DNA of 64,000 bases from Pontibacter akesuensis (GTDB taxonomy: Bacteria; Bacteroidota; Bacteroidia; Cytophagales; Hymenobacteraceae): NCBI RefSeq assembly GCF_001611675.1, contig NZ_CP014766.1, positions 2,170,001 through 2,234,000 on the forward strand, written 5' to 3'. The position numbers and the translations under genes were made by a program. Below are positions 1-64,000 of the stretch, in pieces. The notes under the pieces are model-generated. The model saw nothing but the letters and a program-made list of their open reading frames with translations, was not told the DNA's origin and did no database searches. The stretch's first letter is position 1. Each line of letters begins with the position of its first letter.

Positions 1-554
1 GCGCCTTTCAAATAGAAGATTGGCTGCTGCTCATCATTGCTCTTGATTTCTCGCTTTTCTTCAAATGCTTTATGACCAAGTGTATTTACAAGTAAGCGTA
101 TATTAGATATGAACTCCTCCATTTCTGCTCTATCTGATTCAGAAATAGAAGATTGTGTAGGAATAACACTGTTTTCTAGTTGGTAGCGGCCAGCATCTTT
201 AGCTAAAGAATGTAACCGGTTCTCAATGTACTTGATGTGTGCTTTATTTAAGTTTTCATCCTTACTAATGAATGCTATAGCCTCATTCCAAAAATCCTTT
301 TGAGAAACCTGTTGCTGGAGCCGTTTCAATATCTCTTCAGCCTCGCCGATATATATTTTATCAAAGCCATCCTCACTCTTGCCAAACAGTAAATAAATAC
401 CTGGATTATTTAGATCATGTCTATCTACACATTCCTTGATTTTGACACGGGGGATTCTATAGGCTTTACCTGTCCAGTTCGATAGTTCACAGGTCATACG
501 GCCATTTGGATCACCGTCTATGAGAAATATCTTTATTGTTTTACCAAACTTCAT
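1..554 (-). CDS. GIY-YIG nuclease family protein (3' end outside window)
   Basis: The reverse strand is open from an ATG at 554 to the window edge, so only about the first 184 residues are visible. Translation by hand shows a GIY motif (GIYLLFGK, about residue 54) and a YIG motif (KIYIGEAEE, about residue 70), the two signature strands of the GIY-YIG endonuclease fold, after an N-terminal stretch beginning MKFGKTIKIFLIDGDPNGR. Such proteins are often annotated as restriction- or repair-related nucleases, sometimes with a C-terminal DUF4357; the role here is unknown. The stretch is clearly more AT-rich than its neighbours and has no AAGTATR site, which may mean recent acquisition (inference). 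Confidence 0.72.
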   Translation of the reverse strand, partial: MKFGKTIKIFLIDGDPNGRMTCELSNWTGKAYRIPRVKIKECVDRHDLNNPGIYLLFGKSEDGFDKIYIGEAEEILKRLQQQVSQKDFWNEAIAFISKDENLNKAHIKYIENRLHSLAKDAGRYQLENSVIPTQSSISESDRAEMEEFISNIRLLVNTLGHKAFEEKREIKSNDEQQPIFYLKG

Positions 555-576
555 GAGGATAAATTAAATATGGTTT

Positions 577-2022
577 TTACAACTTCACACAAATATTCTG
601 CGGCTCGGTAAAGAAATTCAGTGCTTCAAAGCCTCCTTCGCGGCCAACGCCGGAGTTCTTCATGCCACCGAAGGGAGTTCTTAAGTCTCGCAGAAGCCAG
701 GTGTTGACCCAGACGATGCCGCTGTGCACCTGGTGGGCCACGCGGTGTGCGCGGGGCAGGTTTTGCGTCCAGATGGTGGCGGAGAGGCCGTAGTCGGTGC
801 AGTTGGCATACTGAATTACCTCTTCTTCAGTGTCGAAAGGTGTGAGCGTAACAACAGGACCAAAGATTTCCTCAGTGTTGGTGCGGCAGTTGTAGGGGAG
901 GCCTTCGATAACGGTAGGGGCAACGAACCAGCCGTTGGCGCAGCGCCCTTCCACCTGCACTCGGTGTCCGCCGGTAAGTATACTTCCGCCTTCCTGCTTG
1001 GCCAGTTCGATGTAAGAAAGCACCTTCTGCATATGCTGCTCCGATACCACGGCGCCTTGCTTTGAGCTTTCCTCCAGCGGATCGCCTACGGTTAGGGCTT
1101 TTACCTTCTCCACAAAAGCATCGCGAAACTTCTCGTACAGCGGGCGCTCAATAAAGATGCGGGAGCCGCAGAGGCAGATCTGTCCCTGGTTGGCGAACGA
1201 CGAGTGGATAGAAGTATGGAGCGCGTTGTCGAAGTCGCAGTCGGCGAAGACGATGTTCGGGTTCTTGCCGCCCAGCTCCAGCGAAAGCTTCTTGAACATA
1301 GGAGCCGCCGTAGCCGCAATAGCGCGTCCGGTAGCGGTGCCGCCCGTGAAGGAGATAACCGGCACCTTCGGGTGGGCCACCATGGCCGCGCCAACCTTAT
1401 GGCCGTAGCCGTGCACAATGTTCAGGACGCCTGCAGGCAAGCCAGCCGCTATGCAAATCTCCGATAGCAGGTAGGCCGTCATGGGCGTTACTTCGGATGG
1501 TTTGGCCACCACACAGTTACCGGCAGCCAGGGCAGGCGCAATTTTCCAGGTAAACAAGTATAGCGGCAGGTTCCAGGGCGAAATACAGCCGGCCACACCA
1601 TGCGGATGACGAACCGTATAGTTGATGGCCTCAGTACCCTCCATGTAGTGCGCTTCCGAGGCAAAGTGCTGAATAGCCGTGCCGTAAAAACGCATGTTGC
1701 TGCTGGCACGCGGTATGTCCACCGTCTTCGCCAGCTTCAGCGGCTTTCCATTGTCTATTGATTCAGCTTCAGCTAACCGCTCCAGGTTCTCATCAATCAG
1801 GTCAGCAATGCGCATCATAATGCGGCCGCGCTTTTCGGCAGGCGTTTTCGCCCACGCCGGGAAAGCCGCTGTTGCCGCCTGCACCGCCTGCTCCACGTCC
1901 TGCTCGTCGGAGTCCGGGATCAGGGAGTATACTTCGCCGGTAGCCGGGTTGTAGTTGTCGATGTACTGCCCTGCCACTGGAGCTACCAGTTGGCCGTTGA
2001 TATAGTTCTGAAGCTGATTCAC
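577..2022 (-). CDS. 2-aminomuconate 6-semialdehyde dehydrogenase-like aldehyde dehydrogenase
   Basis: This is an NAD(P)-dependent aldehyde dehydrogenase of about 481 residues, the usual family length. Visible motifs are PWNLPL (about 147), FTGGTATGR, the general-base segment ELGGKNPN (about 250) and the catalytic cysteine in FANQGQIC (about 283). Sequence alone gives only the family; the role as 2-aminomuconate semialdehyde (or 2-hydroxymuconate semialdehyde) dehydrogenase is inferred from the nearby 3-hydroxyanthranilate dioxygenase and ACMS decarboxylase genes, whose product it would oxidise to 2-aminomuconate. An upstream ATG at 2100 is in frame, but the extra 26 codons run through an AATTATGAATG-type intergenic repeat, so I prefer the GTG at 2022. 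Confidence 0.85.
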   Translation of the reverse strand: MNQLQNYINGQLVAPVAGQYIDNYNPATGEVYSLIPDSDEQDVEQAVQAATAAFPAWAKTPAEKRGRIMMRIADLIDENLERLAEAESIDNGKPLKLAKTVDIPRASSNMRFYGTAIQHFASEAHYMEGTEAINYTVRHPHGVAGCISPWNLPLYLFTWKIAPALAAGNCVVAKPSEVTPMTAYLLSEICIAAGLPAGVLNIVHGYGHKVGAAMVAHPKVPVISFTGGTATGRAIAATAAPMFKKLSLELGGKNPNIVFADCDFDNALHTSIHSSFANQGQICLCGSRIFIERPLYEKFRDAFVEKVKALTVGDPLEESSKQGAVVSEQHMQKVLSYIELAKQEGGSILTGGHRVQVEGRCANGWFVAPTVIEGLPYNCRTNTEEIFGPVVTLTPFDTEEEVIQYANCTDYGLSATIWTQNLPRAHRVAHQVHSGIVWVNTWLLRDLRTPFGGMKNSGVGREGGFEALNFFTEPQNICVKL

Positions 2023-2028
2023 TGCGTT

Positions 2029-2062
2029 TGCAATTATGAATGATGAATTATAGATTATGAAT
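2029..2062. repeat. AATTATGAATGATGAATTATAG-type short repeat
   Basis: An AT-rich stretch built of AATTATGAAT and ATGAATTAT units. Relatives lie at 30436-30470, 42966-43044 and 46893-46932, always next to a gene end or start. Function is unknown. Confidence 0.6.
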
Positions 2063-2092
2063 GGGTGGCGGTTTATACTTGCCGTACCGGGT

Positions 2093-2412
2093 CCAACCAC
2101 CCCTAACCCCTCCTTGCCTTCTTCGAGGACCCCTACCCCCAGGAGGGGATTTTTTTCTTCCTACTTCAAAAAGCATTCAAGTAGCTACCATCTTCGCTAT
2201 GCAACTTAAATTAAGTCCCCCTTTGAAGGGGGTAGGGGGATGTCCATACTTCTGCGGATATTTTACCAACCGCTCGACTAATTCACTTCATCCACTCCCA
2301 CAGTTATCATCCTGAAAGGATCTTGGTGGAAGAACGATGAAGCCAAAACCACACGGCTTATACTTGCCAACAGCAGAACCCACCCCTAGCCCCTCCGAGG
2401 AGGGGAATTTCA
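2093..2412. repeat. cluster of C-rich palindromic intergenic elements
   Basis: The 478-bp gap between the aldehyde dehydrogenase and the SDR holds at least three related elements. One at 2093-2157 pairs CCCCTCCTTG with CCAGGAGGGG. One at 2213-2243 has CCCCCTTTGAAGGGGG followed by TAGGGGGATGT. One at 2378-2412 has CCCCTCCGAGGAGGGG. A CATCCTGAAAGGATC stretch near 2307 belongs to the TTTCAGGATGACA family seen at 47020 and 51292. Similar elements recur at 7596-7760, 18779-18858, 29176-29263 and 47047-47070. I see no gene here. Confidence 0.7.
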
Positions 2413-2465
2413 GCACGAGTCAGCATTCTTACAACTGAGCTCACCAAATTTCAAAAATCGGTCCC

Positions 2466-2500
2466 TGAAGTCTAACCTCTAAAATCTAGCGTCTAGCACC
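2466..2500. repeat. CTAAAATCTAGCGTCTAG-type short repeat
   Basis: A direct run of CTAAAATCTAGCGTCTAG-like units directly downstream of the SDR stop codon. A second copy sits at 42195-42230, again touching a stop codon. Function is unknown. Confidence 0.55.
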
Positions 2501-3289
2501 TTAAAGGCAACCTGTCCGGCCACCATCCACCGGCAAGTTGATGCCGTTGATGTAAGCTGCGGCAGGTGATGCCAAGAACGCGGCGGCGGCGGCTACTTCT
2601 TCCGGTTCGGCAAAGCGTTTGGCGGGTATCTCGGCTTCCATTTCCTGTTGGATTTCCATGGTGCTGCGCCCTGATTTCTGTGCCCGGCTCTCGATGATGG
2701 CGGTGATGCGGCCGGTGTTGGTGGAGCCCGGCAGCACGTTGTTTACGGTGATACCATACTGCCCCAGCTCATTCGCCATTGTTTTGGCCCAGCTGGCTAC
2801 AGCACCCCGGATGGTGTTCGACACACCCAGGCCGTTCAGCGGCTGCTTGACTGAGGTGCTGATGATGTTGATGATGCGGCCATACTTCGCCGCCTTCATC
2901 GCCGGAATAACAGACGTAGTCAGCAGGTGATTGGCCACCAGGTGCTGGTTAAACGCATCAATAAATTCGTCTGTTGACGCTTCGGTAATGGGGCCGCCAG
3001 CCGGGCCGCCGGTGTTGTTAACGAGGATGTGCACCTGCGGCTGCTCCTTCAGGTAAGCCTGCACCAGGATGTTCAGCTCATAAGGGTCTGCGAAATCGGC
3101 TACAATAAACTCATGCTGCTGCCCCTGGCTGCTGTCCAGTTCCTGGGCTACTGCTTGCAGTTTGGCCTCGTTGCGGGCCACAAGGGTGATGCTGGCGCCG
3201 AGTTTTGCCAGTTCTACGGCTACGGCTTTTCCAATGCCCTGGGTGCTCCCGCACACCAAAGCGCGTTTGTTCTGTAGGTTTAAGTCCAT
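2501..3289 (-). CDS. atypical short-chain dehydrogenase/reductase (SDR)
   Basis: A Rossmann-fold SDR of 262 residues, the classical length. The N-terminal cofactor loop reads GSTQGIGKA (about 13-21) and the NNTGG motif follows near 91. The usual catalytic YxxxK is not visible: the aligned stretch reads GVSNTIRGAV, which puts Ser where Tyr and Arg where Lys would be, ahead of a normal helix and the VNNVLPG segment. Some SDR subfamilies carry such replacements, so it may use a different mechanism or have lost reductase activity (inference). It lies between two kynurenine-pathway genes, though on the opposite strand to the dioxygenase. Substrate unknown. Confidence 0.85.
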   Translation of the reverse strand: MDLNLQNKRALVCGSTQGIGKAVAVELAKLGASITLVARNEAKLQAVAQELDSSQGQQHEFIVADFADPYELNILVQAYLKEQPQVHILVNNTGGPAGGPITEASTDEFIDAFNQHLVANHLLTTSVIPAMKAAKYGRIINIISTSVKQPLNGLGVSNTIRGAVASWAKTMANELGQYGITVNNVLPGSTNTGRITAIIESRAQKSGRSTMEIQQEMEAEIPAKRFAEPEEVAAAAAFLASPAAAYINGINLPVDGGRTGCL

Positions 3290-3402
3290 AAGCTAAATGT
3301 ACGGAAATACATACAAACATGGAGGCGGCCCATGACCTGAGAATTACCATTTCTACTGCATTTTTCGTACTTTCATTCTATCACACATGTAACACAAGAA
3401 GT

Positions 3403-3930
3403 ATGGCTGTAGCAAGACCTTTTAATTTTAAAGCCTGGATAGACGAACACCGCCACCTGCTGAAACCGCCGGTAGGGAACCAGCAGGTGTTCAAGGGCAA
3501 CGATGACTTTATCGTGATGGTGGTGGGCGGACCCAATGCCCGCAAAGACTACCATTACGATGAAGGCGAGGAGTTCTTTTACCAGTTGGAAGGAGATATT
3601 GTGCTGAAGATAATCGAGGACGGCAAGCCCGTGGACATTCCGATAAAAGAGGGGGAAATATTCCTGTTGCCACCACGCGTGCCGCACTCCCCACAGCGCC
3701 CTGCCGGTACAGTGGGACTGGTGATGGAGCGCTACCGCAAAGCAGGCGAGCAGGACGGTTTCCTGTGGTTCTGCGAGAACTGCGGGAACAAGCTCTATGA
3801 GGAGTACGCCGACGTAACCGACATTGTAGGGCAGCTTCCGGTAATCATGAGCCACTTCTGGGACAGCAAAGAACACCGCACCTGCGACAAGTGCGGTACT
3901 GTGATGGAGCCGCCGGCAAAGCCTGCGTAA
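3403..3930 (+). CDS. haaO: 3-hydroxyanthranilate 3,4-dioxygenase
   Basis: This iron(II) cupin opens the ring of 3-hydroxyanthranilate to give 2-amino-3-carboxymuconate semialdehyde, the central step of the kynurenine pathway. At 175 residues it has the bacterial length. Metal ligands are visible as His and Glu in YHYDEGEEFF (about 52-60) and His in PRVPHSPQ (about 95). The C-terminal pair CENCGN and CDKCGT forms the second, rubredoxin-like metal site typical of bacterial enzymes. The start at 3403 is chosen because homology begins at MAVARPFNFK; an upstream ATG at 3319 adds an unrelated extension. The AAGTATR motif overlaps the start codon (AAGT-ATG). Confidence 0.95.
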   Translation: MAVARPFNFKAWIDEHRHLLKPPVGNQQVFKGNDDFIVMVVGGPNARKDYHYDEGEEFFYQLEGDIVLKIIEDGKPVDIPIKEGEIFLLPPRVPHSPQRPAGTVGLVMERYRKAGEQDGFLWFCENCGNKLYEEYADVTDIVGQLPVIMSHFWDSKEHRTCDKCGTVMEPPAKPA

Positions 3931-3988
3931 AACGATCTTTTGAACATAAGACGCAAGTATCAAGATTTAAGACTTTTTTAGTTTGATG

Positions 3989-4038
3989 AAGTATGAAGCC
4001 GCTTCTGCTGCCTTGGTAGTCGGAGCGGCTTCATACTT
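3989..4038 (+). terminator. hairpin with inverted AAGTATG ends downstream of haaO
   Basis: Arms of 15 bp (3989-4003 and 4024-4038) match perfectly around a 20-base loop. The stem begins with AAGTATG and ends with CATACTT, an inverted pair of the dispersed motif. There is no strong T-run, so termination activity is inferred only from position 58 bp past the haaO stop. Confidence 0.5.
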
Positions 4039-4131
4039 TGCTAGGCACGTAGCATCAAAGTATAACTTCCATACTGTTGGAGGCAAACCATACTTCACTT
4101 GCGCTAGTAAGTAGGAGATAATAGCATCTTT

Positions 4132-5457
4132 ATGAAGAAAAACCTCCTATACATACTTTCGCTTTCTACTGCTTTAGTCGCCGTGTCAGCCTGTAATTCG
4201 CAGCCGCCTGTGGTGCAGGGGCAGCCAAAAACAATCGAAACACCAGCGGGCCAGACGGTGACTTTGCCGCCGCCACATGCCACGGAGTCGCACCGTAACT
4301 TCAGCAACGTGATTGGCTGGAAAGACGGGCAGACCCCTACGGCTCCCGAAGGCTTTACGGTAACCAAGTATGCCGATGGCTTCCAAAATCCGCGCTGGCT
4401 TTACGTCATGCCAAACGGCGATGTGCTGGTGGCCGAGGCAAGTACGGAAGTCGGTTTCTGGAAAGAGTTGGGTGCCAAGATCATCGGTATTACCAAGTCC
4501 ATGGCTTTGGGGAACAGCGCCAACCGTATCACGCTGCTGCGGGACACCGACAAAGACGGCAGGCCAGAGGTGCGGGAGACTTTCCTGGACGGCCTGAACC
4601 AACCCCTCGGCATGCTGGTGCTTGACGGAAAATTCTACGTGGCCAACACCGATGGCCTGTGGCGCTATCCCTATCAAAACGGGCAAACGAAAATCTCAGC
4701 AAAAGGCGAGAAACTACTTGACCTGCCCGCCGGGGGCTACAACAACCACTGGACGCGTAATATCATCGCCCGCCCCGATGGCTCTAAAATTTATGTGGCG
4801 GTGGGCTCGGCCAGCGACCACGGAGAGCACGGCATGGAGCATGAGGAGCGCCGGGCAAACATACTGGAGGTAAACCCCAATGGCACAGGCGCGCGCGTGT
4901 TCGCCAGCGGCCTCCGCAACCCGGTGGGCATGGACTGGGCACCCAACACCAACACCCTCTGGACAGCCGTGAACGAGCGCGACGACCTGGGCGACGAACT
5001 GGTGCCGGACTACCTGACAAGTGTGCAGGAGGGGGGCTTTTACGGCTGGCCATACTTCTACTTCGGTCAGAACGAAGATCCCTCGTGGGCAAACAAGATG
5101 CCGGCAAAGGTGCAGCAACCGCTTGTGCCGGATGTGCCGTTGGTGTCGCATTCTGCTTCGCTGGGGCTGGCGTTTTATGACCAGGAGGCCTTCCCGCAGA
5201 AATACCACAACGGCGCTTTTATCGGCCAGCACGGCTCCTGGCGGCGGTCGGAGCTGGTGGGCTATAGGATAGTGTTTGTGCCTTTCGAAAATGGCAAACC
5301 CTCCGGGCCGCCCGAGGATTTTTTGACAGGCTTTTTTGCCGACAAAGCGGACGGCAAAGTATACGGCCGGCCGGTTGGCATTACGGTGCTACCGGATGGC
5401 TCTATGCTGGTGGCCGATGATACCAGCAACACCATTTGGCGGGTGAGCGCCAAGTAA
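4132..5457 (+). CDS. sorbosone dehydrogenase-family (GSDH-type) lipoprotein
   Basis: A secreted lipoprotein of 441 residues: a hydrophobic signal segment at 5-19 ends in a VSAC lipobox (Cys about 21). The mature part resembles the six-bladed beta-propeller of L-sorbosone and soluble glucose dehydrogenases, with segments such as GFQNPRWLYVMPNGDVLVAE, TDKDGRPEVRETF, GLRNPVGMDWAP and GRPVGITVLPDGSMLVADD marking successive blades. Family members can use PQQ, but I cannot see proof of cofactor binding. It is expected on the periplasmic or outer face of the cell. It lies within the kynurenine-gene region without an obvious part in that pathway. Confidence 0.82.
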   Translation: MKKNLLYILSLSTALVAVSACNSQPPVVQGQPKTIETPAGQTVTLPPPHATESHRNFSNVIGWKDGQTPTAPEGFTVTKYADGFQNPRWLYVMPNGDVLVAEASTEVGFWKELGAKIIGITKSMALGNSANRITLLRDTDKDGRPEVRETFLDGLNQPLGMLVLDGKFYVANTDGLWRYPYQNGQTKISAKGEKLLDLPAGGYNNHWTRNIIARPDGSKIYVAVGSASDHGEHGMEHEERRANILEVNPNGTGARVFASGLRNPVGMDWAPNTNTLWTAVNERDDLGDELVPDYLTSVQEGGFYGWPYFYFGQNEDPSWANKMPAKVQQPLVPDVPLVSHSASLGLAFYDQEAFPQKYHNGAFIGQHGSWRRSELVGYRIVFVPFENGKPSGPPEDFLTGFFADKADGKVYGRPVGITVLPDGSMLVADDTSNTIWRVSAK

Positions 5458-5545
5458 AAGTACAGGAGGAAAAAAGCTGCCTTCAGGTCTGGTCTGATTT
5501 CAGCGGAAGCGTTAACTTGGATATCATCGCAAAAAGATAACTAGC

Positions 5546-6103
5546 ATGCAGCACCCCACCCTTACTACAGAAAGGCTCGAGCTACGGCCCATACAACCGT
5601 CAGATGCTGACTTTATACTTCGGGGGCTGTCGGATGAGCGGGTCACGCGGTACTACGCTGTGCATTACAATACAGCAGAAGAGGTACAGGAGCAGATGAA
5701 GTTCTATGAGGATCTGATCAGAAGCGGCACGGGCGTTTGGTGGGCGTTCTCTCTGAAGGGGGAGGGGGTTCTGATCGGAGCCTGTGGCCTGAATGAGCTG
5801 GAGCGGGAGCACCAGAAAGCCCAGATAGGCTTTTGGCTGCTGCCCGGCTACTGGGGCAAAGGCTACATTCAGGAAGCGGCCAGGGCGGTAACCAAGTATG
5901 GTTTTGATACTTTGCAACTGAACCGCATAGAGGCAATTGTGGAAGGCGGCAATGGGCAGTCGGAGAAGGTACTGCAGAAACTCGGTTTCTCCTACGAAGG
6001 CAGGCTGCGGGAAAGCGAGGCCAAGAACGGAGCGTTTATCGACCTGCTTTACTACAGCATGCTAAGAAGGGAATTCGCCGCTAAATCGCCTGCCTTGCCG
6101 TAG
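5546..6103 (+). CDS. GNAT family N-acetyltransferase (RimJ/RimL-like)
   Basis: A 185-residue protein of the ribosomal-protein-acetylating GNAT branch. It opens with TERLELRPIQPSDADFI, typical for the group, and shows the acetyl-CoA stretch GFWLLPGYWGKGYIQEAARAV (about 94-114) followed by NRIEAIVEGGNGQSEKVLQKLGF, the helix ending most such domains. Members acetylate protein N-termini or small molecules; the substrate cannot be read here. It stands alone between two same-strand genes with gaps of about 90-100 bp. Confidence 0.87.
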   Translation: MQHPTLTTERLELRPIQPSDADFILRGLSDERVTRYYAVHYNTAEEVQEQMKFYEDLIRSGTGVWWAFSLKGEGVLIGACGLNELEREHQKAQIGFWLLPGYWGKGYIQEAARAVTKYGFDTLQLNRIEAIVEGGNGQSEKVLQKLGFSYEGRLRESEAKNGAFIDLLYYSMLRREFAAKSPALP

Positions 6104-6207
6104 GCCTTTCGGCTACAGCGTGCGTACAAAGTATAAAATGCGTATATTGTTGGATTGCCTGATACCGTCGCTGGCTTTACAGCGGCCTTTTACATGCCTT
6201 CAGAAGT

Positions 6208-7287
6208 ATGCAGAACAAAGCATCAGCCTCACCTATACTTACAGAGAACAATCTGCTGAAGATTGACATCCACACGCATATTCTGCCGGCTACCTGGCCA
6301 AACCTGCGGGAGCGGTACGGCTATGGCGGCTTCGTACGGCTGGAGCACCACAAGCCCTGCTGCGCCCGCATGATGATGGACGATAAGTTCTTCCGCGAGA
6401 TACAGGACAACTGCTGGGATCCAAAGGTGCGCATGCACGAGTGCAGCAAGTATGGCGTGGGCGTGCAGGTGCTAAGTACGGTGCCGGTGATGTTCAACTA
6501 CTGGGCAAAGCCGGAGCACACATATGATCTGTCGCGGATGCTGAACGACCACATTGCTGGCATCGTGGCTGACTACCCCGACCGCTTTGTAGGCCTCGGC
6601 ACCCTGCCCATGCAGGCCCCCGACCTGGCCGTGAAGGAGCTGGAACGCTGCATGAAAGAGCTGGGCATGGCCGGCATTCAGATCGGCACCCACATCAACG
6701 AGTGGAACCTGGAGGCTCCCGAACTCTTTCCTGTTTTTGAGGCGGCCGAAGAGTTGGGAGCCGCTATTTTTGTGCACCCCTGGGACATGTACGGGAAAAA
6801 GAAAATGAGCAAGTACTGGCTGCCCTGGCTCGTGGGCATGCCCGCCGAAACAAGTATGGCCATCTGCTCTATGATCTTCGGTGGCGTGCTGGAGCGGCTG
6901 CCTAAACTCCGGATTGCTTTTGCCCATGGCGGGGGTTCCTTCCCGGCAACTATCGGCCGCATTGCCCACGGCTTTGATGTACGCCCCGACCTTTGCGCCG
7001 TGGATAACAATGTGAACCCACGCCACTACCTCGGCAAGTTCTACCTCGACTCGCTCGTGCACGACCCTGCTGCCCTCGACTACCTCGTGAACCTGGTGGG
7101 AGCCAACAGCATCGCCCTCGGCACTGATTATCCTTTCCCGCTCGGTGAACTCGAGCCCGGCAAACTCATCGAGTCTATGCCGTATGATCTGGCTACCAAA
7201 GAGCGCATGCTGAGTGGTACGGCACTGGAGTGGCTGAATTTGAAGAAGGAGCAGTTTGTGAAGCAGCAGAAGCGGGAGAAAGTATAA
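6208..7287 (+). CDS. 2-amino-3-carboxymuconate-6-semialdehyde decarboxylase (ACMSD)
   Basis: A zinc amidohydrolase-superfamily TIM barrel that removes CO2 from the product of HaaO and so steers kynurenine carbon to catabolism instead of quinolinate and NAD. Zinc-site residues are visible in DIHTHILP (HxH, about 22-24), IFVHPWDM (His about 190) and LGTDYPFPLG (Asp about 308). The HGGGSFP loop also fits the family. Length is 359 residues, some 20 more than usual, because of an N-terminal extension before KIDIHTHI with no better internal start. The ATG is part of an AAGTATG motif. Confidence 0.92.
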   Translation: MQNKASASPILTENNLLKIDIHTHILPATWPNLRERYGYGGFVRLEHHKPCCARMMMDDKFFREIQDNCWDPKVRMHECSKYGVGVQVLSTVPVMFNYWAKPEHTYDLSRMLNDHIAGIVADYPDRFVGLGTLPMQAPDLAVKELERCMKELGMAGIQIGTHINEWNLEAPELFPVFEAAEELGAAIFVHPWDMYGKKKMSKYWLPWLVGMPAETSMAICSMIFGGVLERLPKLRIAFAHGGGSFPATIGRIAHGFDVRPDLCAVDNNVNPRHYLGKFYLDSLVHDPAALDYLVNLVGANSIALGTDYPFPLGELEPGKLIESMPYDLATKERMLSGTALEWLNLKKEQFVKQQKREKV

Positions 7288-7360
7288 GGGCTGGTGATTT
7301 GTTAGTCACCATTGCTTGAAAAGCTATACTTGCATAACCACTGTTCCATGCAACGTCAGT

Positions 7361-7590
7361 CAAGCTATTCTATCTAGCTGACGTTCATCCTCCAGCTCCC
7401 AAATGCCTAATGTTTCACTTTCTGCTTTGGAGCGCTCACGGCCGCGAGGCCCTGTCCTCGGGCATCGCGCTGGGACCTTTTCTTTGCTCGCTTCGCTTTG
7501 CAATCCCGCCTCCAGCGGGACCGAAAAACTCCAAAGGCGCTCAACCCAAGGACTGGGATCGGTTCAGGTAGCCACAGCTGACGCAGCTTG
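7361..7590 (+). repeat. dispersed composite intergenic repeat, copy 1
   Basis: About 230 bp shared with 18541-18776 and 28896-29155. Common blocks in order are CAAGCTAT.C.TTCTAGCT, TCCAGCTCCCAAAT, TTTGGAGCGCTCACGG, TCCTCGGGCATCGCGCTG, AAGGCGCTCAACCCAAGGACTGG and TAGCCACAGCTGACG. The GAGCGC and GCGCTC blocks are inverted relative to each other, so the element could fold on itself. No conserved reading frame is evident. It fills the 640-bp gap between the ACMSD gene and kynU. Confidence 0.75.
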
Positions 7591-7595
7591 AACCT

Positions 7596-7760
7596 AAAGT
7601 CCCCCTTTGAAGGGGGTAGGGGGATGTTTTACGGTTGCTGGATATTCCCCTACCCGGAGGGGCTAGGAGTGGGTAGCGGGAATAGCCAAAGCTACAGCGT
7701 TTATACTTCGCCAAACCAACAATAGAATTTCCTCGCCCCTGGGGGAGAGGGCTAGGGCTT
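7596..7760. repeat. C-rich palindromic elements following composite repeat 1
   Basis: 7596-7626 carries CCCCCTTTGAAGGGGG-TAGGGGGATGT, the same as 2213-2243 and 29178-29206. Further elements at 7648-7680 and 7727-7760 have CCCCTAC/GGAGGGGCTAGG and CCCCTGGGGGAGAGGGCTAGGG. The rest of the gap to 7927 shows two AAGTATA motifs and no gene. Confidence 0.65.
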
Positions 7761-7927
7761 TTACGCTTTCATGAACTACTAAAATACTAGCACCAAAAGG
7801 ACGCGCACCGTGCGCAGCTACTGCGAGCGGCTGCCGTCCTTTTCTTATCATTCAATTCCTTATCTTAGCAGAACAAAGAAACCTATGGCTGCTGAGGCAG
7901 TTTAAGTATAAATCCATTCCGCAAAAC

Positions 7928-9205
7928 ATGAACTACCAGAATACCCTTGCCTTTGCGCAGGAGCAGGACCAGCAAGATTCCCTACACCATTTCAGAGAGC
8001 GGTTTTACTTTCCGCAGGTAAACAAGCAGGACGCCATCTACTTTTGCGGCAACTCTTTGGGGCTGCAGCCGAAGTCAGCGCAGATGTACATCGACAATGA
8101 AATGTACAAATGGGCAAACATGGCAGTGGAAGGACACTTCAAGGGCGATGAGCCTTGGGTAAACTACCATACCTTGCTGGCTGGAGGCGCTGCCCGTGTG
8201 GTTGGGGCGAAGGAAAACGAAGTGGTGATTATGAACCAGCTGACCGTGAACCTGCACCTGATGCTGGTGTCGTTTTACAGGCCCGAAGGCAAGCGGTTCA
8301 AAATCATTACAGAAGGAGGCGCTTTCCCGTCTGATCAGTACGCGCTGGAGACGCAGACCCGCTTCCATGGCTACAACCCGGATGAAGCCGTTATCGAACT
8401 GTTCCCGCGCGAAGGTGAGCACACCCTGCGCACCGAGGACATCCTGCAAAGTATAAAACAACATAGCGAGGAGTTGGCCTTGGTCATGATGGGCGGCATC
8501 AACTACTACACCGGGCAGGTATTCGATATGGATGCCATCACCAAGGCCGGTCACGAAGCTGGTGCCCTGGTAGGCTTTGACTTGGCGCATGCAGCTGGCA
8601 ACATTCCACTTCAGCTGCACGACTGGGATGTGGACTTTGCTGTATGGTGTACTTATAAGTACCTGAACTCCGGTCCGGGTGGCACGTCGGGCGTGTATGT
8701 GCACGAGCGCTTTGCGAACGACAACAGCATTCCGCGCTTTGCCGGTTGGTGGGGCCACGATGCCAAGGAGCGGTTCCAGATGAAGAAGGGCTTTAGGCCA
8801 ATGGAAGGCGCGCCGGGCTGGCAGCTAAGCAACGGGCAAATTCTACCGATGGCCGTGCACCGGGCCTCGCTCGAGCTGGTGGACGAAGCAGGCGGTATGG
8901 AAGCCTTGCGTGCGAAGAGCGAGAAGCTAACGGGTTACCTGGAATACCTGATCAACGATGTGCACGTGGGCAAGGATGTGCTCGAGATGATCACACCCAG
9001 CGACCCTCAGGCGCGTGGTTGCCAGATATCGCTGCTGGTAAAGCAGAACTCCCGCCTGCTCTTCGACAAGCTGATGGAAGCCGGTATTATTGTGGATTAC
9101 CGCGAGCCGAACGTAATAAGGGTGGCACCCACGCCGCTTTACAACAGCTTTGAGGAAGTATACCGCTTCTCCGAAATTCTGCACGAGTGCCTGGAGGCGC
9201 ATTAA
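7928..9205 (+). CDS. kynU: kynureninase
   Basis: A PLP enzyme of aminotransferase fold type I that cleaves kynurenine or 3-hydroxykynurenine to (3-hydroxy)anthranilate and alanine. The 425-residue length is typical. Recognisable stretches are YFCGNSLGLQP near residue 38, the cofactor-phosphate and Asp region VGFDLAHAAGN (about 215) and the Schiff-base lysine in WCTYKYLNSGPGG (about 243). It works between KMO (16950-18329) and HaaO (3403-3930). It is transcribed alone, with a repeat-filled gap upstream and a strong hairpin downstream. Confidence 0.96.
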   Translation: MNYQNTLAFAQEQDQQDSLHHFRERFYFPQVNKQDAIYFCGNSLGLQPKSAQMYIDNEMYKWANMAVEGHFKGDEPWVNYHTLLAGGAARVVGAKENEVVIMNQLTVNLHLMLVSFYRPEGKRFKIITEGGAFPSDQYALETQTRFHGYNPDEAVIELFPREGEHTLRTEDILQSIKQHSEELALVMMGGINYYTGQVFDMDAITKAGHEAGALVGFDLAHAAGNIPLQLHDWDVDFAVWCTYKYLNSGPGGTSGVYVHERFANDNSIPRFAGWWGHDAKERFQMKKGFRPMEGAPGWQLSNGQILPMAVHRASLELVDEAGGMEALRAKSEKLTGYLEYLINDVHVGKDVLEMITPSDPQARGCQISLLVKQNSRLLFDKLMEAGIIVDYREPNVIRVAPTPLYNSFEEVYRFSEILHECLEAH

Positions 9206-9224
9206 GAGACCTTAACTTAAGCGC

Positions 9225-9274
9225 AGCGACGGGCGGAGGGGAGCGAAAGGCTGCTCCTCCGCCCGTCGCTTTTG
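9225..9274 (+). terminator. rho-independent terminator of kynU
   Basis: A 15-bp perfect GC-rich stem (9225-9239 with 9256-9270) and a 16-base loop are followed directly by TTTT, 20 bp after the kynU stop. Confidence 0.8.
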
Positions 9275-9402
9275 GCGGCAGCGGCATCCTTTTGTGCAGA
9301 CGGAGGTAGTAAAACCAAGCCATTTAAACGTATCTTGTAGGGTGCGTATAGCCTGTAAAAGCTATTCACCAGCGCTTCCTCAAAGAATCAATCATACTTT
9401 GC

Positions 9403-11643
9403 ATGACACATTTACCGCATTTAGTTACAGATTTAGCCTTGATACTTGTGGCTGCGGGCATCACCACCCTGATCTTTAAAAAGCTGAAGCAGCCCCTGGT
9501 GCTGGGGTATATTATTGCGGGGTTGTTGGTGGGCCCACACATTGCCCTTTTCCCATCTGTGATGGAAACCGAGAACATCACCATCTGGGCTGAGATCGGT
9601 GTTATCTTTCTTTTGTTCAGCCTGGGGCTGGAGTTCAGTTTCAAGAAACTGGTTAAAGTAGGCGGCGCCTCGTCGGTGATGGCCCTGATAGAGGTGGTGG
9701 TGATGCTGCTGCTGGGCTACTTTACGGGCAAGATTCTGGGGTGGAACACCATGGACAGTATTTTCCTGGGCGGCATCCTGTCGATTTCCTCCACCACCAT
9801 CATCATTCGGGCTTTTGAGGAACTGGGGGTGAAATCGCATAAGTTTGCGGGGCTGGTGTTCGGAGTGCTGATCGTGGAGGACTTGGTGGCTATACTCTTG
9901 CTGGTGCTGCTCTCCACGCTGGCCGTGAGCCAGCAGTTTGCGGGCACCGAGATGCTGGCCGCCGTCATGAAACTGGCCTTTTTCCTGCTGCTGTGGTTCC
10001 TGGCGGGCATTTTCCTGATCCCCACATTCCTGCGAAGGGCTAGCAAGCTCATGAACAACGAAACGCTGCTGATTGTGTCGCTGGCGCTTTGCCTGCTCAT
10101 GGTGGTGCTGGCGGCGCAGGTGGGTTTTTCACCAGCGCTTGGTGCCTTTATCATGGGCTCCATACTTGCGGAAACCACCAAAGCCGAGAAAATAGAGCAC
10201 CTCGTTTCCTCTGTGAAGGACCTATTTGGGGCCATTTTCTTTGTATCGGTGGGTATGCTGATTAACCCTGCTACCCTGGTAGATTATGCAGGCCCCATCG
10301 CGCTCATCACTGTGGTGACGCTGGTAGGCAAAGCATTGAGTATAACGGGCGGTGGGTTGATATCGGGGCAGGGGCTGAAAACGTCGATACAGTCCGGTAT
10401 GAGCGTGTCGCAGATTGGGGAGTTCTCTTTTATCATCGCCACCCTGGGCCTCACCCTGAACGTAACCAGCGATTTCCTGTATCCTGTGGCCGTGGCGGTC
10501 TCGGCTGTGACCACCTTCACCACACCCTACATGATCCGCCTGTCGGAGCCGCTGTACCGGAAGGTAGAGGCCATGCTGCCCGCGAAATGGCTTGCCTCAC
10601 TGAACGAGTACAGCTCCGGCGCCCAGACCATCAGCACCACCAGCGATTGGAAACTGGTGCTCCGAACCTACATCGTTAACCTGGTAATTTACTCGGTTAT
10701 TATAATCGGCATCGTAATGCTGTCGGCCCGGTACCTGAACCCCTTCGTGACCGAAACGCTGATCAACGGCAACCTGGGCGATATTGTCACGACGGCCATC
10801 ACGCTGGTGTTTATGGCGCCGTTCCTGTGGGCGCTGGCCGTGTACCATCCGCAGAAGGAGGCGCAGGGCCGCATCTGGGCCAACAAAAACTACCGAAGCC
10901 TGATTATCGTGCTGGAGTTTGGCCGCATCGTGATCGCCATTCTCTTCATCGGCTTTCTGCTGAACCAGTTCTTCTCGGTGCAGGTGGCCTTTATCGGGGG
11001 CTTCCTGATTATCGGGGTGCTGGCCATCTTCTCGCAGCGCATACAGAACTTCTACATCCGCATAGAGACGCGCTTTATGAACAACCTGAACGCACGCGAA
11101 ATAAGCGACGCCGCCAAAATGCACCACACGCTCACCCCCTGGAACGCCCACCTCACCTCCTTTGAGATAGCGGCTGAGTCGGCAGTTGCCGGGCATAATC
11201 TGGTGGAACTGCAGGTACGGGAGAAGTATGGCGTGAATGTGGCGGTGATAGAGCGCGGTGATCGCACCATTATGGCCCCTACCCGCAACGAAAGGATATT
11301 CCCGGGCGATAAGCTTTATGTTTTCGGAACGGACGAGCAGATAGAGACATTTCGCGAGTTTATCCGAACCGAAGTGGCCCCACCAACAGATGGCCAGAAC
11401 GAACGGGAAGATGTGGGGCTGGAGAAGCTGCTGGTGAAAAGAGACTCCATGCTGCTGCACAAAACCATACGCCAGGCGGGGGTGCGGGAGAAAACACATG
11501 GCCTGATTGTGGGCATAGAGAAAAACGGCGAGCGTTACCTCAACCCCGACTCCGATATGGTGTTTGAGGAGGGCGACATGGTTTGGATTGTGGGCAGCCC
11601 GTCGCGCATAAAAATGCTGGAAGAGGCAAGGCAGGAGGCATAG
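9403..11643 (+). CDS. CPA2-family monovalent cation:proton antiporter (KefB/KefC-like)
   Basis: A 746-residue inner-membrane protein. The first ~380 residues form about 12-13 hydrophobic segments of the Na+/H+ exchanger fold, with SLGLEFSFKKL (about 65) and SLALCLLMVVLAAQVGFSPALGAFIMGSILA in two halves, typical of CPA2. A second hydrophobic block (about 415-545) follows. The C-terminus holds two TrkA-C-like domains (about 585-650 and 665-740), with REKYGVNVAVIERG and PGDKLYVFG as signs. Such proteins extrude Na+ or K+ in exchange for H+; the C-terminal domains usually sense ligands. I see no Rossmann TrkA-N domain. The MscS-like gene follows 90 bp downstream on the same strand. Confidence 0.88.
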   Translation: MTHLPHLVTDLALILVAAGITTLIFKKLKQPLVLGYIIAGLLVGPHIALFPSVMETENITIWAEIGVIFLLFSLGLEFSFKKLVKVGGASSVMALIEVVVMLLLGYFTGKILGWNTMDSIFLGGILSISSTTIIIRAFEELGVKSHKFAGLVFGVLIVEDLVAILLLVLLSTLAVSQQFAGTEMLAAVMKLAFFLLLWFLAGIFLIPTFLRRASKLMNNETLLIVSLALCLLMVVLAAQVGFSPALGAFIMGSILAETTKAEKIEHLVSSVKDLFGAIFFVSVGMLINPATLVDYAGPIALITVVTLVGKALSITGGGLISGQGLKTSIQSGMSVSQIGEFSFIIATLGLTLNVTSDFLYPVAVAVSAVTTFTTPYMIRLSEPLYRKVEAMLPAKWLASLNEYSSGAQTISTTSDWKLVLRTYIVNLVIYSVIIIGIVMLSARYLNPFVTETLINGNLGDIVTTAITLVFMAPFLWALAVYHPQKEAQGRIWANKNYRSLIIVLEFGRIVIAILFIGFLLNQFFSVQVAFIGGFLIIGVLAIFSQRIQNFYIRIETRFMNNLNAREISDAAKMHHTLTPWNAHLTSFEIAAESAVAGHNLVELQVREKYGVNVAVIERGDRTIMAPTRNERIFPGDKLYVFGTDEQIETFREFIRTEVAPPTDGQNEREDVGLEKLLVKRDSMLLHKTIRQAGVREKTHGLIVGIEKNGERYLNPDSDMVFEEGDMVWIVGSPSRIKMLEEARQEA

Positions 11644-11733
11644 GGAGTAGCTTTTTGGTGTGCCATACGTCATGGCTGATCAGGCCGCACCTGCCGCTGT
11701 TGGCGATGCGTATATTAGGTAAAATCAATCATA

Positions 11734-12654
11734 ATGCGGAAAGTAGAATACTGGATAGAAGAAAGCTTTGGCATTCCGGCGAGTGCCCAGGAAAACCTGC
11801 TGGCATCGGTTGTCTTGCTGGTTTGCCTGTGGGTGATCAGCCGGGTGATCCACCGGTTGGCGGCCCAGCGCCAGACAGATTCGCGCAAGCTGTACCAGTG
11901 GCAGAAAACCACTAATTACGTAGTCACCGGGTTTGGCATCGTCTTCCTGGCCAACATCTGGTTTAACGGTTTCGAGTCCATCGCCACGTTTCTGGGGCTG
12001 CTCTCGGTAGGTTTGGTGGTGGCGCTCAGGGAGCCTATCCTAAGTATGTTCGGCTGGATTTTCCTGCTTTGGAAGCGCCCGTTCAAAATTGGCGACAGGA
12101 TTAAGATCAACGGCCACACAGGCGATGTAATCGATATCGGGCTTTTCCAGTTTACGCTGAATGAGCTTAGCCAGACCATTGATTCAGAGCAACCGACAGG
12201 CCACGTGGTGCACCTGCCCAACAGTATGGTGTTCTCGCAGTCGCAGATAAACTACAACTATGGCTTTCCGTTTTTGTGGCACGAAGTGCAGGTAGCCGTT
12301 ACCTTCGAAAGCAACTGGGAGAGGGCCAGAACTGTGCTGGAGGATATCGTGGACAGGCATTCGGAAAAGCTAAGCGAGTCGGCGCAGGAAATGATTCTGC
12401 GGGAGTCGCAGCGGCACCTGATCTTTTACAAGGACTTTAAGGCGCGCGTTTTTGTAAAGGCGCGCGAAAACGGCATTCAGTTCACGCTCCGCTACTTGTG
12501 CGCCCTTAACCGCCGCCGCGAGAGTGAGAACCTGATCTGGACGGATGTCTTCAACTCCTTCCTGAACTCCCCTGATATTAAATTTGCCTACCCGACCACC
12601 CGTTTTTACCAGCAGCCAGAGGAGCGGCTGCACAATGCCGGTGAGCAAGTATAA
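11734..12654 (+). CDS. small-conductance mechanosensitive ion channel, MscS family
   Basis: A 306-residue membrane protein. Two or three hydrophobic segments lie in residues 20-110; the pore-lining helix and beta domain follow, with FLGLLSVGLVVALREPILSMFGWIFLL (about 88-114) and the family stretch RPFKIGDRIKINGHTGDVIDIGLF (about 117-140). Position-specific HLPNSMVFSQSQINY matches the conserved PN loop. It would open under membrane tension to release solutes. Its location behind a cation antiporter suggests joint control of ion balance (inference). The stop codon lies inside the 5' arm of the following hairpin. Confidence 0.9.
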   Translation: MRKVEYWIEESFGIPASAQENLLASVVLLVCLWVISRVIHRLAAQRQTDSRKLYQWQKTTNYVVTGFGIVFLANIWFNGFESIATFLGLLSVGLVVALREPILSMFGWIFLLWKRPFKIGDRIKINGHTGDVIDIGLFQFTLNELSQTIDSEQPTGHVVHLPNSMVFSQSQINYNYGFPFLWHEVQVAVTFESNWERARTVLEDIVDRHSEKLSESAQEMILRESQRHLIFYKDFKARVFVKARENGIQFTLRYLCALNRRRESENLIWTDVFNSFLNSPDIKFAYPTTRFYQQPEERLHNAGEQV

Positions 12655-12707
12655 AGCACGAACGGCTGGTCCTGTTAAAGAAGCCAGCCGTTCGTGCTTT
12701 ATACTTG
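12646..12707 (+). terminator. long hairpin with inverted AAGTATA pair after the mscS-like gene
   Basis: A perfect 24-bp stem (12646-12669 and 12684-12707) with a 14-base loop. The outermost bases are CAAGTATAAA and TTTATACTTG, an inverted pair of the dispersed motif. The stop codon of the preceding gene (12652-12654) is within the stem. Convergent genes on both sides suggest two-way termination (inference). Confidence 0.75.
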
Positions 12708-12774
12708 AGTTGATGTTGTTTGTGACTTTAATAAGCCGCCTTTTGCTACATTATTAATTTTTTATCTAAAAATT

Positions 12775-13359
12775 CTAAAGCTTCTTCTCCCGCCACCTTA
12801 AAGACTCTGGTTGAAATCTTTCAACAATCTGGGCTTTGTCAGTGCTTGCTTCTAATTTTGAAGGAACAAGAATCGTATCGGCTTCTGCCAACATTCCCTT
12901 GAAGCGAATGTTCTGAAGAATCTTATCATCAAATCTATACTCCAGCCTCCCTTTCTTAAAGACAGTATCAATCTCTTTGAAGGAATCAAAGTGCCCTTTC
13001 CCATAAAGGAAGTATCCGAAGCCTAAAAAAGAAGTACTGGTGCGTGGACTGAAGATAATGTAATGTTCCTGAGACTTTATTCCAAGAAAGAAAGTGTCTT
13101 GGTCAGCAGTTATATACAAGTTTTTTAATTGGTCTTCGTATTTGTTAGCAATAGTGTCAAGAGCGAGTACAACGTTTTTATTTGTGTTGTTAGTTAGTTT
13201 GAATCGCAGTGGAAAAGCTGCCAGCTCAGGCACACCAACACTGTCAATCTCCAGTTTCACATCTCCTTCTTTAGCCAGCAAGAACATGTCAGGTTTAGGC
13301 CTATTGCAGGCAATGACTGCTAAAACAAGTATAACTAAAGACAGTGTTCTGATGCTCAT
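12775..13359 (-). CDS. hypothetical lipoprotein
   Basis: I do not recognise a family. From the ATG at 13359 the protein has about 194 residues and a classic lipoprotein signal: MSIRTL, a hydrophobic run, then a VIAC lipobox (Cys about 18) followed by NRPKPDM. An ATG at 13386 would add nine residues in front of the signal and is less likely. The mature part looks like a single soluble beta-rich domain and ends RWREKKL. The gene is AT-richer than its neighbours and uses more A/T-ending codons, which fits a later arrival (inference). Confidence 0.7.
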   Translation of the reverse strand: MSIRTLSLVILVLAVIACNRPKPDMFLLAKEGDVKLEIDSVGVPELAAFPLRFKLTNNTNKNVVLALDTIANKYEDQLKNLYITADQDTFFLGIKSQEHYIIFSPRTSTSFLGFGYFLYGKGHFDSFKEIDTVFKKGRLEYRFDDKILQNIRFKGMLAEADTILVPSKLEASTDKAQIVERFQPESLRWREKKL

Positions 13360-13417
13360 TCGTCTTAAATAAAGCTCATTCTTCATACATGAGTTGGTGC
13401 CATCCTGCAGAACAGCT

Positions 13418-14806
13418 TTATCTTTTAACTTTCAACTCCTCCTTAAAATCCTTCATCCGGGTAAAATAGTCTCTTGCCGCGCGCATCACCTTCGGGGAAA
13501 GCAGCAGTGCCGAGGTCATGGTTGGGATGGCCATCATGGCGTACATGCCATCGATGAGAGCAAGTACGGCGGTGATGGAAGCCACGGCGCCGAGTAAGAT
13601 GGTGAACACGTAGAAGTAGTTGTAGTAGTATTTATACTTCGCCCCAAAGAGGAAGCCAAAGCACTTGGTGCCGTAATAAGAGTAGGAGAACAGCGAAGTG
13701 AAGGCAAAGATAAACACGCACAGCACCAGCACATAGCTGCCGATGCCCGGCATGGCTGAGTTGAAGGCCGTAGCCGTCATCAGCACCCCGTTGCCATCTG
13801 ATGTTTGCCAGGCCCCTGTAAGTATAATGGCGAGCCCGGTAAGGGTACACACAATAATGGTATCGATAAAAGGACCGAGCATGGCTACCAATCCCTCGCG
13901 AATCGGCTCATCGGTTTTGGCGGCCCCGTGCATCATGGAGGCAGTTCCGATACCGGCCTCGTTTGAGAAAGCCGCCCGGCGCGCCCCCGCAATGATGATG
14001 GCACCCACGGCACCGCCCAGCATCGCGTTGGCAGAGAAGGCATCCTCAAAGATCAGGGCAAAAGCAGCCGGGATGTTGGTATAGTTGGCAAACATGATGT
14101 AAAACACCGCCAGCATGTACAGCACCACCATACTTGGCACCATCTTGCCCGCTACCTGCCCAATCCGTTGAATGCCTCCGAAAATTACCAGCGAGGTAAC
14201 AAACACCAGCACAAGGCCGATGCCCAGGTTCCAGTAAAAGGCATCGGCGGGGGAAGCACCGTTGGGCTGTAGCAGCACCTCGCGGATCACCTGCGTTAGC
14301 TGGTTTGCTGTGAAAATAGGCAAGGCCCCAAAAAGACCGGCCACCGCGAAGAAAATAGCCAGCGGCTTCCATTTCCTGCCCAGCCCCTCGATGATCACGT
14401 ACATCGGGCCGCCCTCTACGTGGCCATTTGTGTCGCGGCCGCGGTACATGATGGCAAGCGAGCAGGTAAAGAACTTCGTGGCCATGCCCACCACGGCGCT
14501 CACCCACATCCAGAAGAGCACCCCGGGCCCGCCGGTGGCAATGGCCACGGCCACGCCGCTGATGTTGCCCATGCCCACCGTGGCTGCCAGCGCGCTGGAG
14601 AGTGCCTCAAAATGGCTGATGTCGCCCGGGTCATCCGGGTCGTCGTACTTGCCGCGCAGCACGTTTATGGCGTGCCCCAGGTACCGGAAAGGCAGGAAAC
14701 CCGAGAACAGCATAAAAAAGAAACCGCCGCCCATCAGCAGGATCAGCAGGGGCAAACCCCAGGCAGCATCACTGAAGGCCACCAGAAAACGCTCTATCGC
14801 TTCCAA
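13418..14806 (-). CDS. alanine/glycine:cation symporter (AGCS family)
   Basis: A 462-residue inner-membrane transporter with about 10-11 hydrophobic segments. The family stretches are visible: FEALSSALAATVGMGNISGVAVAIATGGPGVLFWMWVSA (about 66-104, the AGCS signature region) and RAAFSNEAGIGTASMMHGAA (about 272-291). Members such as AlsT or DagA import alanine or glycine with Na+ or H+. It stands alone, divergent from the NhaP-like gene. Confidence 0.94.
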   Translation of the reverse strand: MEAIERFLVAFSDAAWGLPLLILLMGGGFFFMLFSGFLPFRYLGHAINVLRGKYDDPDDPGDISHFEALSSALAATVGMGNISGVAVAIATGGPGVLFWMWVSAVVGMATKFFTCSLAIMYRGRDTNGHVEGGPMYVIIEGLGRKWKPLAIFFAVAGLFGALPIFTANQLTQVIREVLLQPNGASPADAFYWNLGIGLVLVFVTSLVIFGGIQRIGQVAGKMVPSMVVLYMLAVFYIMFANYTNIPAAFALIFEDAFSANAMLGGAVGAIIIAGARRAAFSNEAGIGTASMMHGAAKTDEPIREGLVAMLGPFIDTIIVCTLTGLAIILTGAWQTSDGNGVLMTATAFNSAMPGIGSYVLVLCVFIFAFTSLFSYSYYGTKCFGFLFGAKYKYYYNYFYVFTILLGAVASITAVLALIDGMYAMMAIPTMTSALLLSPKVMRAARDYFTRMKDFKEELKVKR

Positions 14807-14967
14807 ATTTTTGTGTTTAAAGAGGTCCGAAGCCTACAAAATAGGCAACACTTTTGAAACAACGTATGTACGCCTATTACTACTGTTTCGAAGGCGATAC
14901 TCCTTGCCTTAAAGTAATGGCACATGGCCCAGTCAACAGGCCTTCAACTTTAAAGATAAGATTTATA

Positions 14968-16263
14968 ATGGATGATTATATAGTAGCCATGACGGTAATA
15001 GGACTGGCGGCCCTTTCCATGACCTGGGTGCCTAAGATCATGGAGAGAACGTTTATTTCTTACCCCATCGTTTTCCTGCTGCTGGGCATGCTGATTTACG
15101 CACTGCCGCTGGGGCTCCCTACGCCGGACCCCATCTGGCAGGAAAACTATGTGGTACACCTGACGGAGTTAAGCGTGATCATCTCTTTGATGGGCACCGG
15201 CCTTAAGATCAGGCGCAAATTCGGCTTTAAGAACTGGCGCATTCCGCTGAGGCTGGTAAGTATAACCATGCTGCTGTGCATTGCGGCGGTGGCTTTTCTG
15301 GGATGGAGTGTGCTGGGTTTCTCGGTGGCGGGGGCCGTGCTGCTCGGTGCTGTACTGGCGCCCACCGATCCTGTGCTGGCCGAGCAGGTGCAGGTAGGCC
15401 CTCCCGATGACAAGGAAGAGGACGTGGTGCGGTTCTCCCTCACGGCGGAGGCCGGCCTGAACGACGGGTCCGCCTTTCCGTTCACGTGGCTGGCGGTGGT
15501 GCTGGCGGTTGCGGCCGGGGCCGACGGCAGCGGCGACTGGTTTAACGACTGGTTTAAGGATTGGGTCCTGCGGGATCTGCTTTACCGGATTGTGGTAGGG
15601 GTTGGCGCGGGCTATGCCATTGGGCGCGGGCTCGCTTACCTGATCTTCCGGCTTCCGCAAATCACCAGCTTCCCCAAGGCAGAACACGGCTTTCTGTCGC
15701 TTTCTGCTACCCTGTTAACGTATGGCGTTACAGAGCTACTACACGGCTACGGGTTTATTGCCGTGTTTGTGGCGGCGCTTACAGTCAGCAACATCGAGGA
15801 GGAGCACGAGTACCACGTAGAGATGCACGATTTCGTGAACCAGGTGGAGCGCATTATTATGGTGATCCTGCTGATGCTGTTCGGTGGAAGCCTGGTGACA
15901 GGAATTCTAGATTACCTTACCTGGCAGGGAGCGGTGGTCGGGTTGGTGCTCCTGTTCTTTATCCGTCCTATCTCTGCGCTGCCAAGTATGCTCGGCACGT
16001 ACTCTACCACCAAAGAGAAGTTGGCGGTTTGCTTCTTTGGCATCCGGGGCATCGGCTCCTTTTTCTACCTTTCCTTTGCGCTGGATAAAGTGGCTTTCCC
16101 GGAGTCGAACGAGCTGTGGTCTATCACAGCGTTTATTGTGATGGTGTCCGTTATCCTGCACGGCTTAACTGCCACAAACGCCATAAAGGTGCTGGATCGT
16201 GAGCGCAAGAAAAGCGGGAGACCCGTGCTGGAGGTGGATCAGACCCCGGATGAAATTAAGTAA
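14968..16263 (+). CDS. CPA1-family sodium:proton antiporter (NhaP-like)
   Basis: A 431-residue membrane protein with about 12 hydrophobic segments. LLGAVLAPTDPVLAEQVQVG (about 128-147) holds the ATDPV-type motif of CPA1 exchangers, and FSLTAEAGLNDGSAFPFTW contains the ND pair that binds Na+. FFGIRGIGSFFYLSFAL is the third conserved stretch. The long open frame begins at 14854, but those first 38 codons are unlike the family; the ATG at 14968 (MDDYIVAM) gives the normal start. It would expel Na+ against H+. The AlkB-like gene begins 18 bp downstream. Confidence 0.9.
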   Translation: MDDYIVAMTVIGLAALSMTWVPKIMERTFISYPIVFLLLGMLIYALPLGLPTPDPIWQENYVVHLTELSVIISLMGTGLKIRRKFGFKNWRIPLRLVSITMLLCIAAVAFLGWSVLGFSVAGAVLLGAVLAPTDPVLAEQVQVGPPDDKEEDVVRFSLTAEAGLNDGSAFPFTWLAVVLAVAAGADGSGDWFNDWFKDWVLRDLLYRIVVGVGAGYAIGRGLAYLIFRLPQITSFPKAEHGFLSLSATLLTYGVTELLHGYGFIAVFVAALTVSNIEEEHEYHVEMHDFVNQVERIIMVILLMLFGGSLVTGILDYLTWQGAVVGLVLLFFIRPISALPSMLGTYSTTKEKLAVCFFGIRGIGSFFYLSFALDKVAFPESNELWSITAFIVMVSVILHGLTATNAIKVLDRERKKSGRPVLEVDQTPDEIK

Positions 16264-16281
16264 AAGCAAGCGGAAATATGG

Positions 16282-16881
16282 ATGAATGATACGGGCAGAA
16301 AACTAAAACCAGTACCCCTTCCTGATGCCGAAGTATACTTCTCGGCCCATTTTTTTAACCCGGAGCAAAGCGATGTATATTTACAGGAGCTCTTGCAACA
16401 GGTAAACTGGCAGCAGGAAAGTATAAAACTGTTTGGAAAGCTGCAGCCCATGCCGCGCCTTACCGCCTGGTACGGCGACAAAGGCTATACGTATTCGGGC
16501 CTCGAAAACAAGCCGCAGCCCTGGTTGCCGGTGCTGCAGGAGTTAAGGGAGCAGGTGGAGCAGGCGAGCAGGCAGCAGTACAACAGTGTTCTGCTGAACC
16601 TCTACCGCACAGGCCAGGACAGTATGGGCTGGCACGCCGACAATGAACGGGAGCTGGGGCAGGAGCCAAGTATCGCCAGCCTGAGTTTTGGCGGGGAGCG
16701 GCGCTTTGCCCTGAAACATCGCAGCCGGAAAGATGTTGATGCTTTGCGTATCACCTTAAACCACGGGAGTTTACTGCTCATGCAGGGGCCAACGCAGCAT
16801 CACTGGCTGCACCACATCCCTAAAACCAGCAAGCCCGTACAACCACGCATCAACCTCACCTTTCGGTACGTGCATGGCTAA
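16282..16881 (+). CDS. alpha-ketoglutarate-dependent dioxygenase AlkB-like
   Basis: A 199-residue Fe(II)/2-oxoglutarate oxygenase of the AlkB/ALKBH2-3 type, which removes alkyl groups from DNA or RNA bases. The iron ligands HxD are in GWHADNERELG (about 115-117) and the distal His in QGPTQHHWLHHIP (about 173-177); the 2-oxoglutarate arginines are in RINLTFR at the C-terminus. SFGGERRFALKHR forms the conserved core strand. It starts 18 bp after the antiporter gene on the same strand, so co-transcription is likely. Confidence 0.93.
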   Translation: MNDTGRKLKPVPLPDAEVYFSAHFFNPEQSDVYLQELLQQVNWQQESIKLFGKLQPMPRLTAWYGDKGYTYSGLENKPQPWLPVLQELREQVEQASRQQYNSVLLNLYRTGQDSMGWHADNERELGQEPSIASLSFGGERRFALKHRSRKDVDALRITLNHGSLLLMQGPTQHHWLHHIPKTSKPVQPRINLTFRYVHG

Positions 16882-16949
16882 GCGGCTTGCCAAAGCGCTC
16901 CGGAAACCGTTACTTTACGCCAATTAGAGGCTCTGGCCCCGGATATACT

Positions 16950-18329
16950 ATGACCGAAAGAAAGAACATCGCCATCATGGGAGCTGGTTTGGTCGGCTCG
17001 TTGCTGTCTTTGTACCTGGCCAAACACGGCCACAAAGTAGACCTCTACGAGCGCCGCGCCGACCTGCGCGTCAGCACCATCGACGGCGGCCGTTCCATCA
17101 ACCTGGCCCTCAGCGACCGGGGTTGGCGCGCCTTGAAGGGCCTCGGCATAGAGGAGGAAGTACGGAAGGTAGCCATCCCCATGTATGGCCGCATGATGCA
17201 CGACGAGCAGGGGAACCTCACGCACCAGCCTTACGGCAAGGAAGGGCAGGCCATTTACTCCGTTTCCCGGGGCGGCCTGAACATGGCTTTGATGAACCTG
17301 TCGGAGCCCAACCAGGATATCACCTACCACTTTAACCGCCAGGCCACGGACGTAAACCTGCGCACGAACGAAGTGCAGCTGCGCAACGTGGAAACAGGCA
17401 ACACAGAAACCATACAACCGGACCTGCTATTCGGTGCCGACGGTGCCTACTCTGTTGTGCGCGGTGCCATGCAGAAAGCCGAGCGCTTCGACTACCAGCA
17501 GAGCTACCTGGAGTACGGCTACAAAGAACTGACCATCCCGGCCACGGCCGACGGTGGATGGGCCATCGAGAAAAACGCGCTGCACATCTGGCCGCGCGGC
17601 AACTACATGATGATCGCGCTGCCCAACCCGGACGGCAGCTTTACCTGCACCCTTTTCTTTCCCTATGATGGGGAGCACTCTTTTGCCGCCATCCAAGACA
17701 AAAACGACTTGCTGGCTTTTTTCAACAAAGTTTTCCCGGATGCCGTGCCCCTGATGCCGGAACTGGCGCAGGAGTATTTCGAGAACCCGGTGGGAGCTTT
17801 GGTGACGGTAAAATGCTTTCCGTGGAGCTACAAAGGAACCTCGCTGCTGATAGGCGATGCCAGCCATGCAGTGGTGCCGTTCTATGGGCAGGGCATGAAT
17901 GCTGGTTTCGAGGATATTACGGTGCTGGACCAGATGCTACAGCAGTTTGAGGGGGATGATTGGGAGGCGTTGTTCAAAGCCTTCGAACGCCGCCGTAAGC
18001 CAAACGCCGATGCCATCGCCGACCTGGCCGTGCTGAACTTTGAGGAAATGCGCGACAAAGTAGCCGACCCGCGTTTCCTGCTGCGCAAAAAAATCGAGAA
18101 CAAGATCAGCGCGCAATATCCTGATAAATGGATTCCGCTCTACACCATGGTTACCTTCACAGACCTACCGTATTCCTACGCGCTGGAGACCGGCCAGAAA
18201 CAGGACAAGATCATGAAGAAGGTGATGCGGCACATCAAAAGCTTAGAGGATTATGACAAGCCGGAGGTGCAGCAGCTGTTGGAGAAGCAGCTGGTGCAGA
18301 AGGAGAAGCTGACGCCGTTTCGGGGTTGA
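16950..18329 (+). CDS. kmo: kynurenine 3-monooxygenase
   Basis: An FAD enzyme that hydroxylates L-kynurenine with NADPH and O2 to 3-hydroxykynurenine, the entry to the branch completed by KynU, HaaO, ACMSD and the semialdehyde dehydrogenase in this window. The N-terminal GxGxxG loop reads IMGAGLVGS (about 9-17), the DG motif is LLFGADGAYSVVR (about 155-167) and the GD motif is SLLIGDASHAVVPFYGQGMNAGFED (about 295-319). Length is 459 residues. The start at 16950 is taken because homology begins at MTERKNIAIMG; the open frame extends 63 bp upstream. No AAGTATR occurs within the gene. Confidence 0.95.
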   Translation: MTERKNIAIMGAGLVGSLLSLYLAKHGHKVDLYERRADLRVSTIDGGRSINLALSDRGWRALKGLGIEEEVRKVAIPMYGRMMHDEQGNLTHQPYGKEGQAIYSVSRGGLNMALMNLSEPNQDITYHFNRQATDVNLRTNEVQLRNVETGNTETIQPDLLFGADGAYSVVRGAMQKAERFDYQQSYLEYGYKELTIPATADGGWAIEKNALHIWPRGNYMMIALPNPDGSFTCTLFFPYDGEHSFAAIQDKNDLLAFFNKVFPDAVPLMPELAQEYFENPVGALVTVKCFPWSYKGTSLLIGDASHAVVPFYGQGMNAGFEDITVLDQMLQQFEGDDWEALFKAFERRRKPNADAIADLAVLNFEEMRDKVADPRFLLRKKIENKISAQYPDKWIPLYTMVTFTDLPYSYALETGQKQDKIMKKVMRHIKSLEDYDKPEVQQLLEKQLVQKEKLTPFRG

Positions 18330-18530
18330 TCCAACCACCCCTGCCCCCCCCTCTGGCGCGAGTTTCCAACTCGTGTCTTACAATGATATCGGGTTTGCAA
18401 CTCGACTGGCTTGAAAAGCCATACTTGCTAGGCGGTTGCTATACTTGTGTCAGCCATACTTGCAAAGTGGTTATGCTTGTCACACTTCCTGGCGCAAGCG
18501 TCCGCTTGTGCCTCTAACTGCCTCGGCTTT
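18330..18530. other. intergenic DNA with C-rich element and three AAGTATR motifs
   Basis: CCAACCACCCCTGCCCCCCCTC directly follows the kmo stop. Three YATACTT sites lie within 50 bp (18420, 18441, 18465), the densest cluster seen. GCGCAAGCGTCCGCTTGTGC near 18492 is a small palindrome with relatives at 34240 and 42160. No gene is evident. Confidence 0.5.
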
Positions 18531-18540
18531 CCGCACTTCA

Positions 18541-18776
18541 ACCAAGCTATCTTTTCTAGCTAGTGTCTATCCTCCAGCTCCCAAATACCTATTGTTTCAC
18601 CTTTGGCTTTGGAGCGCTCACGGCCGCGAGGCCCCGTCCTCGGGCATCGCGCTGTGTATTGAAGCTGCTCCTCGCTCCGCTACGGGCTGCCCCTGCAGGG
18701 CACCGCATCACTACAAGGCGCTCAACCCAAGGACTGGAAACGGTTTCAGTAGCCGCTGCTGACGGAGCTTCAGCCA
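18541..18776 (+). repeat. dispersed composite intergenic repeat, copy 2
   Basis: Same blocks as copies 1 and 3, in the same orientation. Copy 2 shares with copy 3 an internal segment around GGGCTGCCC and GGGCACCGCA that differs in copy 1. Confidence 0.75.
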
Positions 18777-18778
18777 AT

Positions 18779-18858
18779 CTCCCTCCCCTGTTTTTAGGGG
18801 AGGATTGGGGAGGAGTAAATTCCCCTCCTTGGACAAGGAGGGGCAGGGGTGGTTGGAT
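18779..18858. repeat. C-rich palindromic element following composite repeat 2
   Basis: Contains CTCCCCTGTTTTTAGGGGAG and CCCCTCCTTGGACAAGGAGGGG followed by CAGGGGTGGTTGG. As at copies 1 and 3, the element directly follows the composite repeat. Confidence 0.65.
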
Positions 18859-18932
18859 TAAAGCATGCAATAAGGTAAAACTCCAGCTATGCAACCTCAA
18901 ACACTCCCCCTCCTGTGAAATCCTTCCCTAAA

Positions 18933-19697
18933 CTACCTGTCCAGCCACTCCTTAAACAGCTGCACTTTTTCCCGGCTCACCACTACCTCACCGGCAGGCG
19001 AGTTATGGCGCAGCTCCAGTTTCAGGCGGCTGTTAGACCAGGCGACAATGTCTTTGACGGCTTTCAGACTAATCAGGAAGCCACGATTCACGCGGAAGAA
19101 CAGCTGCGGGTCTGTTAGCTGCTCCAGTTGTTCCATGGTATAATCGATGGCGTAGCGCTTGCCCGAGTTGCACTGTATAAAAGTGGCTTTCTCATAGCTG
19201 TAAAAGAAATCCACTTCCTCCACCGGGATCATGTGCAGGTGCTCGCCTACTTTCACCACAAAGCGGCTCTTGTAGCTCTTGCCGCCGTTCAGGAATTGCA
19301 TGGCCTGCTCCAGGGCACCCACTTGCGGAGCGGCCGTTTGCCTGCTAAGTTTCCTGAATTTCTCCAGCGCTGCCTGCAGTCCATCCTCGTCAATGGGTTT
19401 GAGCAGGTAATCCACGCTGTTCACCTTAAAGGCTTTGATGGCATAGGCATCGTAGGCGGTGGTGAAGATAACCGGCGCGTCCACCGGCACCTGCTCGAAT
19501 ATCTCAAAACTCAACCCGTCGGCCAGCTGAATGTCCATGAAGATGAGATCAAGCTGTGGCTTTAGTTTTAGCAGCTCCACCGCCTTCCGAACGGAAGGGG
19601 CGGTAGCCAGTACCTCTGCTGTGCTATTGAGTTTCAGGAGCATGTTGGCCAGCCGGTCCGAAGCCAGCTTTTCGTCTTCTACAATAAGTATCCGCAT
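18933..19697 (-). CDS. LytTR-family DNA-binding response regulator
   Basis: A 254-residue two-component regulator. The receiver domain (1-120) shows the acidic pocket (VEDE), the phospho-acceptor in LIFMDIQLADG (about Asp55) and the switch lysine in YLLKPID (about 103). The LytTR domain covers about 150-254, with HMIPVEEVDFFYSYEKATFI and FFRVNRGFLISLKAVKDI. LytTR domains bind pairs of 9-10 bp direct repeats about 21 bp apart, and such pairs lie upstream of the two neighbouring genes. The gene overlaps the sensor kinase stop by one base (TGATG), so translation is probably coupled. Confidence 0.95.
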   Translation of the reverse strand: MRILIVEDEKLASDRLANMLLKLNSTAEVLATAPSVRKAVELLKLKPQLDLIFMDIQLADGLSFEIFEQVPVDAPVIFTTAYDAYAIKAFKVNSVDYLLKPIDEDGLQAALEKFRKLSRQTAAPQVGALEQAMQFLNGGKSYKSRFVVKVGEHLHMIPVEEVDFFYSYEKATFIQCNSGKRYAIDYTMEQLEQLTDPQLFFRVNRGFLISLKAVKDIVAWSNSRLKLELRHNSPAGEVVVSREKVQLFKEWLDR

Positions 19698-20788
19698 CAG
19701 GAATGGAAGTATAGCAGGGGGAGTTTTACAATGAAATCGTGTTCCGTAGTAATTATCTGGACTTTTTTGCCGGTAAGGTAAGTATAGCGGGAGTCAATGT
19801 TAGACAGGCCCATACCTGTGGACTCCTCCCGGACACGCCGCGCCTGCAGGTTGTTCTGCACCACCAGGTACTCCTCCTCCAGGTATAAATGCACCCGAAG
19901 CGGCTGCTCCTCCAGCGCCATGTTGTGCTTGATGGCGTTTTCCAGCAGCATCTGCAGGGCCAGCGGTACCACCATCAGGTCTGCATCCAACGGGAGGTCG
20001 TTCTGCACCTGTAGCGCGGCACCATGCCTGATCTTCTGCAGGTAGATGTACGATTCAGCGAAGTGCAGCTCCTCCAGCAGGGGCACCACCTCTTTCTGGC
20101 GGCTGTCGAGCACATAGCGGTATACTTCGGAGAGCTTCCGGATAAACCGAACCGCCTGCTTCTGATCCGTCTCCACCAGGCTGGTAAGCACGTTCAGGCT
20201 GTTGAACAGGAAGTGCGGGTTTACCTGCGCCTTCAGCGACTCGTACTGCGAGGCGATGCTTTCCTTTTTCAGGCGCTCCACATTGATGGCCATCTCCCGC
20301 CAGCTTAGCAGGAAAGCACGGCTGTGCATGGCCAGCGAGATGATAAAGGTGATGAACACAGGACCGTACACGTTGTTCATCAGCGCCTTCTCACCCAGTT
20401 CCTGAAACGGAATGTCTTTTATGGCCAGAAAGAAGGCATTAACCAGCACCGCCACCACCGTGGATACGACAAGGGTGCCAACCAAGCTGATCACCAGCCT
20501 TTTGCCCAGGTTTTCAAACCACGGCACACGCTTGTCCAGCAGCGCCGTAAGGTGGCTGTTTGCCTGCCAGAGCCCCACAAACATCACAAAAGAAAAGGTA
20601 ATGTTGTAGGCCGTCTGCGCCAGGTCGTCCTGAATGCAGTGGGGGCAGAGGAGAAGTATGGTGGCGGTGATGGCGGCCAAAAGGATGCCCAGCTGCTTCA
20701 GAAACTTCCGCAGTGCATTTGCCTTAACAGGTGTGGCTGCCGGGGCTACAGGATTGGGCGCTAGTGGTTTCTCTTTCAATGAGGCCAT
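19697..20788 (-). CDS. sensor histidine kinase, LytS/YpdA-like (His_kinase PF06580)
   Basis: A 363-residue membrane kinase. About four hydrophobic segments span residues 25-160, followed by the domain with the phospho-acceptor His in QVNPHFLFNSLNVL (about 195) and a degenerate GHKL ATPase domain with LQMLLENAIKHNM and STGMGLSNIDSRY. It would autophosphorylate and pass phosphate to the LytTR regulator directly downstream. The ligand is unknown. The start at 20788 (MASLKEK) is preferred to the ATG 57 bp upstream. Confidence 0.93.
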   Translation of the reverse strand: MASLKEKPLAPNPVAPAATPVKANALRKFLKQLGILLAAITATILLLCPHCIQDDLAQTAYNITFSFVMFVGLWQANSHLTALLDKRVPWFENLGKRLVISLVGTLVVSTVVAVLVNAFFLAIKDIPFQELGEKALMNNVYGPVFITFIISLAMHSRAFLLSWREMAINVERLKKESIASQYESLKAQVNPHFLFNSLNVLTSLVETDQKQAVRFIRKLSEVYRYVLDSRQKEVVPLLEELHFAESYIYLQKIRHGAALQVQNDLPLDADLMVVPLALQMLLENAIKHNMALEEQPLRVHLYLEEEYLVVQNNLQARRVREESTGMGLSNIDSRYTYLTGKKVQIITTEHDFIVKLPLLYFHS

Positions 20789-20901
20789 CGGGAAGTATAA
20801 AAGCGAATATAATAACTTAACAGAATTAGTTTGCACCCTTGGCAAGTATAAACCGGACCGTGCTTTTCAGGAACACCTGCTGTGTAGCTACTGCCGCCTA
20901 C

Positions 20902-21600
20902 CTAGTTTGAGCCGGTTTTTCCAGCCACTACTTCTCCTGTTGCTTTTTCTTTCCGGGCCTTCAATTTATACTTGGTGATGAAGAAGCTGATAACGGCGGT
21001 GCCAGTTACGGTTGGTCCGAGCCAGGCAACCACGGGCGGAAGTATGGTGTTATTGACAACCAGGAAAGCCGTGAAAGCCGCAATGTTGCCCGCTATCATG
21101 CGCGTGATGTGGTCGTAAAGCCAGAAGTTCTTATCAGTCGGGGCCTTGGTATACTTGCGCACGTCTTTCGCAACTAAAAGCAACGCGATACTTCCAAACA
21201 CAATTGAAATGATACTGCTGCTGTCAAAGCTGCCGCCTGTGAAGCCAGCGAAAACAAAGTATGCCGCGAAGGCAGCCATCACCAGAGAGATACCCCAGTC
21301 CTGCAACGGCGGCTTCCGCCCTTTCGCCAATCCCTTCAGGTTTAAAACCCGATAGCCGGAAATGACAAGGTAGGCGCTGAACACCCCGATAATCAGCAGA
21401 AATGGGCTGTGGTGGTTTGGCAGGGCAGCCATTGTAACAGCCGTACCGGATACCAGCATCATCGCATAAAAGAAGATTTTGCCCGTGAGGCGGTGCTGTT
21501 TGCCGCCCTTCCTGTTTACCATCGACACGGGCCCTGCAATTAAGCTGATGGTGCCGGCTGCAATGTGGAGGATGAGGAGCACTGTGAATAGCGTTTCCAT
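20902..21600 (-). CDS. DUF2306-like membrane protein, putative LytTR target
   Basis: A 232-residue integral membrane protein with about six or seven hydrophobic segments. The N-terminal part LHIAAGTISLIAGPVSM and GKQHRLTGKIFFYAM resembles DUF2306 proteins, whose histidines sit in similar positions; this is a recall-based match. A charged tail (KARKEKATGEVVAGK) ends the protein. It lies 113 bp upstream of the LytTR kinase gene in the same orientation, and a LytTR-type direct repeat is centred about 80 bp before its start. Function unknown. Confidence 0.75.
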   Translation of the reverse strand: METLFTVLLILHIAAGTISLIAGPVSMVNRKGGKQHRLTGKIFFYAMMLVSGTAVTMAALPNHHSPFLLIIGVFSAYLVISGYRVLNLKGLAKGRKPPLQDWGISLVMAAFAAYFVFAGFTGGSFDSSSIISIVFGSIALLLVAKDVRKYTKAPTDKNFWLYDHITRMIAGNIAAFTAFLVVNNTILPPVVAWLGPTVTGTAVISFFITKYKLKARKEKATGEVVAGKTGSN

Positions 21601-21664
21601 GGCTGATCTGGTTTTGATTTAAACCAAAGGTGCGAAGGCCATTGCCTTGCTCAAATTGAAAGTA

Positions 21665-21695
21665 GATGAACTGTAGCCTTGGCAGGATGAACTGT
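21665..21695 (-). promoter_or_regulatory. LytTR-type direct repeat upstream of the DUF2306-like gene
   Basis: GATGAACTGT occurs twice (21665-21674 and 21686-21695), 21 bp apart. Read toward the gene this is ACAGTTCATC, which matches the known LytTR half-site pattern [TA][AC][CA]GTTN[AG][TG] at all positions. The inner edge is 64 bp before the start codon at 21600. Confidence 0.65.
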
Positions 21696-21743
21696 CAGAA
21701 GCGGTGCCCGGGCGTTTCCTATAACCAAGTATGGCCGTTGGAG

Positions 21744-22838
21744 CTACTCCAGGCTTGTGAGGGCGCGGGAGTTGCGGACAAGTATAACGTGCTGGAAAAA
21801 GCCGGTTGTAACCTGCTGCGCGCTGTGGGGAAGTATGTCTCCGCCCATCAGGTTAACTTTGATACCCGCCAGTTTTTGACTGTTGCTGTAGGGTGAGCCT
21901 GGCTGGCGCAGGTCAAAAAGCGTGATGGTGTGCGGTGAAGTTACTTCTCTAAGATCCCTGATGCCCTGCACCAAGGTGAAGGGGCCGTCGGCGTTTACCA
22001 GTGCTGTTTTGCCGTCCGGTGGCGATGGGAACTGCTCGTTTTGGGGCAGCGCCATTTCACTGTCGAGGGTGAGGCAGGCGATGCTCTGAACCTTGTTTGC
22101 GAAAGGCAAGTCTGAGCGCCTGATCTTGGCGGCGAAAGGATAAATGTTCTTCTCGCCGATGCCGCTTTGCAGCACATGGGTGTAGCCGAACAGGCCGTAG
22201 AACTTCTCGTTTTGCAGCCCGCGCTTCTCCACAGTGTTTTTAAAATTCACCAGCATCATCGAGTCCCTGCCAATCTCCCGCGAAGTGTCCTCAAAATCTT
22301 TGTCAACCCCGATAACTGTTAGCTTCAGGGAGTCTGGCAGTGTTTGGTTGTAGTTATAAACATCCAGCCACTTCTGGTACAGCTCTTTGCTGGATTGCTG
22401 CGGAATGCGCAGCTTGATATCGCGGATCACCTGCCACAGCAGCAGCGTGTCCGGTGTATTGTCCAGCAGGAACGCGTTTAGATTCTTAGCCCTGCTACTG
22501 TCCATCTCGGCCACATAGTACCGGAGGCCAATTTTCTTGTTCAGGTGCAGCAGCATGAACTTGTCTATTTGCTGCACATCGGCAAAGCCGTGGTTCTCGC
22601 CAAGCAGAAAAACCTGGTTGGAGTAAAAGGTGCTGTCGAATAAGGCAGCATCAGCCGTGGCAGTACTTAGGAGCTGTTGGCTTAGGTTTTGTTTGTTTTG
22701 CGTGAGGTAAGTAGTGTTTGCCGCATCGGTGCCGCCCAGGTAGTAGGTGTTCATTGTCCAGAAAAACAGGAGCAGCACCAACGGCAGCAGCAGCAATACG
22801 AGAAGCGTTTTAGCAAGAGTTCTGAGTAGCTTTTTCAT
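21744..22838 (-). CDS. erythromycin-esterase-like secreted or membrane-anchored protein
   Basis: A 364-residue protein from the ATG at 22838. Residues 1-30 are a basic start plus a long hydrophobic segment, so it is exported or anchored by its N-terminus. FLLGENHGFADVQQIDKFML (about 83-102) resembles the early motif of erythromycin-esterase-like and ChaN/TraB-like proteins (LGE.HG), and LRYYVAEMDSSRAKNLN adds a family-like Glu. Real esterase activity is not shown. A LytTR-type direct repeat lies 61 bp upstream, at the same distance as in the neighbouring DUF2306-like gene. Confidence 0.65.
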   Translation of the reverse strand: MKKLLRTLAKTLLVLLLLPLVLLLFFWTMNTYYLGGTDAANTTYLTQNKQNLSQQLLSTATADAALFDSTFYSNQVFLLGENHGFADVQQIDKFMLLHLNKKIGLRYYVAEMDSSRAKNLNAFLLDNTPDTLLLWQVIRDIKLRIPQQSSKELYQKWLDVYNYNQTLPDSLKLTVIGVDKDFEDTSREIGRDSMMLVNFKNTVEKRGLQNEKFYGLFGYTHVLQSGIGEKNIYPFAAKIRRSDLPFANKVQSIACLTLDSEMALPQNEQFPSPPDGKTALVNADGPFTLVQGIRDLREVTSPHTITLFDLRQPGSPYSNSQKLAGIKVNLMGGDILPHSAQQVTTGFFQHVILVRNSRALTSLE

Positions 22839-22899
22839 AGTTGTTGTTAAGTTTCGATCCAAAGGTGCACAGCTAATCAGTGCTATAAAATCGAAACCA

Positions 22900-22930
22900 G
22901 ATCAACTGTCGGATGGGGAGGATGAACCGT
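22900..22930 (-). promoter_or_regulatory. LytTR-type direct repeat upstream of the esterase-like gene
   Basis: GATCAACTGT (22900-22909) and GATGAACCGT (22921-22930) are 21 bp apart, the same spacing as at 21665-21695. In gene direction they read ACGGTTCATC and ACAGTTGATC. The second fits the LytTR half-site fully; the first has one mismatch. The inner edge is 61 bp from the start codon at 22838. Confidence 0.6.
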
Positions 22931-23079
22931 CGAAAATGGTATCTGCACCGGATCAGAGCCCTTTGCCATAACGGCTGCAACACAACTATTTCTTTTAAAG
23001 CGGGTATAAAGCTGAAGGTGCCAGGAAAAAAATCCCACCATCAACCAAGTTTTTACCTTTCATTTCAATCCTGAATCTT

Positions 23080-23571
23080 ATGAATTTAACGCATAAATTA
23101 AAGGGCGCTGCCTTCGCTGCGCTGCTATTCGGCGCTACGGCGGTTACCCCGGTTTTTGCGCAGCAAGCCACGGCACCCGCACAGCAGGGCCAGCAGCAAA
23201 ACTTCACAGAAGCTGAGCTAAAGCAGTTTGCCAACGCTAACTCCCGTTTGATGGTCATTCAACAGGAGGGCGAGAAAACCATGATGGGCATTCTGGAGGA
23301 AGAAAAGCTAAGTATAGACAAGTTTAACCAGATGGCGCAGGCACACCAGCAGCAGAAGCTTGCCGAGGTGGGAGCCACGCCGGAGGAAATGGCTGCCTTT
23401 AACAAAGCCGCACAGCGCATGATGGAGTTGCAGCCGGCCATGCAGAAGCAAGTGGAAACAGCCATTCAGAAAGACGGCATGACGCTGGACAAGTATGAGC
23501 AGATTATGATCGCCTACCGCCAGGACCAGGCACTGCAGCAGCGTGTGCAAAAACTAATGGAGCAGCAGTAG
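23080..23571 (+). CDS. DUF4168-like exported protein
   Basis: A 163-residue protein with a cleavable signal peptide (basic start, hydrophobic 8-22, cleavage after VFAQQ). The mature part is helical and Gln/Glu-rich, with a duplicated pattern: FTEAELKQFANANSRLM...LSIDKFNQMAQAHQQQ and MTLDKYEQIMIAYRQD. This matches what I recall of DUF4168 periplasmic proteins. Function unknown. It is a single gene closed by a strong terminator. Confidence 0.72.
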   Translation: MNLTHKLKGAAFAALLFGATAVTPVFAQQATAPAQQGQQQNFTEAELKQFANANSRLMVIQQEGEKTMMGILEEEKLSIDKFNQMAQAHQQQKLAEVGATPEEMAAFNKAAQRMMELQPAMQKQVETAIQKDGMTLDKYEQIMIAYRQDQALQQRVQKLMEQQ

Positions 23572-23591
23572 AATAAAACCGATAAGCAAGC

Positions 23592-23628
23592 AAAAGCCCC
23601 GGCAGTGACTAACTGCCGGGGCTTTTTT
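23592..23628 (+). terminator. terminator after the DUF4168-like gene
   Basis: A 15-bp perfect stem (23592-23606 and 23612-23626) with a 5-base loop runs into a T-run. On the other strand the A-run gives a T-run as well, so it may also end the convergent gene at 23646. Confidence 0.85.
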
Positions 23629-23645
23629 ATAGGAAATGTAGAAGC

Positions 23646-25211
23646 CTACTTCTGCTGCACCGTCTGCTCGGGCACCTGGCCGTGGGCAAACTCCACAATA
23701 CGGAAGGTCCGGGTCTTACGGTCGTAGTAGCCGTAGTGCAGCTTATCGCCGTAGCGGTACATGGTCTGGAACTCCGGCTCACGCTTCAGCTCGCGCTCAT
23801 ACGCGTCCACTTTTTCCTGCAGCACCTCCACTTCGCCTTCCTGCTCTACCTTGTTCAGGCTTTGGGCATCCAGCACAGTATGGAAGTATGTGCTGATACC
23901 CGGGCCAGTCGGGAATCCGCTGCCCTGTCCAAACGGATCGTAGAAATAGCGGCTGTAGTAGGGCGAGTTCAGGTAATAGCTCGGGATATTATAAGCTGGT
24001 GTCCAGCGGCCGGGAATCAGGGCCAGACCACGTGAAGTGCGCACATAGCGGTCCGGAGTCTTCACCATACGGTTCTGGTCCCGGCTGCCGTTGCGCTCGT
24101 CTGGCGCTTTGTAGGAGCCAATCGTGAGCTGCAGCGTGCTGTCGCTGTACGTATCCACGGTGATGGCCGGAATGCCCGTTGCCAGGTTTCTCATCACCTT
24201 ATCCTGCTTCTCGATTACCTGCTGCCCATCAGAGAACAAGCCCCTGGTGCCGCGCTGGTGTACGGGTGTCGATTTGATGGCAATCTCCTCGTTCTCCCCG
24301 TAGTTATATTCCTTTATAGGCTGCAGCGTGTTGAAATCGAAGGCAGCCAGCTTGAACTTGTCTTTCTCCAACTGCACACGGAACAGCTTGTCCTGGTGAA
24401 GGAAAGAGTTAAAGCTAGGGGAGTTGCGCTGCTCCAGCACCGGCAGTGTGCGGTACTGCGTCTGGCCGGTGTTCCAGTCCAGCGTCAGAATCTCGGTTGT
24501 TGTTTCATCCGATTTCTTTCCGCGTACCGCGTAGCCGTCAAACACCATGTGCAGCTTATCACCACGGGTATAGATCTTGCTGCGGTGATGGCCCGTGAAC
24601 ACATTGCGCTCCAGGTCCGGGTGCACGTAAATCATACCAGACTCGCGGGCATGGCGTTCGCGGGTGCGGGGCATATCCTCAGTTTTAAAAACCTGGTGGT
24701 CCATCGTCGCCACGTTCTCCTCGGAGTCGCGGTACAGGTGGAAGTTCTCGTCCTTATCCGTGTACAGCATATAGAAGTGGTCCTTGTCGCCGAAGCCACC
24801 GATAAAGGTCACTTTGCGGTCCAAGTCCAACTGCACATCCTGCATGCTGCGGAAAGCGCCGGTGTGGCGGTTAATGGCAAAGGGGCGCACGTACTCGCGG
24901 CGGCCGTTCACAAAGCGGCTGTAAAAGATAAATTCATCATCTGTTACGCGGCTTCCCAGCACCTGCGGGTCTTTGGACTGACGGTACGGAATCTGGTGCT
25001 GCGCCAGTTTCTGACCGGTGGGGGAGATTAGGGCAAAGTTAAGATTGCCGTTCTGGTAATAGTAAATACACACCATGCCGTCGTCGTCTGCCACCGATAC
25101 TAGGTCCTCGGCGCGGCTCATGGGTAATTCTATATTGGCGAACTCTTTCTGGGCATTGGCCGCAGTGGCGAAGGCCCCCACAAAGAGCAGGCTGAAAAGT
25201 AGTTTACGCAT
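23646..25211 (-). CDS. hypothetical exported protein, 521 residues
   Basis: I do not recognise a family. A signal peptide is clear (MRKLLFSLLFVGAFATAANAQ). The rest is hydrophilic and beta-rich, with repeated stretches on display of values (VSVADDDGMVCIYYYQNGNLNFALIS, GDKDHFYMLYTDKDENFHLY, GDKLHMVFDGYAV) that look like propeller blades. A Tyr/Pro/Gly-rich part near 415-455 (YYLNSPYYSRYFYDPFGQGS) precedes a helical, Glu-rich segment. It probably acts in the periplasm or at the surface (inference). The long intergenic stretch upstream holds no second gene. Confidence 0.75.
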   Translation of the reverse strand: MRKLLFSLLFVGAFATAANAQKEFANIELPMSRAEDLVSVADDDGMVCIYYYQNGNLNFALISPTGQKLAQHQIPYRQSKDPQVLGSRVTDDEFIFYSRFVNGRREYVRPFAINRHTGAFRSMQDVQLDLDRKVTFIGGFGDKDHFYMLYTDKDENFHLYRDSEENVATMDHQVFKTEDMPRTRERHARESGMIYVHPDLERNVFTGHHRSKIYTRGDKLHMVFDGYAVRGKKSDETTTEILTLDWNTGQTQYRTLPVLEQRNSPSFNSFLHQDKLFRVQLEKDKFKLAAFDFNTLQPIKEYNYGENEEIAIKSTPVHQRGTRGLFSDGQQVIEKQDKVMRNLATGIPAITVDTYSDSTLQLTIGSYKAPDERNGSRDQNRMVKTPDRYVRTSRGLALIPGRWTPAYNIPSYYLNSPYYSRYFYDPFGQGSGFPTGPGISTYFHTVLDAQSLNKVEQEGEVEVLQEKVDAYERELKREPEFQTMYRYGDKLHYGYYDRKTRTFRIVEFAHGQVPEQTVQQK

Positions 25212-25496
25212 AGTATAAAAGCTTGAGATTAATACTATTACAACTACAAATACTTGGCCAAAGTATAAAATATAGCTGGGAATGTATTAAAAGTTTAAGG
25301 CACATCCTTACTTGCCGCATATACTAGTTGGTAAAACCTGGAAGCGCATTCTGATACCCCTACCAATAACATTCCCACAGTACATCCGGGTCTGGTAAGT
25401 ATGGGCAAAAGTGCTGCTGCTTTAGCTTTTAAGTAGACAGCGTTCGATGGTGTCTTCTTATCACTTTGACATCTTCTTAAGGAATTATGAGTCCAT
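25212..25496. other. intergenic region with four AAGTAT motifs and no gene
   Basis: About 285 bp between the 521-residue protein and the asnS terminator. It carries AAGTAT cores at 25247, 25260 and 25397, with two more just downstream at 25513 and 25535. I see no tRNA fold or conserved reading frame. Confidence 0.5.
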
Positions 25497-25527
25497 AAAA
25501 AAAGCCCGGCCAAAGTATAGCCGGGCT
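25497..25527 (-). terminator. asnS terminator with AAGTATA loop
   Basis: An 8-bp stem AGCCCGGC/GCCGGGCT (25503-25510 and 25520-25527) encloses CAAAGTATA. On the minus strand a run of seven T follows. It lies 23 bp past the asnS stop. Confidence 0.8.
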
Positions 25528-25549
25528 CTCCTGCAAAGTATAAAGTCAC

Positions 25550-26989
25550 TTAGAACTCTGCGTTCTGCGGCGTTCTCGGGAAAGGAATTACGTCGCGGAT
25601 GTTGCCCATGCCGGTCACAAACTGCACCACGCGCTCAAAGCCCAGACCGAAGCCTGCGTGCGGACAGCCACCGAAGCGGCGGGTATCCAGGAACCACCAC
25701 ATCTCCTCAGGGTCAATGCCCACCATTTTCATGCGTTCCACCAGGATGTCCATGCGCTCCTCGCGCTGCGAACCACCCACAATCTCGCCGATGCCCGGGG
25801 CAAGTATGTCCATGGCAGCCACGGTTTTCCCGTCGTCGTTCAGGCGCATGTAAAATGCCTTGATGTCCTTCGGGTAATCTGTCACGATCACCGGCTTCTT
25901 GAAGTGCTTCTCCACCAGGTAGCGCTCGTGCTCGCTCTGCAGGTCGATGCCCCAGCTCACGTCGTACTGGAACTTCTTCTTTTTGTAGTGGTTGGAGTTC
26001 AGCAGAATGTCGATGGCCTCGGTATAGGTAACTCGCTCAAACTCGTTGTTCACTACCAGTTCCAGCTTCTCGATCAAGGTCATTTCCTGGCGCTCGTTCT
26101 GTGGCTTGGCCTTGTCTTCTTCGGCCAAACGCTGCGCCAGGAACTCAATGTCTTCGCGGTTGTGCTCCAGCGCGTGGCGGATGATGTACTTGATAAACTC
26201 CTCGGCCAGGTCAGCGTTCATTTTCAGGTCGTAGAAAGCCATCTCGGGCTCAATCATCCAGAACTCGGCCAGGTGGCGCGTGGTGTTGGAGTTCTCGGCA
26301 CGGAAGGTCGGGCCGAATGTATAGATATCGCTGAAGGCCATGGCGGCAACCTCGCCTTCCATCTGCCCGGAAACCGTCAGGTTGGTGGCGCGGCCGAAGA
26401 AGTCTTCGTTAAAGTTGATGTGGCCTTCTTCAGTGCGTGGCGGGTTATCCAGGTCCAGGGTGGTTACCTTGAACATCTCGCCAGCGCCTTCTGCGTCAGA
26501 AGCCGTGATGATAGGCGTGTGCATGTAAACAAATCCCTTTTCGTTGAAGAACTTGTGCACGGCAAAAGCCATGGCATTACGTACGCGGAACACAGCACCA
26601 AACGTGTTGGTGCGGAAGCGCAGGTGGGCGATCTCACGCAGAAACTCCAGCGAGTGCGCCTTCTTCTGCAGCGGGTACGCCTCAGGATCAGCTTTGCCCA
26701 GCACCTCTATGCTCTTCGCCTGAACCTCAAAGGCCTGGCCTTTACCCTGCGAGGCAACCAACTCACCGGTCACGGCGATGGCGGCACCGGTGGTCACGTC
26801 TTTCAGTACCTCTTCGCTGAAAGCATCGGCGTTGGCTACTACCTGCAGGTTATTTATTGTGGAACCGTCGTTCACGGCGATAAAGGTCACATACTTGTTC
26901 CCGCGCTTGGTGCGCACCCAGCCCTTCAGCAGGACGTCCTGGCCCTCTCCGGCGCCTGTTAACAAATCTTTTACTTTTGTGCGTTGCAT
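25550..26989 (-). CDS. asnS: asparagine--tRNA ligase
   Basis: A class IIb aminoacyl-tRNA synthetase, 479 residues from the ATG at 26989. The N-terminal anticodon-binding OB fold starts [24 protein letters not shown] (about 18-41). Class II motif 2 is visible in [22 protein letters not shown] and motif 3 in [13 protein letters not shown] at the C-terminus. The long segment between residues 240 and 340 fits AsnRS and not AspRS. The open frame extends to 27088 but the first 33 codons do not match the family. Confidence 0.96.
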
Positions 26990-27271
26990 GTGTATGTCGT
27001 CGTTATGGCGTATCAGGTCACGCGTGTGAAGATACAAGTCTATTATTTTCTGTTTTGGTAGCGGGCACAAGTAACAAGTAGGAGGCAAAGAGCAGACTTT
27101 TTAGGAATAGGTGTAAAGCCTTTTTCTTCTGCTCTTTTCGCCGTAACGGCTGCCTCAACTCCTGATCCTGCTCTTAAATCATCAGCAATTACACCAATGA
27201 AATCCTGTGTCTTTTGTCCTGCTACTGGTGTCTTTCATAAAACCCCTCAAAGTAACGATATTTTAACCTTT

Positions 27272-27304
27272 TTTGTAAATGCGAGTAAAATTATCCTAAA
27301 TTTG
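27272..27304 (+). promoter_or_regulatory. Bacteroidota-type promoter of rpoN
   Basis: TTTG at 27272-27275 and TAAATTTG at 27297-27304 match the -33 and -7 elements (TTTG and TAnnTTTG) with a 21-bp spacer, 38 bp before the rpoN start. The rest of the 353-bp gap back to asnS shows no gene. Confidence 0.6.
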
Positions 27305-27342
27305 GATGTGCACTTCACAGCACAGTTTTTTCCTTTAGAACT

Positions 27343-28794
27343 ATGCAGCGACTCGATTTAAGACAACTTTTATCTCAGAAGTTATCGCCGCAGCAGATAC
27401 AATTTATCAAGCTGCTGCAGATACCTACTGCTGAGTTAGAGATGCGCATAAAGGAGGAAATGGAGATAAATCCCGCGCTGGAGGAGGGTCGTGAAGAAAC
27501 AGCCGATGAGTACAGCGAGTCGGACGATTATGATAACGACAGCGACGAAGACTACGGCAAGGATGATGTGGTGGACATCAACGACTACCTTAACGACGAC
27601 GAAATAAGCGGCTACAAGATGCAAGGCGACCGCGGCGGTGATGATGATAACGACCGGGACCTGCCTATTGCCATGACCTCTTCCCTGAACGATTCGCTGA
27701 TGGACCAGCTGGGCTACCTGGAGCTGGACGACAAGCAGTACAGCATCGGCATGCAGCTGATTGGCAGCATCGACCACGACGGTTACATTCGCCGCGACCT
27801 GCGCGCTATTGCCAACGACCTTGCCTTTTCGCAGAACATCGAAACCACCGAGGAGGAGATAGAACTGGTGCTGCACCTGATTCAGAGCTTCGACCCGGCG
27901 GGTATTGGCGCCCGCGATCTGCCGGAGTGTCTGTTGCTGCAACTGGAGCGCCGTGAGCAGGACAAAATAACCGTGCTTGCCGAGCGCATCATTCGGGAGT
28001 CTTTTGATGAGTTCACCAAAAAGCATTATACCCGCATTCAGAGCAAGTTCGGAATCACTGAGGATGAGCTGAAGAAGGCGGTGGACCTGATCATCAAACT
28101 GAACCCAAAGCCCGGAGGAGCTGGCGCCGGCATGACGCGCGTGCAGTACATTATCCCGGACTTTATACTTACCAACAACAACGGCCAGTTGGAGCTGTCG
28201 CTTAACTCGCGCAATGCCCCGGATTTGCGAATCAGCCGTTCGTATTCTGAAATGTTCGATGCCTACGATAAGTCGGACAAGAAGGACAAGAAGCTGAAGG
28301 AGACGGTAACGTTTGTGAAGCAGAAGCTGGATGCGGCCAAGTGGTTTATCGATGCCATTCGCCAGCGCCAGAACACGCTGCTGCGCACGATGGAGGCCAT
28401 CATCAAGTACCAGCATGATTTCTTTCTGGAGGGTGATGAGAGCGAATTGCGCCCGATGATCCTGAAGGATATTGCCGAGGAAATCGGGATGGACATTTCG
28501 ACTGTGAGCCGCGTAGCGAACAGCAAGGCTGTGCAGACTGAGTTTGGTATTTACCCGCTCAAATACTTTTTCTCCGAAGGCATTGCCACCGACTCCGGCG
28601 AGGATGCCAGCAGCCGTGAGGTAAAGCACATCCTCAAAGAAATCATCGATAAAGAAAGCAAGCGCAAGCCGTTATCGGACGAGAAGATCGAGAAGATGCT
28701 GAACGAGAAAGGCTACAATATTGCCCGCCGCACTGTAGCGAAGTATAGGGAGCAGCTAAATATTCCGGTTGCCCGCCTGCGCAAAGAGCTATAG
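27343..28794 (+). CDS. rpoN: RNA polymerase sigma-54 factor
   Basis: A 483-residue sigma factor that directs RNA polymerase to -24/-12 promoters and needs AAA+ activators. Region I (LSPQQIQFIKLLQIPTAELEMRI, about 13-35) is the activator-contact helix; a very acidic region II (DESDDYDNDSDEDYGKDD-like, about 48-80) follows. The core-binding domain covers about 110-300, and the C-terminus has the helix-turn-helix (DISTVSRVANSKAVQ, about 384-398) and the RpoN box ARRTVAKYRE (about 465-474). No activator gene is near. Confidence 0.97.
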   Translation: MQRLDLRQLLSQKLSPQQIQFIKLLQIPTAELEMRIKEEMEINPALEEGREETADEYSESDDYDNDSDEDYGKDDVVDINDYLNDDEISGYKMQGDRGGDDDNDRDLPIAMTSSLNDSLMDQLGYLELDDKQYSIGMQLIGSIDHDGYIRRDLRAIANDLAFSQNIETTEEEIELVLHLIQSFDPAGIGARDLPECLLLQLERREQDKITVLAERIIRESFDEFTKKHYTRIQSKFGITEDELKKAVDLIIKLNPKPGGAGAGMTRVQYIIPDFILTNNNGQLELSLNSRNAPDLRISRSYSEMFDAYDKSDKKDKKLKETVTFVKQKLDAAKWFIDAIRQRQNTLLRTMEAIIKYQHDFFLEGDESELRPMILKDIAEEIGMDISTVSRVANSKAVQTEFGIYPLKYFFSEGIATDSGEDASSREVKHILKEIIDKESKRKPLSDEKIEKMLNEKGYNIARRTVAKYREQLNIPVARLRKEL

Positions 28795-28895
28795 TGCATT
28801 CTGCTATTCCATACTTGCTTAGCTGCCTTACCACCAGACGCTCGCGGGTCTAAAGACGCCGCGAGGTCTTTAGACCCGCTGCTTTCCGCAACTTC

Positions 28896-29155
28896 AGCCA
28901 AGCTATCCTTTCTAGCTACTGTTTATCCTCTAGCTCCCAAATACCTATCGTTTCACCTTTAGCTTTGGAGCGCTCACGGCTGGGGTAGGGGCCCTATGTG
29001 AGCGGGGCCTCTTCTCGGGCATCGCGCTGTGCAATTGAAGCAGCCATGGCTCCGCTGCGGGCTGCCCTAGCGGGCACCGCAACATGCACAAGGCGCTCTT
29101 TTTCGAGGGCCCTACCCCCACCCAAGGACTGGAATCGTTTCGGATAGCCACTGCT
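28896..29155 (+). repeat. dispersed composite intergenic repeat, copy 3
   Basis: Shares the blocks of copies 1 and 2. Copy 3 carries two extra pieces, GGGGTAGGGGCCC near 28982 and GGGCCCTACCCCC near 29107, which are inverted relative to each other. This suggests insertion of a palindromic element's halves at matching arms of the fold, or compensatory change (inference). Confidence 0.72.
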
Positions 29156-29175
29156 TTTGTGATGCAATAAAGGCC

Positions 29176-29263
29176 AAGTCCCCCTTTGAAGGGGGTAGGG
29201 GGATGTTTATACTTCTGCTGACAACTCCCCTCCTTAAACAAGAAGGGACAGGAGTGGTTGGAT
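29176..29263. repeat. C-rich palindromic elements following composite repeat 3
   Basis: 29178-29206 repeats CCCCCTTTGAAGGGGG-TAGGGGGATGT, and 29225-29263 has CTCCCCTCCTTAAAC with a decayed partner and GGAGTGGTTGGATC. The rest of the 580-bp gap shows GACGCTCGCGGGTCTAAAG near 28840, part of another palindrome, and no gene. Confidence 0.6.
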
Positions 29264-29374
29264 CACGGCAGATAAGCCGGTCCTCCAGACTTCTCTAGAA
29301 CCGTAACACCAACGACCAATCAACCCTAGCCATACGTGCCACCGTACACCTCAAAGTATCAAAACAAAAAAGAA

Positions 29375-30358
29375 ATGAAGGTGTCTTTCGAGGAGCTAAA
29401 AGCGCAGTTTAACAAGGTGCTGCTGAAAAACGGGTTTAATGAGGAGCGGGCGGAACTGTGTGCCCGGGTTTTTGCCGAGAACAGCCGGGACGGCGTGTAC
29501 TCGCATGGGCTGAACCGCTTTCCGGTGTTTGTGCAGCTGGTGAAAGACGGCCTGATAAAAACTGATGCGGAGCCGGAATGCACCAACCGGCAGGGGGTCG
29601 TGGAGCAGTGGGACGGGCACATGGGCCCCGGCATGTACGTTGCCCTGAAAGCCACCGAACGCGCCATTGCGCTGGCAAAGGAAAACGGCATGGGTTGCGT
29701 GGCGGTGCGGAACACCAACCACTGGATGCGCGGCGGCACGTATGGCTGGCAGGCTGCAGACGAAGGGTGTGTCTGCATTTGCGCTACCAACTCTATCGCC
29801 AACATGCCTCCCTTCGGAGGGAAAGAGCCGCGGCTGGGCAATAACCCTTTGGTCATTGCGGTGCCGCGGAAAGAAGGGCACCTGGTGCTGGATATGGCCA
29901 TTTCGCAGTTCTCGTACGGCAAAATGCAGGAGTATGAGCTTAAAGAAGAGGCCTTGCCCGTGGATGGGGGCTATGATGCAGAAGGGAACCTGACAAAAGA
30001 TCCGGGTAAAATAAGAGAATCAGAAAGGCCACTGCCAATTGGCTTCTGGAAAGGTTCGGGGCTGTCTTTCATGCTCGATGTACTGGTGGCGGCGCTAAGC
30101 AACGGGCGCGGTGTGGCGCAGGTAACAGACAGTGGCAGCGAAGCTGGCGTGTCGCAATTCTTCCTTTGCATCAACGCGCAAAGTATAGATGAGGCTTTGC
30201 TGAACAGCATAGTGAACTATACCAAAAGCAGCGCGCCAGCCGATGGCAAAGGCGAAGTGCGCTATCCGGGCGAAGGCACGCTGAACACCCGCAGGAAAAG
30301 TGAGCAGGAGGGCATACACGTAAGCGAGGAGATGTGGCAGAAGGTGCTGGAACTGTAA
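29375..30358 (+). CDS. 2,3-diketo-L-gulonate reductase-like (YiaK/DlgD, Ldh_2 family)
   Basis: A 327-residue NAD(P)H-dependent reductase of the malate/L-lactate/sulfolactate (Ldh_2) family. SHGLNRFPVFVQLVKDG (about 45-61), NTNHWMRGGTYGWQAADEG (catalytic His region, about 117-135) and FGGKEPRLGNNPLVIAVPR (about 149-167) are close to E. coli YiaK as I recall it. YiaK reduces 2,3-diketo-L-gulonate in L-ascorbate breakdown; the substrate here is not proven. The start at 29375 follows homology. Confidence 0.87.
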   Translation: MKVSFEELKAQFNKVLLKNGFNEERAELCARVFAENSRDGVYSHGLNRFPVFVQLVKDGLIKTDAEPECTNRQGVVEQWDGHMGPGMYVALKATERAIALAKENGMGCVAVRNTNHWMRGGTYGWQAADEGCVCICATNSIANMPPFGGKEPRLGNNPLVIAVPRKEGHLVLDMAISQFSYGKMQEYELKEEALPVDGGYDAEGNLTKDPGKIRESERPLPIGFWKGSGLSFMLDVLVAALSNGRGVAQVTDSGSEAGVSQFFLCINAQSIDEALLNSIVNYTKSSAPADGKGEVRYPGEGTLNTRRKSEQEGIHVSEEMWQKVLEL

Positions 30359-30435
30359 CGGCATCATCAAAGCCAGTTGGGCAGGCGCCCAAGTATAGCA
30401 GCATATAAAAGCAGAATTCTTATCTTAGATGCCAT

Positions 30436-30470
30436 TCAGCATTCTTAATTTCTAATTCATAATTCTTACT
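30436..30470. repeat. AATTCATAATTCTT-type short repeat
   Basis: Contains AATTTCTAATTCATAATTCTTA directly before the GTG start of the next gene. Related to 2029-2062, 42966-43044 and 46893-46932. Confidence 0.5.
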
Positions 30471-30472
30471 AA

Positions 30473-31096
30473 GTGAACCGTTCGCTTGCGCAGGTACTGT
30501 CCGTGCTGTTTCACCCGCTGTTGCTGCCCACGTACCTTTTTGCGATTATACTTTATTACATGCCCACTTCCATGCTCACACTGCCGATGCAGGTGCGCTG
30601 GGTGGTGCTGGGCATGATTTTCTTCACCACCTTCATTATCCCAAGTATAGGCGCCTATGCCATGGTGCGCCTGGGCCACCTCGATTCGGTGGAGATGGAC
30701 CGGCGGGAGCAGCGCAGCCTGCCGCTGTTCTTCACCGCCATCTGCTATGCCGCCACCGCCTACTTGCTCTACACCGAACCGGCTTACGATGCGCTCTTCT
30801 ACTTTGTGATGGGAATTATTGCGGCGTCGGTGTTCTTTACCTACGCCATCTCGCATTTCTGGAAAATAAGCGCACACAGCGTGGGCATGGGCGGCGGGCT
30901 GGGACTGCTGCTGGTGCTGAACAAAATAGCACCCGATGCCATGCTTATCATCCCGATTGCCATTGCCATATTCCTGACCGGTGCCGTGCTGACGGCGCGG
31001 CTGGCGCTGCAGGCGCACACGCCGGCGCAGGTGTACGCTGGTTTCGGAGGAGGTTTGGTGCTGGCCGTGATAGCGGCCTCTGTGGCGCTGTATTAG
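30473..31096 (+). CDS. PAP2-like integral membrane protein
   Basis: A 207-residue protein beginning with GTG (NRSLAQVLS), with about six hydrophobic segments. The C-terminal half shows the layout of PAP2 phosphatases: KISAHSVGMGGGLG (about 126-139) in place of the SGH motif and ARLALQAHTPAQVYAGFGGG (about 173-192) in place of the SRxxxxxHxxxD motif. The final Asp is missing, and the first KxxxxxxRP motif is not seen, so catalysis is uncertain. It may serve lipid phosphate or isoprenoid phosphate metabolism (inference). Confidence 0.65.
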   Translation: MNRSLAQVLSVLFHPLLLPTYLFAIILYYMPTSMLTLPMQVRWVVLGMIFFTTFIIPSIGAYAMVRLGHLDSVEMDRREQRSLPLFFTAICYAATAYLLYTEPAYDALFYFVMGIIAASVFFTYAISHFWKISAHSVGMGGGLGLLLVLNKIAPDAMLIIPIAIAIFLTGAVLTARLALQAHTPAQVYAGFGGGLVLAVIAASVALY

Positions 31097-31159
31097 TGGC
31101 CGACTTGGCAATCGGGCCGTAATGCTTAACTTTGGTTATCTCAACAAAACTCTAAACGC

Positions 31160-31942
31160 ATGAACTACGAGTGTCTTTTATACGATGTGCAGGATGGCAT
31201 CGCCACGATTACGCTAAACCGTCCGGATGTATTCAACGCCTTCAACGACCAGCAGAGTTACGACCTGCAGGATGCCCTGAAGCAGGTAAGCCGCGATGAA
31301 AACGTGCGCGTGGTGGTACTGACAGGCGCCGGTAAAGCCTTCTGCTCGGGTCAGGACCTGAAAGCCATCGCCGGTGCCAGCAAGCGCGATTTGTCAGAGT
31401 CGCTGGAGAAGCGCTATAACCCGATTATCCGCGCCATGCGTAATCTGCCGAAGCCCATTATCTGCAAACTTAACGGGGTGGCTGCCGGTGCAGGCTGCTC
31501 CCTGGCGTTAGCCTGCGACATGGTGATCGCTTCCACGGCGGCAAGTATGATTGAGGTATTCGTGAACGTGGGGCTGGTGCTGGACTCCGGTTCGTCGTTC
31601 TTCCTGCCGCGCGTGGTGGGCTCGCTTAAGGCGTTTGAGCTGAGCACGCTTGGCTCGAAAGTATCCGCCGACGAGGCGCTGCAGCTAGGCATGGTAAACA
31701 AAGTGGTAGCCCCGGAAGAACTGGATGCTGCCGTGGCAGAGCTTGCCGCCCGCTTTGCCGCCAGCCCAACCAAGGCCATTGGCCTGATGAAGAAGATGCT
31801 GAACAAGTCCTTCAACTCCACGCTGGACGAGATGCTGGATTACGAAGCTTACTGCCAGAAAATTGCCGGTAACTCCGAGGACTACAAAGAAGGTGTAACG
31901 GCTTTCAATGAGAAGCGCAAGCCGCAGTTTAAGGGGAACTAA
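31160..31942 (+). CDS. enoyl-CoA hydratase/isomerase, PaaG-like
   Basis: A 260-residue crotonase-fold protein. The oxyanion-hole stretch AFCSGQDLKAIAG (about 61-73) and KLNGVAAGAGCSLALACDMVIAS (about 102-124) are clear. FVNVGLVLDSGSSFFLPRVVG resembles PaaG, the 1,2-epoxyphenylacetyl-CoA isomerase, more than general hydratases, and the C-terminus EGVTAFNEKRKPQFKG is typical. No other phenylacetate gene is in the window, so the pathway is uncertain. A terminator follows. Confidence 0.88.
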   Translation: MNYECLLYDVQDGIATITLNRPDVFNAFNDQQSYDLQDALKQVSRDENVRVVVLTGAGKAFCSGQDLKAIAGASKRDLSESLEKRYNPIIRAMRNLPKPIICKLNGVAAGAGCSLALACDMVIASTAASMIEVFVNVGLVLDSGSSFFLPRVVGSLKAFELSTLGSKVSADEALQLGMVNKVVAPEELDAAVAELAARFAASPTKAIGLMKKMLNKSFNSTLDEMLDYEAYCQKIAGNSEDYKEGVTAFNEKRKPQFKGN

Positions 31943-31944
31943 AT

Positions 31945-31995
31945 ATACTTATAAGTATGAACAAGAAAGCCAGGCAGCAGTGTCTGGCTTTTTTT
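31945..31995 (+). terminator. palindromic AAGTAT pair plus terminator
   Basis: 31945-31958 is a perfect 14-bp palindrome, ATACTTATAAGTAT, made of two inverted motif cores. 31966-31976 and 31981-31991 then form an 11-bp stem with one G-T pair and a 4-base loop, running into seven T. It ends the enoyl-CoA hydratase gene. Confidence 0.75.
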
Positions 31996-32057
31996 GTGGC
32001 ACATGTTTCCATCCAGGCAAAATCCATACTTGGTGCGCGTGCAGGAAGTAAGAAGCG

Positions 32058-32765
32058 CTAAAAAGAATAGCCCACCGAGATGTTGAGCTGCGGCGTAGGA
32101 TCCAGGAGAATGGCAGAGTTCTCCTCCGCTACCAGGTCGTATCCCCGGATGTTGTCGGTCAGGAGCTCGTTGGCGCCTTTGGCAAGCACATACTGCAGGC
32201 GCCCGCCAAGTATGGCCGACACCTCTGCCGTAAAGTTTCGCCCTAGTTTAAACTGCCCGCCCGCCTGGTAGGCAAGCTCCAGGGTGTTCTGGTATAGCCG
32301 GCCAACAAAGCGGTAGTCCGGGTCCTGCGGGTTGCGCTCAGGTAAGTTGAATACATTCTCCTCAAAAACCATAAAGCGGTAGCCAAACACAGGGCCATGG
32401 AAAAAGCCAAAGGGCGTGCCGCTGTATTTTTTGGAAGTATAATAGCGTTGGCTCATACGCACCTCCACGCCATCGGCATTCACCTTGTCTGGCGAGAAAA
32501 AACTATCGCCTTTGAAGTAACCACGGTACACGTAGCCCAGGGCAATTTCATTTGAGATGCGTTCAGAGCGCATTTTCTCATAGGATACCTGCACTGCCCC
32601 CATCCTTAGCAGGTTCAGCTTCAGCACCCGGTCATGAGCCTTGTCAATCAGCAGGTCTTCGTTTCGCATCTCCTGGTCATCGTCCTGCTGGGCCATAGCC
32701 GGTGTGAGCAGCAAGAGGAGCAAAGGCAGCAGTAAAAGCTGGTAAATTCGTTTCTTTCTGATCAT
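32058..32765 (-). CDS. predicted outer-membrane beta-barrel protein
   Basis: A 235-residue exported protein from the ATG at 32765, with a signal peptide of MIRKKRIYQ, a Leu-rich core and cleavage after AMAQ. The mature part has alternating hydrophobic strands (VQVSYEKM, ISNEIALGYVYRG, RFVGRLYQNTLELAYQAGGQFKL, FTAEVSAILGGRLQYVL) and ends in Phe (LNISVGYSF), as outer-membrane barrels do. No specific family recognised; it may be porin-like or a DUF3575-type protein. Confidence 0.72.
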   Translation of the reverse strand: MIRKKRIYQLLLLPLLLLLLTPAMAQQDDDQEMRNEDLLIDKAHDRVLKLNLLRMGAVQVSYEKMRSERISNEIALGYVYRGYFKGDSFFSPDKVNADGVEVRMSQRYYTSKKYSGTPFGFFHGPVFGYRFMVFEENVFNLPERNPQDPDYRFVGRLYQNTLELAYQAGGQFKLGRNFTAEVSAILGGRLQYVLAKGANELLTDNIRGYDLVAEENSAILLDPTPQLNISVGYSF

Positions 32766-32985
32766 GTTTAAAGCATTAACTAGTACTGGTACGGATAAAA
32801 AAGAATTTGTTCCTTTCCGGTTCAAGCGTTCGTTCGCAGGGCTTGTCTTTATTTGTACTTTTCTATGTATGAGAAAGGGGTGGCCTCTCTGCTGAAATAG
32901 TGGAAGTATGCATTAACTTAATGATAGTTAGGGCGTATACCTATCGATATTGCGAAATGATTTTCACCAAAACGGACATAAAACT

Positions 32986-33561
32986 ATGAAACGAATTGCA
33001 TCAACCGGATTAATACTTAGTACCTTTTTATTTACGATGGCTTCTTGTAACCAGGAAGGCGGAGCTGTAGAAGAGGCACAGGAAGTAAACGAACAGCAGG
33101 CCGAGGGTACGGAAATGGAAGACCAGATGACGAACGTGTCTGACTTCATGACCAAAGCCGCAAGCTCAAACATGCTGGAGATACAGGCGGGGCAACTGGC
33201 TCAGCAAAAAGGCCAGATGAAGGAAGTAAAGGACTATGCCCAGATGATCGTAACTGACCACCAGCAGGCCACGCAGAAGCTAACGCAACTGGCGCAGCAG
33301 AACAACATCGTGTTGCCCGACAGCATGAGCCAGGAGCACATGAACATGCTGGAGGAACTGCGTGGCAAAACAGGCCAGGAGTTTGACCGGGAGTATATGA
33401 ACCTGATGGTAAGCTCGCATGAGGAGGCGGTAAGTTTGTTTGAGAATGCCTCTAACGAGCTGGAGAACCAGGAGGTGAAAAGTTTTGCCAGCAGTACCCT
33501 ACCAAAGCTACGCCAGCACCTGGACCGTGCACAGCAGCTAGAGAATAATATGAAAAAGTAA
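32986..33561 (+). CDS. DUF4142 lipoprotein (first of a tandem pair)
   Basis: A 191-residue lipoprotein: signal with MASC lipobox (Cys about 20), an acidic linker, then a DUF4142 helical bundle (about 50-185) with NMLEIQAGQLAQQKGQMKEVKDYAQMIVTDHQQA-type helices and FDREYMNLMVSSHEEAVSLFENAS. DUF4142 proteins look like ferritin-like four-helix bundles in the periplasm; some are linked to stress. The exact function is unknown. It pairs with the next gene 92 bp downstream, to which it is related. Confidence 0.87.
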   Translation: MKRIASTGLILSTFLFTMASCNQEGGAVEEAQEVNEQQAEGTEMEDQMTNVSDFMTKAASSNMLEIQAGQLAQQKGQMKEVKDYAQMIVTDHQQATQKLTQLAQQNNIVLPDSMSQEHMNMLEELRGKTGQEFDREYMNLMVSSHEEAVSLFENASNELENQEVKSFASSTLPKLRQHLDRAQQLENNMKK

Positions 33562-33653
33562 CAAACAGTAACCTTAAGCAGTTTATCTGACTATAAGAAA
33601 GCATCTGTAAGTTATATCTTGCAGGTGCTTTCTGTTTTAAACACACATCCTTT

Positions 33654-34226
33654 ATGAAAAGAACTATACAGTACAGCTTTGCCGCACTGGCGCTGGCGTT
33701 TGCCACTGCCTGCGGCTCCGATGATAGTATCGAGCAAGCCACTGCACAAAGTATGGAGCAGTTTGAGGCTGCCGGTGTGCAGGAGGACATGGAGAACGAT
33801 GCCTTGTTTGCCGCCGAGGCTGCCAGTGCCAGTATGCTGCAGGTGCAGTTAGGAGAGGCTGCCGCAGGTATGGCCGTTAGCCCCGAGGTGAAGGGGCTGG
33901 CGCAGGAGATGGTAACAGCGCATCAGAACATCCTGAACGATTTACGCGAAATGGCCACAGAGGGAAACTTCGTGCTGCCGAGCACACTGGGCGAGGCGCA
34001 TCACAAAGCATACCAGGAGGTAACTGAGCAGTCGGGCATATCTTTCGACCTGGCTTACCTGAAGCGCATTGTGGAGCAGAACGAAACGCTGATAGACCGT
34101 TACGCCGATATGGCCGAGCACGGGCAAATAATGGCCCTGAAACAGTACGCCAGCAAGCAATTGCCCTTGCTACGGCAGCACCAGGAGATACTGGAGGAGA
34201 TGCAGGACGAGATCGATAATATTTAA
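33654..34226 (+). CDS. DUF4142 lipoprotein (second of a tandem pair)
   Basis: A 190-residue lipoprotein with a TACG lipobox (Cys about 21). The DUF4142 part shows SMLQVQLGEAAAGMAVSPEVKGLAQEMVTAHQNIL and SFDLAYLKRIVEQNETLIDRYADMAEHG, which align in order with its upstream neighbour while being clearly diverged. Likely an old duplication (inference). Function unknown. Confidence 0.85.
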   Translation: MKRTIQYSFAALALAFATACGSDDSIEQATAQSMEQFEAAGVQEDMENDALFAAEAASASMLQVQLGEAAAGMAVSPEVKGLAQEMVTAHQNILNDLREMATEGNFVLPSTLGEAHHKAYQEVTEQSGISFDLAYLKRIVEQNETLIDRYADMAEHGQIMALKQYASKQLPLLRQHQEILEEMQDEIDNI

Positions 34227-34306
34227 GCAACCGGTTTTCCCTGGCGCCAGTGTCCGCTTGTCCCGACGTGTATAAGCATATCTGCTAAAGCATTTTCCTC
34301 CGACTG

Positions 34307-34378
34307 CTGTCATCTCGACGACAGGAGAGATCTTTTTAGAATTTCAGATAGATCTCTCACTCTGTTCGAGATGACAGT
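34307..34378. repeat. inverted GTCATCTCGA / TCGAGATGAC repeat
   Basis: Arms CTGTCATCTCGA and TCGAGATGACAG enclose a second inverted set GAGAGATCT / AGATCTCTC. This is a form of intergenic repeat I recall from other Bacteroidota genomes. Function unknown. Confidence 0.65.
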
Positions 34379-34389
34379 TAGTCCATAAA

Positions 34390-34450
34390 ATATCAAGTAT
34401 AAAAAGAGCCGCTGCTAAAGTATAGCAGCGGCTCTTTTTATACTTGATAT
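34390..34450. terminator. 27-bp hairpin with three AAGTATA motifs, bidirectional
   Basis: A perfect 27-bp stem (34390-34416 and 34424-34450) with a 7-base loop. Each stem foot carries the AAGTATA motif, inverted, and the loop itself is AAAGTAT. A run of A on the left and T on the right gives T-runs in both directions. It lies between the convergent DUF4142 and uvrA genes. Confidence 0.85.
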
Positions 34451-34463
34451 GCGGCGGGTTTGA

Positions 34464-37379
34464 TTACTCTGCCGCCTCCTTCTCATTTTCGCGGTAGATG
34501 CTCGTTTTGAGCTCCTCCTTCAGGAAGTGTGCCGTATAGCCCTTGCCTTTCTTAGCGACATCTTCCGGCGTGCCGGCGGCTACAATGGTGCCACCGCCTT
34601 CGCCGCCCTCTGGCCCAATGTCAATCAGCCAGTCTGCCACCTTAATCAGGTCCAGGTTGTGCTCGATGATGAGCACCGTGTTTCCCTTGTCCGTCAGCTT
34701 GTGCAGTACCTCCGTCAGGTGCTCGATGTCCTGGAAGTGCAGGCCCGTAGTCGGCTCGTCGAGGATGTACAGCGTCTGGCCAGTATCTTTCTTCGACAGC
34801 TCTGTAGCCAGTTTCACACGCTGCGCCTCACCACCCGATAAGGTGGTGGCCTGTTGGCCTAGTGTGATGTAGCCCAGGCCTACCTCGTTCAGCGTCTGGA
34901 TTTTGCGCAGGATGCGTGGCTGGCTGTCGAAGAACTCAGTGGCTTGTTCCACCGTCATCTCGAGCACATCCGTGATGCTCTTGCCTTTGAATCGAACTTC
35001 CAGCGTTTCGCGGTTGTAGCGCTTGCCCTTGCATACCTCGCAGGGCACGTACACGTCCGGCAGAAAGTTCATCTCAATCGTACGCATGCCCGCGCCTTCG
35101 CAGGCCTCACAGCGGCCACCCTTCACGTTAAACGAGAAGCGGCCCGGCGTGTAGCCCCTGATCTTTGCTTCGGGCAGCTGCGCAAACAAGCTGCGGATAT
35201 CCGTAAACACGCCGGTGTACGTGGCCGGGTTAGAGCGTGGCGTGCGGCCAATCGGCGACTGGTCTACCTCGATAACCTTGTCAATTTTGTCCAGCCCCTC
35301 GATGCTCTTGTAAGGCAGCGGCTCGCGCTTTGCCCTAAAAAAATGTGTGTTCAGGATCGGGTACAACGTATCATGAATGAGGGATGACTTACCGCTGCCG
35401 GACACACCGGTCACGCAAATCATCTTACCCAAAGGCAGTTTCAGCGTTACGTTCTTCAGGTTATGGCCTGTGGCGCCAATAAGCTTTAGTGTTTCGCCAT
35501 TACCCGGGCGCTTTACGCGCGGAATCTCAATACCGCGGCGGTTACTCAGGAAGTTTGCCGTGGTGGTGCCTGCCTGCAGCATCTCCTCGGGCGTACCCGC
35601 CGATACCACCTGCCCACCGTGGATGCCGGCTCCCGGACCAATGTCCACCACATAGTCTGCCTGCATGATCATGTCCTTGTCGTGCTCCACCACAATAATG
35701 GAGTTGCCCAGGTCGCGGAGGTCTTTCAGGGCGTTGATCAGGCGTTCGTTGTCGCGCTGGTGCAGACCTATACTTGGCTCATCCATAATATATAGCACAC
35801 CCACCAGCTGCGTACCGATCTGCGTAGCCAAACGGATACGCTGGCTTTCGCCACCGGAAAGTGTTCTTACCGGGCGGTGCAGGCTCAGGTAATCCAGTCC
35901 CACATCCAGCAGAAAGCCGATGCGCTTACGGATTTCCTTCAACAGCTCTTTCGCGATGACGTTCTGGCGCTCGCTCATTCTATCTTCCAGTCCCTCAAAC
36001 CAGGCCGCCAGTTTGGTGATGTCCAGTACCGAAATCTCGCCGATGTTCTTTTCGGCAATCTTAAAGTGCAGCGACTCCTTTTTCAGGCGGTAGCCGTTAC
36101 ACTCCGGGCAGGTATTGGTCTGGGTAAAATCCTCTACCCAGGAGCGGATGTTGTCGGAGTCAGACTCCATCTGGTTTTTGAGAAAGTTGATGATTCCCTC
36201 AAACTCCACCACATAGTTGCCCTTTTTGGTTTTCACCTCCAGGTCTTCCTCCAGCCCGTACAGCAATACCTTCAGCAAATCCTCCGGCAGGTCTTTAATA
36301 GGCGTAGCCACAGAGGCCTTGAAGTGCTTGAGCAGCGCCTCTATCTGCTTGAAGATCCAAATGTCGCGGTACTCGCCAAGCGGTGCAATGCCTCCGCGGC
36401 GAATGCTCAGCGACTTATCCGGTATCACCGATTCCTCCGTTATCTCCTGCACCTCACCCAGGCCATTGCAAACAGGGCAGGCTCCGTAAGGCGAGTTAAA
36501 GGAGAAGGAGTTTGGCGCCGGATCATCGTAAGCGATACCCGTGGCAGGGTCCATGAGGTGACGGGAGAAGAAATGCGTCTGGTTTGCATCCGCATCAAGT
36601 ATAAGTACCGTTCCTTTGCCATGTGTCAGCGCGTTCTGCACTGAGCTGGACAAGCGGTAACGGTCATCCTCCTTCACCACAATCTTATCCACCACAATCT
36701 CAATGTCGTGGATCTTGTAGCGGTCTACCTGCATCTTCGGCGTGATCTCCACCAGTTCGCCATCGATGCGGGCGCGGATAAAGCCCATCTTCCGGATCTG
36801 TTGGAACAGTTCACGGTAATGACCCTTACGGCCTTTCACCACCGGAGCCAGCACCACAATGCGCTTGTCGTTGAAGTGCTCCAGCATGTGGCTCACAATC
36901 TGGTCATCGCTCTGGCGCACCATTTTCTCGCCCGTCACATAACTGAAAGCCTCGGCCGTACGCGCCCACAACAGACGCATGAAATCGTAAATTTCGGTGA
37001 TGGTGCCCACCGTGGAGCGCGGGTTGCGGCTGGTGGTTTTCTGCTCAATGGAAATTACCGGCGACAGTCCCTCAATCTTGTCCACATCAGGCCGCTCCAG
37101 GCCACCCATAAACGAGCGGGCGTAGGCCGAGAACGTCTCCATGTAGCGGCGCTGCCCTTCGGCATAAATGGTATCGAAGGCCAACGACGACTTGCCCGAG
37201 CCACTAATGCCGGTGAACACCACCAGCTTGTAGCGCGGCAGTTTGATGGAAATGTTTTTGAGGTTATGTTCGCGGGCACCGTATACTTCAATCTGCTGCG
37301 CGTCGCCGTTTATACTTGGCGTGGCGGTGGCCGTATCGGTGCCCGTGGTAGTGAGTTGTTGCTCCTGGTTTAAAGCCAT
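34464..37379 (-). CDS. uvrA: excinuclease ABC subunit A
   Basis: The damage-sensing ATPase of nucleotide excision repair, 971 residues from the ATG at 37379. Two ABC modules are seen: Walker A GISGSGKSSLAFD (about 55) and GVSGSGKSSLIHD (about 675), signatures LSGGESQRIRLA and LSGGEAQRVKLA. Zinc-binding Cys pairs occur in CPVCNGLGEV, CPECNGYRL, CEACEGAG and CEVCKGKRYN. A leader of about 25 residues rich in Thr precedes IEVYGAREHNLKNI, longer than in E. coli. No uvrB or uvrC is near. Confidence 0.98.
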   Translation of the reverse strand: MALNQEQQLTTTGTDTATATPSINGDAQQIEVYGAREHNLKNISIKLPRYKLVVFTGISGSGKSSLAFDTIYAEGQRRYMETFSAYARSFMGGLERPDVDKIEGLSPVISIEQKTTSRNPRSTVGTITEIYDFMRLLWARTAEAFSYVTGEKMVRQSDDQIVSHMLEHFNDKRIVVLAPVVKGRKGHYRELFQQIRKMGFIRARIDGELVEITPKMQVDRYKIHDIEIVVDKIVVKEDDRYRLSSSVQNALTHGKGTVLILDADANQTHFFSRHLMDPATGIAYDDPAPNSFSFNSPYGACPVCNGLGEVQEITEESVIPDKSLSIRRGGIAPLGEYRDIWIFKQIEALLKHFKASVATPIKDLPEDLLKVLLYGLEEDLEVKTKKGNYVVEFEGIINFLKNQMESDSDNIRSWVEDFTQTNTCPECNGYRLKKESLHFKIAEKNIGEISVLDITKLAAWFEGLEDRMSERQNVIAKELLKEIRKRIGFLLDVGLDYLSLHRPVRTLSGGESQRIRLATQIGTQLVGVLYIMDEPSIGLHQRDNERLINALKDLRDLGNSIIVVEHDKDMIMQADYVVDIGPGAGIHGGQVVSAGTPEEMLQAGTTTANFLSNRRGIEIPRVKRPGNGETLKLIGATGHNLKNVTLKLPLGKMICVTGVSGSGKSSLIHDTLYPILNTHFFRAKREPLPYKSIEGLDKIDKVIEVDQSPIGRTPRSNPATYTGVFTDIRSLFAQLPEAKIRGYTPGRFSFNVKGGRCEACEGAGMRTIEMNFLPDVYVPCEVCKGKRYNRETLEVRFKGKSITDVLEMTVEQATEFFDSQPRILRKIQTLNEVGLGYITLGQQATTLSGGEAQRVKLATELSKKDTGQTLYILDEPTTGLHFQDIEHLTEVLHKLTDKGNTVLIIEHNLDLIKVADWLIDIGPEGGEGGGTIVAAGTPEDVAKKGKGYTAHFLKEELKTSIYRENEKEAAE

Positions 37380-37660
37380 TCGGAATGGGTTGATCTTAAA
37401 TAGCAAAGTTACATAAATCCCGGGGCTTCTGCTGTGCAAAAGTCCATCCCTTCTTAACAGAAAACTGGAGCAATTGGTTTAGGAGCGGCGGGTTTTATAC
37501 TTGTGGCTGTGGTCTGGAGGAAAGAAGTTTCCAGCGGCATCAAGTCATGCTTAACCGCTTTCACATAAAGCATAACACCTGGGGCTGCGCCTCCGTTGTT
37601 TCTGCTCCCGCTGCCGGAGTAGGGAATCAAACAGGATAAAGTGCAGCATCCGCTATAAAA
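37380..37660. other. intergenic region between uvrA and the LOG-family gene
   Basis: About 280 bp. One AAGTATA-type motif at 37495 and no recognisable repeat or gene. An 86-codon open frame on the minus strand has no family look or start context and is not called. Confidence 0.4.
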
Positions 37661-37698
37661 CAGCAAAAGCAGGCCCCGGTGAGAGCCTGCTTTTGCTG
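37661..37698 (-). terminator. terminator of the LOG-family gene
   Basis: A perfect 14-bp stem (37661-37674 and 37685-37698) with a 10-base loop, 25 bp past the stop at 37723. The stem contains AGCAAAAGC/GCTTTTGCT, giving a short T-run on the minus strand. Confidence 0.65.
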
Positions 37699-37722
37699 TA
37701 AGATAAATCTGCAAGTATAGCC

Positions 37723-38601
37723 TTAGAAGTTCGGCGACAGCAGGTATTTGCTGTAGAAGTCGTCGATGATCTTCACGGCCTCGGTGGCATCGTCCACAAT
37801 GTGCACCAGGTCCAGGTCTTCTCTGTTGATGTTGCTCTCGGTGTTCAGCATCACGTTCTCAATCCACTCAAACAGGCCGCTCCAGTAAGCGCGTCCTACC
37901 AGCACGATCGGGAAAGCGCCGATTTTCTTTGTCTGGATCAGTGTGATCGCTTCAAACAGTTCGTCCAGTGTGCCGAAGCCACCTGGCATTACCACAAAAC
38001 CCTGCGCATACTTCACGAACATCACCTTGCGCACAAAGAAATAGTCGAAGTTGATGAGCTTGTCGGAATCGATGTAGATGTTGTTGAACTGCTCGAACGG
38101 CAGCTGAATGTTAAGGCCTACTGATTTACCGCCCTCAGAGTGCGCGCCTTTGTTGCCCGCCTCCATGATGCCGGGGCCACCGCCCGTAATTACACCGTAG
38201 CCGTGGCGCACCAGTTTAGCGGCAAGCTCCTCGGCCATGATATAGTATTTGTTGTCGGACTTGGTGCGGGCCGAGCCGAAAACAGACACGCAGGGACCAA
38301 TCTTGCCCAGTTTCTCAAAGCCGTCCACAAACTCGGCCATCACTTTAAAGATTTGCCAGGAGTCGGCTATTTTGATCTCGTTCCAGTCTTTGTCCACAAA
38401 AGCCTGGCGTATGCGCTTGTCTTCCTCAGAGGCAGGGGCAGCCGTAGACTGGCCGCTCTCGCGCAGGTCGGTTACCGATCTTGCCTTATTCTCGTTTACG
38501 TTCGGGTTGATAATGGTTTGGCCGCTACCAGTATTCAGTGTCTCGTCGTGCAGCTTGGTTTTACTTGTTTTTCTAAGCTTTGTCATAATCTGTTTCGTCA
38601 T
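37723..38601 (-). CDS. TIGR00730/LOG family Rossmann-fold protein
   Basis: A 292-residue protein with the lysine-decarboxylase-like (LOG) fold. GGGPGIMEAGNKGAHSEGG (about 140-158) and VMPGGFGTLDELFEAIT (about 204-220) are the PGGxGTxxE-type motifs of nucleoside 5'-monophosphate phosphoribohydrolases, which release free bases (cytokinins in plants) from nucleotides. A ~75-residue N-terminal extension, polar and rich in Lys/Thr, is longer than in simple LOG proteins. A second ATG at 38586 is equally possible. Confidence 0.88.
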   Translation of the reverse strand: MTKQIMTKLRKTSKTKLHDETLNTGSGQTIINPNVNENKARSVTDLRESGQSTAAPASEEDKRIRQAFVDKDWNEIKIADSWQIFKVMAEFVDGFEKLGKIGPCVSVFGSARTKSDNKYYIMAEELAAKLVRHGYGVITGGGPGIMEAGNKGAHSEGGKSVGLNIQLPFEQFNNIYIDSDKLINFDYFFVRKVMFVKYAQGFVVMPGGFGTLDELFEAITLIQTKKIGAFPIVLVGRAYWSGLFEWIENVMLNTESNINREDLDLVHIVDDATEAVKIIDDFYSKYLLSPNF

Positions 38602-38721
38602 CTTCTGCAGGAGCGGTTGCCCCTGGGCGCCTATACTTTAGGGCGCGCAGCATCAGGTTAAAAAAATATAGGCTTTGCGGCGGTTGAGGAGGCGCGGCAA
38701 AGGCCAAACATGTAAAGTTAC

Positions 38722-39969
38722 TTATTTGGAGCGAATCGCAATCACAGGGTCCAGGTTAGAGGCCAGTACGGCAGGGATGATGCCGGAAAGCATTCCTATC
38801 ACCGCCGATACGCCAAGTCCAAGTATAATGTTGCCAACCGACAAGGTGATGGCCATCATGTCCTGGGGGATGAGCGTGAGCAGAAACACCAGCAGAATGC
38901 CAATGCCCCCGCCTAAGAGGCTCAGAAACACGGATTCGAAGAGAAACTGGAACAGGATGAAATAGTTTTTAGCCCCCAGCGATTTCTGGATACCGATGAT
39001 GTTGGTGCGCTCTTTTACGGATACAAACATAATGTTGGCAATGCCGAAGCCGCCAACAAGTATAGCGAAACCGCCAATTACCCAGCCAGCCAAACCTATT
39101 ACGTCGAAAAAGCTGCCAATAGCCTCAGTGGCCATCTCGGGCCGGTTCATGGCAAAGCTGTCTTCGTCGCGGGGGCGCTGGCCGCGTATGTTGCGCATGA
39201 TGCCCTGCGTTTCGTACTCCAGTTCCAGCAGGCCCGGGTCGTCGTCACGGCCTTTCAGGGCGATGGTGGAGCCCATGCCGTCGGGTCCTACATCATACAT
39301 CTTGCTGAACGTGCTGTACGGGATCATGCCCATCTGGTCCATGTTCGGCGCGCCAAACATGTTCTCGCCCTGCTTCTCTATCACCCCGATAACCGTAAAT
39401 TTGCTTCCGGCCACCTTTACCTGCTGCCCGAGGGGGCTACCGTAGGGGAAAAGCGTTTTGGCAATCTCATCGCCGATGATCATCACATTGCGTGCAGCGT
39501 CTGTTTCCTGAGGTGTAAAATAGCGTCCCTCAATAACCGGCACCTCGCTTACTTTAGGGTAATCGTAGGATACACCCATCAGGGAGCCGTCGGAATAGCT
39601 GTTGTTGCCCTGCTTAAAGGTGCTGCCGCCCTTCTGTGAGAAAATAGCTACGCCGTTGCTGTTGGTCACGCGCTCCTGCAGCAGCCTGTATTCCCGGATC
39701 GTAGGCTCTGGCCGCTGAAAGTACTTCCACCACGGGTAGTTGCCGCTAAAAGACCAGGGCCACTTCTCCACGTAAATCACCTTCTCCCCGATAAAGCTCA
39801 TGCTCTCGCGCACGTTCCGCTCCAGGGAGTCAACCAGTGTGAAAACGGATATAATGGCAAAAATACCAATCGTGACCCCGAGCAGCGACAGGATAGTGCG
39901 CATCAGGTTGGCACGCAGCGCTTGCCAGGCAAATCGGAAACTTTCAGCTATCAAACGCAGGTAAATCAT
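38722..39969 (-). CDS. ABC transporter permease, MacB/FtsX type
   Basis: A 415-residue inner-membrane protein. One N-terminal transmembrane segment (LSLLGVTIGIFAIISVFTLVDSL, about 24-46) is followed by a large periplasmic MacB_PCD-like domain (about 50-270) and three segments of the FtsX domain in the last 130 residues. These permeases move lipoproteins, peptides or drugs, or transmit mechanical signals, with a separate ATPase, which is not adjacent here. The start at 39969 (MIYLRLIAE) is chosen because the 57 codons upstream do not fit. Confidence 0.88.
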   Translation of the reverse strand: MIYLRLIAESFRFAWQALRANLMRTILSLLGVTIGIFAIISVFTLVDSLERNVRESMSFIGEKVIYVEKWPWSFSGNYPWWKYFQRPEPTIREYRLLQERVTNSNGVAIFSQKGGSTFKQGNNSYSDGSLMGVSYDYPKVSEVPVIEGRYFTPQETDAARNVMIIGDEIAKTLFPYGSPLGQQVKVAGSKFTVIGVIEKQGENMFGAPNMDQMGMIPYSTFSKMYDVGPDGMGSTIALKGRDDDPGLLELEYETQGIMRNIRGQRPRDEDSFAMNRPEMATEAIGSFFDVIGLAGWVIGGFAILVGGFGIANIMFVSVKERTNIIGIQKSLGAKNYFILFQFLFESVFLSLLGGGIGILLVFLLTLIPQDMMAITLSVGNIILGLGVSAVIGMLSGIIPAVLASNLDPVIAIRSK

Positions 39970-40170
39970 AGTTTTCTTCTTCAATCGGGTGAATGGGGCG
40001 GAACTAATTTGCTTAAAAGTAACAATATTTCGGGCAAAAAGGGTAAATTTGCGGCTTGATTTTTTGCTTTTTAGTAAAGGAAATGTATGAACCCCGCAGC
40101 AGGGTTCTGCTGTTGTACTGCTGATACTATTGTTTAACACCCGGAATCCAAATACCGTAATATTTGATAT

Positions 40171-41217
40171 ATGAAATTATCTGAATTTAAATTCGAGCTT
40201 CCCGAAGAACTTCTGGCCACGCACCCAACTGAAAACCGCGATGAGTCGCGCATGATGGTCGTGCACCGTGACTCAGGGAAGATCGAGCACCGCATCTTCA
40301 AAGACATTCTCGAGTATTTTGACGATGGCGATGTGATGGTGGTGAACGACACGAAAGTGTTTCCTGCCCGCCTGTATGGCAACAAAGAAAAGACTGGCGC
40401 CAAGATAGAAGTGTTCCTGCTGCGCGAGCTTAACAAAGACATTCACCTGTGGGACGTGCTGGTGGACCCGGCCCGTAAAATCCGTGTAGGCAACAAACTA
40501 TACTTCGGCGAAAGTGATCTGGTAGCCGAGGTAATCGACAACACCACTTCCCGTGGCCGTACCATTAAATTCTTGTTTGATGGCCCGGACGAGGAGTTCT
40601 ACAAGACCATCAACGACCTGGGTGAGACACCGCTGCCAAAATACATCAAGCGCGAGGCTGAGCCGGAAGACCGCGAGCGTTACCAGACCGTTTACGCCAA
40701 GAACGTAGGCGCTGTGGCAGCTCCAACAGCCGGCCTTCACTTTACGAAAGAAGTATTGAAGCGCTTGGAGATCAAAGGAATCGACATGGCGCCGCTAACG
40801 CTGCACGTGGGTCTGGGTACTTTCCGCCCGGTAGATGTGGAAGACCTGACCAAGCACAAGATGGACTCCGAGAACTTTATGGTTCCTGGCGAAACTGCTG
40901 AACTGGTGAACCGCGCGCTGGACAAGAAAAAGCGTGTGTGCGCTATTGGCACTACCACCATGCGTGCGCTGGAGTCGTCGGTGTCGGCTAACAACCGCCT
41001 GAAGGCAAACGAAGGCTGGACGGACCGTTTCCTGTTCCCTCCTTATGATTTCAAGATCGCAAACAGCCTGCTGACTAACCTGCACATGCCGGAAAGCACG
41101 CTGCTGATGATGGCTGCGGCATTTGGTGGCTATGAACTGGTAATGAAGGCGTACGAGGAGGCTGTAAAAGAGAAATACCGCTTCTTCAGCTACGGCGACG
41201 TAATGCTGATTCTCTAA
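40171..41217 (+). CDS. queA: S-adenosylmethionine:tRNA ribosyltransferase-isomerase
   Basis: Makes epoxyqueuosine in tRNA by moving the ribosyl part of SAM to 7-aminomethyl-7-deazaguanine. The 348-residue protein begins [28 protein letters not shown], typical for QueA, and holds [14 protein letters not shown] (about 53-66), [14 protein letters not shown] (about 183-196) and [10 protein letters not shown] (about 212-221). A TAATATTTG stretch ends four bases before the ATG, so the transcript may have almost no leader (low confidence). A terminator follows. Confidence 0.97.
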
Positions 41218-41241
41218 GTATAAAACCAATTCAAAGTATAG

Positions 41242-41275
41242 AAAGCCCTGGCCATAAAAGCCGGGGCTTTTGTTT
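41242..41275 (+). terminator. queA terminator
   Basis: A 10-bp stem with one G-T pair (41242-41251 and 41261-41270) precedes a T-rich run. Two AAGTATA motifs lie between the stop codon and the stem. Confidence 0.75.
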
Positions 41276-41374
41276 TGTCCCCAGCCTTTCTAGTATGAGT
41301 GGCTGTATTGGACAACCGCATCACAGGTGTCAACTTTCTGTCTTTCGAACGCTGTAACTTTTTAACTTTGTGCC

Positions 41375-42055
41375 ATGGCAATTTTACCAGAATACGCAAT
41401 CATAGTGGCAGGTGGCAGCGGCACCCGCATGCAGCAGGACGTTCCGAAGCAGTTCATCGAAGTAGCGGGTAAACCTATCCTGATGCACACGATGGAGCGG
41501 TTCCACAAGTATAACCCGGCAGTAAGGATGGTTGTGGTGCTGCCGCAGGAGCAGTTGATTGCCTGGCGCGAACTGTGCCGCAAGTACAGCTTCAAGCTTT
41601 TCCACATGACGGTGGCTGGAGGTGCCACACGGTTTGGCTCTGTCAAGAACGGGTTGGATGCGGTGCAGGGCGAGGCGCTGGTGGCGGTGCATGATGGCGT
41701 GCGTCCCTTTGTAGATACAGACACGATTAAGGCCGCTTTTGATGCCGCAGACAAGTATGGCAGTGCCGTGGTGGCGGTGGCTCCGAAAGACTCAATTCGG
41801 GAACTGACGGAGCAGGGAAGTATGGCAGTGCCGCGGGTAAAGTATAAATTGGTGCAAACGCCGCAGTGCTTCCGGGCAAGTATACTTCGAAAAGCTTACG
41901 AGCAGCCCGAGCTGGCGCATTTTACGGACGATGCCTCAGTGGTGGAAAGTATAGGAGAAACAATCACGCTGGTGGAAGGCAGCTACCGCAACATCAAAAT
42001 TACCACACCCGAAGACCTTATACTTGCCGAGGCCTTTGCCAAAGAGTTAGGTTAG
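41375..42055 (+). CDS. ispD: 2-C-methyl-D-erythritol 4-phosphate cytidylyltransferase
   Basis: Third step of the MEP route to isoprenoids: CTP plus MEP gives CDP-ME. The 226-residue protein has the nucleotide loop VAGGSGTRMQQDVPKQF (about 7-23), HDGVRPFVD (about 107-115) and TPQCFRASIL, all IspD marks. Its gene carries six AAGTAT cores in 680 bp, one a palindrome (41878-41887), the highest density in any coding region here. Confidence 0.95.
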   Translation: MAILPEYAIIVAGGSGTRMQQDVPKQFIEVAGKPILMHTMERFHKYNPAVRMVVVLPQEQLIAWRELCRKYSFKLFHMTVAGGATRFGSVKNGLDAVQGEALVAVHDGVRPFVDTDTIKAAFDAADKYGSAVVAVAPKDSIRELTEQGSMAVPRVKYKLVQTPQCFRASILRKAYEQPELAHFTDDASVVESIGETITLVEGSYRNIKITTPEDLILAEAFAKELG

Positions 42056-42194
42056 GGTTATGTATACAGAAGTTGTGAGGCTTACTTGATTTAGCTGGTG
42101 CCAAAGAGTACGTTTTCAGCGCAAAAGCGAGTCTGAAGACTCGTGTGCATTGGGCGTCACCGGTTGGATACCGGCGCCAGTTTGGGTTTTTTGT

Positions 42195-42230
42195 CTAGAG
42201 CCTAGCGTCTAAAATCTAACGTCTAATAAG
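42195..42230. repeat. CTAAAATCTAACGTCTAA-type short repeat
   Basis: GCCTAGCGTCTAAAATCTAACG, related to 2466-2500, abuts the stop codon of the ATPase gene. The gap from 42056 also contains a GCGCCAGTTTGGG palindrome-like stretch near 42173. Confidence 0.55.
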
Positions 42231-42956
42231 CTACAGCACCGGCTGCCGCCCCGCCTCTAGGAAAGTCTGGTTCTCCTGAACGGATTCCGGTGTGATGGCT
42301 TCAAGTATAGGATTGGGTTTGGAGAGGTTGAGCAGGTAGCCCTGCATGGGTGGTAAGTTCTGCAGGTCGTGGGTGATGCAGAGGATGGTTTTCCCGTTTT
42401 TTACGACCCAGTCCTGCAGCAGGCTGAATACCTTACTTTTGTAGTATACATCCAGTTGCTGCGTGGGCTCATCCAGTAGGATAGTGGTGGCATCCTGCAG
42501 CATCAGCTGAGCCAGCCACACCAGTTGCTGCTCGCCGCCTGATAGCGTGGTGAAATCCTGGTCAAGGAGATGGGATAGTTGCAATTGGGCCAGCGTATCA
42601 GCAGCCAGGGCATAATCAGCAGCGCTGTAGTTCTCGAAAAAGCGCTTTTTGCGGAACAGCCCCATTACCACCAGGTCCTGCACCTTAATGGGAAAGCCAA
42701 CAATATTTTTCTGGGGAAGGTAGGCCAGCAAGCCGGAGCCCGAAGCCTCGGGAAAATGCTTCAGGTCATGGCCTTTTGCAAGCACTTGGCCTTGGTACGC
42801 TACTTTGTTCTGGAAGGCCCGGAAGAGCGTAGTTTTTCCGGCACCGTTGTGGCCGATAATGGCAACAAAAGCAGCAGCCGGCACTGAGAAAGAAAGGTTG
42901 CGAATCAGGACCCGTTGGCCATAACCCGCAACCAGATTTTTTACTTCAACGATCAA
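42231..42956 (-). CDS. ABC transporter ATP-binding protein
   Basis: A 241-residue ATPase with Walker [12 protein letters not shown] (about 35-45), Q-loop YLPQKNIVGFP, signature LSGGEQQLVWLAQL (about 140-153) and Walker B TTILLDEPTQQLD. The pattern is closest to FecE/BtuD/ZnuC-type importers of iron-siderophores, B12 or metals. No permease or binding protein is nearby, and short repeats flank it on both sides, so it is an orphan that may have moved (inference). Confidence 0.87.
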   Translation of the reverse strand: MIVEVKNLVAGYGQRVLIRNLSFSVPAAAFVAIIGHNGAGKTTLFRAFQNKVAYQGQVLAKGHDLKHFPEASGSGLLAYLPQKNIVGFPIKVQDLVVMGLFRKKRFFENYSAADYALAADTLAQLQLSHLLDQDFTTLSGGEQQLVWLAQLMLQDATTILLDEPTQQLDVYYKSKVFSLLQDWVVKNGKTILCITHDLQNLPPMQGYLLNLSKPNPILEAITPESVQENQTFLEAGRQPVL

Positions 42957-42965
42957 GCTTTGCTC

Positions 42966-43044
42966 AATTATGAATTATAAATTATGAGTTATGAATTAGA
43001 AGTGGCTCTATAAACCATTCATAATTCGTAATTCATCATTAATT
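42966..43044. repeat. AATTATGAATTATAAATTATG-type short repeats, inverted pair
   Basis: AATTATGAATTATAAATTATG and ATTCATAATTCGTAATTCATC face each other across about 35 bp and end at the stop codon of the DUF2795 gene. Same family as 2029-2062. Confidence 0.6.
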
Positions 43045-43266
43045 CTAGTATTCGTCTTCGTTAAACATGAAATCCTCTTTGGTAGGATAGTCAGGCCAGA
43101 TCTCCTCGATGTTCTCGTAAGGCTGTCCGTCGTCTTCCAGGGCCTGCAGGTTCTCTACAACCTCCATTGGTGCGCCAGAGCGGATTGAAAAATCGATCAG
43201 CTCGTCTTTAGTGGCTGGCCAGGGTGCATCCTCCAGGTATGAAGCTAATTCAAGTGTCCAGTACAT
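43045..43266 (-). CDS. DUF2795-like small acidic protein
   Basis: A 73-residue acidic protein beginning MYWTLELASYLEDAPWPATKDELIDF, with SGAPMEVVENLQAL and a tail IWPDYPTKEDFMFNEDEY. This matches the small Bacteroidota DUF2795 proteins as I recall them. Function unknown. A TACTTTTG at 43308-43315 (minus strand), 42 bp upstream, resembles the -7 promoter element. Confidence 0.82.
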   Translation of the reverse strand: MYWTLELASYLEDAPWPATKDELIDFSIRSGAPMEVVENLQALEDDGQPYENIEEIWPDYPTKEDFMFNEDEY

Positions 43267-43489
43267 AATATTTTCTCCTTTATCTTATGGCTTTTTAAAA
43301 TAGTCTGCAAAAGTATAAATAAAAACAAGAACAAAAATTTTTGCAGCTTAATAATTGCTTTTTTGTCTGTTTTTACCAACACAACGCAAATAAAGCACAA
43401 ATGTTCATAATGTGTGCAAAAAATATCGTCCTGTTTCAACATTTGGTAACAATAGCTGTACAAGAAGCATGCCTGGCTACTACAGGAAC

Positions 43490-43529
43490 GCAAAAAGGGC
43501 CTTCTGCTGCTGCAGAAGGCCCTTTTTGC
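43490..43529 (-). terminator. terminator of the DUF349 gene
   Basis: A perfect 18-bp stem (43490-43507 and 43512-43529) with a 4-base loop and five A on the left arm, giving a T-run on the minus strand. It lies 22 bp past the DUF349 stop. Confidence 0.85.
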
Positions 43530-43550
43530 ATCTAAAAATAGTTTGGTTCT

Positions 43551-44864
43551 TTAGCCGGATATGGCGCTTAGTTGGCTCTGAAACATCTCGATCATAGCGG
43601 TCTTCGTGCCGATTTTCCGGTTATAGTTTCGGATCTTGCCCTTCAGCATATTTCGGAACGATTCGTTGCTCGGGGAATCGTTCAGTTTGTCCAGGTTCGC
43701 CTCGAGCAGTTCCAGTTCGTTGCGGTCTGATTTGATGAACTCGCGCAGGGCCGTAATGCGGGCCTGCAGGCCATCTACCTCAGAGTACGTTTCCTCGGCA
43801 GCCTGCTGGCGCTTGCGAATGTAGTGCTCCAGGCTGCTCATCTCAAACACGCGGTCGCAGGCTTTGATGAAGCGCTCCCACACAGCATCTGATACCTCAG
43901 GACGAACAGGACCGAGTTTTTTCCACTCTGCCTGCAGCTCCTTCGCGCGTTTCACAGCTTCGCCCAGGCTGCGTTCCTGCAGCAGGCGCTCGGCTTCGGC
44001 GGCCAAGTTCTGCTTGCCCTCGTAGTTCTGCTCGTAAAATTGCTCTCTAGATGCTGATTTCTCTTTCTGTATCTTGCGCTTCAGGCGCTCAAAAAAGTGA
44101 TTGTGCGCCTTTCGGAAGTCGCCCCACATTTTCGTCATGGCCGTGCGCGAAAGGGTGCCGCCTACTTCTTTCCACTGGTTCTGCAGTTGCTTCAGTTTGG
44201 CAGTCGTTTCCTCCCAGTCCTCTGAATTCATCAGCGCATAAGACTGGTTGATTAAGTCTCTGTACCGCTCGTAGGTGCGGTTCTGCATGCGTTTTTTATC
44301 CTCGAAGAAGTTCTTTTTGCGCTCGAAGAATTTTTCTACGGCATTGCGGAAGCGCTCCTCCACCTCATCGGTTAGCTCCTTTTCCACCGGGCCGGTTTTG
44401 ATCCAGGTGGTGCGGAGTTCCTTCAGCTTCTCAGTGGCCTCTTTCCAGTCGATGCTCTCGCTGTAGGCCTCTGCCTCCTGCGTAAGGGCAATTTTCAGGC
44501 TCAGGTTCTTCTCGCGGTTTTGCTTGATGGTGTCGTTTATCTCTTCCTCGGTTCTGCTGAGCGTGTAGTACACTTGCTCAAAGTCGCCGAGGGCGTCGAA
44601 GTTGCCGATCTGCTCTTTCATGTGCAGCACTTTCATCAGGAAAGAACCTTTGTTATCAGAGGTTGCGATGCGCTCCAGCAGGTTGTTCACCTTATCCTGA
44701 AACATATCGAAACGCTTGGCAAAGTACACCAGCGAATCATCTTCAGACTCTTTTACATCGCCCACCTGGCGTGCAGGGTAGTTCATAAAGGGCTTAAGCC
44801 ATACTTGCTGGTCTTGAATAAAGCCATACTTCTTGGCTTCTTCCAATAGGTCGGTGTTTTCCAT
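43551..44864 (-). CDS. DUF349 domain-containing protein
   Basis: A 437-residue, almost wholly helical cytoplasmic protein made of at least three repeats of about 70-75 residues, each with a W-based core: ATEKLKELRTTWIKTGPVEKE, TTAKLKQLQNQWKEVGGTLSR and AVKRAKELQAEWKKLGPVRPE. Each is followed by a WxxFRKAxxxFFERxK-type helix. The C-terminus is a coiled coil with a Lys/Arg-rich end. DUF349 proteins are common in Bacteroidota and mycobacteria; some have been linked to competence or stress, but no role is established here. Confidence 0.9.
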   Translation of the reverse strand: MENTDLLEEAKKYGFIQDQQVWLKPFMNYPARQVGDVKESEDDSLVYFAKRFDMFQDKVNNLLERIATSDNKGSFLMKVLHMKEQIGNFDALGDFEQVYYTLSRTEEEINDTIKQNREKNLSLKIALTQEAEAYSESIDWKEATEKLKELRTTWIKTGPVEKELTDEVEERFRNAVEKFFERKKNFFEDKKRMQNRTYERYRDLINQSYALMNSEDWEETTAKLKQLQNQWKEVGGTLSRTAMTKMWGDFRKAHNHFFERLKRKIQKEKSASREQFYEQNYEGKQNLAAEAERLLQERSLGEAVKRAKELQAEWKKLGPVRPEVSDAVWERFIKACDRVFEMSSLEHYIRKRQQAAEETYSEVDGLQARITALREFIKSDRNELELLEANLDKLNDSPSNESFRNMLKGKIRNYNRKIGTKTAMIEMFQSQLSAISG

Positions 44865-45122
44865 TTTACTGGATAGGGTTAGGGTCGTACGTGAATGATG
44901 GATAAGGCATCGGGTAAACTAATTTTAGCATACGCATGCAGGCCTTCAGCGTTTGCTGTAACCGCTTGGGCCCGAAAGATAGGGCTGTCCGGCATCCAAA
45001 AGCAGCATGGTGCTAAAATCAGTAAGGCGCACTTTAGCCATACTGTTTTTACAAGTTTAACTATTTCAGCGCAATTTAGTGGACCATAAACACATGAAAT
45101 TTTACGATATTTGTAATTTAGT
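44865..45122. other. divergent intergenic region upstream of DUF349 and ettA
   Basis: About 260 bp between divergent genes. I see no repeat, AAGTATR motif or RNA fold. The end ACGATATTTG near 45108 is a poor match to the -7 element. Confidence 0.4.
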
Positions 45123-45194
45123 ATGAAATATGACATAAAAGGGCCGCCGCCAAAGCGCTATCTGGCGCCCAAGCAGCAAAGGCCTCTAAAGTAA
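45123..45194 (+). CDS. possible 23-residue leader peptide upstream of ettA
   Basis: ATG at 45123 opens a 23-codon frame to TAA at 45192-45194, 26 bp before ettA. The product MKYDIKGPPPKRYLAP... is basic and has three consecutive prolines (codons 8-10), a known ribosome-stalling context. GGGCCGCC and GGCGCCC inside it can pair. Whether it is translated is unknown; it may be chance. Confidence 0.35.
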   Translation: MKYDIKGPPPKRYLAPKQQRPLK

Positions 45195-45220
45195 TTCCGC
45201 TTAAACTATAAAAAGACAGC

Positions 45221-46891
45221 ATGAGCAACGAAACGATAATCTTCTCGATGGCTGGGGTTAGCAAGATCTACCCACCACAGAAACAAGTCCTTAAAAATAT
45301 CTACCTCTCCTTCTTCTATGGCGCCAAAATCGGCGTGCTGGGCCTTAACGGATCCGGTAAGTCCAGCTTGCTGAAAATCATCGCTGGCGTTGACAAGCAG
45401 ATACAGGGAGAAGTGGTGTGGTCGCCAGGTTACTCGGTGGGTTACCTGGAGCAGGAGCCGCAGCTGGACCCAACCAAAACCGTGCGCGAGGTAGTGGAAG
45501 AGGGCGTGAGCGAAGTGGTGGCCCTGTTGAAGGAATTCGACGAGATCAACATGAAGTTCGGCGAGGAGATGACCGATGATGAAATGACCAAGCTCATCGA
45601 GCGGCAGGGCGAGGTGCAGGAGAAACTCGACCACCACAACGCCTGGGAACTGGACAACCGCCTGGAGCGCGCCATGGATGCCCTGCGCACGCCGCCGGAA
45701 GACGCCATTGTCGGCAACCTGTCGGGTGGTGAGAAGCGCCGCGTGGCCCTTTGCCGCCTGCTGCTGCAGGAGCCGGACGTGCTGCTGCTGGATGAGCCTA
45801 CCAACCACCTCGACGCTGAGTCGGTGGACTGGCTGGAGCAGCACCTGAAGCAGTACAAAGGCACCGTTATCGCTGTTACCCACGACCGCTACTTCCTCGA
45901 CAACGTGGCAGGCTGGATTCTGGAGCTGGACCGTGGCGAGGGAATTCCGTGGAAAGGCAACTACAGCAGCTGGCTGGAGCAGAAGGCAAGCCGCTTAGCG
46001 CAGGAAGAGAAGACCGAGAGCAAGCGCCAGAAGACCCTGCAGCGCGAGCTGGAGTGGGTGAAGATGGCCCCGAAAGCACGGCATGCCAAATCGAAGGCGC
46101 GTATTAGTCAGTATGATAAACTGGCCAGTGAAGAATCAAACCAGAAAGAGGCAAAGCTGGAGTTGTTCATTCCGGATGGACCGCGTCTGGGCTCACAGGT
46201 GATTGAGGTGAACAACGTAAGCAAGGCCTACGGCGATAAACTGCTGTTCGAGAACCTGAGCTTCGAGCTACCACAGGGTGGCATTGTGGGCATTATCGGG
46301 CCAAACGGTGCCGGTAAAACCACTTTGTTCAAACTCATCACAGGCCAGGAACAACCAGATGCCGGTGACTTTACCGTGGGCTCGACAGTACAGATTTCTT
46401 ATGTGGACCAGGAGCACGCTCAGCTAGACAACAACAAGTCTGTGTTTGAGGTGATCTCAGGAGGAACAGAGCACATGATGATGGCGGGCCGACAGATTGT
46501 GTCGCGTGCCTATGTGAGCAAGTTTAACTTTACAGGCGGCGACCAGGAGAAGAAGGTAGACAAGCTGTCGGGTGGCGAGCGCAACCGCGTGCATCTGGCC
46601 ATGACGCTGAAAGAAGGCGGCAACCTGCTGCTGCTCGATGAGCCAACCAACGACCTGGACGTGAACGCGATCCGTGCGCTGGAAGATGCCCTGGAGAACT
46701 TCGCAGGCTGTGCCGTAATCATCTCGCACGACCGCTGGTTCCTGGACCGTATCTGCACGCACATCCTCGCGTTTGAGGGTGAGTCGCAGGTATACTGGTT
46801 CGAGGGCAACTACTCAGATTACGAAGAGAACAAGAAGAAGCGCCTTGGTGATGCCGAGCCGAAACGCATCCGCTACAAGAAGCTGGTGTAG
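45221..46891 (+). CDS. ettA: energy-dependent translational throttle protein EttA (ABC-F)
   Basis: A soluble ABC-F ATPase of 556 residues that binds the ribosomal E site and tunes the first peptide bond to the ATP level. Two ABC domains: Walker [12 protein letters not shown] (about 41) and [11 protein letters not shown] (about 361), signatures [12 protein letters not shown] and [12 protein letters not shown], Walker [14 protein letters not shown] and [13 protein letters not shown]. The P-site tRNA linker lies near 245-310, and the [13 protein letters not shown] stretch is typical. Length and ends match EttA, not Uup. Confidence 0.95.
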
Positions 46892-46892
46892 T

Positions 46893-46932
46893 TTTTAATT
46901 ATGAATTAGGAATGATGAATTAAGAATTGTTT
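46893..46932. repeat. AATTATGAATTAGGAATGATG-type short repeat
   Basis: AATTATGAATTAGGAATGATG lies 2 bp after the ettA stop. Same family as 2029-2062. Confidence 0.55.
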
Positions 46933-46944
46933 CTTCCGAAGTAT

Positions 46945-46988
46945 AAAAGCAAAGGCCGTTGTGGATGCACAGCGGCCTTTGCTTTTTT
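46945..46988 (+). terminator. ettA terminator
   Basis: A 16-bp stem with one G-T pair (46945-46960 and 46971-46986) and a 10-base loop ends in six T. An AAGTATA motif overlaps its foot. Downstream, 47018-47070 holds a TTTCAGGATGACA repeat piece and CCCCTCCTCGAAGGGG. Confidence 0.8.
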
Positions 46989-47159
46989 AGACTGATCGTT
47001 CACAAGTAGCCCGTCACGTTTCAGGATGACAAAAAAGTGTAGCGAAGATTCCCCTCCTCGAAGGGGCAGGTTTGTTTGGCGCTGCCTGAAATCAACAATG
47101 AAAATTGTAACTTTGAAGGGAGCATCTTTTTTTGTTGCTTAGGGTTTCTTCAAACAAGT

Positions 47160-48152
47160 ATGATCCGATACCTCCAGCATGCGCAGCTAGACAAAGCGAA
47201 GTGGGATGCCTGCATCACCGCCTCTGCCGATGACATGGTGTATGCCCTGTCGTGGTTTCTGGATGTGGTGTCGCCGGGGTGGCAGGGATTGGTGGAGGAA
47301 GAGGCCGGGAGCTACGTGACGGTGATGCCGCTGCCGGGGATTACAAAGATGGGCTTCCCTTACCTGGGGCAGCCGTTCCATACGCACCAGCAGGGCATTT
47401 TTACCACAACCCAAAGCAGCGCCGGCATCCGCGAGAAATTCCTGGAGCTGATGGTGAAGCGCTACAAGTTCATTTACAACTACCGCTTTAACATGAGCGA
47501 CACGCCGCACCTGGAAAAGCTGCAGGACAAGTATGAGCTAGTTGCCCGCTACACCCGCTACTTGCCCCTGAACAAGCCCTACGCGGAGCTGTACAAAGGC
47601 TACACCCGCGACCGCAAAATGAACCTGAAGCGGGCGCAGCGTGCCAACCTCAGCCTCTTCGAAAGCGATGACATTGAGCCGCTCATCCAGCACTTCAAGA
47701 TCCACATTGAGCACAAGGTAGTGGGCGGTGTGTCTGAGCACACGTACCAGCTGCTGCGCGATCTATTTGCGGTGCTGAAGGCGAAGGGCGCGGCGCAGCT
47801 GATTTACACGACGGCCGGAGGTGAGGTGAATGCCGGTTGCCTTTTCATCAAGTATAACGGCGTGATCAGCTACGCCTTCAACTCGGCCGACAGCGAGGGA
47901 CGCGTTACGAACGGGCGCACCCTGGTGCTCGACGAGATGATCCGGCAGCACGCGGACACCGACTACACGCTTGATTTTGAGAGCCCGATGATTGAGCAGA
48001 TCGAACACTTTTACGCGAGCTTCGGGGCGCACCGGGTAAAGTATTTTGCTATTCGGCACAACGCGCTGCCGCTTTACGTGAGAATTATTCGTGACATCCG
48101 CATAAAAGTATACCGCACGTTTTTTTCATCTGGCGTGGCGGAAGAAGTATAA
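47160..48152 (+). CDS. FemAB/BioF2-like GNAT acyltransferase (first of a tandem pair)
   Basis: A 330-residue protein beginning MIRYLQHAQLDKAKWDACI. YKGYTRDRKMNLKRAQRANL (about 166-185) is the basic stretch of FemAB-like GNAT folds, and GGEVNAGCLFIKYNGVISYAFNSADSEG with DFESPMIEQIEHFYASFGA marks the C-terminal domain. Such proteins add amino acids or acyl groups to peptidoglycan, tRNA-derived or lipid acceptors; the acceptor is unknown. The start codon is part of AAGTATG. The next gene, a close relative, begins 5 bp after the stop. Confidence 0.82.
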   Translation: MIRYLQHAQLDKAKWDACITASADDMVYALSWFLDVVSPGWQGLVEEEAGSYVTVMPLPGITKMGFPYLGQPFHTHQQGIFTTTQSSAGIREKFLELMVKRYKFIYNYRFNMSDTPHLEKLQDKYELVARYTRYLPLNKPYAELYKGYTRDRKMNLKRAQRANLSLFESDDIEPLIQHFKIHIEHKVVGGVSEHTYQLLRDLFAVLKAKGAAQLIYTTAGGEVNAGCLFIKYNGVISYAFNSADSEGRVTNGRTLVLDEMIRQHADTDYTLDFESPMIEQIEHFYASFGAHRVKYFAIRHNALPLYVRIIRDIRIKVYRTFFSSGVAEEV

Positions 48153-48157
48153 ACCAG

Positions 48158-49138
48158 GTGCCGCACTTACTCCAACATACACAGCTAGACAAAACCTCCT
48201 GGGATGCCTGCATTGAGGCATCGGGGCAGCGGCAGGTATATGCACTGTCGTGGTACCTGGATGTGGTGTCGCCGGGGTGGCAGGCGGTGGTGGAGGAGGA
48301 GAGTGGCAGTTATGTAGCCGTGATGCCGCTACCGGTGCGGCACAAGTATGGCATTGCCTATTTGCAGCAGCCGCTGTTTTGCCAACAGTTGGGCATCTAT
48401 ACTTTGCATGAACTCACACCGGAAATGGCCGCGGAAATGCTGGCAGTGGTGCGGAATAACTTCAGCTATTCCGCCAGTTACGCCTTCTGCACGGCCAACA
48501 CCAATGTGCTGCAACGTACTGAACCTGATGCAGCCACCACCGCTTTTTTATTCACCCATTACCTGCCCCTACAAGAATCTTACGAGCAGCTTTGGAAAGG
48601 CTATACCCGCGATCGCAAGTATAACCTGAACAAGGCTCGCCGCGAGAAAACCAGTATCACCCAAGGCCGGGATATCGAACCGCTGGTCCGGCTGTTCAGG
48701 CAGAATATTGCACATAAGATCTACGGAGGCGTAGCGGCAGAAGCCTATCCAATGCTTCGCCGGTTATACACAGCCGCTGTGGAAAATGGAGTGGGCGAGT
48801 TGCTTTACACGGTTTCGGAAGACGGCGGCATAACGGCGGGAGGTTTTTTCTTATACTATGGCGGGCATATCACCTACATCTTCAACGCAGCCGACAGTAA
48901 TGGGCGCAGGCATAACGGGCGTACACTAATCTTGGATGAGGTTATCCGGCGGAACGCCGGAACACAGCAGGTGCTTGACTTCGAAAGCCCGATGATTGAA
49001 AGTATAGCTGGCTTCTACCAGAGCTTCGGGTCCAGGCCTGTTCCTTTTTATGAGTGGCGCTACAACAGACTGCCGCTTCCCATCAGAATTATAAAGCAGG
49101 TACGCCAGCAAGTGCTCCTGCGCTTCCTGAAGCGGTAA
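48158..49138 (+). CDS. FemAB/BioF2-like GNAT acyltransferase (second of a tandem pair)
   Basis: A 326-residue paralogue of the preceding protein, begun by GTG. WKGYTRDRKYNLNKARREK and DFESPMIESIAGFYQSFGSRPVPFYEWRYNRLPLPIRIIKQ align in order with it; the whole N-terminal half (HTQLDKTSWDACIEAS, DVVSPGWQAVVEEESGSYVAVMPLP) does too. Tight spacing makes an operon near certain. The acceptor is unknown. Confidence 0.82.
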   Translation: MPHLLQHTQLDKTSWDACIEASGQRQVYALSWYLDVVSPGWQAVVEEESGSYVAVMPLPVRHKYGIAYLQQPLFCQQLGIYTLHELTPEMAAEMLAVVRNNFSYSASYAFCTANTNVLQRTEPDAATTAFLFTHYLPLQESYEQLWKGYTRDRKYNLNKARREKTSITQGRDIEPLVRLFRQNIAHKIYGGVAAEAYPMLRRLYTAAVENGVGELLYTVSEDGGITAGGFFLYYGGHITYIFNAADSNGRRHNGRTLILDEVIRRNAGTQQVLDFESPMIESIAGFYQSFGSRPVPFYEWRYNRLPLPIRIIKQVRQQVLLRFLKR

Positions 49139-49310
49139 GGGCAGAAGTAACCAACCCTTTGGCTTCCAGTCCCTTAATTAAAGTTTGTAGATGGGAATAG
49201 TTGCACCAAAAAATAACATAGTACTTAACCTATATTAAATTAAACGCGTATAGCAGAGTAGATTTAGTTTAATAGAACTAAACAATGTTTAACTTTAAAA
49301 ATGTTGAGTT

Positions 49311-49412
49311 ATGAAAAAACTATACGCAAATGAGGAGTCTGTTGCCTACTGGATCATCATCGCTTATTTTGCATCCGTAGCAACCATTGCACAAATCGTT
49401 ACAGCCATTTAA
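49311..49412 (+). CDS. 33-residue single-span membrane micro-protein
   Basis: ATG at 49311 to TAA at 49412 encodes MKKLYANEES followed by about 22 hydrophobic residues (VAYWIIIAYFASVATIAQIV) and a short end. It has the shape of a small membrane protein with a positive-inside start, lies 172 bp after the acyltransferase pair and is closed by a strong hairpin 18 bp downstream, which supports its being a real gene. I do not know a family. Confidence 0.55.
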   Translation: MKKLYANEESVAYWIIIAYFASVATIAQIVTAI

Positions 49413-49429
49413 TCGCTGTCGTCCCATAA

Positions 49430-49470
49430 CAAGAAAAGGCCGTACGTGCGCGTACGGCCTTTTCTTGTTT
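49430..49470. terminator. bidirectional terminator after the micro-protein
   Basis: A perfect 17-bp stem (49430-49446 and 49451-49467), loop of four, with AAGAAAA and TTTTCTT at the feet. It lies between convergent genes and may serve both. Confidence 0.8.
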
Positions 49471-49498
49471 AAAAGATTTTGGTTACGAGGTGCCTGAA

Positions 49499-51073
49499 CT
49501 ATTTCACCTTCTCGAACTTCAGCTCATCAAAGTGAAAGTCCGGGTTGTTAGAGTCCATGCGCATGGAGGCTATGGCTCCGTCTTCGCCTGCCAAAAAACG
49601 CACATTAGTCGGGTGTAGCAACGCAAAGTCGTTTTTCCAGTCCAGGTTAAAGATGTCGTGCTGCCAAAAGCTCAGTTCCCCACCCAATGCCGGGGCAGGT
49701 TCCAGTTGCAGGTGCAGCTTTCCGTCTTTCAGTGTAACAGTAGCGTTGCCATACAGCTCGCTGTGGTAAGTTCCGGCGTAGTCAGGCAACGCGCGGGCAG
49801 GTTCTCCTTTGCGCTGTTTTTTCTCCTTCGGCGCCTTTGCGACAGCAGCTGCTTCTTTCTGCTTTGCCTTGGCAGCGTTGTCCAGATACTGCTGGCTCCA
49901 GTCGCGGCCGTTTTCCACTTCTAAAAGCTGATCGACGGTGTAATTGGCAAGTGGTGTCATGATGCTGCTCATGCTGTTGGTGAATATCACAATGCCCAGG
50001 TTTTCCTCCGGCACCAGCACCGTACGGCTGTTCATCCCTTCGTGGCCACCGCCATGGTACACTAATTTGCGTCCCTCATAGTCACTCACAAACCAGCCCA
50101 GGCCGGCAGCGGTGAAGTGGGTGGAAGGGATGTTTCCTTCCGCCTGCTTCGACACGGGTGTGGCATTGTGCGCCTGCCACATGTTGCGGCTGGCCTCCTC
50201 GCTGAAAATCTCTTTGCCCGCGTACGTACCCCGGTTTAGCTGCAGGCGCAGCCATTGCGCTGCCTGGTTTACGCTGGTGAAAATACCGGCAGCCGGGTTC
50301 CAGTTGTCCCAGGCGGTGAGGGTGGTGGCACTTGGTTTGCCGTTGGCATCAAAGCCGTGCGGCGAGGCCACGTTCTGCACGCCTTTCAGCTCATTTACAG
50401 AAGTATAAGAGCGGTTCATGCCCAGCGGCTGAAAGAACGTCTGCTTGATATAATCTTCCCATTTCTGCCCTGTTACCTGCTCTATCACCTCCCCTGCGGT
50501 AATGTACATCAGGTTAGAGTAGCCGTAGCCATCGCGGAACCCGTACACGGGCTCCAGGTAACGCATGCGCTTGATGATTTCGGGACGGCTATACGTGGTG
50601 TTGTACCAGAGCAAATCGCCGCTGAAGGTTTTAAAACCCACGCGGTGGCTCAGCAGGTCTTCGATCGTCAGGTTCTCGGTTACAAACGGGTCGTAGAGCT
50701 GCAGGTAGGGCACATAATTCTTCACTTTGTCCGTCCACTTAATCTTGCCCTGATCCACCAGTGTGGCGAGAGCGGCGGCAGTATAGGCTTTGGTGTTGGA
50801 GGCGATGCCGAAAAGTGTGTTGGCATCTATCTGGCCGCCGGTTTTATTGTTGAGAACGCCGTAGCCTTTCGCAAAAATCACTTCATCGTCCTTTACAATG
50901 GCGATGGCCATGCCCGGCACGTCCCAGGCATCAAGGGCTTTCTGGTAATAAGCATCGAGTTGCTGCAGGGTGGCAGCTTTTTTTTGCTGTGCCCAGGCCT
51001 GCGGTTGCACCAGCAGCGCCAGCAGCAGAAGCAGCACAAGGCGGAGCTGCTTCAGTGTGTTTTGGTTCGTCAT
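49499..51073 (-). CDS. serine hydrolase (beta-lactamase class C / AmpC-like) with DUF3471
   Basis: A 524-residue exported protein: signal peptide (hydrophobic 12-25, cleavage after AWAQ). The penicillin-binding-like fold has the SxxK motif in FGIASNTKAYTAAAL (Ser about 93), YSN in YGYSNLMYITAGEV (about 183) and HGGGHEGMNS (about 343) in place of KTG. A C-terminal DUF3471-like domain (about 420-520) follows a Lys/Ala-rich linker. Likely a periplasmic peptidase or esterase; many relatives do not attack beta-lactams. Confidence 0.92.
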   Translation of the reverse strand: MTNQNTLKQLRLVLLLLLALLVQPQAWAQQKKAATLQQLDAYYQKALDAWDVPGMAIAIVKDDEVIFAKGYGVLNNKTGGQIDANTLFGIASNTKAYTAAALATLVDQGKIKWTDKVKNYVPYLQLYDPFVTENLTIEDLLSHRVGFKTFSGDLLWYNTTYSRPEIIKRMRYLEPVYGFRDGYGYSNLMYITAGEVIEQVTGQKWEDYIKQTFFQPLGMNRSYTSVNELKGVQNVASPHGFDANGKPSATTLTAWDNWNPAAGIFTSVNQAAQWLRLQLNRGTYAGKEIFSEEASRNMWQAHNATPVSKQAEGNIPSTHFTAAGLGWFVSDYEGRKLVYHGGGHEGMNSRTVLVPEENLGIVIFTNSMSSIMTPLANYTVDQLLEVENGRDWSQQYLDNAAKAKQKEAAAVAKAPKEKKQRKGEPARALPDYAGTYHSELYGNATVTLKDGKLHLQLEPAPALGGELSFWQHDIFNLDWKNDFALLHPTNVRFLAGEDGAIASMRMDSNNPDFHFDELKFEKVK

Positions 51074-51221
51074 TAAGGTTTAGGTGGTTTGTGTGCAGCA
51101 AGATAACTATTTTTAGAGTGGCGTTAAAGCACATCGCCTGCCTGGGCCAACGAGCATTCCCGGAGCCCGCCGCATATGAGATTAATTTTGAATAACTGAC
51201 TTTAGAATAACTGAATCCTTT

Positions 51222-51301
51222 CCTGTCATCCGGGGAAGGCCTTATAAGCGGAGAGCAAAGTCCGTTGCACCATACCCACAAGATCCTTTCAGGATGACAG
51301 G
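51222..51301. repeat. inverted CCTGTCATCC / GGATGACAGG repeat
   Basis: Arms 51222-51231 and 51292-51301 match perfectly and enclose GATCCTTTCAGGATGACAG. Related to stretches at 2307 and 47020. The rest of the 311-bp gap holds one AAGTATA and no gene. Confidence 0.6.
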
Positions 51302-51384
51302 TTGGAAAAGAGCAAGTATAAATTCACTCGCTCATTCGCTCAACTACTCATTCAAAATTAATGTCAGACACCGCGGGGCTTCGA

Positions 51385-52359
51385 TCAACTGTCGCCTTCT
51401 TGGCGGGGTTTGTGCGTGCCTTTCTCGTAATCTTTTTTCTCCATTTCCAGTTGGTGGAGTTCCTCCGGTGTGAGGGTGTTGGCAAGCGTGCCGAGGCTGG
51501 GTTGGCCCGCATCTACCCAGGCGGTGTACCAGAAACTGGCGATGGAGCGGACAGCCAGTCGCATCTGCCGCTCTACCTGCCCGTTTAGTTTATCGCTGTA
51601 AGCCTTGGAGTAGGCGCGGGAGTAAACTCGGATAGTCACGTTGTTGCGCAGCTCAAAGCCATACTTCTTTTCCTCGTCAAACTCCTGCGCCAGCGCCTTC
51701 TCGAAGTAAAGAACAGAGTCCAGGGCCAGGTGGCTGGTGGCAATAATGTCCCAGGCTTTCAGCTGCGGCTGCTCAATGTAGTCGGCCTGGCCCACAAAGA
51801 AGTCATAGTTGTCGGAGAACAGCTCTGGGAGGCGCGACTCCCAGAAGCCATGGATGCCGTGCTGCCCCGTCAGTTGCCCGTTGTAGTTCTGGGTAGTGTG
51901 CAGCGGAACACAGGCGTCGGCGACATAATGCCCCAACTCGGTGCTTAGGCGCAGGATGCGTTCCATGTTGCGCTCCTTAAATGCCTGCGTAAGCTGGTAC
52001 TTCATTAGGCTGATGTGCCAGGGCACAATGCCGTAGGCCTGCAGGGTGTCTTCGCTGTACTGCGCCACCGCCTGCGGCCAGAAACGCGGCATCTTGTAAA
52101 GGGCGCTGTCGCCGTACACGTCCAGGTCGATGTAGTGGCGGGCGGCCTCGCCTTCCACGGCATAGCGGCGCTTGTCGGGGTTTACTGCGTTTTCGGTAAT
52201 GTAGCGGATGTGTTTTTTGTAGAAGCCCACCATTTCGGGAGGCAGGGCAAATACTGCCAAGCGGTTTATGCGCTGGTGCGCGAAAAAGCCCCAGGCATTG
52301 CCATGGAGCGGTAGCAGCAGGGAGAGCAGCAGCAGTATAGCTTTTAGTCTGATGGCCAT
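51385..52359 (-). CDS. zinc-dependent phospholipase C / S1-P1 nuclease-like protein
   Basis: A 324-residue exported protein. The signal ends LHGNA, leaving Trp as the mature N-terminus (WGFFAHQRINRLAV), and in this fold the N-terminal Trp binds zinc. Other ligand-like residues are seen in ARHYIDLDVYG (His, Asp about 75), STELGHYVADACVPLHTTQNYNG (about 143-165) and GQHGIHGFWESRLPELF. It probably cleaves phosphodiesters in the periplasm or outside; nuclease and lipase members cannot be told apart by eye. Confidence 0.82.
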   Translation of the reverse strand: MAIRLKAILLLLSLLLPLHGNAWGFFAHQRINRLAVFALPPEMVGFYKKHIRYITENAVNPDKRRYAVEGEAARHYIDLDVYGDSALYKMPRFWPQAVAQYSEDTLQAYGIVPWHISLMKYQLTQAFKERNMERILRLSTELGHYVADACVPLHTTQNYNGQLTGQHGIHGFWESRLPELFSDNYDFFVGQADYIEQPQLKAWDIIATSHLALDSVLYFEKALAQEFDEEKKYGFELRNNVTIRVYSRAYSKAYSDKLNGQVERQMRLAVRSIASFWYTAWVDAGQPSLGTLANTLTPEELHQLEMEKKDYEKGTHKPRQEGDS

Positions 52360-52537
52360 CGGTAGCCTGTACGCGATTTGCAGGCCTAAGGTCGGGTAAA
52401 TCTATTTAGAAGTATAGGCTAAGCAGCTGGCTTGCTTATACTTGCCGCTGTCCTGGCTGCTTCCGCCGGTAGTGTCCCCGTTCGGTTGGTAACTCTATGA
52501 ATGGAGCGTTAAAGGAAAGAGCTTTAGCGGCAGACGG

Positions 52538-52951
52538 TCAGGCAACGTTTAGCAGGAGCCATTGTTCCGCCTTTTTTTCATCTTCAAACACCTCAATGTT
52601 AAGCTGTGACTGAAGGGCGGGATAAAGTGACTGGAAAGACCGTTGCCCGTAGATACCGGGGGAGAGCACGTGGGCGTAGTAGCGCAGGCCCAGCGACTTT
52701 GCCTGTGGCGCCCACTTGTAAGCCAGCCAGTTTACCGCTACCTCCCAGGGGCCGATCAGTTCGCGGTTGCTGTTTAGCAACCTGGGGCATGGTTTTTCAC
52801 GTAACATAGTAAGCACCTGGTTGCATCCCATCACAATTGTCTCCAGCGATTGTATTCCCACCCAGTTCATGGAAATGAAGCTGTTGTCGGTCGTTCGCCT
52901 CACCTCAAAGAAGACATCTCCGTTTGCTTTCTTAAGTTCTTTGTGCTCCAC
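52538..52951 (-). CDS. hypothetical SpoIIAA-like protein
   Basis: A protein of about 137 residues with GTG start at 52951 (VEHKELKK) or TTG at 52954. The layout, with alternating strands and helices, NWVGIQSLETIVMGCNQVL early and IEVFEDEKKAEQWLLL at the end, resembles SpoIIAA/STAS-like small proteins of Bacteroidota. The match is weak and function unknown. The next gene upstream on the same strand encodes an RsbQ-like hydrolase. Confidence 0.6.
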   Translation of the reverse strand: MEHKELKKANGDVFFEVRRTTDNSFISMNWVGIQSLETIVMGCNQVLTMLREKPCPRLLNSNRELIGPWEVAVNWLAYKWAPQAKSLGLRYYAHVLSPGIYGQRSFQSLYPALQSQLNIEVFEDEKKAEQWLLLNVA

Positions 52952-53046
52952 CAACTGTCAACTGTTTTGTTCAACTGTAGGAAGCAGGGGTAATAGCAGC
53001 AACGTATATGGGCGCTGCTTGTGCTTCCGTACTCCTATGTGTACGT

Positions 53047-53841
53047 CTATTTTTTCAAAAAGCTTTTCATGGCAGCTACAGTTTCCTCTGGTGCACTTAA
53101 GTTAGGGCAGTGCCCTGTGGCTTTTAAAACAACAAGCGTACTGCCGGCAATGTGGTCGTGCGTGTATTCTCCCACGGTCAGGGGGGCGATTACGTCGTCG
53201 GAGCATTGCAGGATCAGTGTTTCGGTTTGCACACGCGGAAGGTCTTCCCGGTTGTCTGACAGGAAAGTAATGTGGGCAAAATCGCGGGCAATGTCCAGGT
53301 CGCTTTTGCAGAAGCTCTGGGTTAACTCCTGGCCTAACTCCGGCCTTTCCGGGTTGCCCATAATCACAGGGGCTATGGTGTTGGACCAGCCGAGGTAGTC
53401 GCTGTCGAGGGAGTCGAGCAGGCCCTGTATCGCCTCACGCGAAAAGCCTCCCACGTAATCGCCTTCGTTAATAAAACTTGGGGAAGGGCTGATCAAAATC
53501 AGTTTTGAAAAACGCTCCGGCTCCTGGATAGCGGCCAGTGTGCCGATCATGGCGCTAACGGAGTGTCCCACAAATATCACGTCCTCAAGATTTAACTCCC
53601 GGCATATCTCCAGCACATCTGCCGCATAGGCCTGCAGCGAGTCATAACGCTCTTTGGTATAGGTAGAGGTGTCGGAGTTGCCAAAGCCAATGTGGTCGAA
53701 AAGAACAAGTCTGTAGTCTTCCTGAAAAGCCGGGGTAATGTAGCGCCACATGTTTTGATCACACCCGTAGCCGTGTACAAACAACATGGGCGTAGTGCCT
53801 TTTCCCATAACCTGTACGTTGTTCCTCTTTATTGCTTCCAT
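53047..53841 (-). CDS. RsbQ-like alpha/beta hydrolase
   Basis: A 264-residue alpha/beta hydrolase. The oxyanion segment LFVHGYGCDQNMWRYITPAF (about 21-40), nucleophile GHSVSAMIG (Ser about 98), acid CSDDVIAP (Asp about 221) and GHCPNLSAPEETV (His about 248) match RsbQ and plant KAI2/D14 closely. In Bacillus RsbQ works with RsbP in energy-stress signalling; no PAS-phosphatase partner is seen here. A small-molecule ligand is likely but unknown. Confidence 0.9.
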   Translation of the reverse strand: MEAIKRNNVQVMGKGTTPMLFVHGYGCDQNMWRYITPAFQEDYRLVLFDHIGFGNSDTSTYTKERYDSLQAYAADVLEICRELNLEDVIFVGHSVSAMIGTLAAIQEPERFSKLILISPSPSFINEGDYVGGFSREAIQGLLDSLDSDYLGWSNTIAPVIMGNPERPELGQELTQSFCKSDLDIARDFAHITFLSDNREDLPRVQTETLILQCSDDVIAPLTVGEYTHDHIAGSTLVVLKATGHCPNLSAPEETVAAMKSFLKK

Positions 53842-54039
53842 AGGGCTTATTTAAGTAATTAAGGTTAATGATGGGCCAGGTAGCACCTGTCGCTGATTTT
53901 GAGCTGGATTTTTCAGTTTATGCTTACAATTCCTTACTTTGAAAAAGTTGGTGAAGTCGCATCCTGTTAAACTAATAAAATTGCAGGACAGTTGCTAATC
54001 CCAACCCTCCAAAGAGGCATAACCCAAGACCTATACTTC

Positions 54040-55980
54040 ATGCATACAAAGGCTAATTTAATCAGGTTCTTCCTGATGCTTTCCTTCCTGCTGCCGCTGG
54101 TGGCGCAGGGACAGGTGAGGCTGCCAAAGCTAATATCGGATGGTATGGTGCTGCAGCGCGATACTGATTTAAAAGTATGGGGTTGGGCATCAGCCGGAGA
54201 AAAGGTGAGCGTGCGTTTTCTGAACAAAACCTACCAGGCTGTTGCCGATAACAAGGGTGCCTGGGAGGTGCAGCTGGCAAAGCTGAAAGCAGGGGGACCG
54301 CACCAAATGGTGATCACAGGCAAGAATGCTATTACGCTGCAGGATATCCTGGTAGGGGATGTGTGGGTGTGCTCAGGGCAGTCGAACATGGAGCTGCCGA
54401 TGCGTCGGGTAAAGCCGCTGTATGCCGAGGAGATGAGAACAGCGCAAAACGAGTTCATCCGCTATTTTGAGGTTCCTAAGACCTATGATTTCAACGTGGC
54501 GCGGCAGGACCTGGAGGCGGGAAGCTGGCAGAAAGTCACGCCGGCTACTATTCCAAACTTCGGGGCTGTAGGCTACTTCTTTGCCAAAGACCTGTACGCA
54601 AAGTATAAAGTGCCCATCGGGCTTATCAATTCTGCACTGGGTGGCTCGCCCGTAGAGGCCTGGCTTAGTGAGGAGGCGTTGAAGCAGTTTCCGGAGCATT
54701 ACCAGGAGGCGCAGTTATTCAAAGATCAGAATTACATTAAAAAGATAGAAGGGGAGGATCAGGCAAGAATTCAGGCCTGGTACCGGGAACTGTTCCGGAA
54801 AGACAAAGGCTACCAAGGCAGGCTTCACTGGTCTGATCCGGCATTGAACACTGCCGACTGGGCAGGTATGGAAATCCCCGGGTACTGGGCCGACACCGGG
54901 CTGGGGCCGGTGAACGGGGTGGTATGGTTCCGGAAAGAAATTGAGGTGCCGGCAAGTATGGCCGGGCAGCCAGCCGACCTTAACCTGGGCGCCATCGTGG
55001 ATTCTGACTCGGCTTTTGTGAACGGACAGTTTGTCGGCACTACGGGTTATCAGTATCCGCCGCGCTGGTACACGGTTCCTGCGGGTGTGCTGAAAGCAGG
55101 GAAAAATACACTGGCCATCCGCATCGTCAACGAAAGCGGCAGGGGCGGTTTTGTGCCGGATAAGCCGTATGAGCTGGTGGCCGGCAACAAGAAGATCGAC
55201 CTGAAGGGGAAGTGGCAGTACAAACTGGGCGCAGCCATGGACCCGCTGAAGAGCCAGACCTTTATCCGCTGGAAACCGCTGGGCCTGTACAACGCCATGA
55301 TCGCGCCGCTCATCAAGTATAACATCAAAGGCGTGATCTGGTACCAGGGAGAGTCGAACGCCGATACCTGGGAAGAGTATGAAAGCTCGTTCCCGGCCAT
55401 GATCAAAGACTGGCGCAACAAGTGGGGGCAGGGAGATTTCCCCTTCCTGTATGTGCAGCTCGCAAATTACATGGAAGCGAAATCACAGCCCTCTGAAAGT
55501 GACTGGGCCCAACTGCGGGAAGCACAGCGCAAAGCCCTGGCGTTACCTAACTCGGCCATGGCTGTGGCAATAGATGTGGGGGAGTGGAACGATATCCATC
55601 CGCTTAACAAAAAGGCTGTTGGCGAAAGGCTGGCGCTGGCGGCGCAGAAAGTGGCTTACGGAGACGAAGTGGTATACTCCGGCCCGATGTATCAGTCGGT
55701 AAAGCGAAAAGGCAATAAGCTTATACTTACTTTTGCCAACACAGGCAGCGGCCTGGAGGCAAGAGGAGGCGAGCTGAAGCAATTCGCCATCGCCAGCCCT
55801 GACAAAAAGTATGTGTGGGCAAAGGCCAGAATCGAAGGAAATAAAGTTGTCGTCTGGAGCGATACGGTAAGCAAGCCGGTGGCAGTAAGGTACGCGTGGG
55901 CCGATAACCCCGAAGGAGCGAACCTCTACAACAAAGAGGGCTTGCCAGCCTCGCCTTTTCAGGCAGAGTTGGAAAAATAA
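54040..55980 (+). CDS. sialate O-acetylesterase-like SGNH esterase
   Basis: A 646-residue exported protein from the ATG at 54040; a signal peptide ends in LVAQGQ. The nucleophile block I is CSGQSNMELPM (Ser about 110), and the DxxH block is NDIHPLNKKAVGERLA (about 525). A beta-sandwich insert (about 270-380, VVWFRKEIEVPASMAG, YQYPPRWYTVPAGVLKAGKNTLAIRIV) splits the SGNH domain, as in sialate O-acetylesterases and acetylxylan-type relatives. It likely removes acetyl groups from glycans outside the cytoplasm. It is not in a polysaccharide utilisation locus here. Confidence 0.92.
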   Translation: MHTKANLIRFFLMLSFLLPLVAQGQVRLPKLISDGMVLQRDTDLKVWGWASAGEKVSVRFLNKTYQAVADNKGAWEVQLAKLKAGGPHQMVITGKNAITLQDILVGDVWVCSGQSNMELPMRRVKPLYAEEMRTAQNEFIRYFEVPKTYDFNVARQDLEAGSWQKVTPATIPNFGAVGYFFAKDLYAKYKVPIGLINSALGGSPVEAWLSEEALKQFPEHYQEAQLFKDQNYIKKIEGEDQARIQAWYRELFRKDKGYQGRLHWSDPALNTADWAGMEIPGYWADTGLGPVNGVVWFRKEIEVPASMAGQPADLNLGAIVDSDSAFVNGQFVGTTGYQYPPRWYTVPAGVLKAGKNTLAIRIVNESGRGGFVPDKPYELVAGNKKIDLKGKWQYKLGAAMDPLKSQTFIRWKPLGLYNAMIAPLIKYNIKGVIWYQGESNADTWEEYESSFPAMIKDWRNKWGQGDFPFLYVQLANYMEAKSQPSESDWAQLREAQRKALALPNSAMAVAIDVGEWNDIHPLNKKAVGERLALAAQKVAYGDEVVYSGPMYQSVKRKGNKLILTFANTGSGLEARGGELKQFAIASPDKKYVWAKARIEGNKVVVWSDTVSKPVAVRYAWADNPEGANLYNKEGLPASPFQAELEK

Positions 55981-56065
55981 ACCAGGTGTGGCAGGAGAGT
56001 GGCTTTAAGCAAAGAACAGCCCCATCAGTTCGAAAGTGGCAGCCCTGCTACTGCCAGCACATAAA

Positions 56066-56107
56066 AGCAAAAGCGCCTGCCACAGTTAAATGGCAGGCGC
56101 TTTTGCT
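56066..56107. terminator. bidirectional terminator between esterase and def
   Basis: A perfect 17-bp stem (56066-56082 and 56091-56107) with an 8-base loop, between convergent genes. Its feet contain AGCAAAAGC and GCTTTTGCT. Confidence 0.8.
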
Positions 56108-56123
56108 ATAATCAAGTACAGAC

Positions 56124-56693
56124 TTAGCGTCTCTTCGTCAGAGCGGGGAAGTTCATTTTGTAGTCTGCGTCTACTTCGCCTTTCGATATCTTGGCGAGCT
56201 TGTTTTTGATCAGGCGCTTGCGCAGGCCGTTCAGGTAATCAGTGAACAGGATGCCTTCGATGTGGTCGTACTCGTGCTGGATCACGCGGGCGTTCATGCC
56301 ATCGTACGTGTCTTCGTGTTCGTTCCACTCCTCATCAAAATAACGGATTACGATGCGCTCCGGGCGGTAAACCACCTCGCGCACGCCCGGTATACTTAGG
56401 CAGCCTTCTTCAAAGCCCCATTCCTCACCGTCCTCGTCCACAATCTCCGGGTTGATGAACGCCTTCTTCAGGCCTTTGCCTTCGTCTTTTTCGTCCATCA
56501 TCGGCTCCGAGTCGATCACGAACAAACGAATGCTTTTGCCAATCTGCGGGGCAGCCAGGCCTACGCCGTGCGCATGGTACATGGTGGCAAACATATCGTC
56601 CACCAACTCTTTCAGGTTCGGGTAGTCCTGCGGAATATCTTCAGCTACTTCTTTCAGGACGGGGTCGCCGTAGGCAACAATCGGATAAATCAT
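56124..56693 (-). CDS. def: peptide deformylase
   Basis: Removes the formyl group from new polypeptides. The 189-residue protein has all three metal-site motifs: GVGLAAPQIG (about 43-52), EGCLSIP (about 96-102) and QHEYDHIEG (about 139-147). A short insertion rich in Asp/Glu/Lys (about 66-75) is common in Bacteroidota. Its ATG overlaps the stop of yqgF by four bases (ATGA), so the two are co-translated. Confidence 0.97.
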   Translation of the reverse strand: MIYPIVAYGDPVLKEVAEDIPQDYPNLKELVDDMFATMYHAHGVGLAAPQIGKSIRLFVIDSEPMMDEKDEGKGLKKAFINPEIVDEDGEEWGFEEGCLSIPGVREVVYRPERIVIRYFDEEWNEHEDTYDGMNARVIQHEYDHIEGILFTDYLNGLRKRLIKNKLAKISKGEVDADYKMNFPALTKRR

Positions 56694-57109
56694 ATATAAC
56701 TTCTGCTTTCTAGATACGACTGTAAAATAATGGCGGCGCTCACGCGGTCTACCGTGCCTTTGTCCTGGCGTGCTTTCTTTTTAAGGCCACCCGCCAACAT
56801 GGTTTGCTGCGCTATTTTCGAGGTAAAACGCTCATCCACCAAATGCACTTTCACCTCCGGAAACTCCTTCTGCAACTTCCGCTGGAAACCAACCACGTGC
56901 TGGGTGTTGTCGGTGGCGTTGCCAGCTAGGTTGCGCGGCATGCCCAGCACAAACGCCTCCACCGGTTCGCGCAGTACATAAGCCTTCAGGTAAGACAACA
57001 CATCCTGGGCATGAACGGTTTCTAATGGGCTCGCGATTATCTGGAGCGTGTCCGTAACGGCCAGCCCCACCCGCTTTGTCCCATAGTCAATACCCATTAT
57101 TCTGCCCAT
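56690..57109 (-). CDS. ruvX: Holliday junction resolvase-like RuvX/YqgF
   Basis: A 139-residue RNase H-fold protein. GIDYGTKRVGLAVTD (about 5-19) holds the first catalytic Asp, VLGMPRNLAGNATDNTQHV the second motif and VDERFTSKIAQQTML the Glu motif; AAIILQSYLESR ends the domain. YqgF acts in pre-16S rRNA processing in E. coli. It lies at the head of a two-gene unit with def. Confidence 0.94.
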   Translation of the reverse strand: MGRIMGIDYGTKRVGLAVTDTLQIIASPLETVHAQDVLSYLKAYVLREPVEAFVLGMPRNLAGNATDNTQHVVGFQRKLQKEFPEVKVHLVDERFTSKIAQQTMLAGGLKKKARQDKGTVDRVSAAIILQSYLESRSYI

Positions 57110-57221
57110 AGCGTTCGCTTCTCTACTACAAAGGTAGTAATTTTAGCTTTGAGTTCTTCATCAGGCTTTTAGGCGATTTCAGGCAGAACGCCTGCGGTAA
57201 CGCGATCTACACCACCTAGGG

Positions 57222-59639
57222 CTACAGCTTAAACTGCAGCGAGAGGTAGAAGCTGCGTGCATCCGACGGAATAATGCCCGGACCCGGATAGCCCGTGGCG
57301 CGGCGGGTAAAATAGCGGTTATCGGTCAGGTTGTTGATGCCTGTCTCCAACGTGAAGCGCCCGTAAGTATAGCTGCCCGAGAGGTCCATCACCCAGTACG
57401 CCGGGATAATGCCCACCACCGCAGTTGGCTCAAGTATGGAATTGGCAGGGTCGGTATACTGCTCGGCCGTGTAAGAGTATTGATAGGCCAGTTTAAAGTT
57501 ATTGCGCTTAAAGGCCAGACCCGCCTTGGCGATCACGGCAGGAGCCAGCTCTACGTTTTTGCCGTCCACATCACTTTCAGAACTCTCATAAGTGGTGTAC
57601 ACATAGGTGATGTTGGAGAAAGCCGAGAGGCTGGTCGGGTGGTCGGCGCCATAGTATAGCTTCAGCAGGTCCGCTTCCACAAAAGTTTCCAGCCCGTAAT
57701 GGTATGAGTCACCCACGTTGGTGCGCACCCGCTGGATCTGGTAATTGGGTGTTACCTGGTTAATGGAGCTGATCCGGTCTTTGTACGCCAGGTAGAACAG
57801 GCTCACATCATAGTTGAGAACGCCGCTGCTGTTGCCCCGCACACCAAGGTCCGAAGTATAGCCGCTCTCATCCTGCAGGTTCTGGTCCACGAGCTGGTTC
57901 GGGTTCACCACACGCATGTCGTTGAAGTTGATGGCGCGGTAGTTCTGCGAGAAGTTGCCGTATACTTCCAGCTGCTCGTTGGGTTTGTAACTTAGGCCCA
58001 GGCCCAGCAACAGGATGTTTCGTGAGTTGCTGCGGTCCTCCGCCTTTGTCTCGTCCCGAATTACGTTTCCTGCCTGGTCGGCAATCACCTCGCGGTAGCT
58101 ACCGTCTGCGTTGGTGTTGATCCACTCGTAGCGCGCGCCGGGCGTTACGCTTAGTGTTGGGGTGATGTTGAAGATGTTCTCGGCAAACACGGCCACGTTG
58201 CGGCTCAGGTAATCGTAGCTGGACTGGCTCGGCGCACCCGTCTCAGAATAGAAGCGGAAATCCGAATCCGAGCGGGAAGAGCCGTTACCCTGCTTCTGGT
58301 CTGTCAGGCCGTGGTAGTAACGGGCGCCCACCAACAGTGTGGAGAAAGAGTCCAGGAAATTGTAGCGGGTAATCAGGCGCGTTTCGTTGCCGAAGTTGTT
58401 GAACTGGTCTTGTAGCAGGAGGCGCTCCCGCATCGGGTCTGCCCGGTTGATCTTCTCCAGGTAGCCCAGTGCATCGCGCTGCGCCAACAAACCAAAGTTG
58501 CGGATGTTCAGCTTCGTGCGCTCGCTCAGGCGGTAGTCCAGCGTGAGGGCCAGCAGGTTCCACTTTACCTTAAACCAGTTGCGGTTGCGCACCGATTGGC
58601 GGGCATCCTGGGCAAAGGCCGCATCCGTGAGGCCACCCGGCTGCTGCGCCAGGTAATCCATAAAGGTATAGTCAAAGCCTATCTCCAGCCGGTCTGTTGG
58701 TTTGTAGTGGATAGAGCTGAAGGCGGTGTGGGCATCAAAATTGGAGTTGTCGCGCCAGCCGTCGCCGCGTTTGTACTGGTAAAAACCGTAGTAATGAAAC
58801 TTGCCTTTGCTGCCGCCCACACTGTTAAAGGAGTTGAACAGGCCCCAGGAGCCCACGGTTTGGCGGGTGGTGAGCTCGAAGGGTTTGTCCTCCGGGCCCT
58901 CTTTCATCACAAAATTAATCATGCCGCCAAACTGGGTGCCATACTGCAGCGAGGCCGCGCCGCGCACCACCTCAATTCGGTCAAGGGCCTCAACGGGAGG
59001 CGTGTAATAACTTTCCGGATAGCCGAGGGCATCAGCCGAAATATCGTAGCCGTTCTGGCGGGTGTTGAAGTTGGAGGTGCGGTTCGGGCTAAGGCCACGC
59101 CCCCCGATGCCGAGCTGCAGACCCGCGCCATCGCTTTCCCAGATGTTGAGACCGGCTACTTTCGCGAATACCTGGCGGCTGTTGTTGGTGGCTTTGTTGG
59201 CCGAGATATCTTCGATTACGACCACTTCGCTTTTCTTGCCTTCGTAAATAGCGGTGCCCTCTACTGAGTTCAGGCGCGTAATGCCAAAGGTCTTTTCCCG
59301 CTCCCCCTTCACCTTCACCTCGCTGATCTTACCTTCGAGCGGCTTCAGTATAAAGTTGAGGATAACAGGGCTGTTGGTGATGATTACCTGCTGTGTAGCC
59401 GAACCCAAGCCTACACTATAGGCCGTGAGGGTATAGGTGCCGGCAGCCAGGTTGCTGATGCTATACTTGCCACTGGCATCGGCCTGAAAGAGGTTGCCTG
59501 TGTTGGTGAGCAGCACCTCTGCCTGCGGCACGGGTTGCCCGTTGGCGGCATTGGTAATAGTACCGGAAACAGAATAGGACTGTGCCAGGGCAGCCAGGCA
59601 GCTGCAAAGGAAAAGAACGGTCGTGAGCGTGTAGCGCAT
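57222..59639 (-). CDS. TonB-dependent receptor (FecA/siderophore-type)
   Basis: An 805-residue outer-membrane receptor: signal peptide (MRYTLTTVLFLCSCLAALAQ), a CarboxypepD_reg-like domain (about 22-110; VSGTITNAANGQPVPQAEV), a plug (about 130-250; VVVIEDISANKATNNSRQVFAKVAGL and IEVVRGAASLQYGTQFGG) and a 22-strand barrel ending in SLQFKL. The plug start resembles iron-citrate receptors. It is the last gene of an operon (DUF4856, imelysin, HTTM, receptor), with 6 bp to the gene before it, so iron or a metal complex is the likely cargo (inference). Confidence 0.93.
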   Translation of the reverse strand: MRYTLTTVLFLCSCLAALAQSYSVSGTITNAANGQPVPQAEVLLTNTGNLFQADASGKYSISNLAAGTYTLTAYSVGLGSATQQVIITNSPVILNFILKPLEGKISEVKVKGEREKTFGITRLNSVEGTAIYEGKKSEVVVIEDISANKATNNSRQVFAKVAGLNIWESDGAGLQLGIGGRGLSPNRTSNFNTRQNGYDISADALGYPESYYTPPVEALDRIEVVRGAASLQYGTQFGGMINFVMKEGPEDKPFELTTRQTVGSWGLFNSFNSVGGSKGKFHYYGFYQYKRGDGWRDNSNFDAHTAFSSIHYKPTDRLEIGFDYTFMDYLAQQPGGLTDAAFAQDARQSVRNRNWFKVKWNLLALTLDYRLSERTKLNIRNFGLLAQRDALGYLEKINRADPMRERLLLQDQFNNFGNETRLITRYNFLDSFSTLLVGARYYHGLTDQKQGNGSSRSDSDFRFYSETGAPSQSSYDYLSRNVAVFAENIFNITPTLSVTPGARYEWINTNADGSYREVIADQAGNVIRDETKAEDRSNSRNILLLGLGLSYKPNEQLEVYGNFSQNYRAINFNDMRVVNPNQLVDQNLQDESGYTSDLGVRGNSSGVLNYDVSLFYLAYKDRISSINQVTPNYQIQRVRTNVGDSYHYGLETFVEADLLKLYYGADHPTSLSAFSNITYVYTTYESSESDVDGKNVELAPAVIAKAGLAFKRNNFKLAYQYSYTAEQYTDPANSILEPTAVVGIIPAYWVMDLSGSYTYGRFTLETGINNLTDNRYFTRRATGYPGPGIIPSDARSFYLSLQFKL

Positions 59640-59645
59640 GTGTGT

Positions 59646-61019
59646 TTAATTCTGCCCTACCGCGTTCTGCGGCGGGGCAACGTCTTCTAAAGGTAAAATC
59701 CAGGGCTTGGGCAGGAAGCTCTCTTTTTCGGCAGCCAGATTAACTTTCGGATCGATCAAAAGGCGGCTGCCACGGCCATTCATACTTACATACACCTCGG
59801 CGCGCACCTCCACACCCGGCATACCGCGTTCCGCGAAGTCCTGCTGCAGCATGTGCGCGTACTGCAAAATCATGTCCGGCTGCGTGGCCATCTGCTTTTC
59901 CTGGTTCACGGTAAGGTAATCGCGGTTGTTGATTTCTGTCTCAAAGCCTGTTTTCGGGTGGCGGACGTAAAAAAACGTGGTGCCGGTTTTCTCCATCAGC
60001 ATCACGCGCCAGGAGAAGCGGTAGCCCTGCTCAGTCCAGAACAGCTGGCCGGGGTACAGCAAATAGCGCCAGGGCAGGAGCACCTGCAGCAGGAAATAAA
60101 AACCAAGTATACCGAGAAGTATAGGCTGGCCAGCGGTACCGGCAAATCTAGGTAGGGCTGGCTTCGGCACCTTTGCTATACTTCGGAACAGGCCCAGCAG
60201 CCTCTCATGGAAAGCTGGGGAGAAGAAAATCAGCGTACTCACCATCATGATGTAGGGAAACATGCCAATCTGGAAAAGCACCGCCGTAAGCACGTGGAAC
60301 ACCACCACCGTGGCATAGGCCAGCAGCCTGCTCCTGCGCCAGCTCAGGAAGAATGGGATAGTCAGATCATAAAAAGCGCCGAACCAGCAGAACAGGTAGG
60401 CCACCCATACTTCGTCGAGCAGCGGGCCGATGAGCGGCAGGTGCGTGTGCGCCGGTAGCCAGTAACGCAGCGGCATGGCCTCCAACAGCCAATCGGGGTT
60501 AAGCTTGGCGATGCCGGCATAGAAGTATACCAGCCCCAACTGCAGCTGAAAAATCAGCACGGCCCAGCGCGGCACATGGCTCACCCAAAGACCGTGTTTG
60601 CGCAGCACATCCACCGAGAAGTGGCGGTGCGCCGGCACCAGCACCAGCAGCAAAGCCACCACACTCACAAAGTAGTAGTGGTTGAGGTAATTCGTTTTGT
60701 CGATGAGCTCGACGTAGGTAAAGGAGAGGAAAAACAGCAGCGCCGAGAAGCGGTAGAAAAGCCCCAGCATAATACCCAGGGCAGCAAGCGCCATCAGCGT
60801 GAACAGGGCGTACATGCCCGCCTCCCCCAGCGGCTGCACCCACTCAAACCCGTAGTAGGGGAAGTATACCTTTGGCTGCACATACAGCTCCGTTACCCAG
60901 TCCTTGCCTATAAAGCGCAGCACGCTGGCCAGCATCATCCCTCCAAAAATAACACGGAACACCGCCAGCGGGGCCGCGGATACAGGTTGGGAGAGGTGTG
61001 ACTGTAGCTTCTGTAGCAT
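59646..61019 (-). CDS. HTTM domain membrane protein (vitamin K-dependent gamma-carboxylase-like)
   Basis: A 457-residue protein with about eight hydrophobic segments in the first 310 residues, then a soluble beta-rich tail. SAAPLAVFRVIFGGMML, FTYVELIDKTNYLNHYYFVSVVALLLVLVPAHRHFSVD and YFYAGIAKLNPDWLL (the HTTM core) are all visible. Human gamma-carboxylase is the named relative, but bacterial HTTM proteins mostly have unknown roles. Here it sits between an imelysin-like lipoprotein and a TonB receptor, a setting known from iron-linked operons in Bacteroidota as I recall. Confidence 0.9.
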   Translation of the reverse strand: MLQKLQSHLSQPVSAAPLAVFRVIFGGMMLASVLRFIGKDWVTELYVQPKVYFPYYGFEWVQPLGEAGMYALFTLMALAALGIMLGLFYRFSALLFFLSFTYVELIDKTNYLNHYYFVSVVALLLVLVPAHRHFSVDVLRKHGLWVSHVPRWAVLIFQLQLGLVYFYAGIAKLNPDWLLEAMPLRYWLPAHTHLPLIGPLLDEVWVAYLFCWFGAFYDLTIPFFLSWRRSRLLAYATVVVFHVLTAVLFQIGMFPYIMMVSTLIFFSPAFHERLLGLFRSIAKVPKPALPRFAGTAGQPILLGILGFYFLLQVLLPWRYLLYPGQLFWTEQGYRFSWRVMLMEKTGTTFFYVRHPKTGFETEINNRDYLTVNQEKQMATQPDMILQYAHMLQQDFAERGMPGVEVRAEVYVSMNGRGSRLLIDPKVNLAAEKESFLPKPWILPLEDVAPPQNAVGQN

Positions 61020-61054
61020 AGGATGTATACTTCCGTATTACCTGGAAAAGCAGA

Positions 61055-61094
61055 TTTGCTCCCCCAGAGTATAATTGCCTCCAGGGGGAGCAAA
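61055..61094 (-). other. intercistronic hairpin between imelysin-like and HTTM genes
   Basis: An 11-bp perfect stem, TTTGCTCCCCC (61055-61065) and GGGGGAGCAAA (61084-61094), with an 18-base loop, fills most of the gap inside the operon. It has no T-run on the minus strand, so RNA stabilisation or partial attenuation is more likely than full termination (inference). Confidence 0.55.
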
Positions 61095-61097
61095 ATG

Positions 61098-62213
61098 TTA
61101 GTCGCCGTCGTTGTCCACGTAGGTGATGGTAACGCCCAAAGCGGCTGGCATGTCTGTTTTGGTGAGCACGATAAGCTTCTGCATTTCGTCGTACACTTTG
61201 GTAACTGCCTGAGGCTGCGAAACCACAGCTTCGGACAGCGGGCCCTGCACAGCGTTGGCAGCAGCCAGCGCGGCATCGAACTGAGCCTCTATGGCCTCAG
61301 ACAGTAGTCCCTGCCCATACATGGCGCCCACGTGGTCGAGGTAATCATCTAGGCCGGGGCCATTGGTTCCGTTGGCGCTCTGTCCCATAAACACCGCTTT
61401 CTCGGCACGGATCGTCTGCTTCAGCAGCTCCAGTGAGTTGCCGCTGTAGTAGGCTTCCACCTTCTCCGGCAGTGGGGTACCTGAGTTAAACCTTCCGCTC
61501 GGAAAGCCCAGTTTGGCGCGCTTCGTCAGGTCAATATCAGAGTTAAGCTCATTCACCAGGTTGCCTACGGCGCTGCCCACTGCGGTGCCTTCGGCCTGCT
61601 TGAACTTTGCGGCAAAGCCACCGGTAGTCCAGGCGTTATGTACCGTTGTGGCGCGTTGTTTTATCAGGTTGGTAACATCCTGCAGGTACTTTTTACGGTT
61701 GGCGGCGCTGTTGCCTGTTGTGTATTTCGCCACTACCTCAGCCTCGGTGCCTGCCCCATACAGCAGGTAGTCCAGGGCCGGAAAGCCTTTCGCATCCAGG
61801 TTCTCGGTGGCCTGCAGGTTATAAGTGCCCGCAGCGATGTTGCCCTCGATTTCGTTCGCAGCTGTTGGATATATGTTCAGGTTGGTGCGTAGCAGTTCGT
61901 CGCTGGCGGGGCCAAACTCAAACGCGCTCACATCCTGCCAGCTTTTGTTGGCATCGAGGTAAGCCGTTCGTGCAGCAGCCAGCGTGGCGGCCGAAGGAGT
62001 TGCCGTGAAAGCATTTATGGCCGTAGCCAGGGCATCTGTTTTGCTGTTGAAGGTAGTGTAGGCTGGTATGATCAGGTTTTCGGCATAGTTGTTCACCATC
62101 GCCGTGCGGTCGTACGCTGTTTTAGGGCCTTCGCCCTCGCTATCAGAACCACAGCCTGAGAAGGTGGCAAGGCAGGCAAGTGCTACAACCGTATATCGCT
62201 TAAATGCTAGCAT
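61098..62213 (-). CDS. imelysin-family lipoprotein
   Basis: A 371-residue lipoprotein: hydrophobic signal and lipobox FSGC (Cys about 21). The imelysin domain covers most of the rest, with WQDVSAFEFGPASDELLRTNLNIYP (about 91-115) and GFPALDYLLYG (about 140-150). The second stretch lines up with the GxHxxE motif of IrpA/imelysin, but His and Glu are replaced by Pro and Asp, so the classical metal site is absent. It probably binds a ligand in the periplasm or at the outer membrane for the receptor in the same operon (inference). Confidence 0.9.
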   Translation of the reverse strand: MLAFKRYTVVALACLATFSGCGSDSEGEGPKTAYDRTAMVNNYAENLIIPAYTTFNSKTDALATAINAFTATPSAATLAAARTAYLDANKSWQDVSAFEFGPASDELLRTNLNIYPTAANEIEGNIAAGTYNLQATENLDAKGFPALDYLLYGAGTEAEVVAKYTTGNSAANRKKYLQDVTNLIKQRATTVHNAWTTGGFAAKFKQAEGTAVGSAVGNLVNELNSDIDLTKRAKLGFPSGRFNSGTPLPEKVEAYYSGNSLELLKQTIRAEKAVFMGQSANGTNGPGLDDYLDHVGAMYGQGLLSEAIEAQFDAALAAANAVQGPLSEAVVSQPQAVTKVYDEMQKLIVLTKTDMPAALGVTITYVDNDGD

Positions 62214-62297
62214 AGTAGTATGATTTTAAATGAGAAAGCAGCAACCGGGCAATGGCCTGGCTGCTGCACTTTGTACTCTCTTAGAAAGCCTTAGCCC

Positions 62298-63401
62298 TTA
62301 TAGCTGGCCTTTGATGCTGTCCATCTTGTACACAGCGCTCAGGATATCAATGGCTTCGTTAATGTCGTCAGCTGTGGTGGCGTAGAGGTTAGTGCCGATG
62401 GCATTCTTCACCTCCTGGTACTTCTCATTCGTCAGCTGGCGATCTGTCTTGTACTGCAGGCCCATCAAAAAGCCCAGCGCCTCAGACAGGTAGTGGCTCT
62501 TTTTCGCCTGGTCTGCCATGTTTTTCTTCGCGGCATTCAGCTCGTGTATGGTCGAGGCGGCTACCAGGCGCTCCCACTCGGTGCGGATCGTAGCGGCGGC
62601 TTCGTCTTTCGCTTCCATGTCTTTTGCCGAGATAGCGGCACGGCCTTTCAGGAAGGCATCCATCAGCGCTTTGTTGCTGCCCAGGGCGGCATCAACCTGG
62701 TTGCTGTAGTTAGCCCAGAATTTAGCGCCCTCAGTCTCTTTAGGAAAATTAACGGGAGCTCCGAAATAACCGAAAGCCTCGTCCCAATGGTGCTCCATAT
62801 CGGTGCCTTGGCCGTCTTTTACAGTGGTGTTGTCTACTGCAGGGCCAATTTTCTCGGCTGATAAATAGCCGTCCACCGCCTGGAAGTATAAAACGGCGCC
62901 CATCAGGCCTTTCTGTATCAGCTGGGCATACTCTACACCGTTAGCATCTACCAGGTAAGGCTTGTTGTCTGCGGTAGTCAGAATACCGGCTTTACCAGGT
63001 GCGGCTGGCGTAGTGCCTAATAGGCTGGCTTGGGCTACAGCATCAAAATAACCCTCAAAAACAGGTCGTGCCGACTCAATAGTTTTGTTTTTCAGCTGCT
63101 TATCAGTTGCCGCGTTCAGGCTGGCATCGGTGAAAGGTGTGTTGACGTTAGCGTACATGTTTTTCAACTTCTGCGCATCCAATGGTCTGCCTGTGTTGCC
63201 GGTTTTAACATAGGCATCAATTTCACTTAGCATGGCAAGGCGGGTTGTCTGGCCTGAGTAGTTCACATTGTCAAATGTGTAGGTTTCGGGCACATTGTAA
63301 GATGGCGCGTCGGTTTCATCGTCAGAGCAGGAGGTGAAACTTACGCAGGCTGCCAAGCCTACGAGCGTTAAAGCAGCATGACGTCTGATTGAAGCAAGCA
63401 T
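62298..63401 (-). CDS. DUF4856 lipoprotein
   Basis: A 367-residue lipoprotein with a FTSC lipobox (Cys about 25), then DUF4856-like sequence beginning TYTFDNVNYSGQTTRLAMLSEIDAYVK. HHWDEAFGYFGAPVNFPK (about 204-221) and LSEALGFLMGLQYKTDRQLTNEKY (about 300-323) stand out. DUF4856 proteins are Bacteroidota lipoproteins commonly next to imelysin genes; their helical layout is similar to imelysin. As first gene of the operon it has two repeated 21-bp AT-rich boxes upstream. Confidence 0.88.
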   Translation of the reverse strand: MLASIRRHAALTLVGLAACVSFTSCSDDETDAPSYNVPETYTFDNVNYSGQTTRLAMLSEIDAYVKTGNTGRPLDAQKLKNMYANVNTPFTDASLNAATDKQLKNKTIESARPVFEGYFDAVAQASLLGTTPAAPGKAGILTTADNKPYLVDANGVEYAQLIQKGLMGAVLYFQAVDGYLSAEKIGPAVDNTTVKDGQGTDMEHHWDEAFGYFGAPVNFPKETEGAKFWANYSNQVDAALGSNKALMDAFLKGRAAISAKDMEAKDEAAATIRTEWERLVAASTIHELNAAKKNMADQAKKSHYLSEALGFLMGLQYKTDRQLTNEKYQEVKNAIGTNLYATTADDINEAIDILSAVYKMDSIKGQL

Positions 63402-63426
63402 AGTTTATAGTTTAGTAGTGTACAGT

Positions 63427-63447
63427 TTATTTAGACTGATTTAAAAT
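63427..63447 (-). promoter_or_regulatory. operator-like AT-rich box, proximal copy
   Basis: 21 bp with 17 of 21 bases identical to 63489-63509. Core ATTTAGA-N5-TTAAAAT, an imperfect 19-bp inverted repeat, begins 26 bp before the DUF4856 start. Fur- or DtxR-type binding is an inference from context. Confidence 0.45.
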
Positions 63448-63488
63448 AGTGGAGCAAAGCTAAGGAGCAAAAGCGAATGAGGCAAGGC

Positions 63489-63509
63489 TTATTTAGAACA
63501 ATTTTAAAT
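63489..63509 (-). promoter_or_regulatory. operator-like AT-rich box, distal copy
   Basis: Core ATTTAGA-N5-TTTAAAT at 63491-63509 is the better of the two inverted repeats (halves agree at 6 of 7 bases). It lies 88 bp before the DUF4856 start and 62 bp from the proximal copy. Confidence 0.45.
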
Positions 63510-63689
63510 TGACAGGAAATTACGAGCAAAAGCTGCCGCGGTAACCGTGTCGCAGCGGCTCAAAGGAGCAATGCGGGGCTGCAACTTTACTTATTTGTAC
63601 TTGTATAGATATAGGGGACCTGTGTATATTTAAGGTAAAATATTGCATTGCCTGCCAACGGGCATCCGATGCAGTTTAAAATCAAGCAT

Positions 63690-64000
63690 ATGGAAAAGAT
63701 GGAGCAGGAAGATGAAAGGGGGCCAATCCGGAATTCTTCGTTTCAGATAAAGCTGCCGCTGTTCATCGCGATGGCATTGGTGGTAGGCGTGTTGCTGGGG
63801 GCCACTACGTTCTCACCGTCATCAAACAACCCACAGGGCACGGCCAAAAGCTACCTGAAGTTCCGCGACATCCTGAGTTACATAGACCGCGACTACGTGG
63901 ACACCGTGAATATAGAGGCGCTGGCGGATTACGGCATCACCCAGATGCTGAAAAAACTGGACCCGCACACAGCCTACATCCCCGCCGATGAACTGGCCAT
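63690..64000 (+). CDS. S41-family C-terminal processing peptidase (5' part)
   Basis: An ATG at 63690 opens a frame that runs off the window; about 103 residues are visible. A charged start (MEKMEQEDERGP) leads to one transmembrane segment (LPLFIAMALVVGVLLGATTF, about 24-43). SYLKFRDILSYIDRDYVDTVNIEALADYGI and QMLKKLDPHTAYIPADEL are the typical lead-in of S41 CtpA-like proteases, before a PDZ domain. It would act in the periplasm, anchored by its N-terminus. Confidence 0.88.
   Translation, partial: MEKMEQEDERGPIRNSSFQIKLPLFIAMALVVGVLLGATTFSPSSNNPQGTAKSYLKFRDILSYIDRDYVDTVNIEALADYGITQMLKKLDPHTAYIPADELA

Follow-up and report, generated by a model that had tools for sequence, protein, structure and literature searches.

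Two proteobacterial families are known to carry DNA uptake sequences, and DNA uptake in the Pasteurellaceae is pilus-based. To our knowledge, all of the well-known uptake sequences are read via type IV pili. The Neisseriaceae DUS is a short asymmetric word present in thousands of copies in both orientations, which related species spell differently around an invariant core; one genome carries two dialects and some relatives have none (PMC3630211). In Neisseria its reader is reported to be the pilin ComP of type IV pili (PMC3868556). The Pasteurellaceae USS, AAGTGCGGT (PMC5217627), is likewise dense and asymmetric; it occurs both inside genes and in the spaces that separate them, and within reading frames one orientation prevails (PMC2346458). 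Cyanobacterial HIP1 is a palindromic octamer with associated methyltransferases, over-represented genome-wide and replaced by other words in some species (PMC4390886). Within the Bacteroidota, transformation of Riemerella anatipestifer (Flavobacteriaceae) is reported to require ComEC, DprA, ComF and an HhH protein (PMC8459023). Riemerella columbina prefers its own DNA, but the frequent k-mers listed for it are A-rich words, and no credible uptake word is reported (PMC7965970).

The window considered here, a stretch of 64 kb from the environmental bacterium Pontibacter akesuensis, is rich in another word. The hexamer AAGTAT/ATACTT occurs 166 times in it, 103 times on the plus and 63 times on the minus strand, the first copy lying at position 976 and the last at 62884. 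Markov models of order zero, one and two predict 23.7, 19.2 and 27.9 copies, so that the excess amounts to about 6 to 8.6-fold. A purine directly follows 152 of the 166 hexamers, and these form the AAGTATR sites of the window (976..62890; 95 plus, 57 minus). The original prediction, which by eye had put about 159 hexamers on both strands against about 26 expected, a roughly six-fold excess with R next in over 90%, is borne out. AAGTATA occurs 98 times, and each of its single-base variants at positions one to six only 1-10 times. The open reading frame at 41375..42055 on the plus strand is indeed ispD (NCBIfam NF001186, TIGR00453), as had been proposed, and carries eight hexamers rather than six (41507+, 41753+, 41818+, 41840+, 41878+, 41882-, 41947+ and 42020-). 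From these positions, two sites overlap in opposite orientations at 41878..41887, an arrangement met 20 times in a 724-kb sample of the chromosome. Farther along, four genes on the minus strand (57222..63401), the first encoding a TonB-dependent receptor, hold 12 AAGTATR sites; this locus was the basis of the tree and of the homologous-site test over 22 named loci presented below.

The whole-genome count, which might have fallen near expectation, did not: AAGTATR occurs 9225 times (4672 + 4553) and the reversed word 1064 times (527 + 537). The best octamer, AAGTATAA, reaches 23.8 times its Markov expectation while its single-base neighbours in the first six positions stay at 0.6-2.2 times theirs. 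Over the 724 kb of sampled chromosome the density of AAGTATR is 2.06/kb, every sampled 20-kb stretch holds 25 to 50 sites, and the spacing between them is close to random. As had been noted in the window, the word lies both within and between genes, 1006 of the 1491 sampled sites being genic and in both orientations. Could a bias of composition, codon usage or context-dependent mutation produce such a pattern? When the synonymous codons of 516 called genes were shuffled with each protein sequence kept, a mean of 145 sites (90.5 sense, 54.1 antisense) remained against the 999 observed (569 and 430), the latter occurring in all six frames. Serine in these genes is mostly encoded by AGC (3657, against 1239 AGT), as had been noted from the window. 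AAGTATR stands at only 1.15 times expectation in 258 kb of sister species lacking the motif, and its neighbour words are near expectation. In four motif-less genomes (G013, G027, G036 and G037) the genome-wide count does come to 1.7-2.1 times that of the reversed word, which could reflect such a bias or a relic. The Markov and codon-shuffle controls nevertheless contradict codon and composition bias, which is rejected, and leave the bias explanation a negligible probability: AAGTATR is a genuine genome-wide motif beyond composition and codon usage. The surplus of sense over antisense copies is the counterpart of the orientation bias of the USS.

The sites are denser outside called genes (3.76/kb) than within (1.69/kb), and densest between convergent gene pairs (5.93/kb), as would suit a multiplied transcription or termination element. 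The abundance of genic sites in both orientations and all six frames, and their nearly random spacing, make such an origin very improbable. The word might instead be a chi-like or KOPS-like site, or another one used in chromosome processing, with a reader whose specificity has changed from one species to another. Chi sites are over-represented and vary between species, which offers a parallel, and the word is dense on the chromosome but sparse on the plasmid contig (0.47/kb), although its 55 sites there still outnumber the 29 copies of the reversed word. Known chi and KOPS sites are, however, strongly polar, whereas the comparison of strands relative to replication, suggested at the outset, proved near-even, with 762 sites on the G-rich strand and 653 on the other (54:46; 32 of 34 sampled stretches). 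Chi-like polarity is thereby rejected, the greater density outside genes also speaks against a processing site, and we regard this explanation as improbable, if less so than a transcription element. The sparse plasmid sites could simply mean that the plasmid arrived recently.

The comparison with related genera, also part of the original prediction, confined the excess to Pontibacter among 204 genomes of its family. Other Pontibacter genomes carry the spellings AGGTATAG, AACTATAG or NGGTATR, a mixture, or no word, and the TAT core is retained across the dialects. Assigned from about 20 to 60 kb per genome together with whole-genome counts, 50 genomes comprise 20 AAG, 12 AGG, 5 AAC, 2 AAG+AAC, 1 NGG, 1 weak mixture, 8 motif-less and one, G047, which yielded contigs of 1-1.3 kb only and is left unassigned; in G018 and G048 the word is absent from one stretch and present in another. 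The set of named records and the genome set G000-G203 overlap. The Neisseriaceae likewise combine related spellings, a two-dialect genome and relatives without the word, although their core is CTG, that of Pontibacter is TAT followed by a purine, and the phylum is another. Genome size also differs, with a median of 5.8 Mb in the eight motif-less and 4.6 Mb in forty motif genomes (Mann-Whitney p 4e-5, kinship uncorrected, G016 and G047 excluded; p 1e-5 with G047 taken as motif-less and G016 and G041 excluded).

At homologous positions the AAG and AGG spellings partly replace one another. In AGG-dialect species AGGTAT stands at 141 of 680 AAG sites, compared with 58 of 757 where the motif is lacking; in AAG species AAGTAT stands at 141 of 589 AGG sites, compared with 20 of 331. 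Exchange between AAG and AGG at homologous positions thus runs at about 3-4 times the motif-less rate, with homology cells that are not independent and with AGG species in only 5 of 17 gene clusters. Conservation of sites in orthologues, another check that had been proposed, is seen within dialects (38% vs 23%, 53% vs 32%).

Changes of spelling would also be expected if, as for HIP1, a methyltransferase recognised the word, methylation-guided repair or selection made and kept it, and dialects followed methyltransferase changes. HIP1 too is over-represented and, in some cyanobacteria, replaced by alternatives with matching methyltransferases (PMC4390886), and methyltransferases are common across Pontibacter. 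Against this, AAGTATR is no palindrome: with the first A counted as 0, one would call for C in position 7 and T in position 8, and these stand at 0.60 and 0.62 times expectation, and a HIP1-type palindrome is rejected by these ratios. Nor do the motif genomes G009 and G020 share a member of PF02384 (in G009 no match better than E 7e-5), PF01555 (no match in either) or PF07669 (none in G020), the three families covered by the search. A cell-wide process should moreover reach the plasmid, yet the excess is weak there. We consider this mechanism unlikely, though the least so of the alternatives. The early likening of the word to uptake sequences or HIP1 therefore holds better for the former than for the latter, since the word is asymmetric, has TAT-core dialects and, in the three families searched, lacks a common methyltransferase.

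If AAGTATR is an uptake sequence, a route for DNA into the cell is expected. ComEC, DprA, ComF-like and ComEA-like HhH proteins, the set named for Riemerella (PMC8459023), occur in all 50 Pontibacter genomes according to complete per-genome tables of the competence-protein and methyltransferase searches. Stops or frame breaks affect all four genes in G020 and three of four in G040, and the genes of the remaining 48 genomes are free of stops. Both G020 and G040 retain the word despite their broken genes, which on an uptake reading would require that the loss be recent. The site excess of G020, 4.4-fold over 37 kb against 4.7 to 14.9-fold in eighteen other AAG stretches, and its neighbour words, at 1.20 times against 1.09 times pooled over the other AAG stretches, are no more than suggestive of site erosion. 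The eight motif-less genomes keep stop-free competence genes, and these genes are therefore no predictor of the word.

The reader of the word is probably not a pilin. A search with the type IV pilus ATPase profile PF00437, on which the pilus search was based, gave in the 50 genomes only short matches of at most 66 of 370 positions, three of them barely above cut-off. Judged by this ATPase profile, a type IV pilus is rejected as reader, in contrast with the ComP system of Neisseria, which makes another type of outer-membrane or surface protein the probable receptor. Counterparts of the surface proteins known from Riemerella were not identified in Pontibacter. The one candidate domain tested for the receptor role was DUF5689, which is part of a protein used in Riemerella transformation; it is rejected, being present in 22 of 50 genomes independently of the motif. 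Its frames fall into a long class of about 1100-1300 residues, represented in G000 by a lamin-tail/endonuclease protein that carries a secretion tail, and a short class of about 410-450 residues, whose G046 copy adjoins a SusC/SusD pair.

We infer, with a probability of about 0.7, that AAGTATRR serves Pontibacter as a DNA uptake sequence, spelled in dialects and recognised by a putative and likely non-pilin receptor. A surface receptor would bind AAGTATRR on free DNA, so that word-bearing DNA would be preferred; the membrane-anchored ComEA-like HhH protein would lead it to ComEC, which would pass a single strand inward, where ComF and DprA would handle it for chromosomal recombination. New copies would arise by mutation and then spread by molecular drive, because word-bearing fragments would be taken up more often. 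A shift in receptor specificity would, over time, rewrite sites in place and give the dialects AAGTATRR, AGGTATAG, AACTATAG and NGGTATR. The receptor would probably be a non-pilus outer-membrane or surface protein, along the lines suggested for Riemerella, which transforms without pili.

Among the papers listed from the open-licence PMC literature on uptake sequences in Bacteroidetes or Cytophagales, none concerned such a motif in Pontibacter; on Pontibacter DNA uptake there was none, and on Pontibacter natural transformation a single one, about LexA. Beyond the original prediction, what is new here is the other spellings of the word in sister species, partly at homologous positions, its restriction to one genus of its family, and the joint decay of competence genes in two genomes. 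The wider proposal, to which we give slightly better than even odds, is of a Bacteroidota code of self-recognition for free DNA, independent in origin of those in Neisseriaceae and Pasteurellaceae, with a non-pilin outer-membrane receptor, at least four dialects in one genus, many sites rewritten in place, and lineages that lost specificity while remaining competent with larger genomes.

If true, Pontibacter would use a species-specific password for DNA uptake outside the two unrelated families where such sequences are mainly known. An independent origin in a phylum seemingly without pilus-based uptake would mean that recognition of self DNA can evolve on different machinery. With the spellings, mixtures and losses among its sister species, the genus would offer a natural experiment in the evolution of a genome-wide code, and surface-protein variants matched to the dialects may offer a route to the reader protein.

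The genome of 4.83 Mb comprises two contigs, C1 (4,713,421 bases) and C2 (116,138 bases). The window covers C1:2,170,001-2,234,000, and the nearest named matches of a window gene are found in Pontibacter species (Bacteroidota). The excess of AAGTAT announced by the original prediction was recovered in the window, with 166 sites (103 on the forward and 63 on the reverse strand) against 19 to 28 expected, and the purine claimed to follow is present in 152 of them. It holds over the whole genome: 9225 copies of AAGTATR stand against 1064 of the reversed word, our control. A chromosome sample of 34 stretches (33 of them 20 kb long, the remaining one being the window; 724 kb in all) contains 1491 sites, or 25 to 50 per 20-kb stretch, and places AAGTATA at 11.6 and AAGTATG at 4.8 times the expectation of a second-order Markov model. 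Under the same type of model the octamers AAGTATAA, AAGTATAG and AAGTATGG reach 23.8, 16.5 and 9.3 times expectation, and single-base variants within the first six positions only 0.6 to 2.2 times. The consensus is AAGTATRR. The word is not palindromic: counting the first A as 0, a palindrome would have C at position 7 and T at position 8, and these bases stand at 0.60 and 0.62 times expectation.

Neither compositional nor codon bias can be the main cause. As predicted, the sites are read in several frames: 516 genes contain 569 sense and 430 antisense sites using all six frames, for which synonymous-codon shuffling expects 90.5 and 54.1. With gene boundaries that are approximate, being called by a simple script, density in the 724-kb sample is 3.76 sites per kb outside genes and 1.69 inside; among gaps of 30–1500 bases, those flanked by convergent genes are the densest at 5.93, followed by tandem (3.91) and divergent (3.21) arrangements. 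Spacing is near random (CV 1.05). A directional recombination or segregation site would require a polarity that is absent from the word; the G-rich strand carries 762 sites and the opposite strand 653 (p 0.004; 32 of the 34 stretches, omitting the two closest to contig ends), a preference that is real and weak. The second contig, the plasmid C2 (116 kb), has 55 sites (0.47 per kb) and 29 reversed words. Its part 80001-116138 (stretches L195 and L196) holds 16 and 13 sites and the other four stretches 5 to 10, as if the richer part had resided longer in the genus.

The degenerate word ARSTATRR was counted against its reversed control in 204 genomes of the Hymenobacteraceae. All 154 genomes of five other genera remain below 1.45 times the control, and of the 50 Pontibacter genomes 39 reach 3.1 to 9.3 times, the eight motif-less ones 0.99 to 2.12 times. 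Four of the latter, at 1.7–2.1, may keep a relic or show another weak bias; AAGTATR is only 1.15-fold enriched in 98 kb from them. No word of such form was seen in single stretches of 20 other-genus genomes (16 of full 20 kb or whole useful length, the others short), a survey that a very different core could escape. Other words are in excess there: ACCTAGG, perhaps a repeat family or a different genome-wide motif, occurs 27 times against 1.9 expected in 20 kb of genome G203 (L227) and 15 times where 2.2 are expected in 20 kb of G078 (L229), and ACCTAGGG 16 times against 0.4 in L227. In another genus of the family (L212, L214, L215), TCCGGAA occurs 67 times against 17.6 in its pooled stretches and AAATATT 64 times against 14.2 in L215.

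Within Pontibacter the word exists in dialects, which share TAT followed mostly by purine and differ in the first three bases. Sequence stretches and whole-genome counts assign the 50 genomes to AAG (20), AGG (12), AAC (5), AAG plus AAC (2), NGG (1, G041) and a weak mixture (1, G016); G047 is left unassigned, and eight lack the word (G007, G013, G027, G029, G033, G035, G036, G037). The best octamers across dialects, AAGTATAA, AGGTATAG and AACTATAG, reach 22.9, 30.4 and 49.8 times expectation, and the weaker NGG dialect at most 12.9 in the 82 kb examined. By top word in loci of 15–22 kb, AAGTATA characterizes P. mangrovi, P. litorisediminis, P. anaerobius, P. ruber, P. oryzae and others, AGGTATA characterizes P. 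amylolyticus, P. ramchanderi, P. aquaedesilientis and two further species, and GGTATGG-like words lead in strain E15-1. Isolate 903 combines AACTATA with AAGTATA, as strain Tf4 does weakly. These loci show no such word in P. diazotrophicus, P. pamirensis, P. harenae, P. ummariensis and Botryobacter ruber. Two genomes show additional words: G025 (L088, L207, L208) has, beside AAGTATAA, the composite ACTATACT (27 against 1.0 expected), as if the word had an overlapping or symmetric variant there, and motif-less G033 (L109, L123, L210; 60 kb) has CTCTACC (28 against 3.8) and AGGTAGA (27 against 4.7), which may represent one more dialect whose core has changed.

Homologous sites were followed across 17 codon-aligned ortholog clusters from the window and 22 named loci, with 19,296 columns in total and AGG-dialect species present in five clusters; the unit is the site-by-species cell, and cells are not independent. 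Other AAG species retain AAG sites in 622 of 1645 cells (38%; any like 7-mer, 23%), other AGG species retain AGG sites in 138 of 262 (53%; 32%), and the weak-scored species (Tf4, 172403-2) retain AAG sites in 91 of 272 (33%). Motif-less species retain them in 79 of 757 (10%), below the 20% of any like 7-mer, so that sites fade without the motif. AGGTAT stands at AAG sites in 141 of 680 cells of AGG-dialect species (21%) against 58 of 757 in motif-less species (8%), and AAGTAT at AGG sites in 141 of 589 cells of AAG species (24%) against 20 of 331 (6%); part of the sites thus switched spelling in situ as one dialect gave way to another. In a four-gene tree with low support on some deep branches, the five AGG species group in a single clade, species with AAG occur at several places and motif-less species at three separate ones. 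Motif-less Botryobacter ruber (L017) is nested in Pontibacter as sister of P. ruber and the AGG clade.

All 50 Pontibacter genomes carry matches to ComEC (PF03772), DprA (PF02481) and a protein with tandem HHH_3 domains (PF12836; 304–346 residues among the matches listed); a ComF-like protein (TIGR00201) is matched in all, in none above the model cut-off. In the window genome the HhH protein contains three HHH_3 stretches; among solved structures it best matches a human-type endonuclease/exonuclease/phosphatase protein and two entries labelled ComE operon protein 1. Stops within the match or shortened frames affect ComEC, DprA, HhH and ComF in G020 and ComEC, DprA and ComF in G040; the other 48 genomes have matches free of stops, with a shorter ComEC frame (561 residues) in G038. 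Tblastn with window-genome proteins confirmed the breaks in ComEC, DprA and HhH (G020) and in ComEC and DprA (G040), and found both neighbours of the G020 HhH gene open and colinear. Bad sequence is an unlikely cause, since other family-search matches in both genomes carry no stops among those listed. The joint decay argues that the four proteins would serve one function. One study (PMC8459023) reports that transformation of Riemerella anatipestifer requires these four kinds, along with proteins of the surface and outer membrane that do not resemble known components of pili; another (PMC8383284) reports reduced Riemerella transformation upon tonB loss, for which its authors invoke iron and nutrients. 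G020 and G040 retain the word, so the loss of these genes would have to be recent; G020 has the lowest enrichment (4.4-fold) among AAG stretches compared. The two genomes (L233-L239) look unrelated, and further broken genes there could indicate the missing reader. DUF5689 proteins were tested as reader and do not fit; one of them, of 1269 residues in G000 (L152:7830-11639, reverse strand), with lamin-tail, DUF5689, endonuclease/exonuclease and Por secretion-tail domains, is likely a secreted nuclease.

The serious rival is a HIP1-like repeat driven by a methyltransferase, and HIPs likewise have alternative words according to PMC4390886; the Pontibacter word, however, is asymmetric, and motif genomes G009 and G020 share no methyltransferase of the three families searched (PF02384, PF01555 and PF07669). 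For the uptake reading, PMC3630211 describes eight dialects of the Neisseriaceae DUS that share an invariant core; one genome combines two of them, and some relatives have no DUS. Pontibacter resembles this system in its dialects of constant core, double-dialect genomes and relatives devoid of the word. The type IV pilus, the usual reader of uptake sequences, was not found in a search for its ATPase: the family PF00437 matched at most 66 of 370 positions in the 50 genomes (best 25.9 bits; 3 of 50 above cut-off). The open-licence literature searched yielded no published account of the motif. The word is grouped here with uptake sequences as a candidate variant form. Median genome size is 5.8 Mb in motif-less and 4.6 Mb in motif genomes, a comparison uncorrected for kinship; the larger size would suit less choosy uptake. 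Competence genes are retained in motif-less genomes, which, in our reading, lost or never had the specific reader, yet kept competence.
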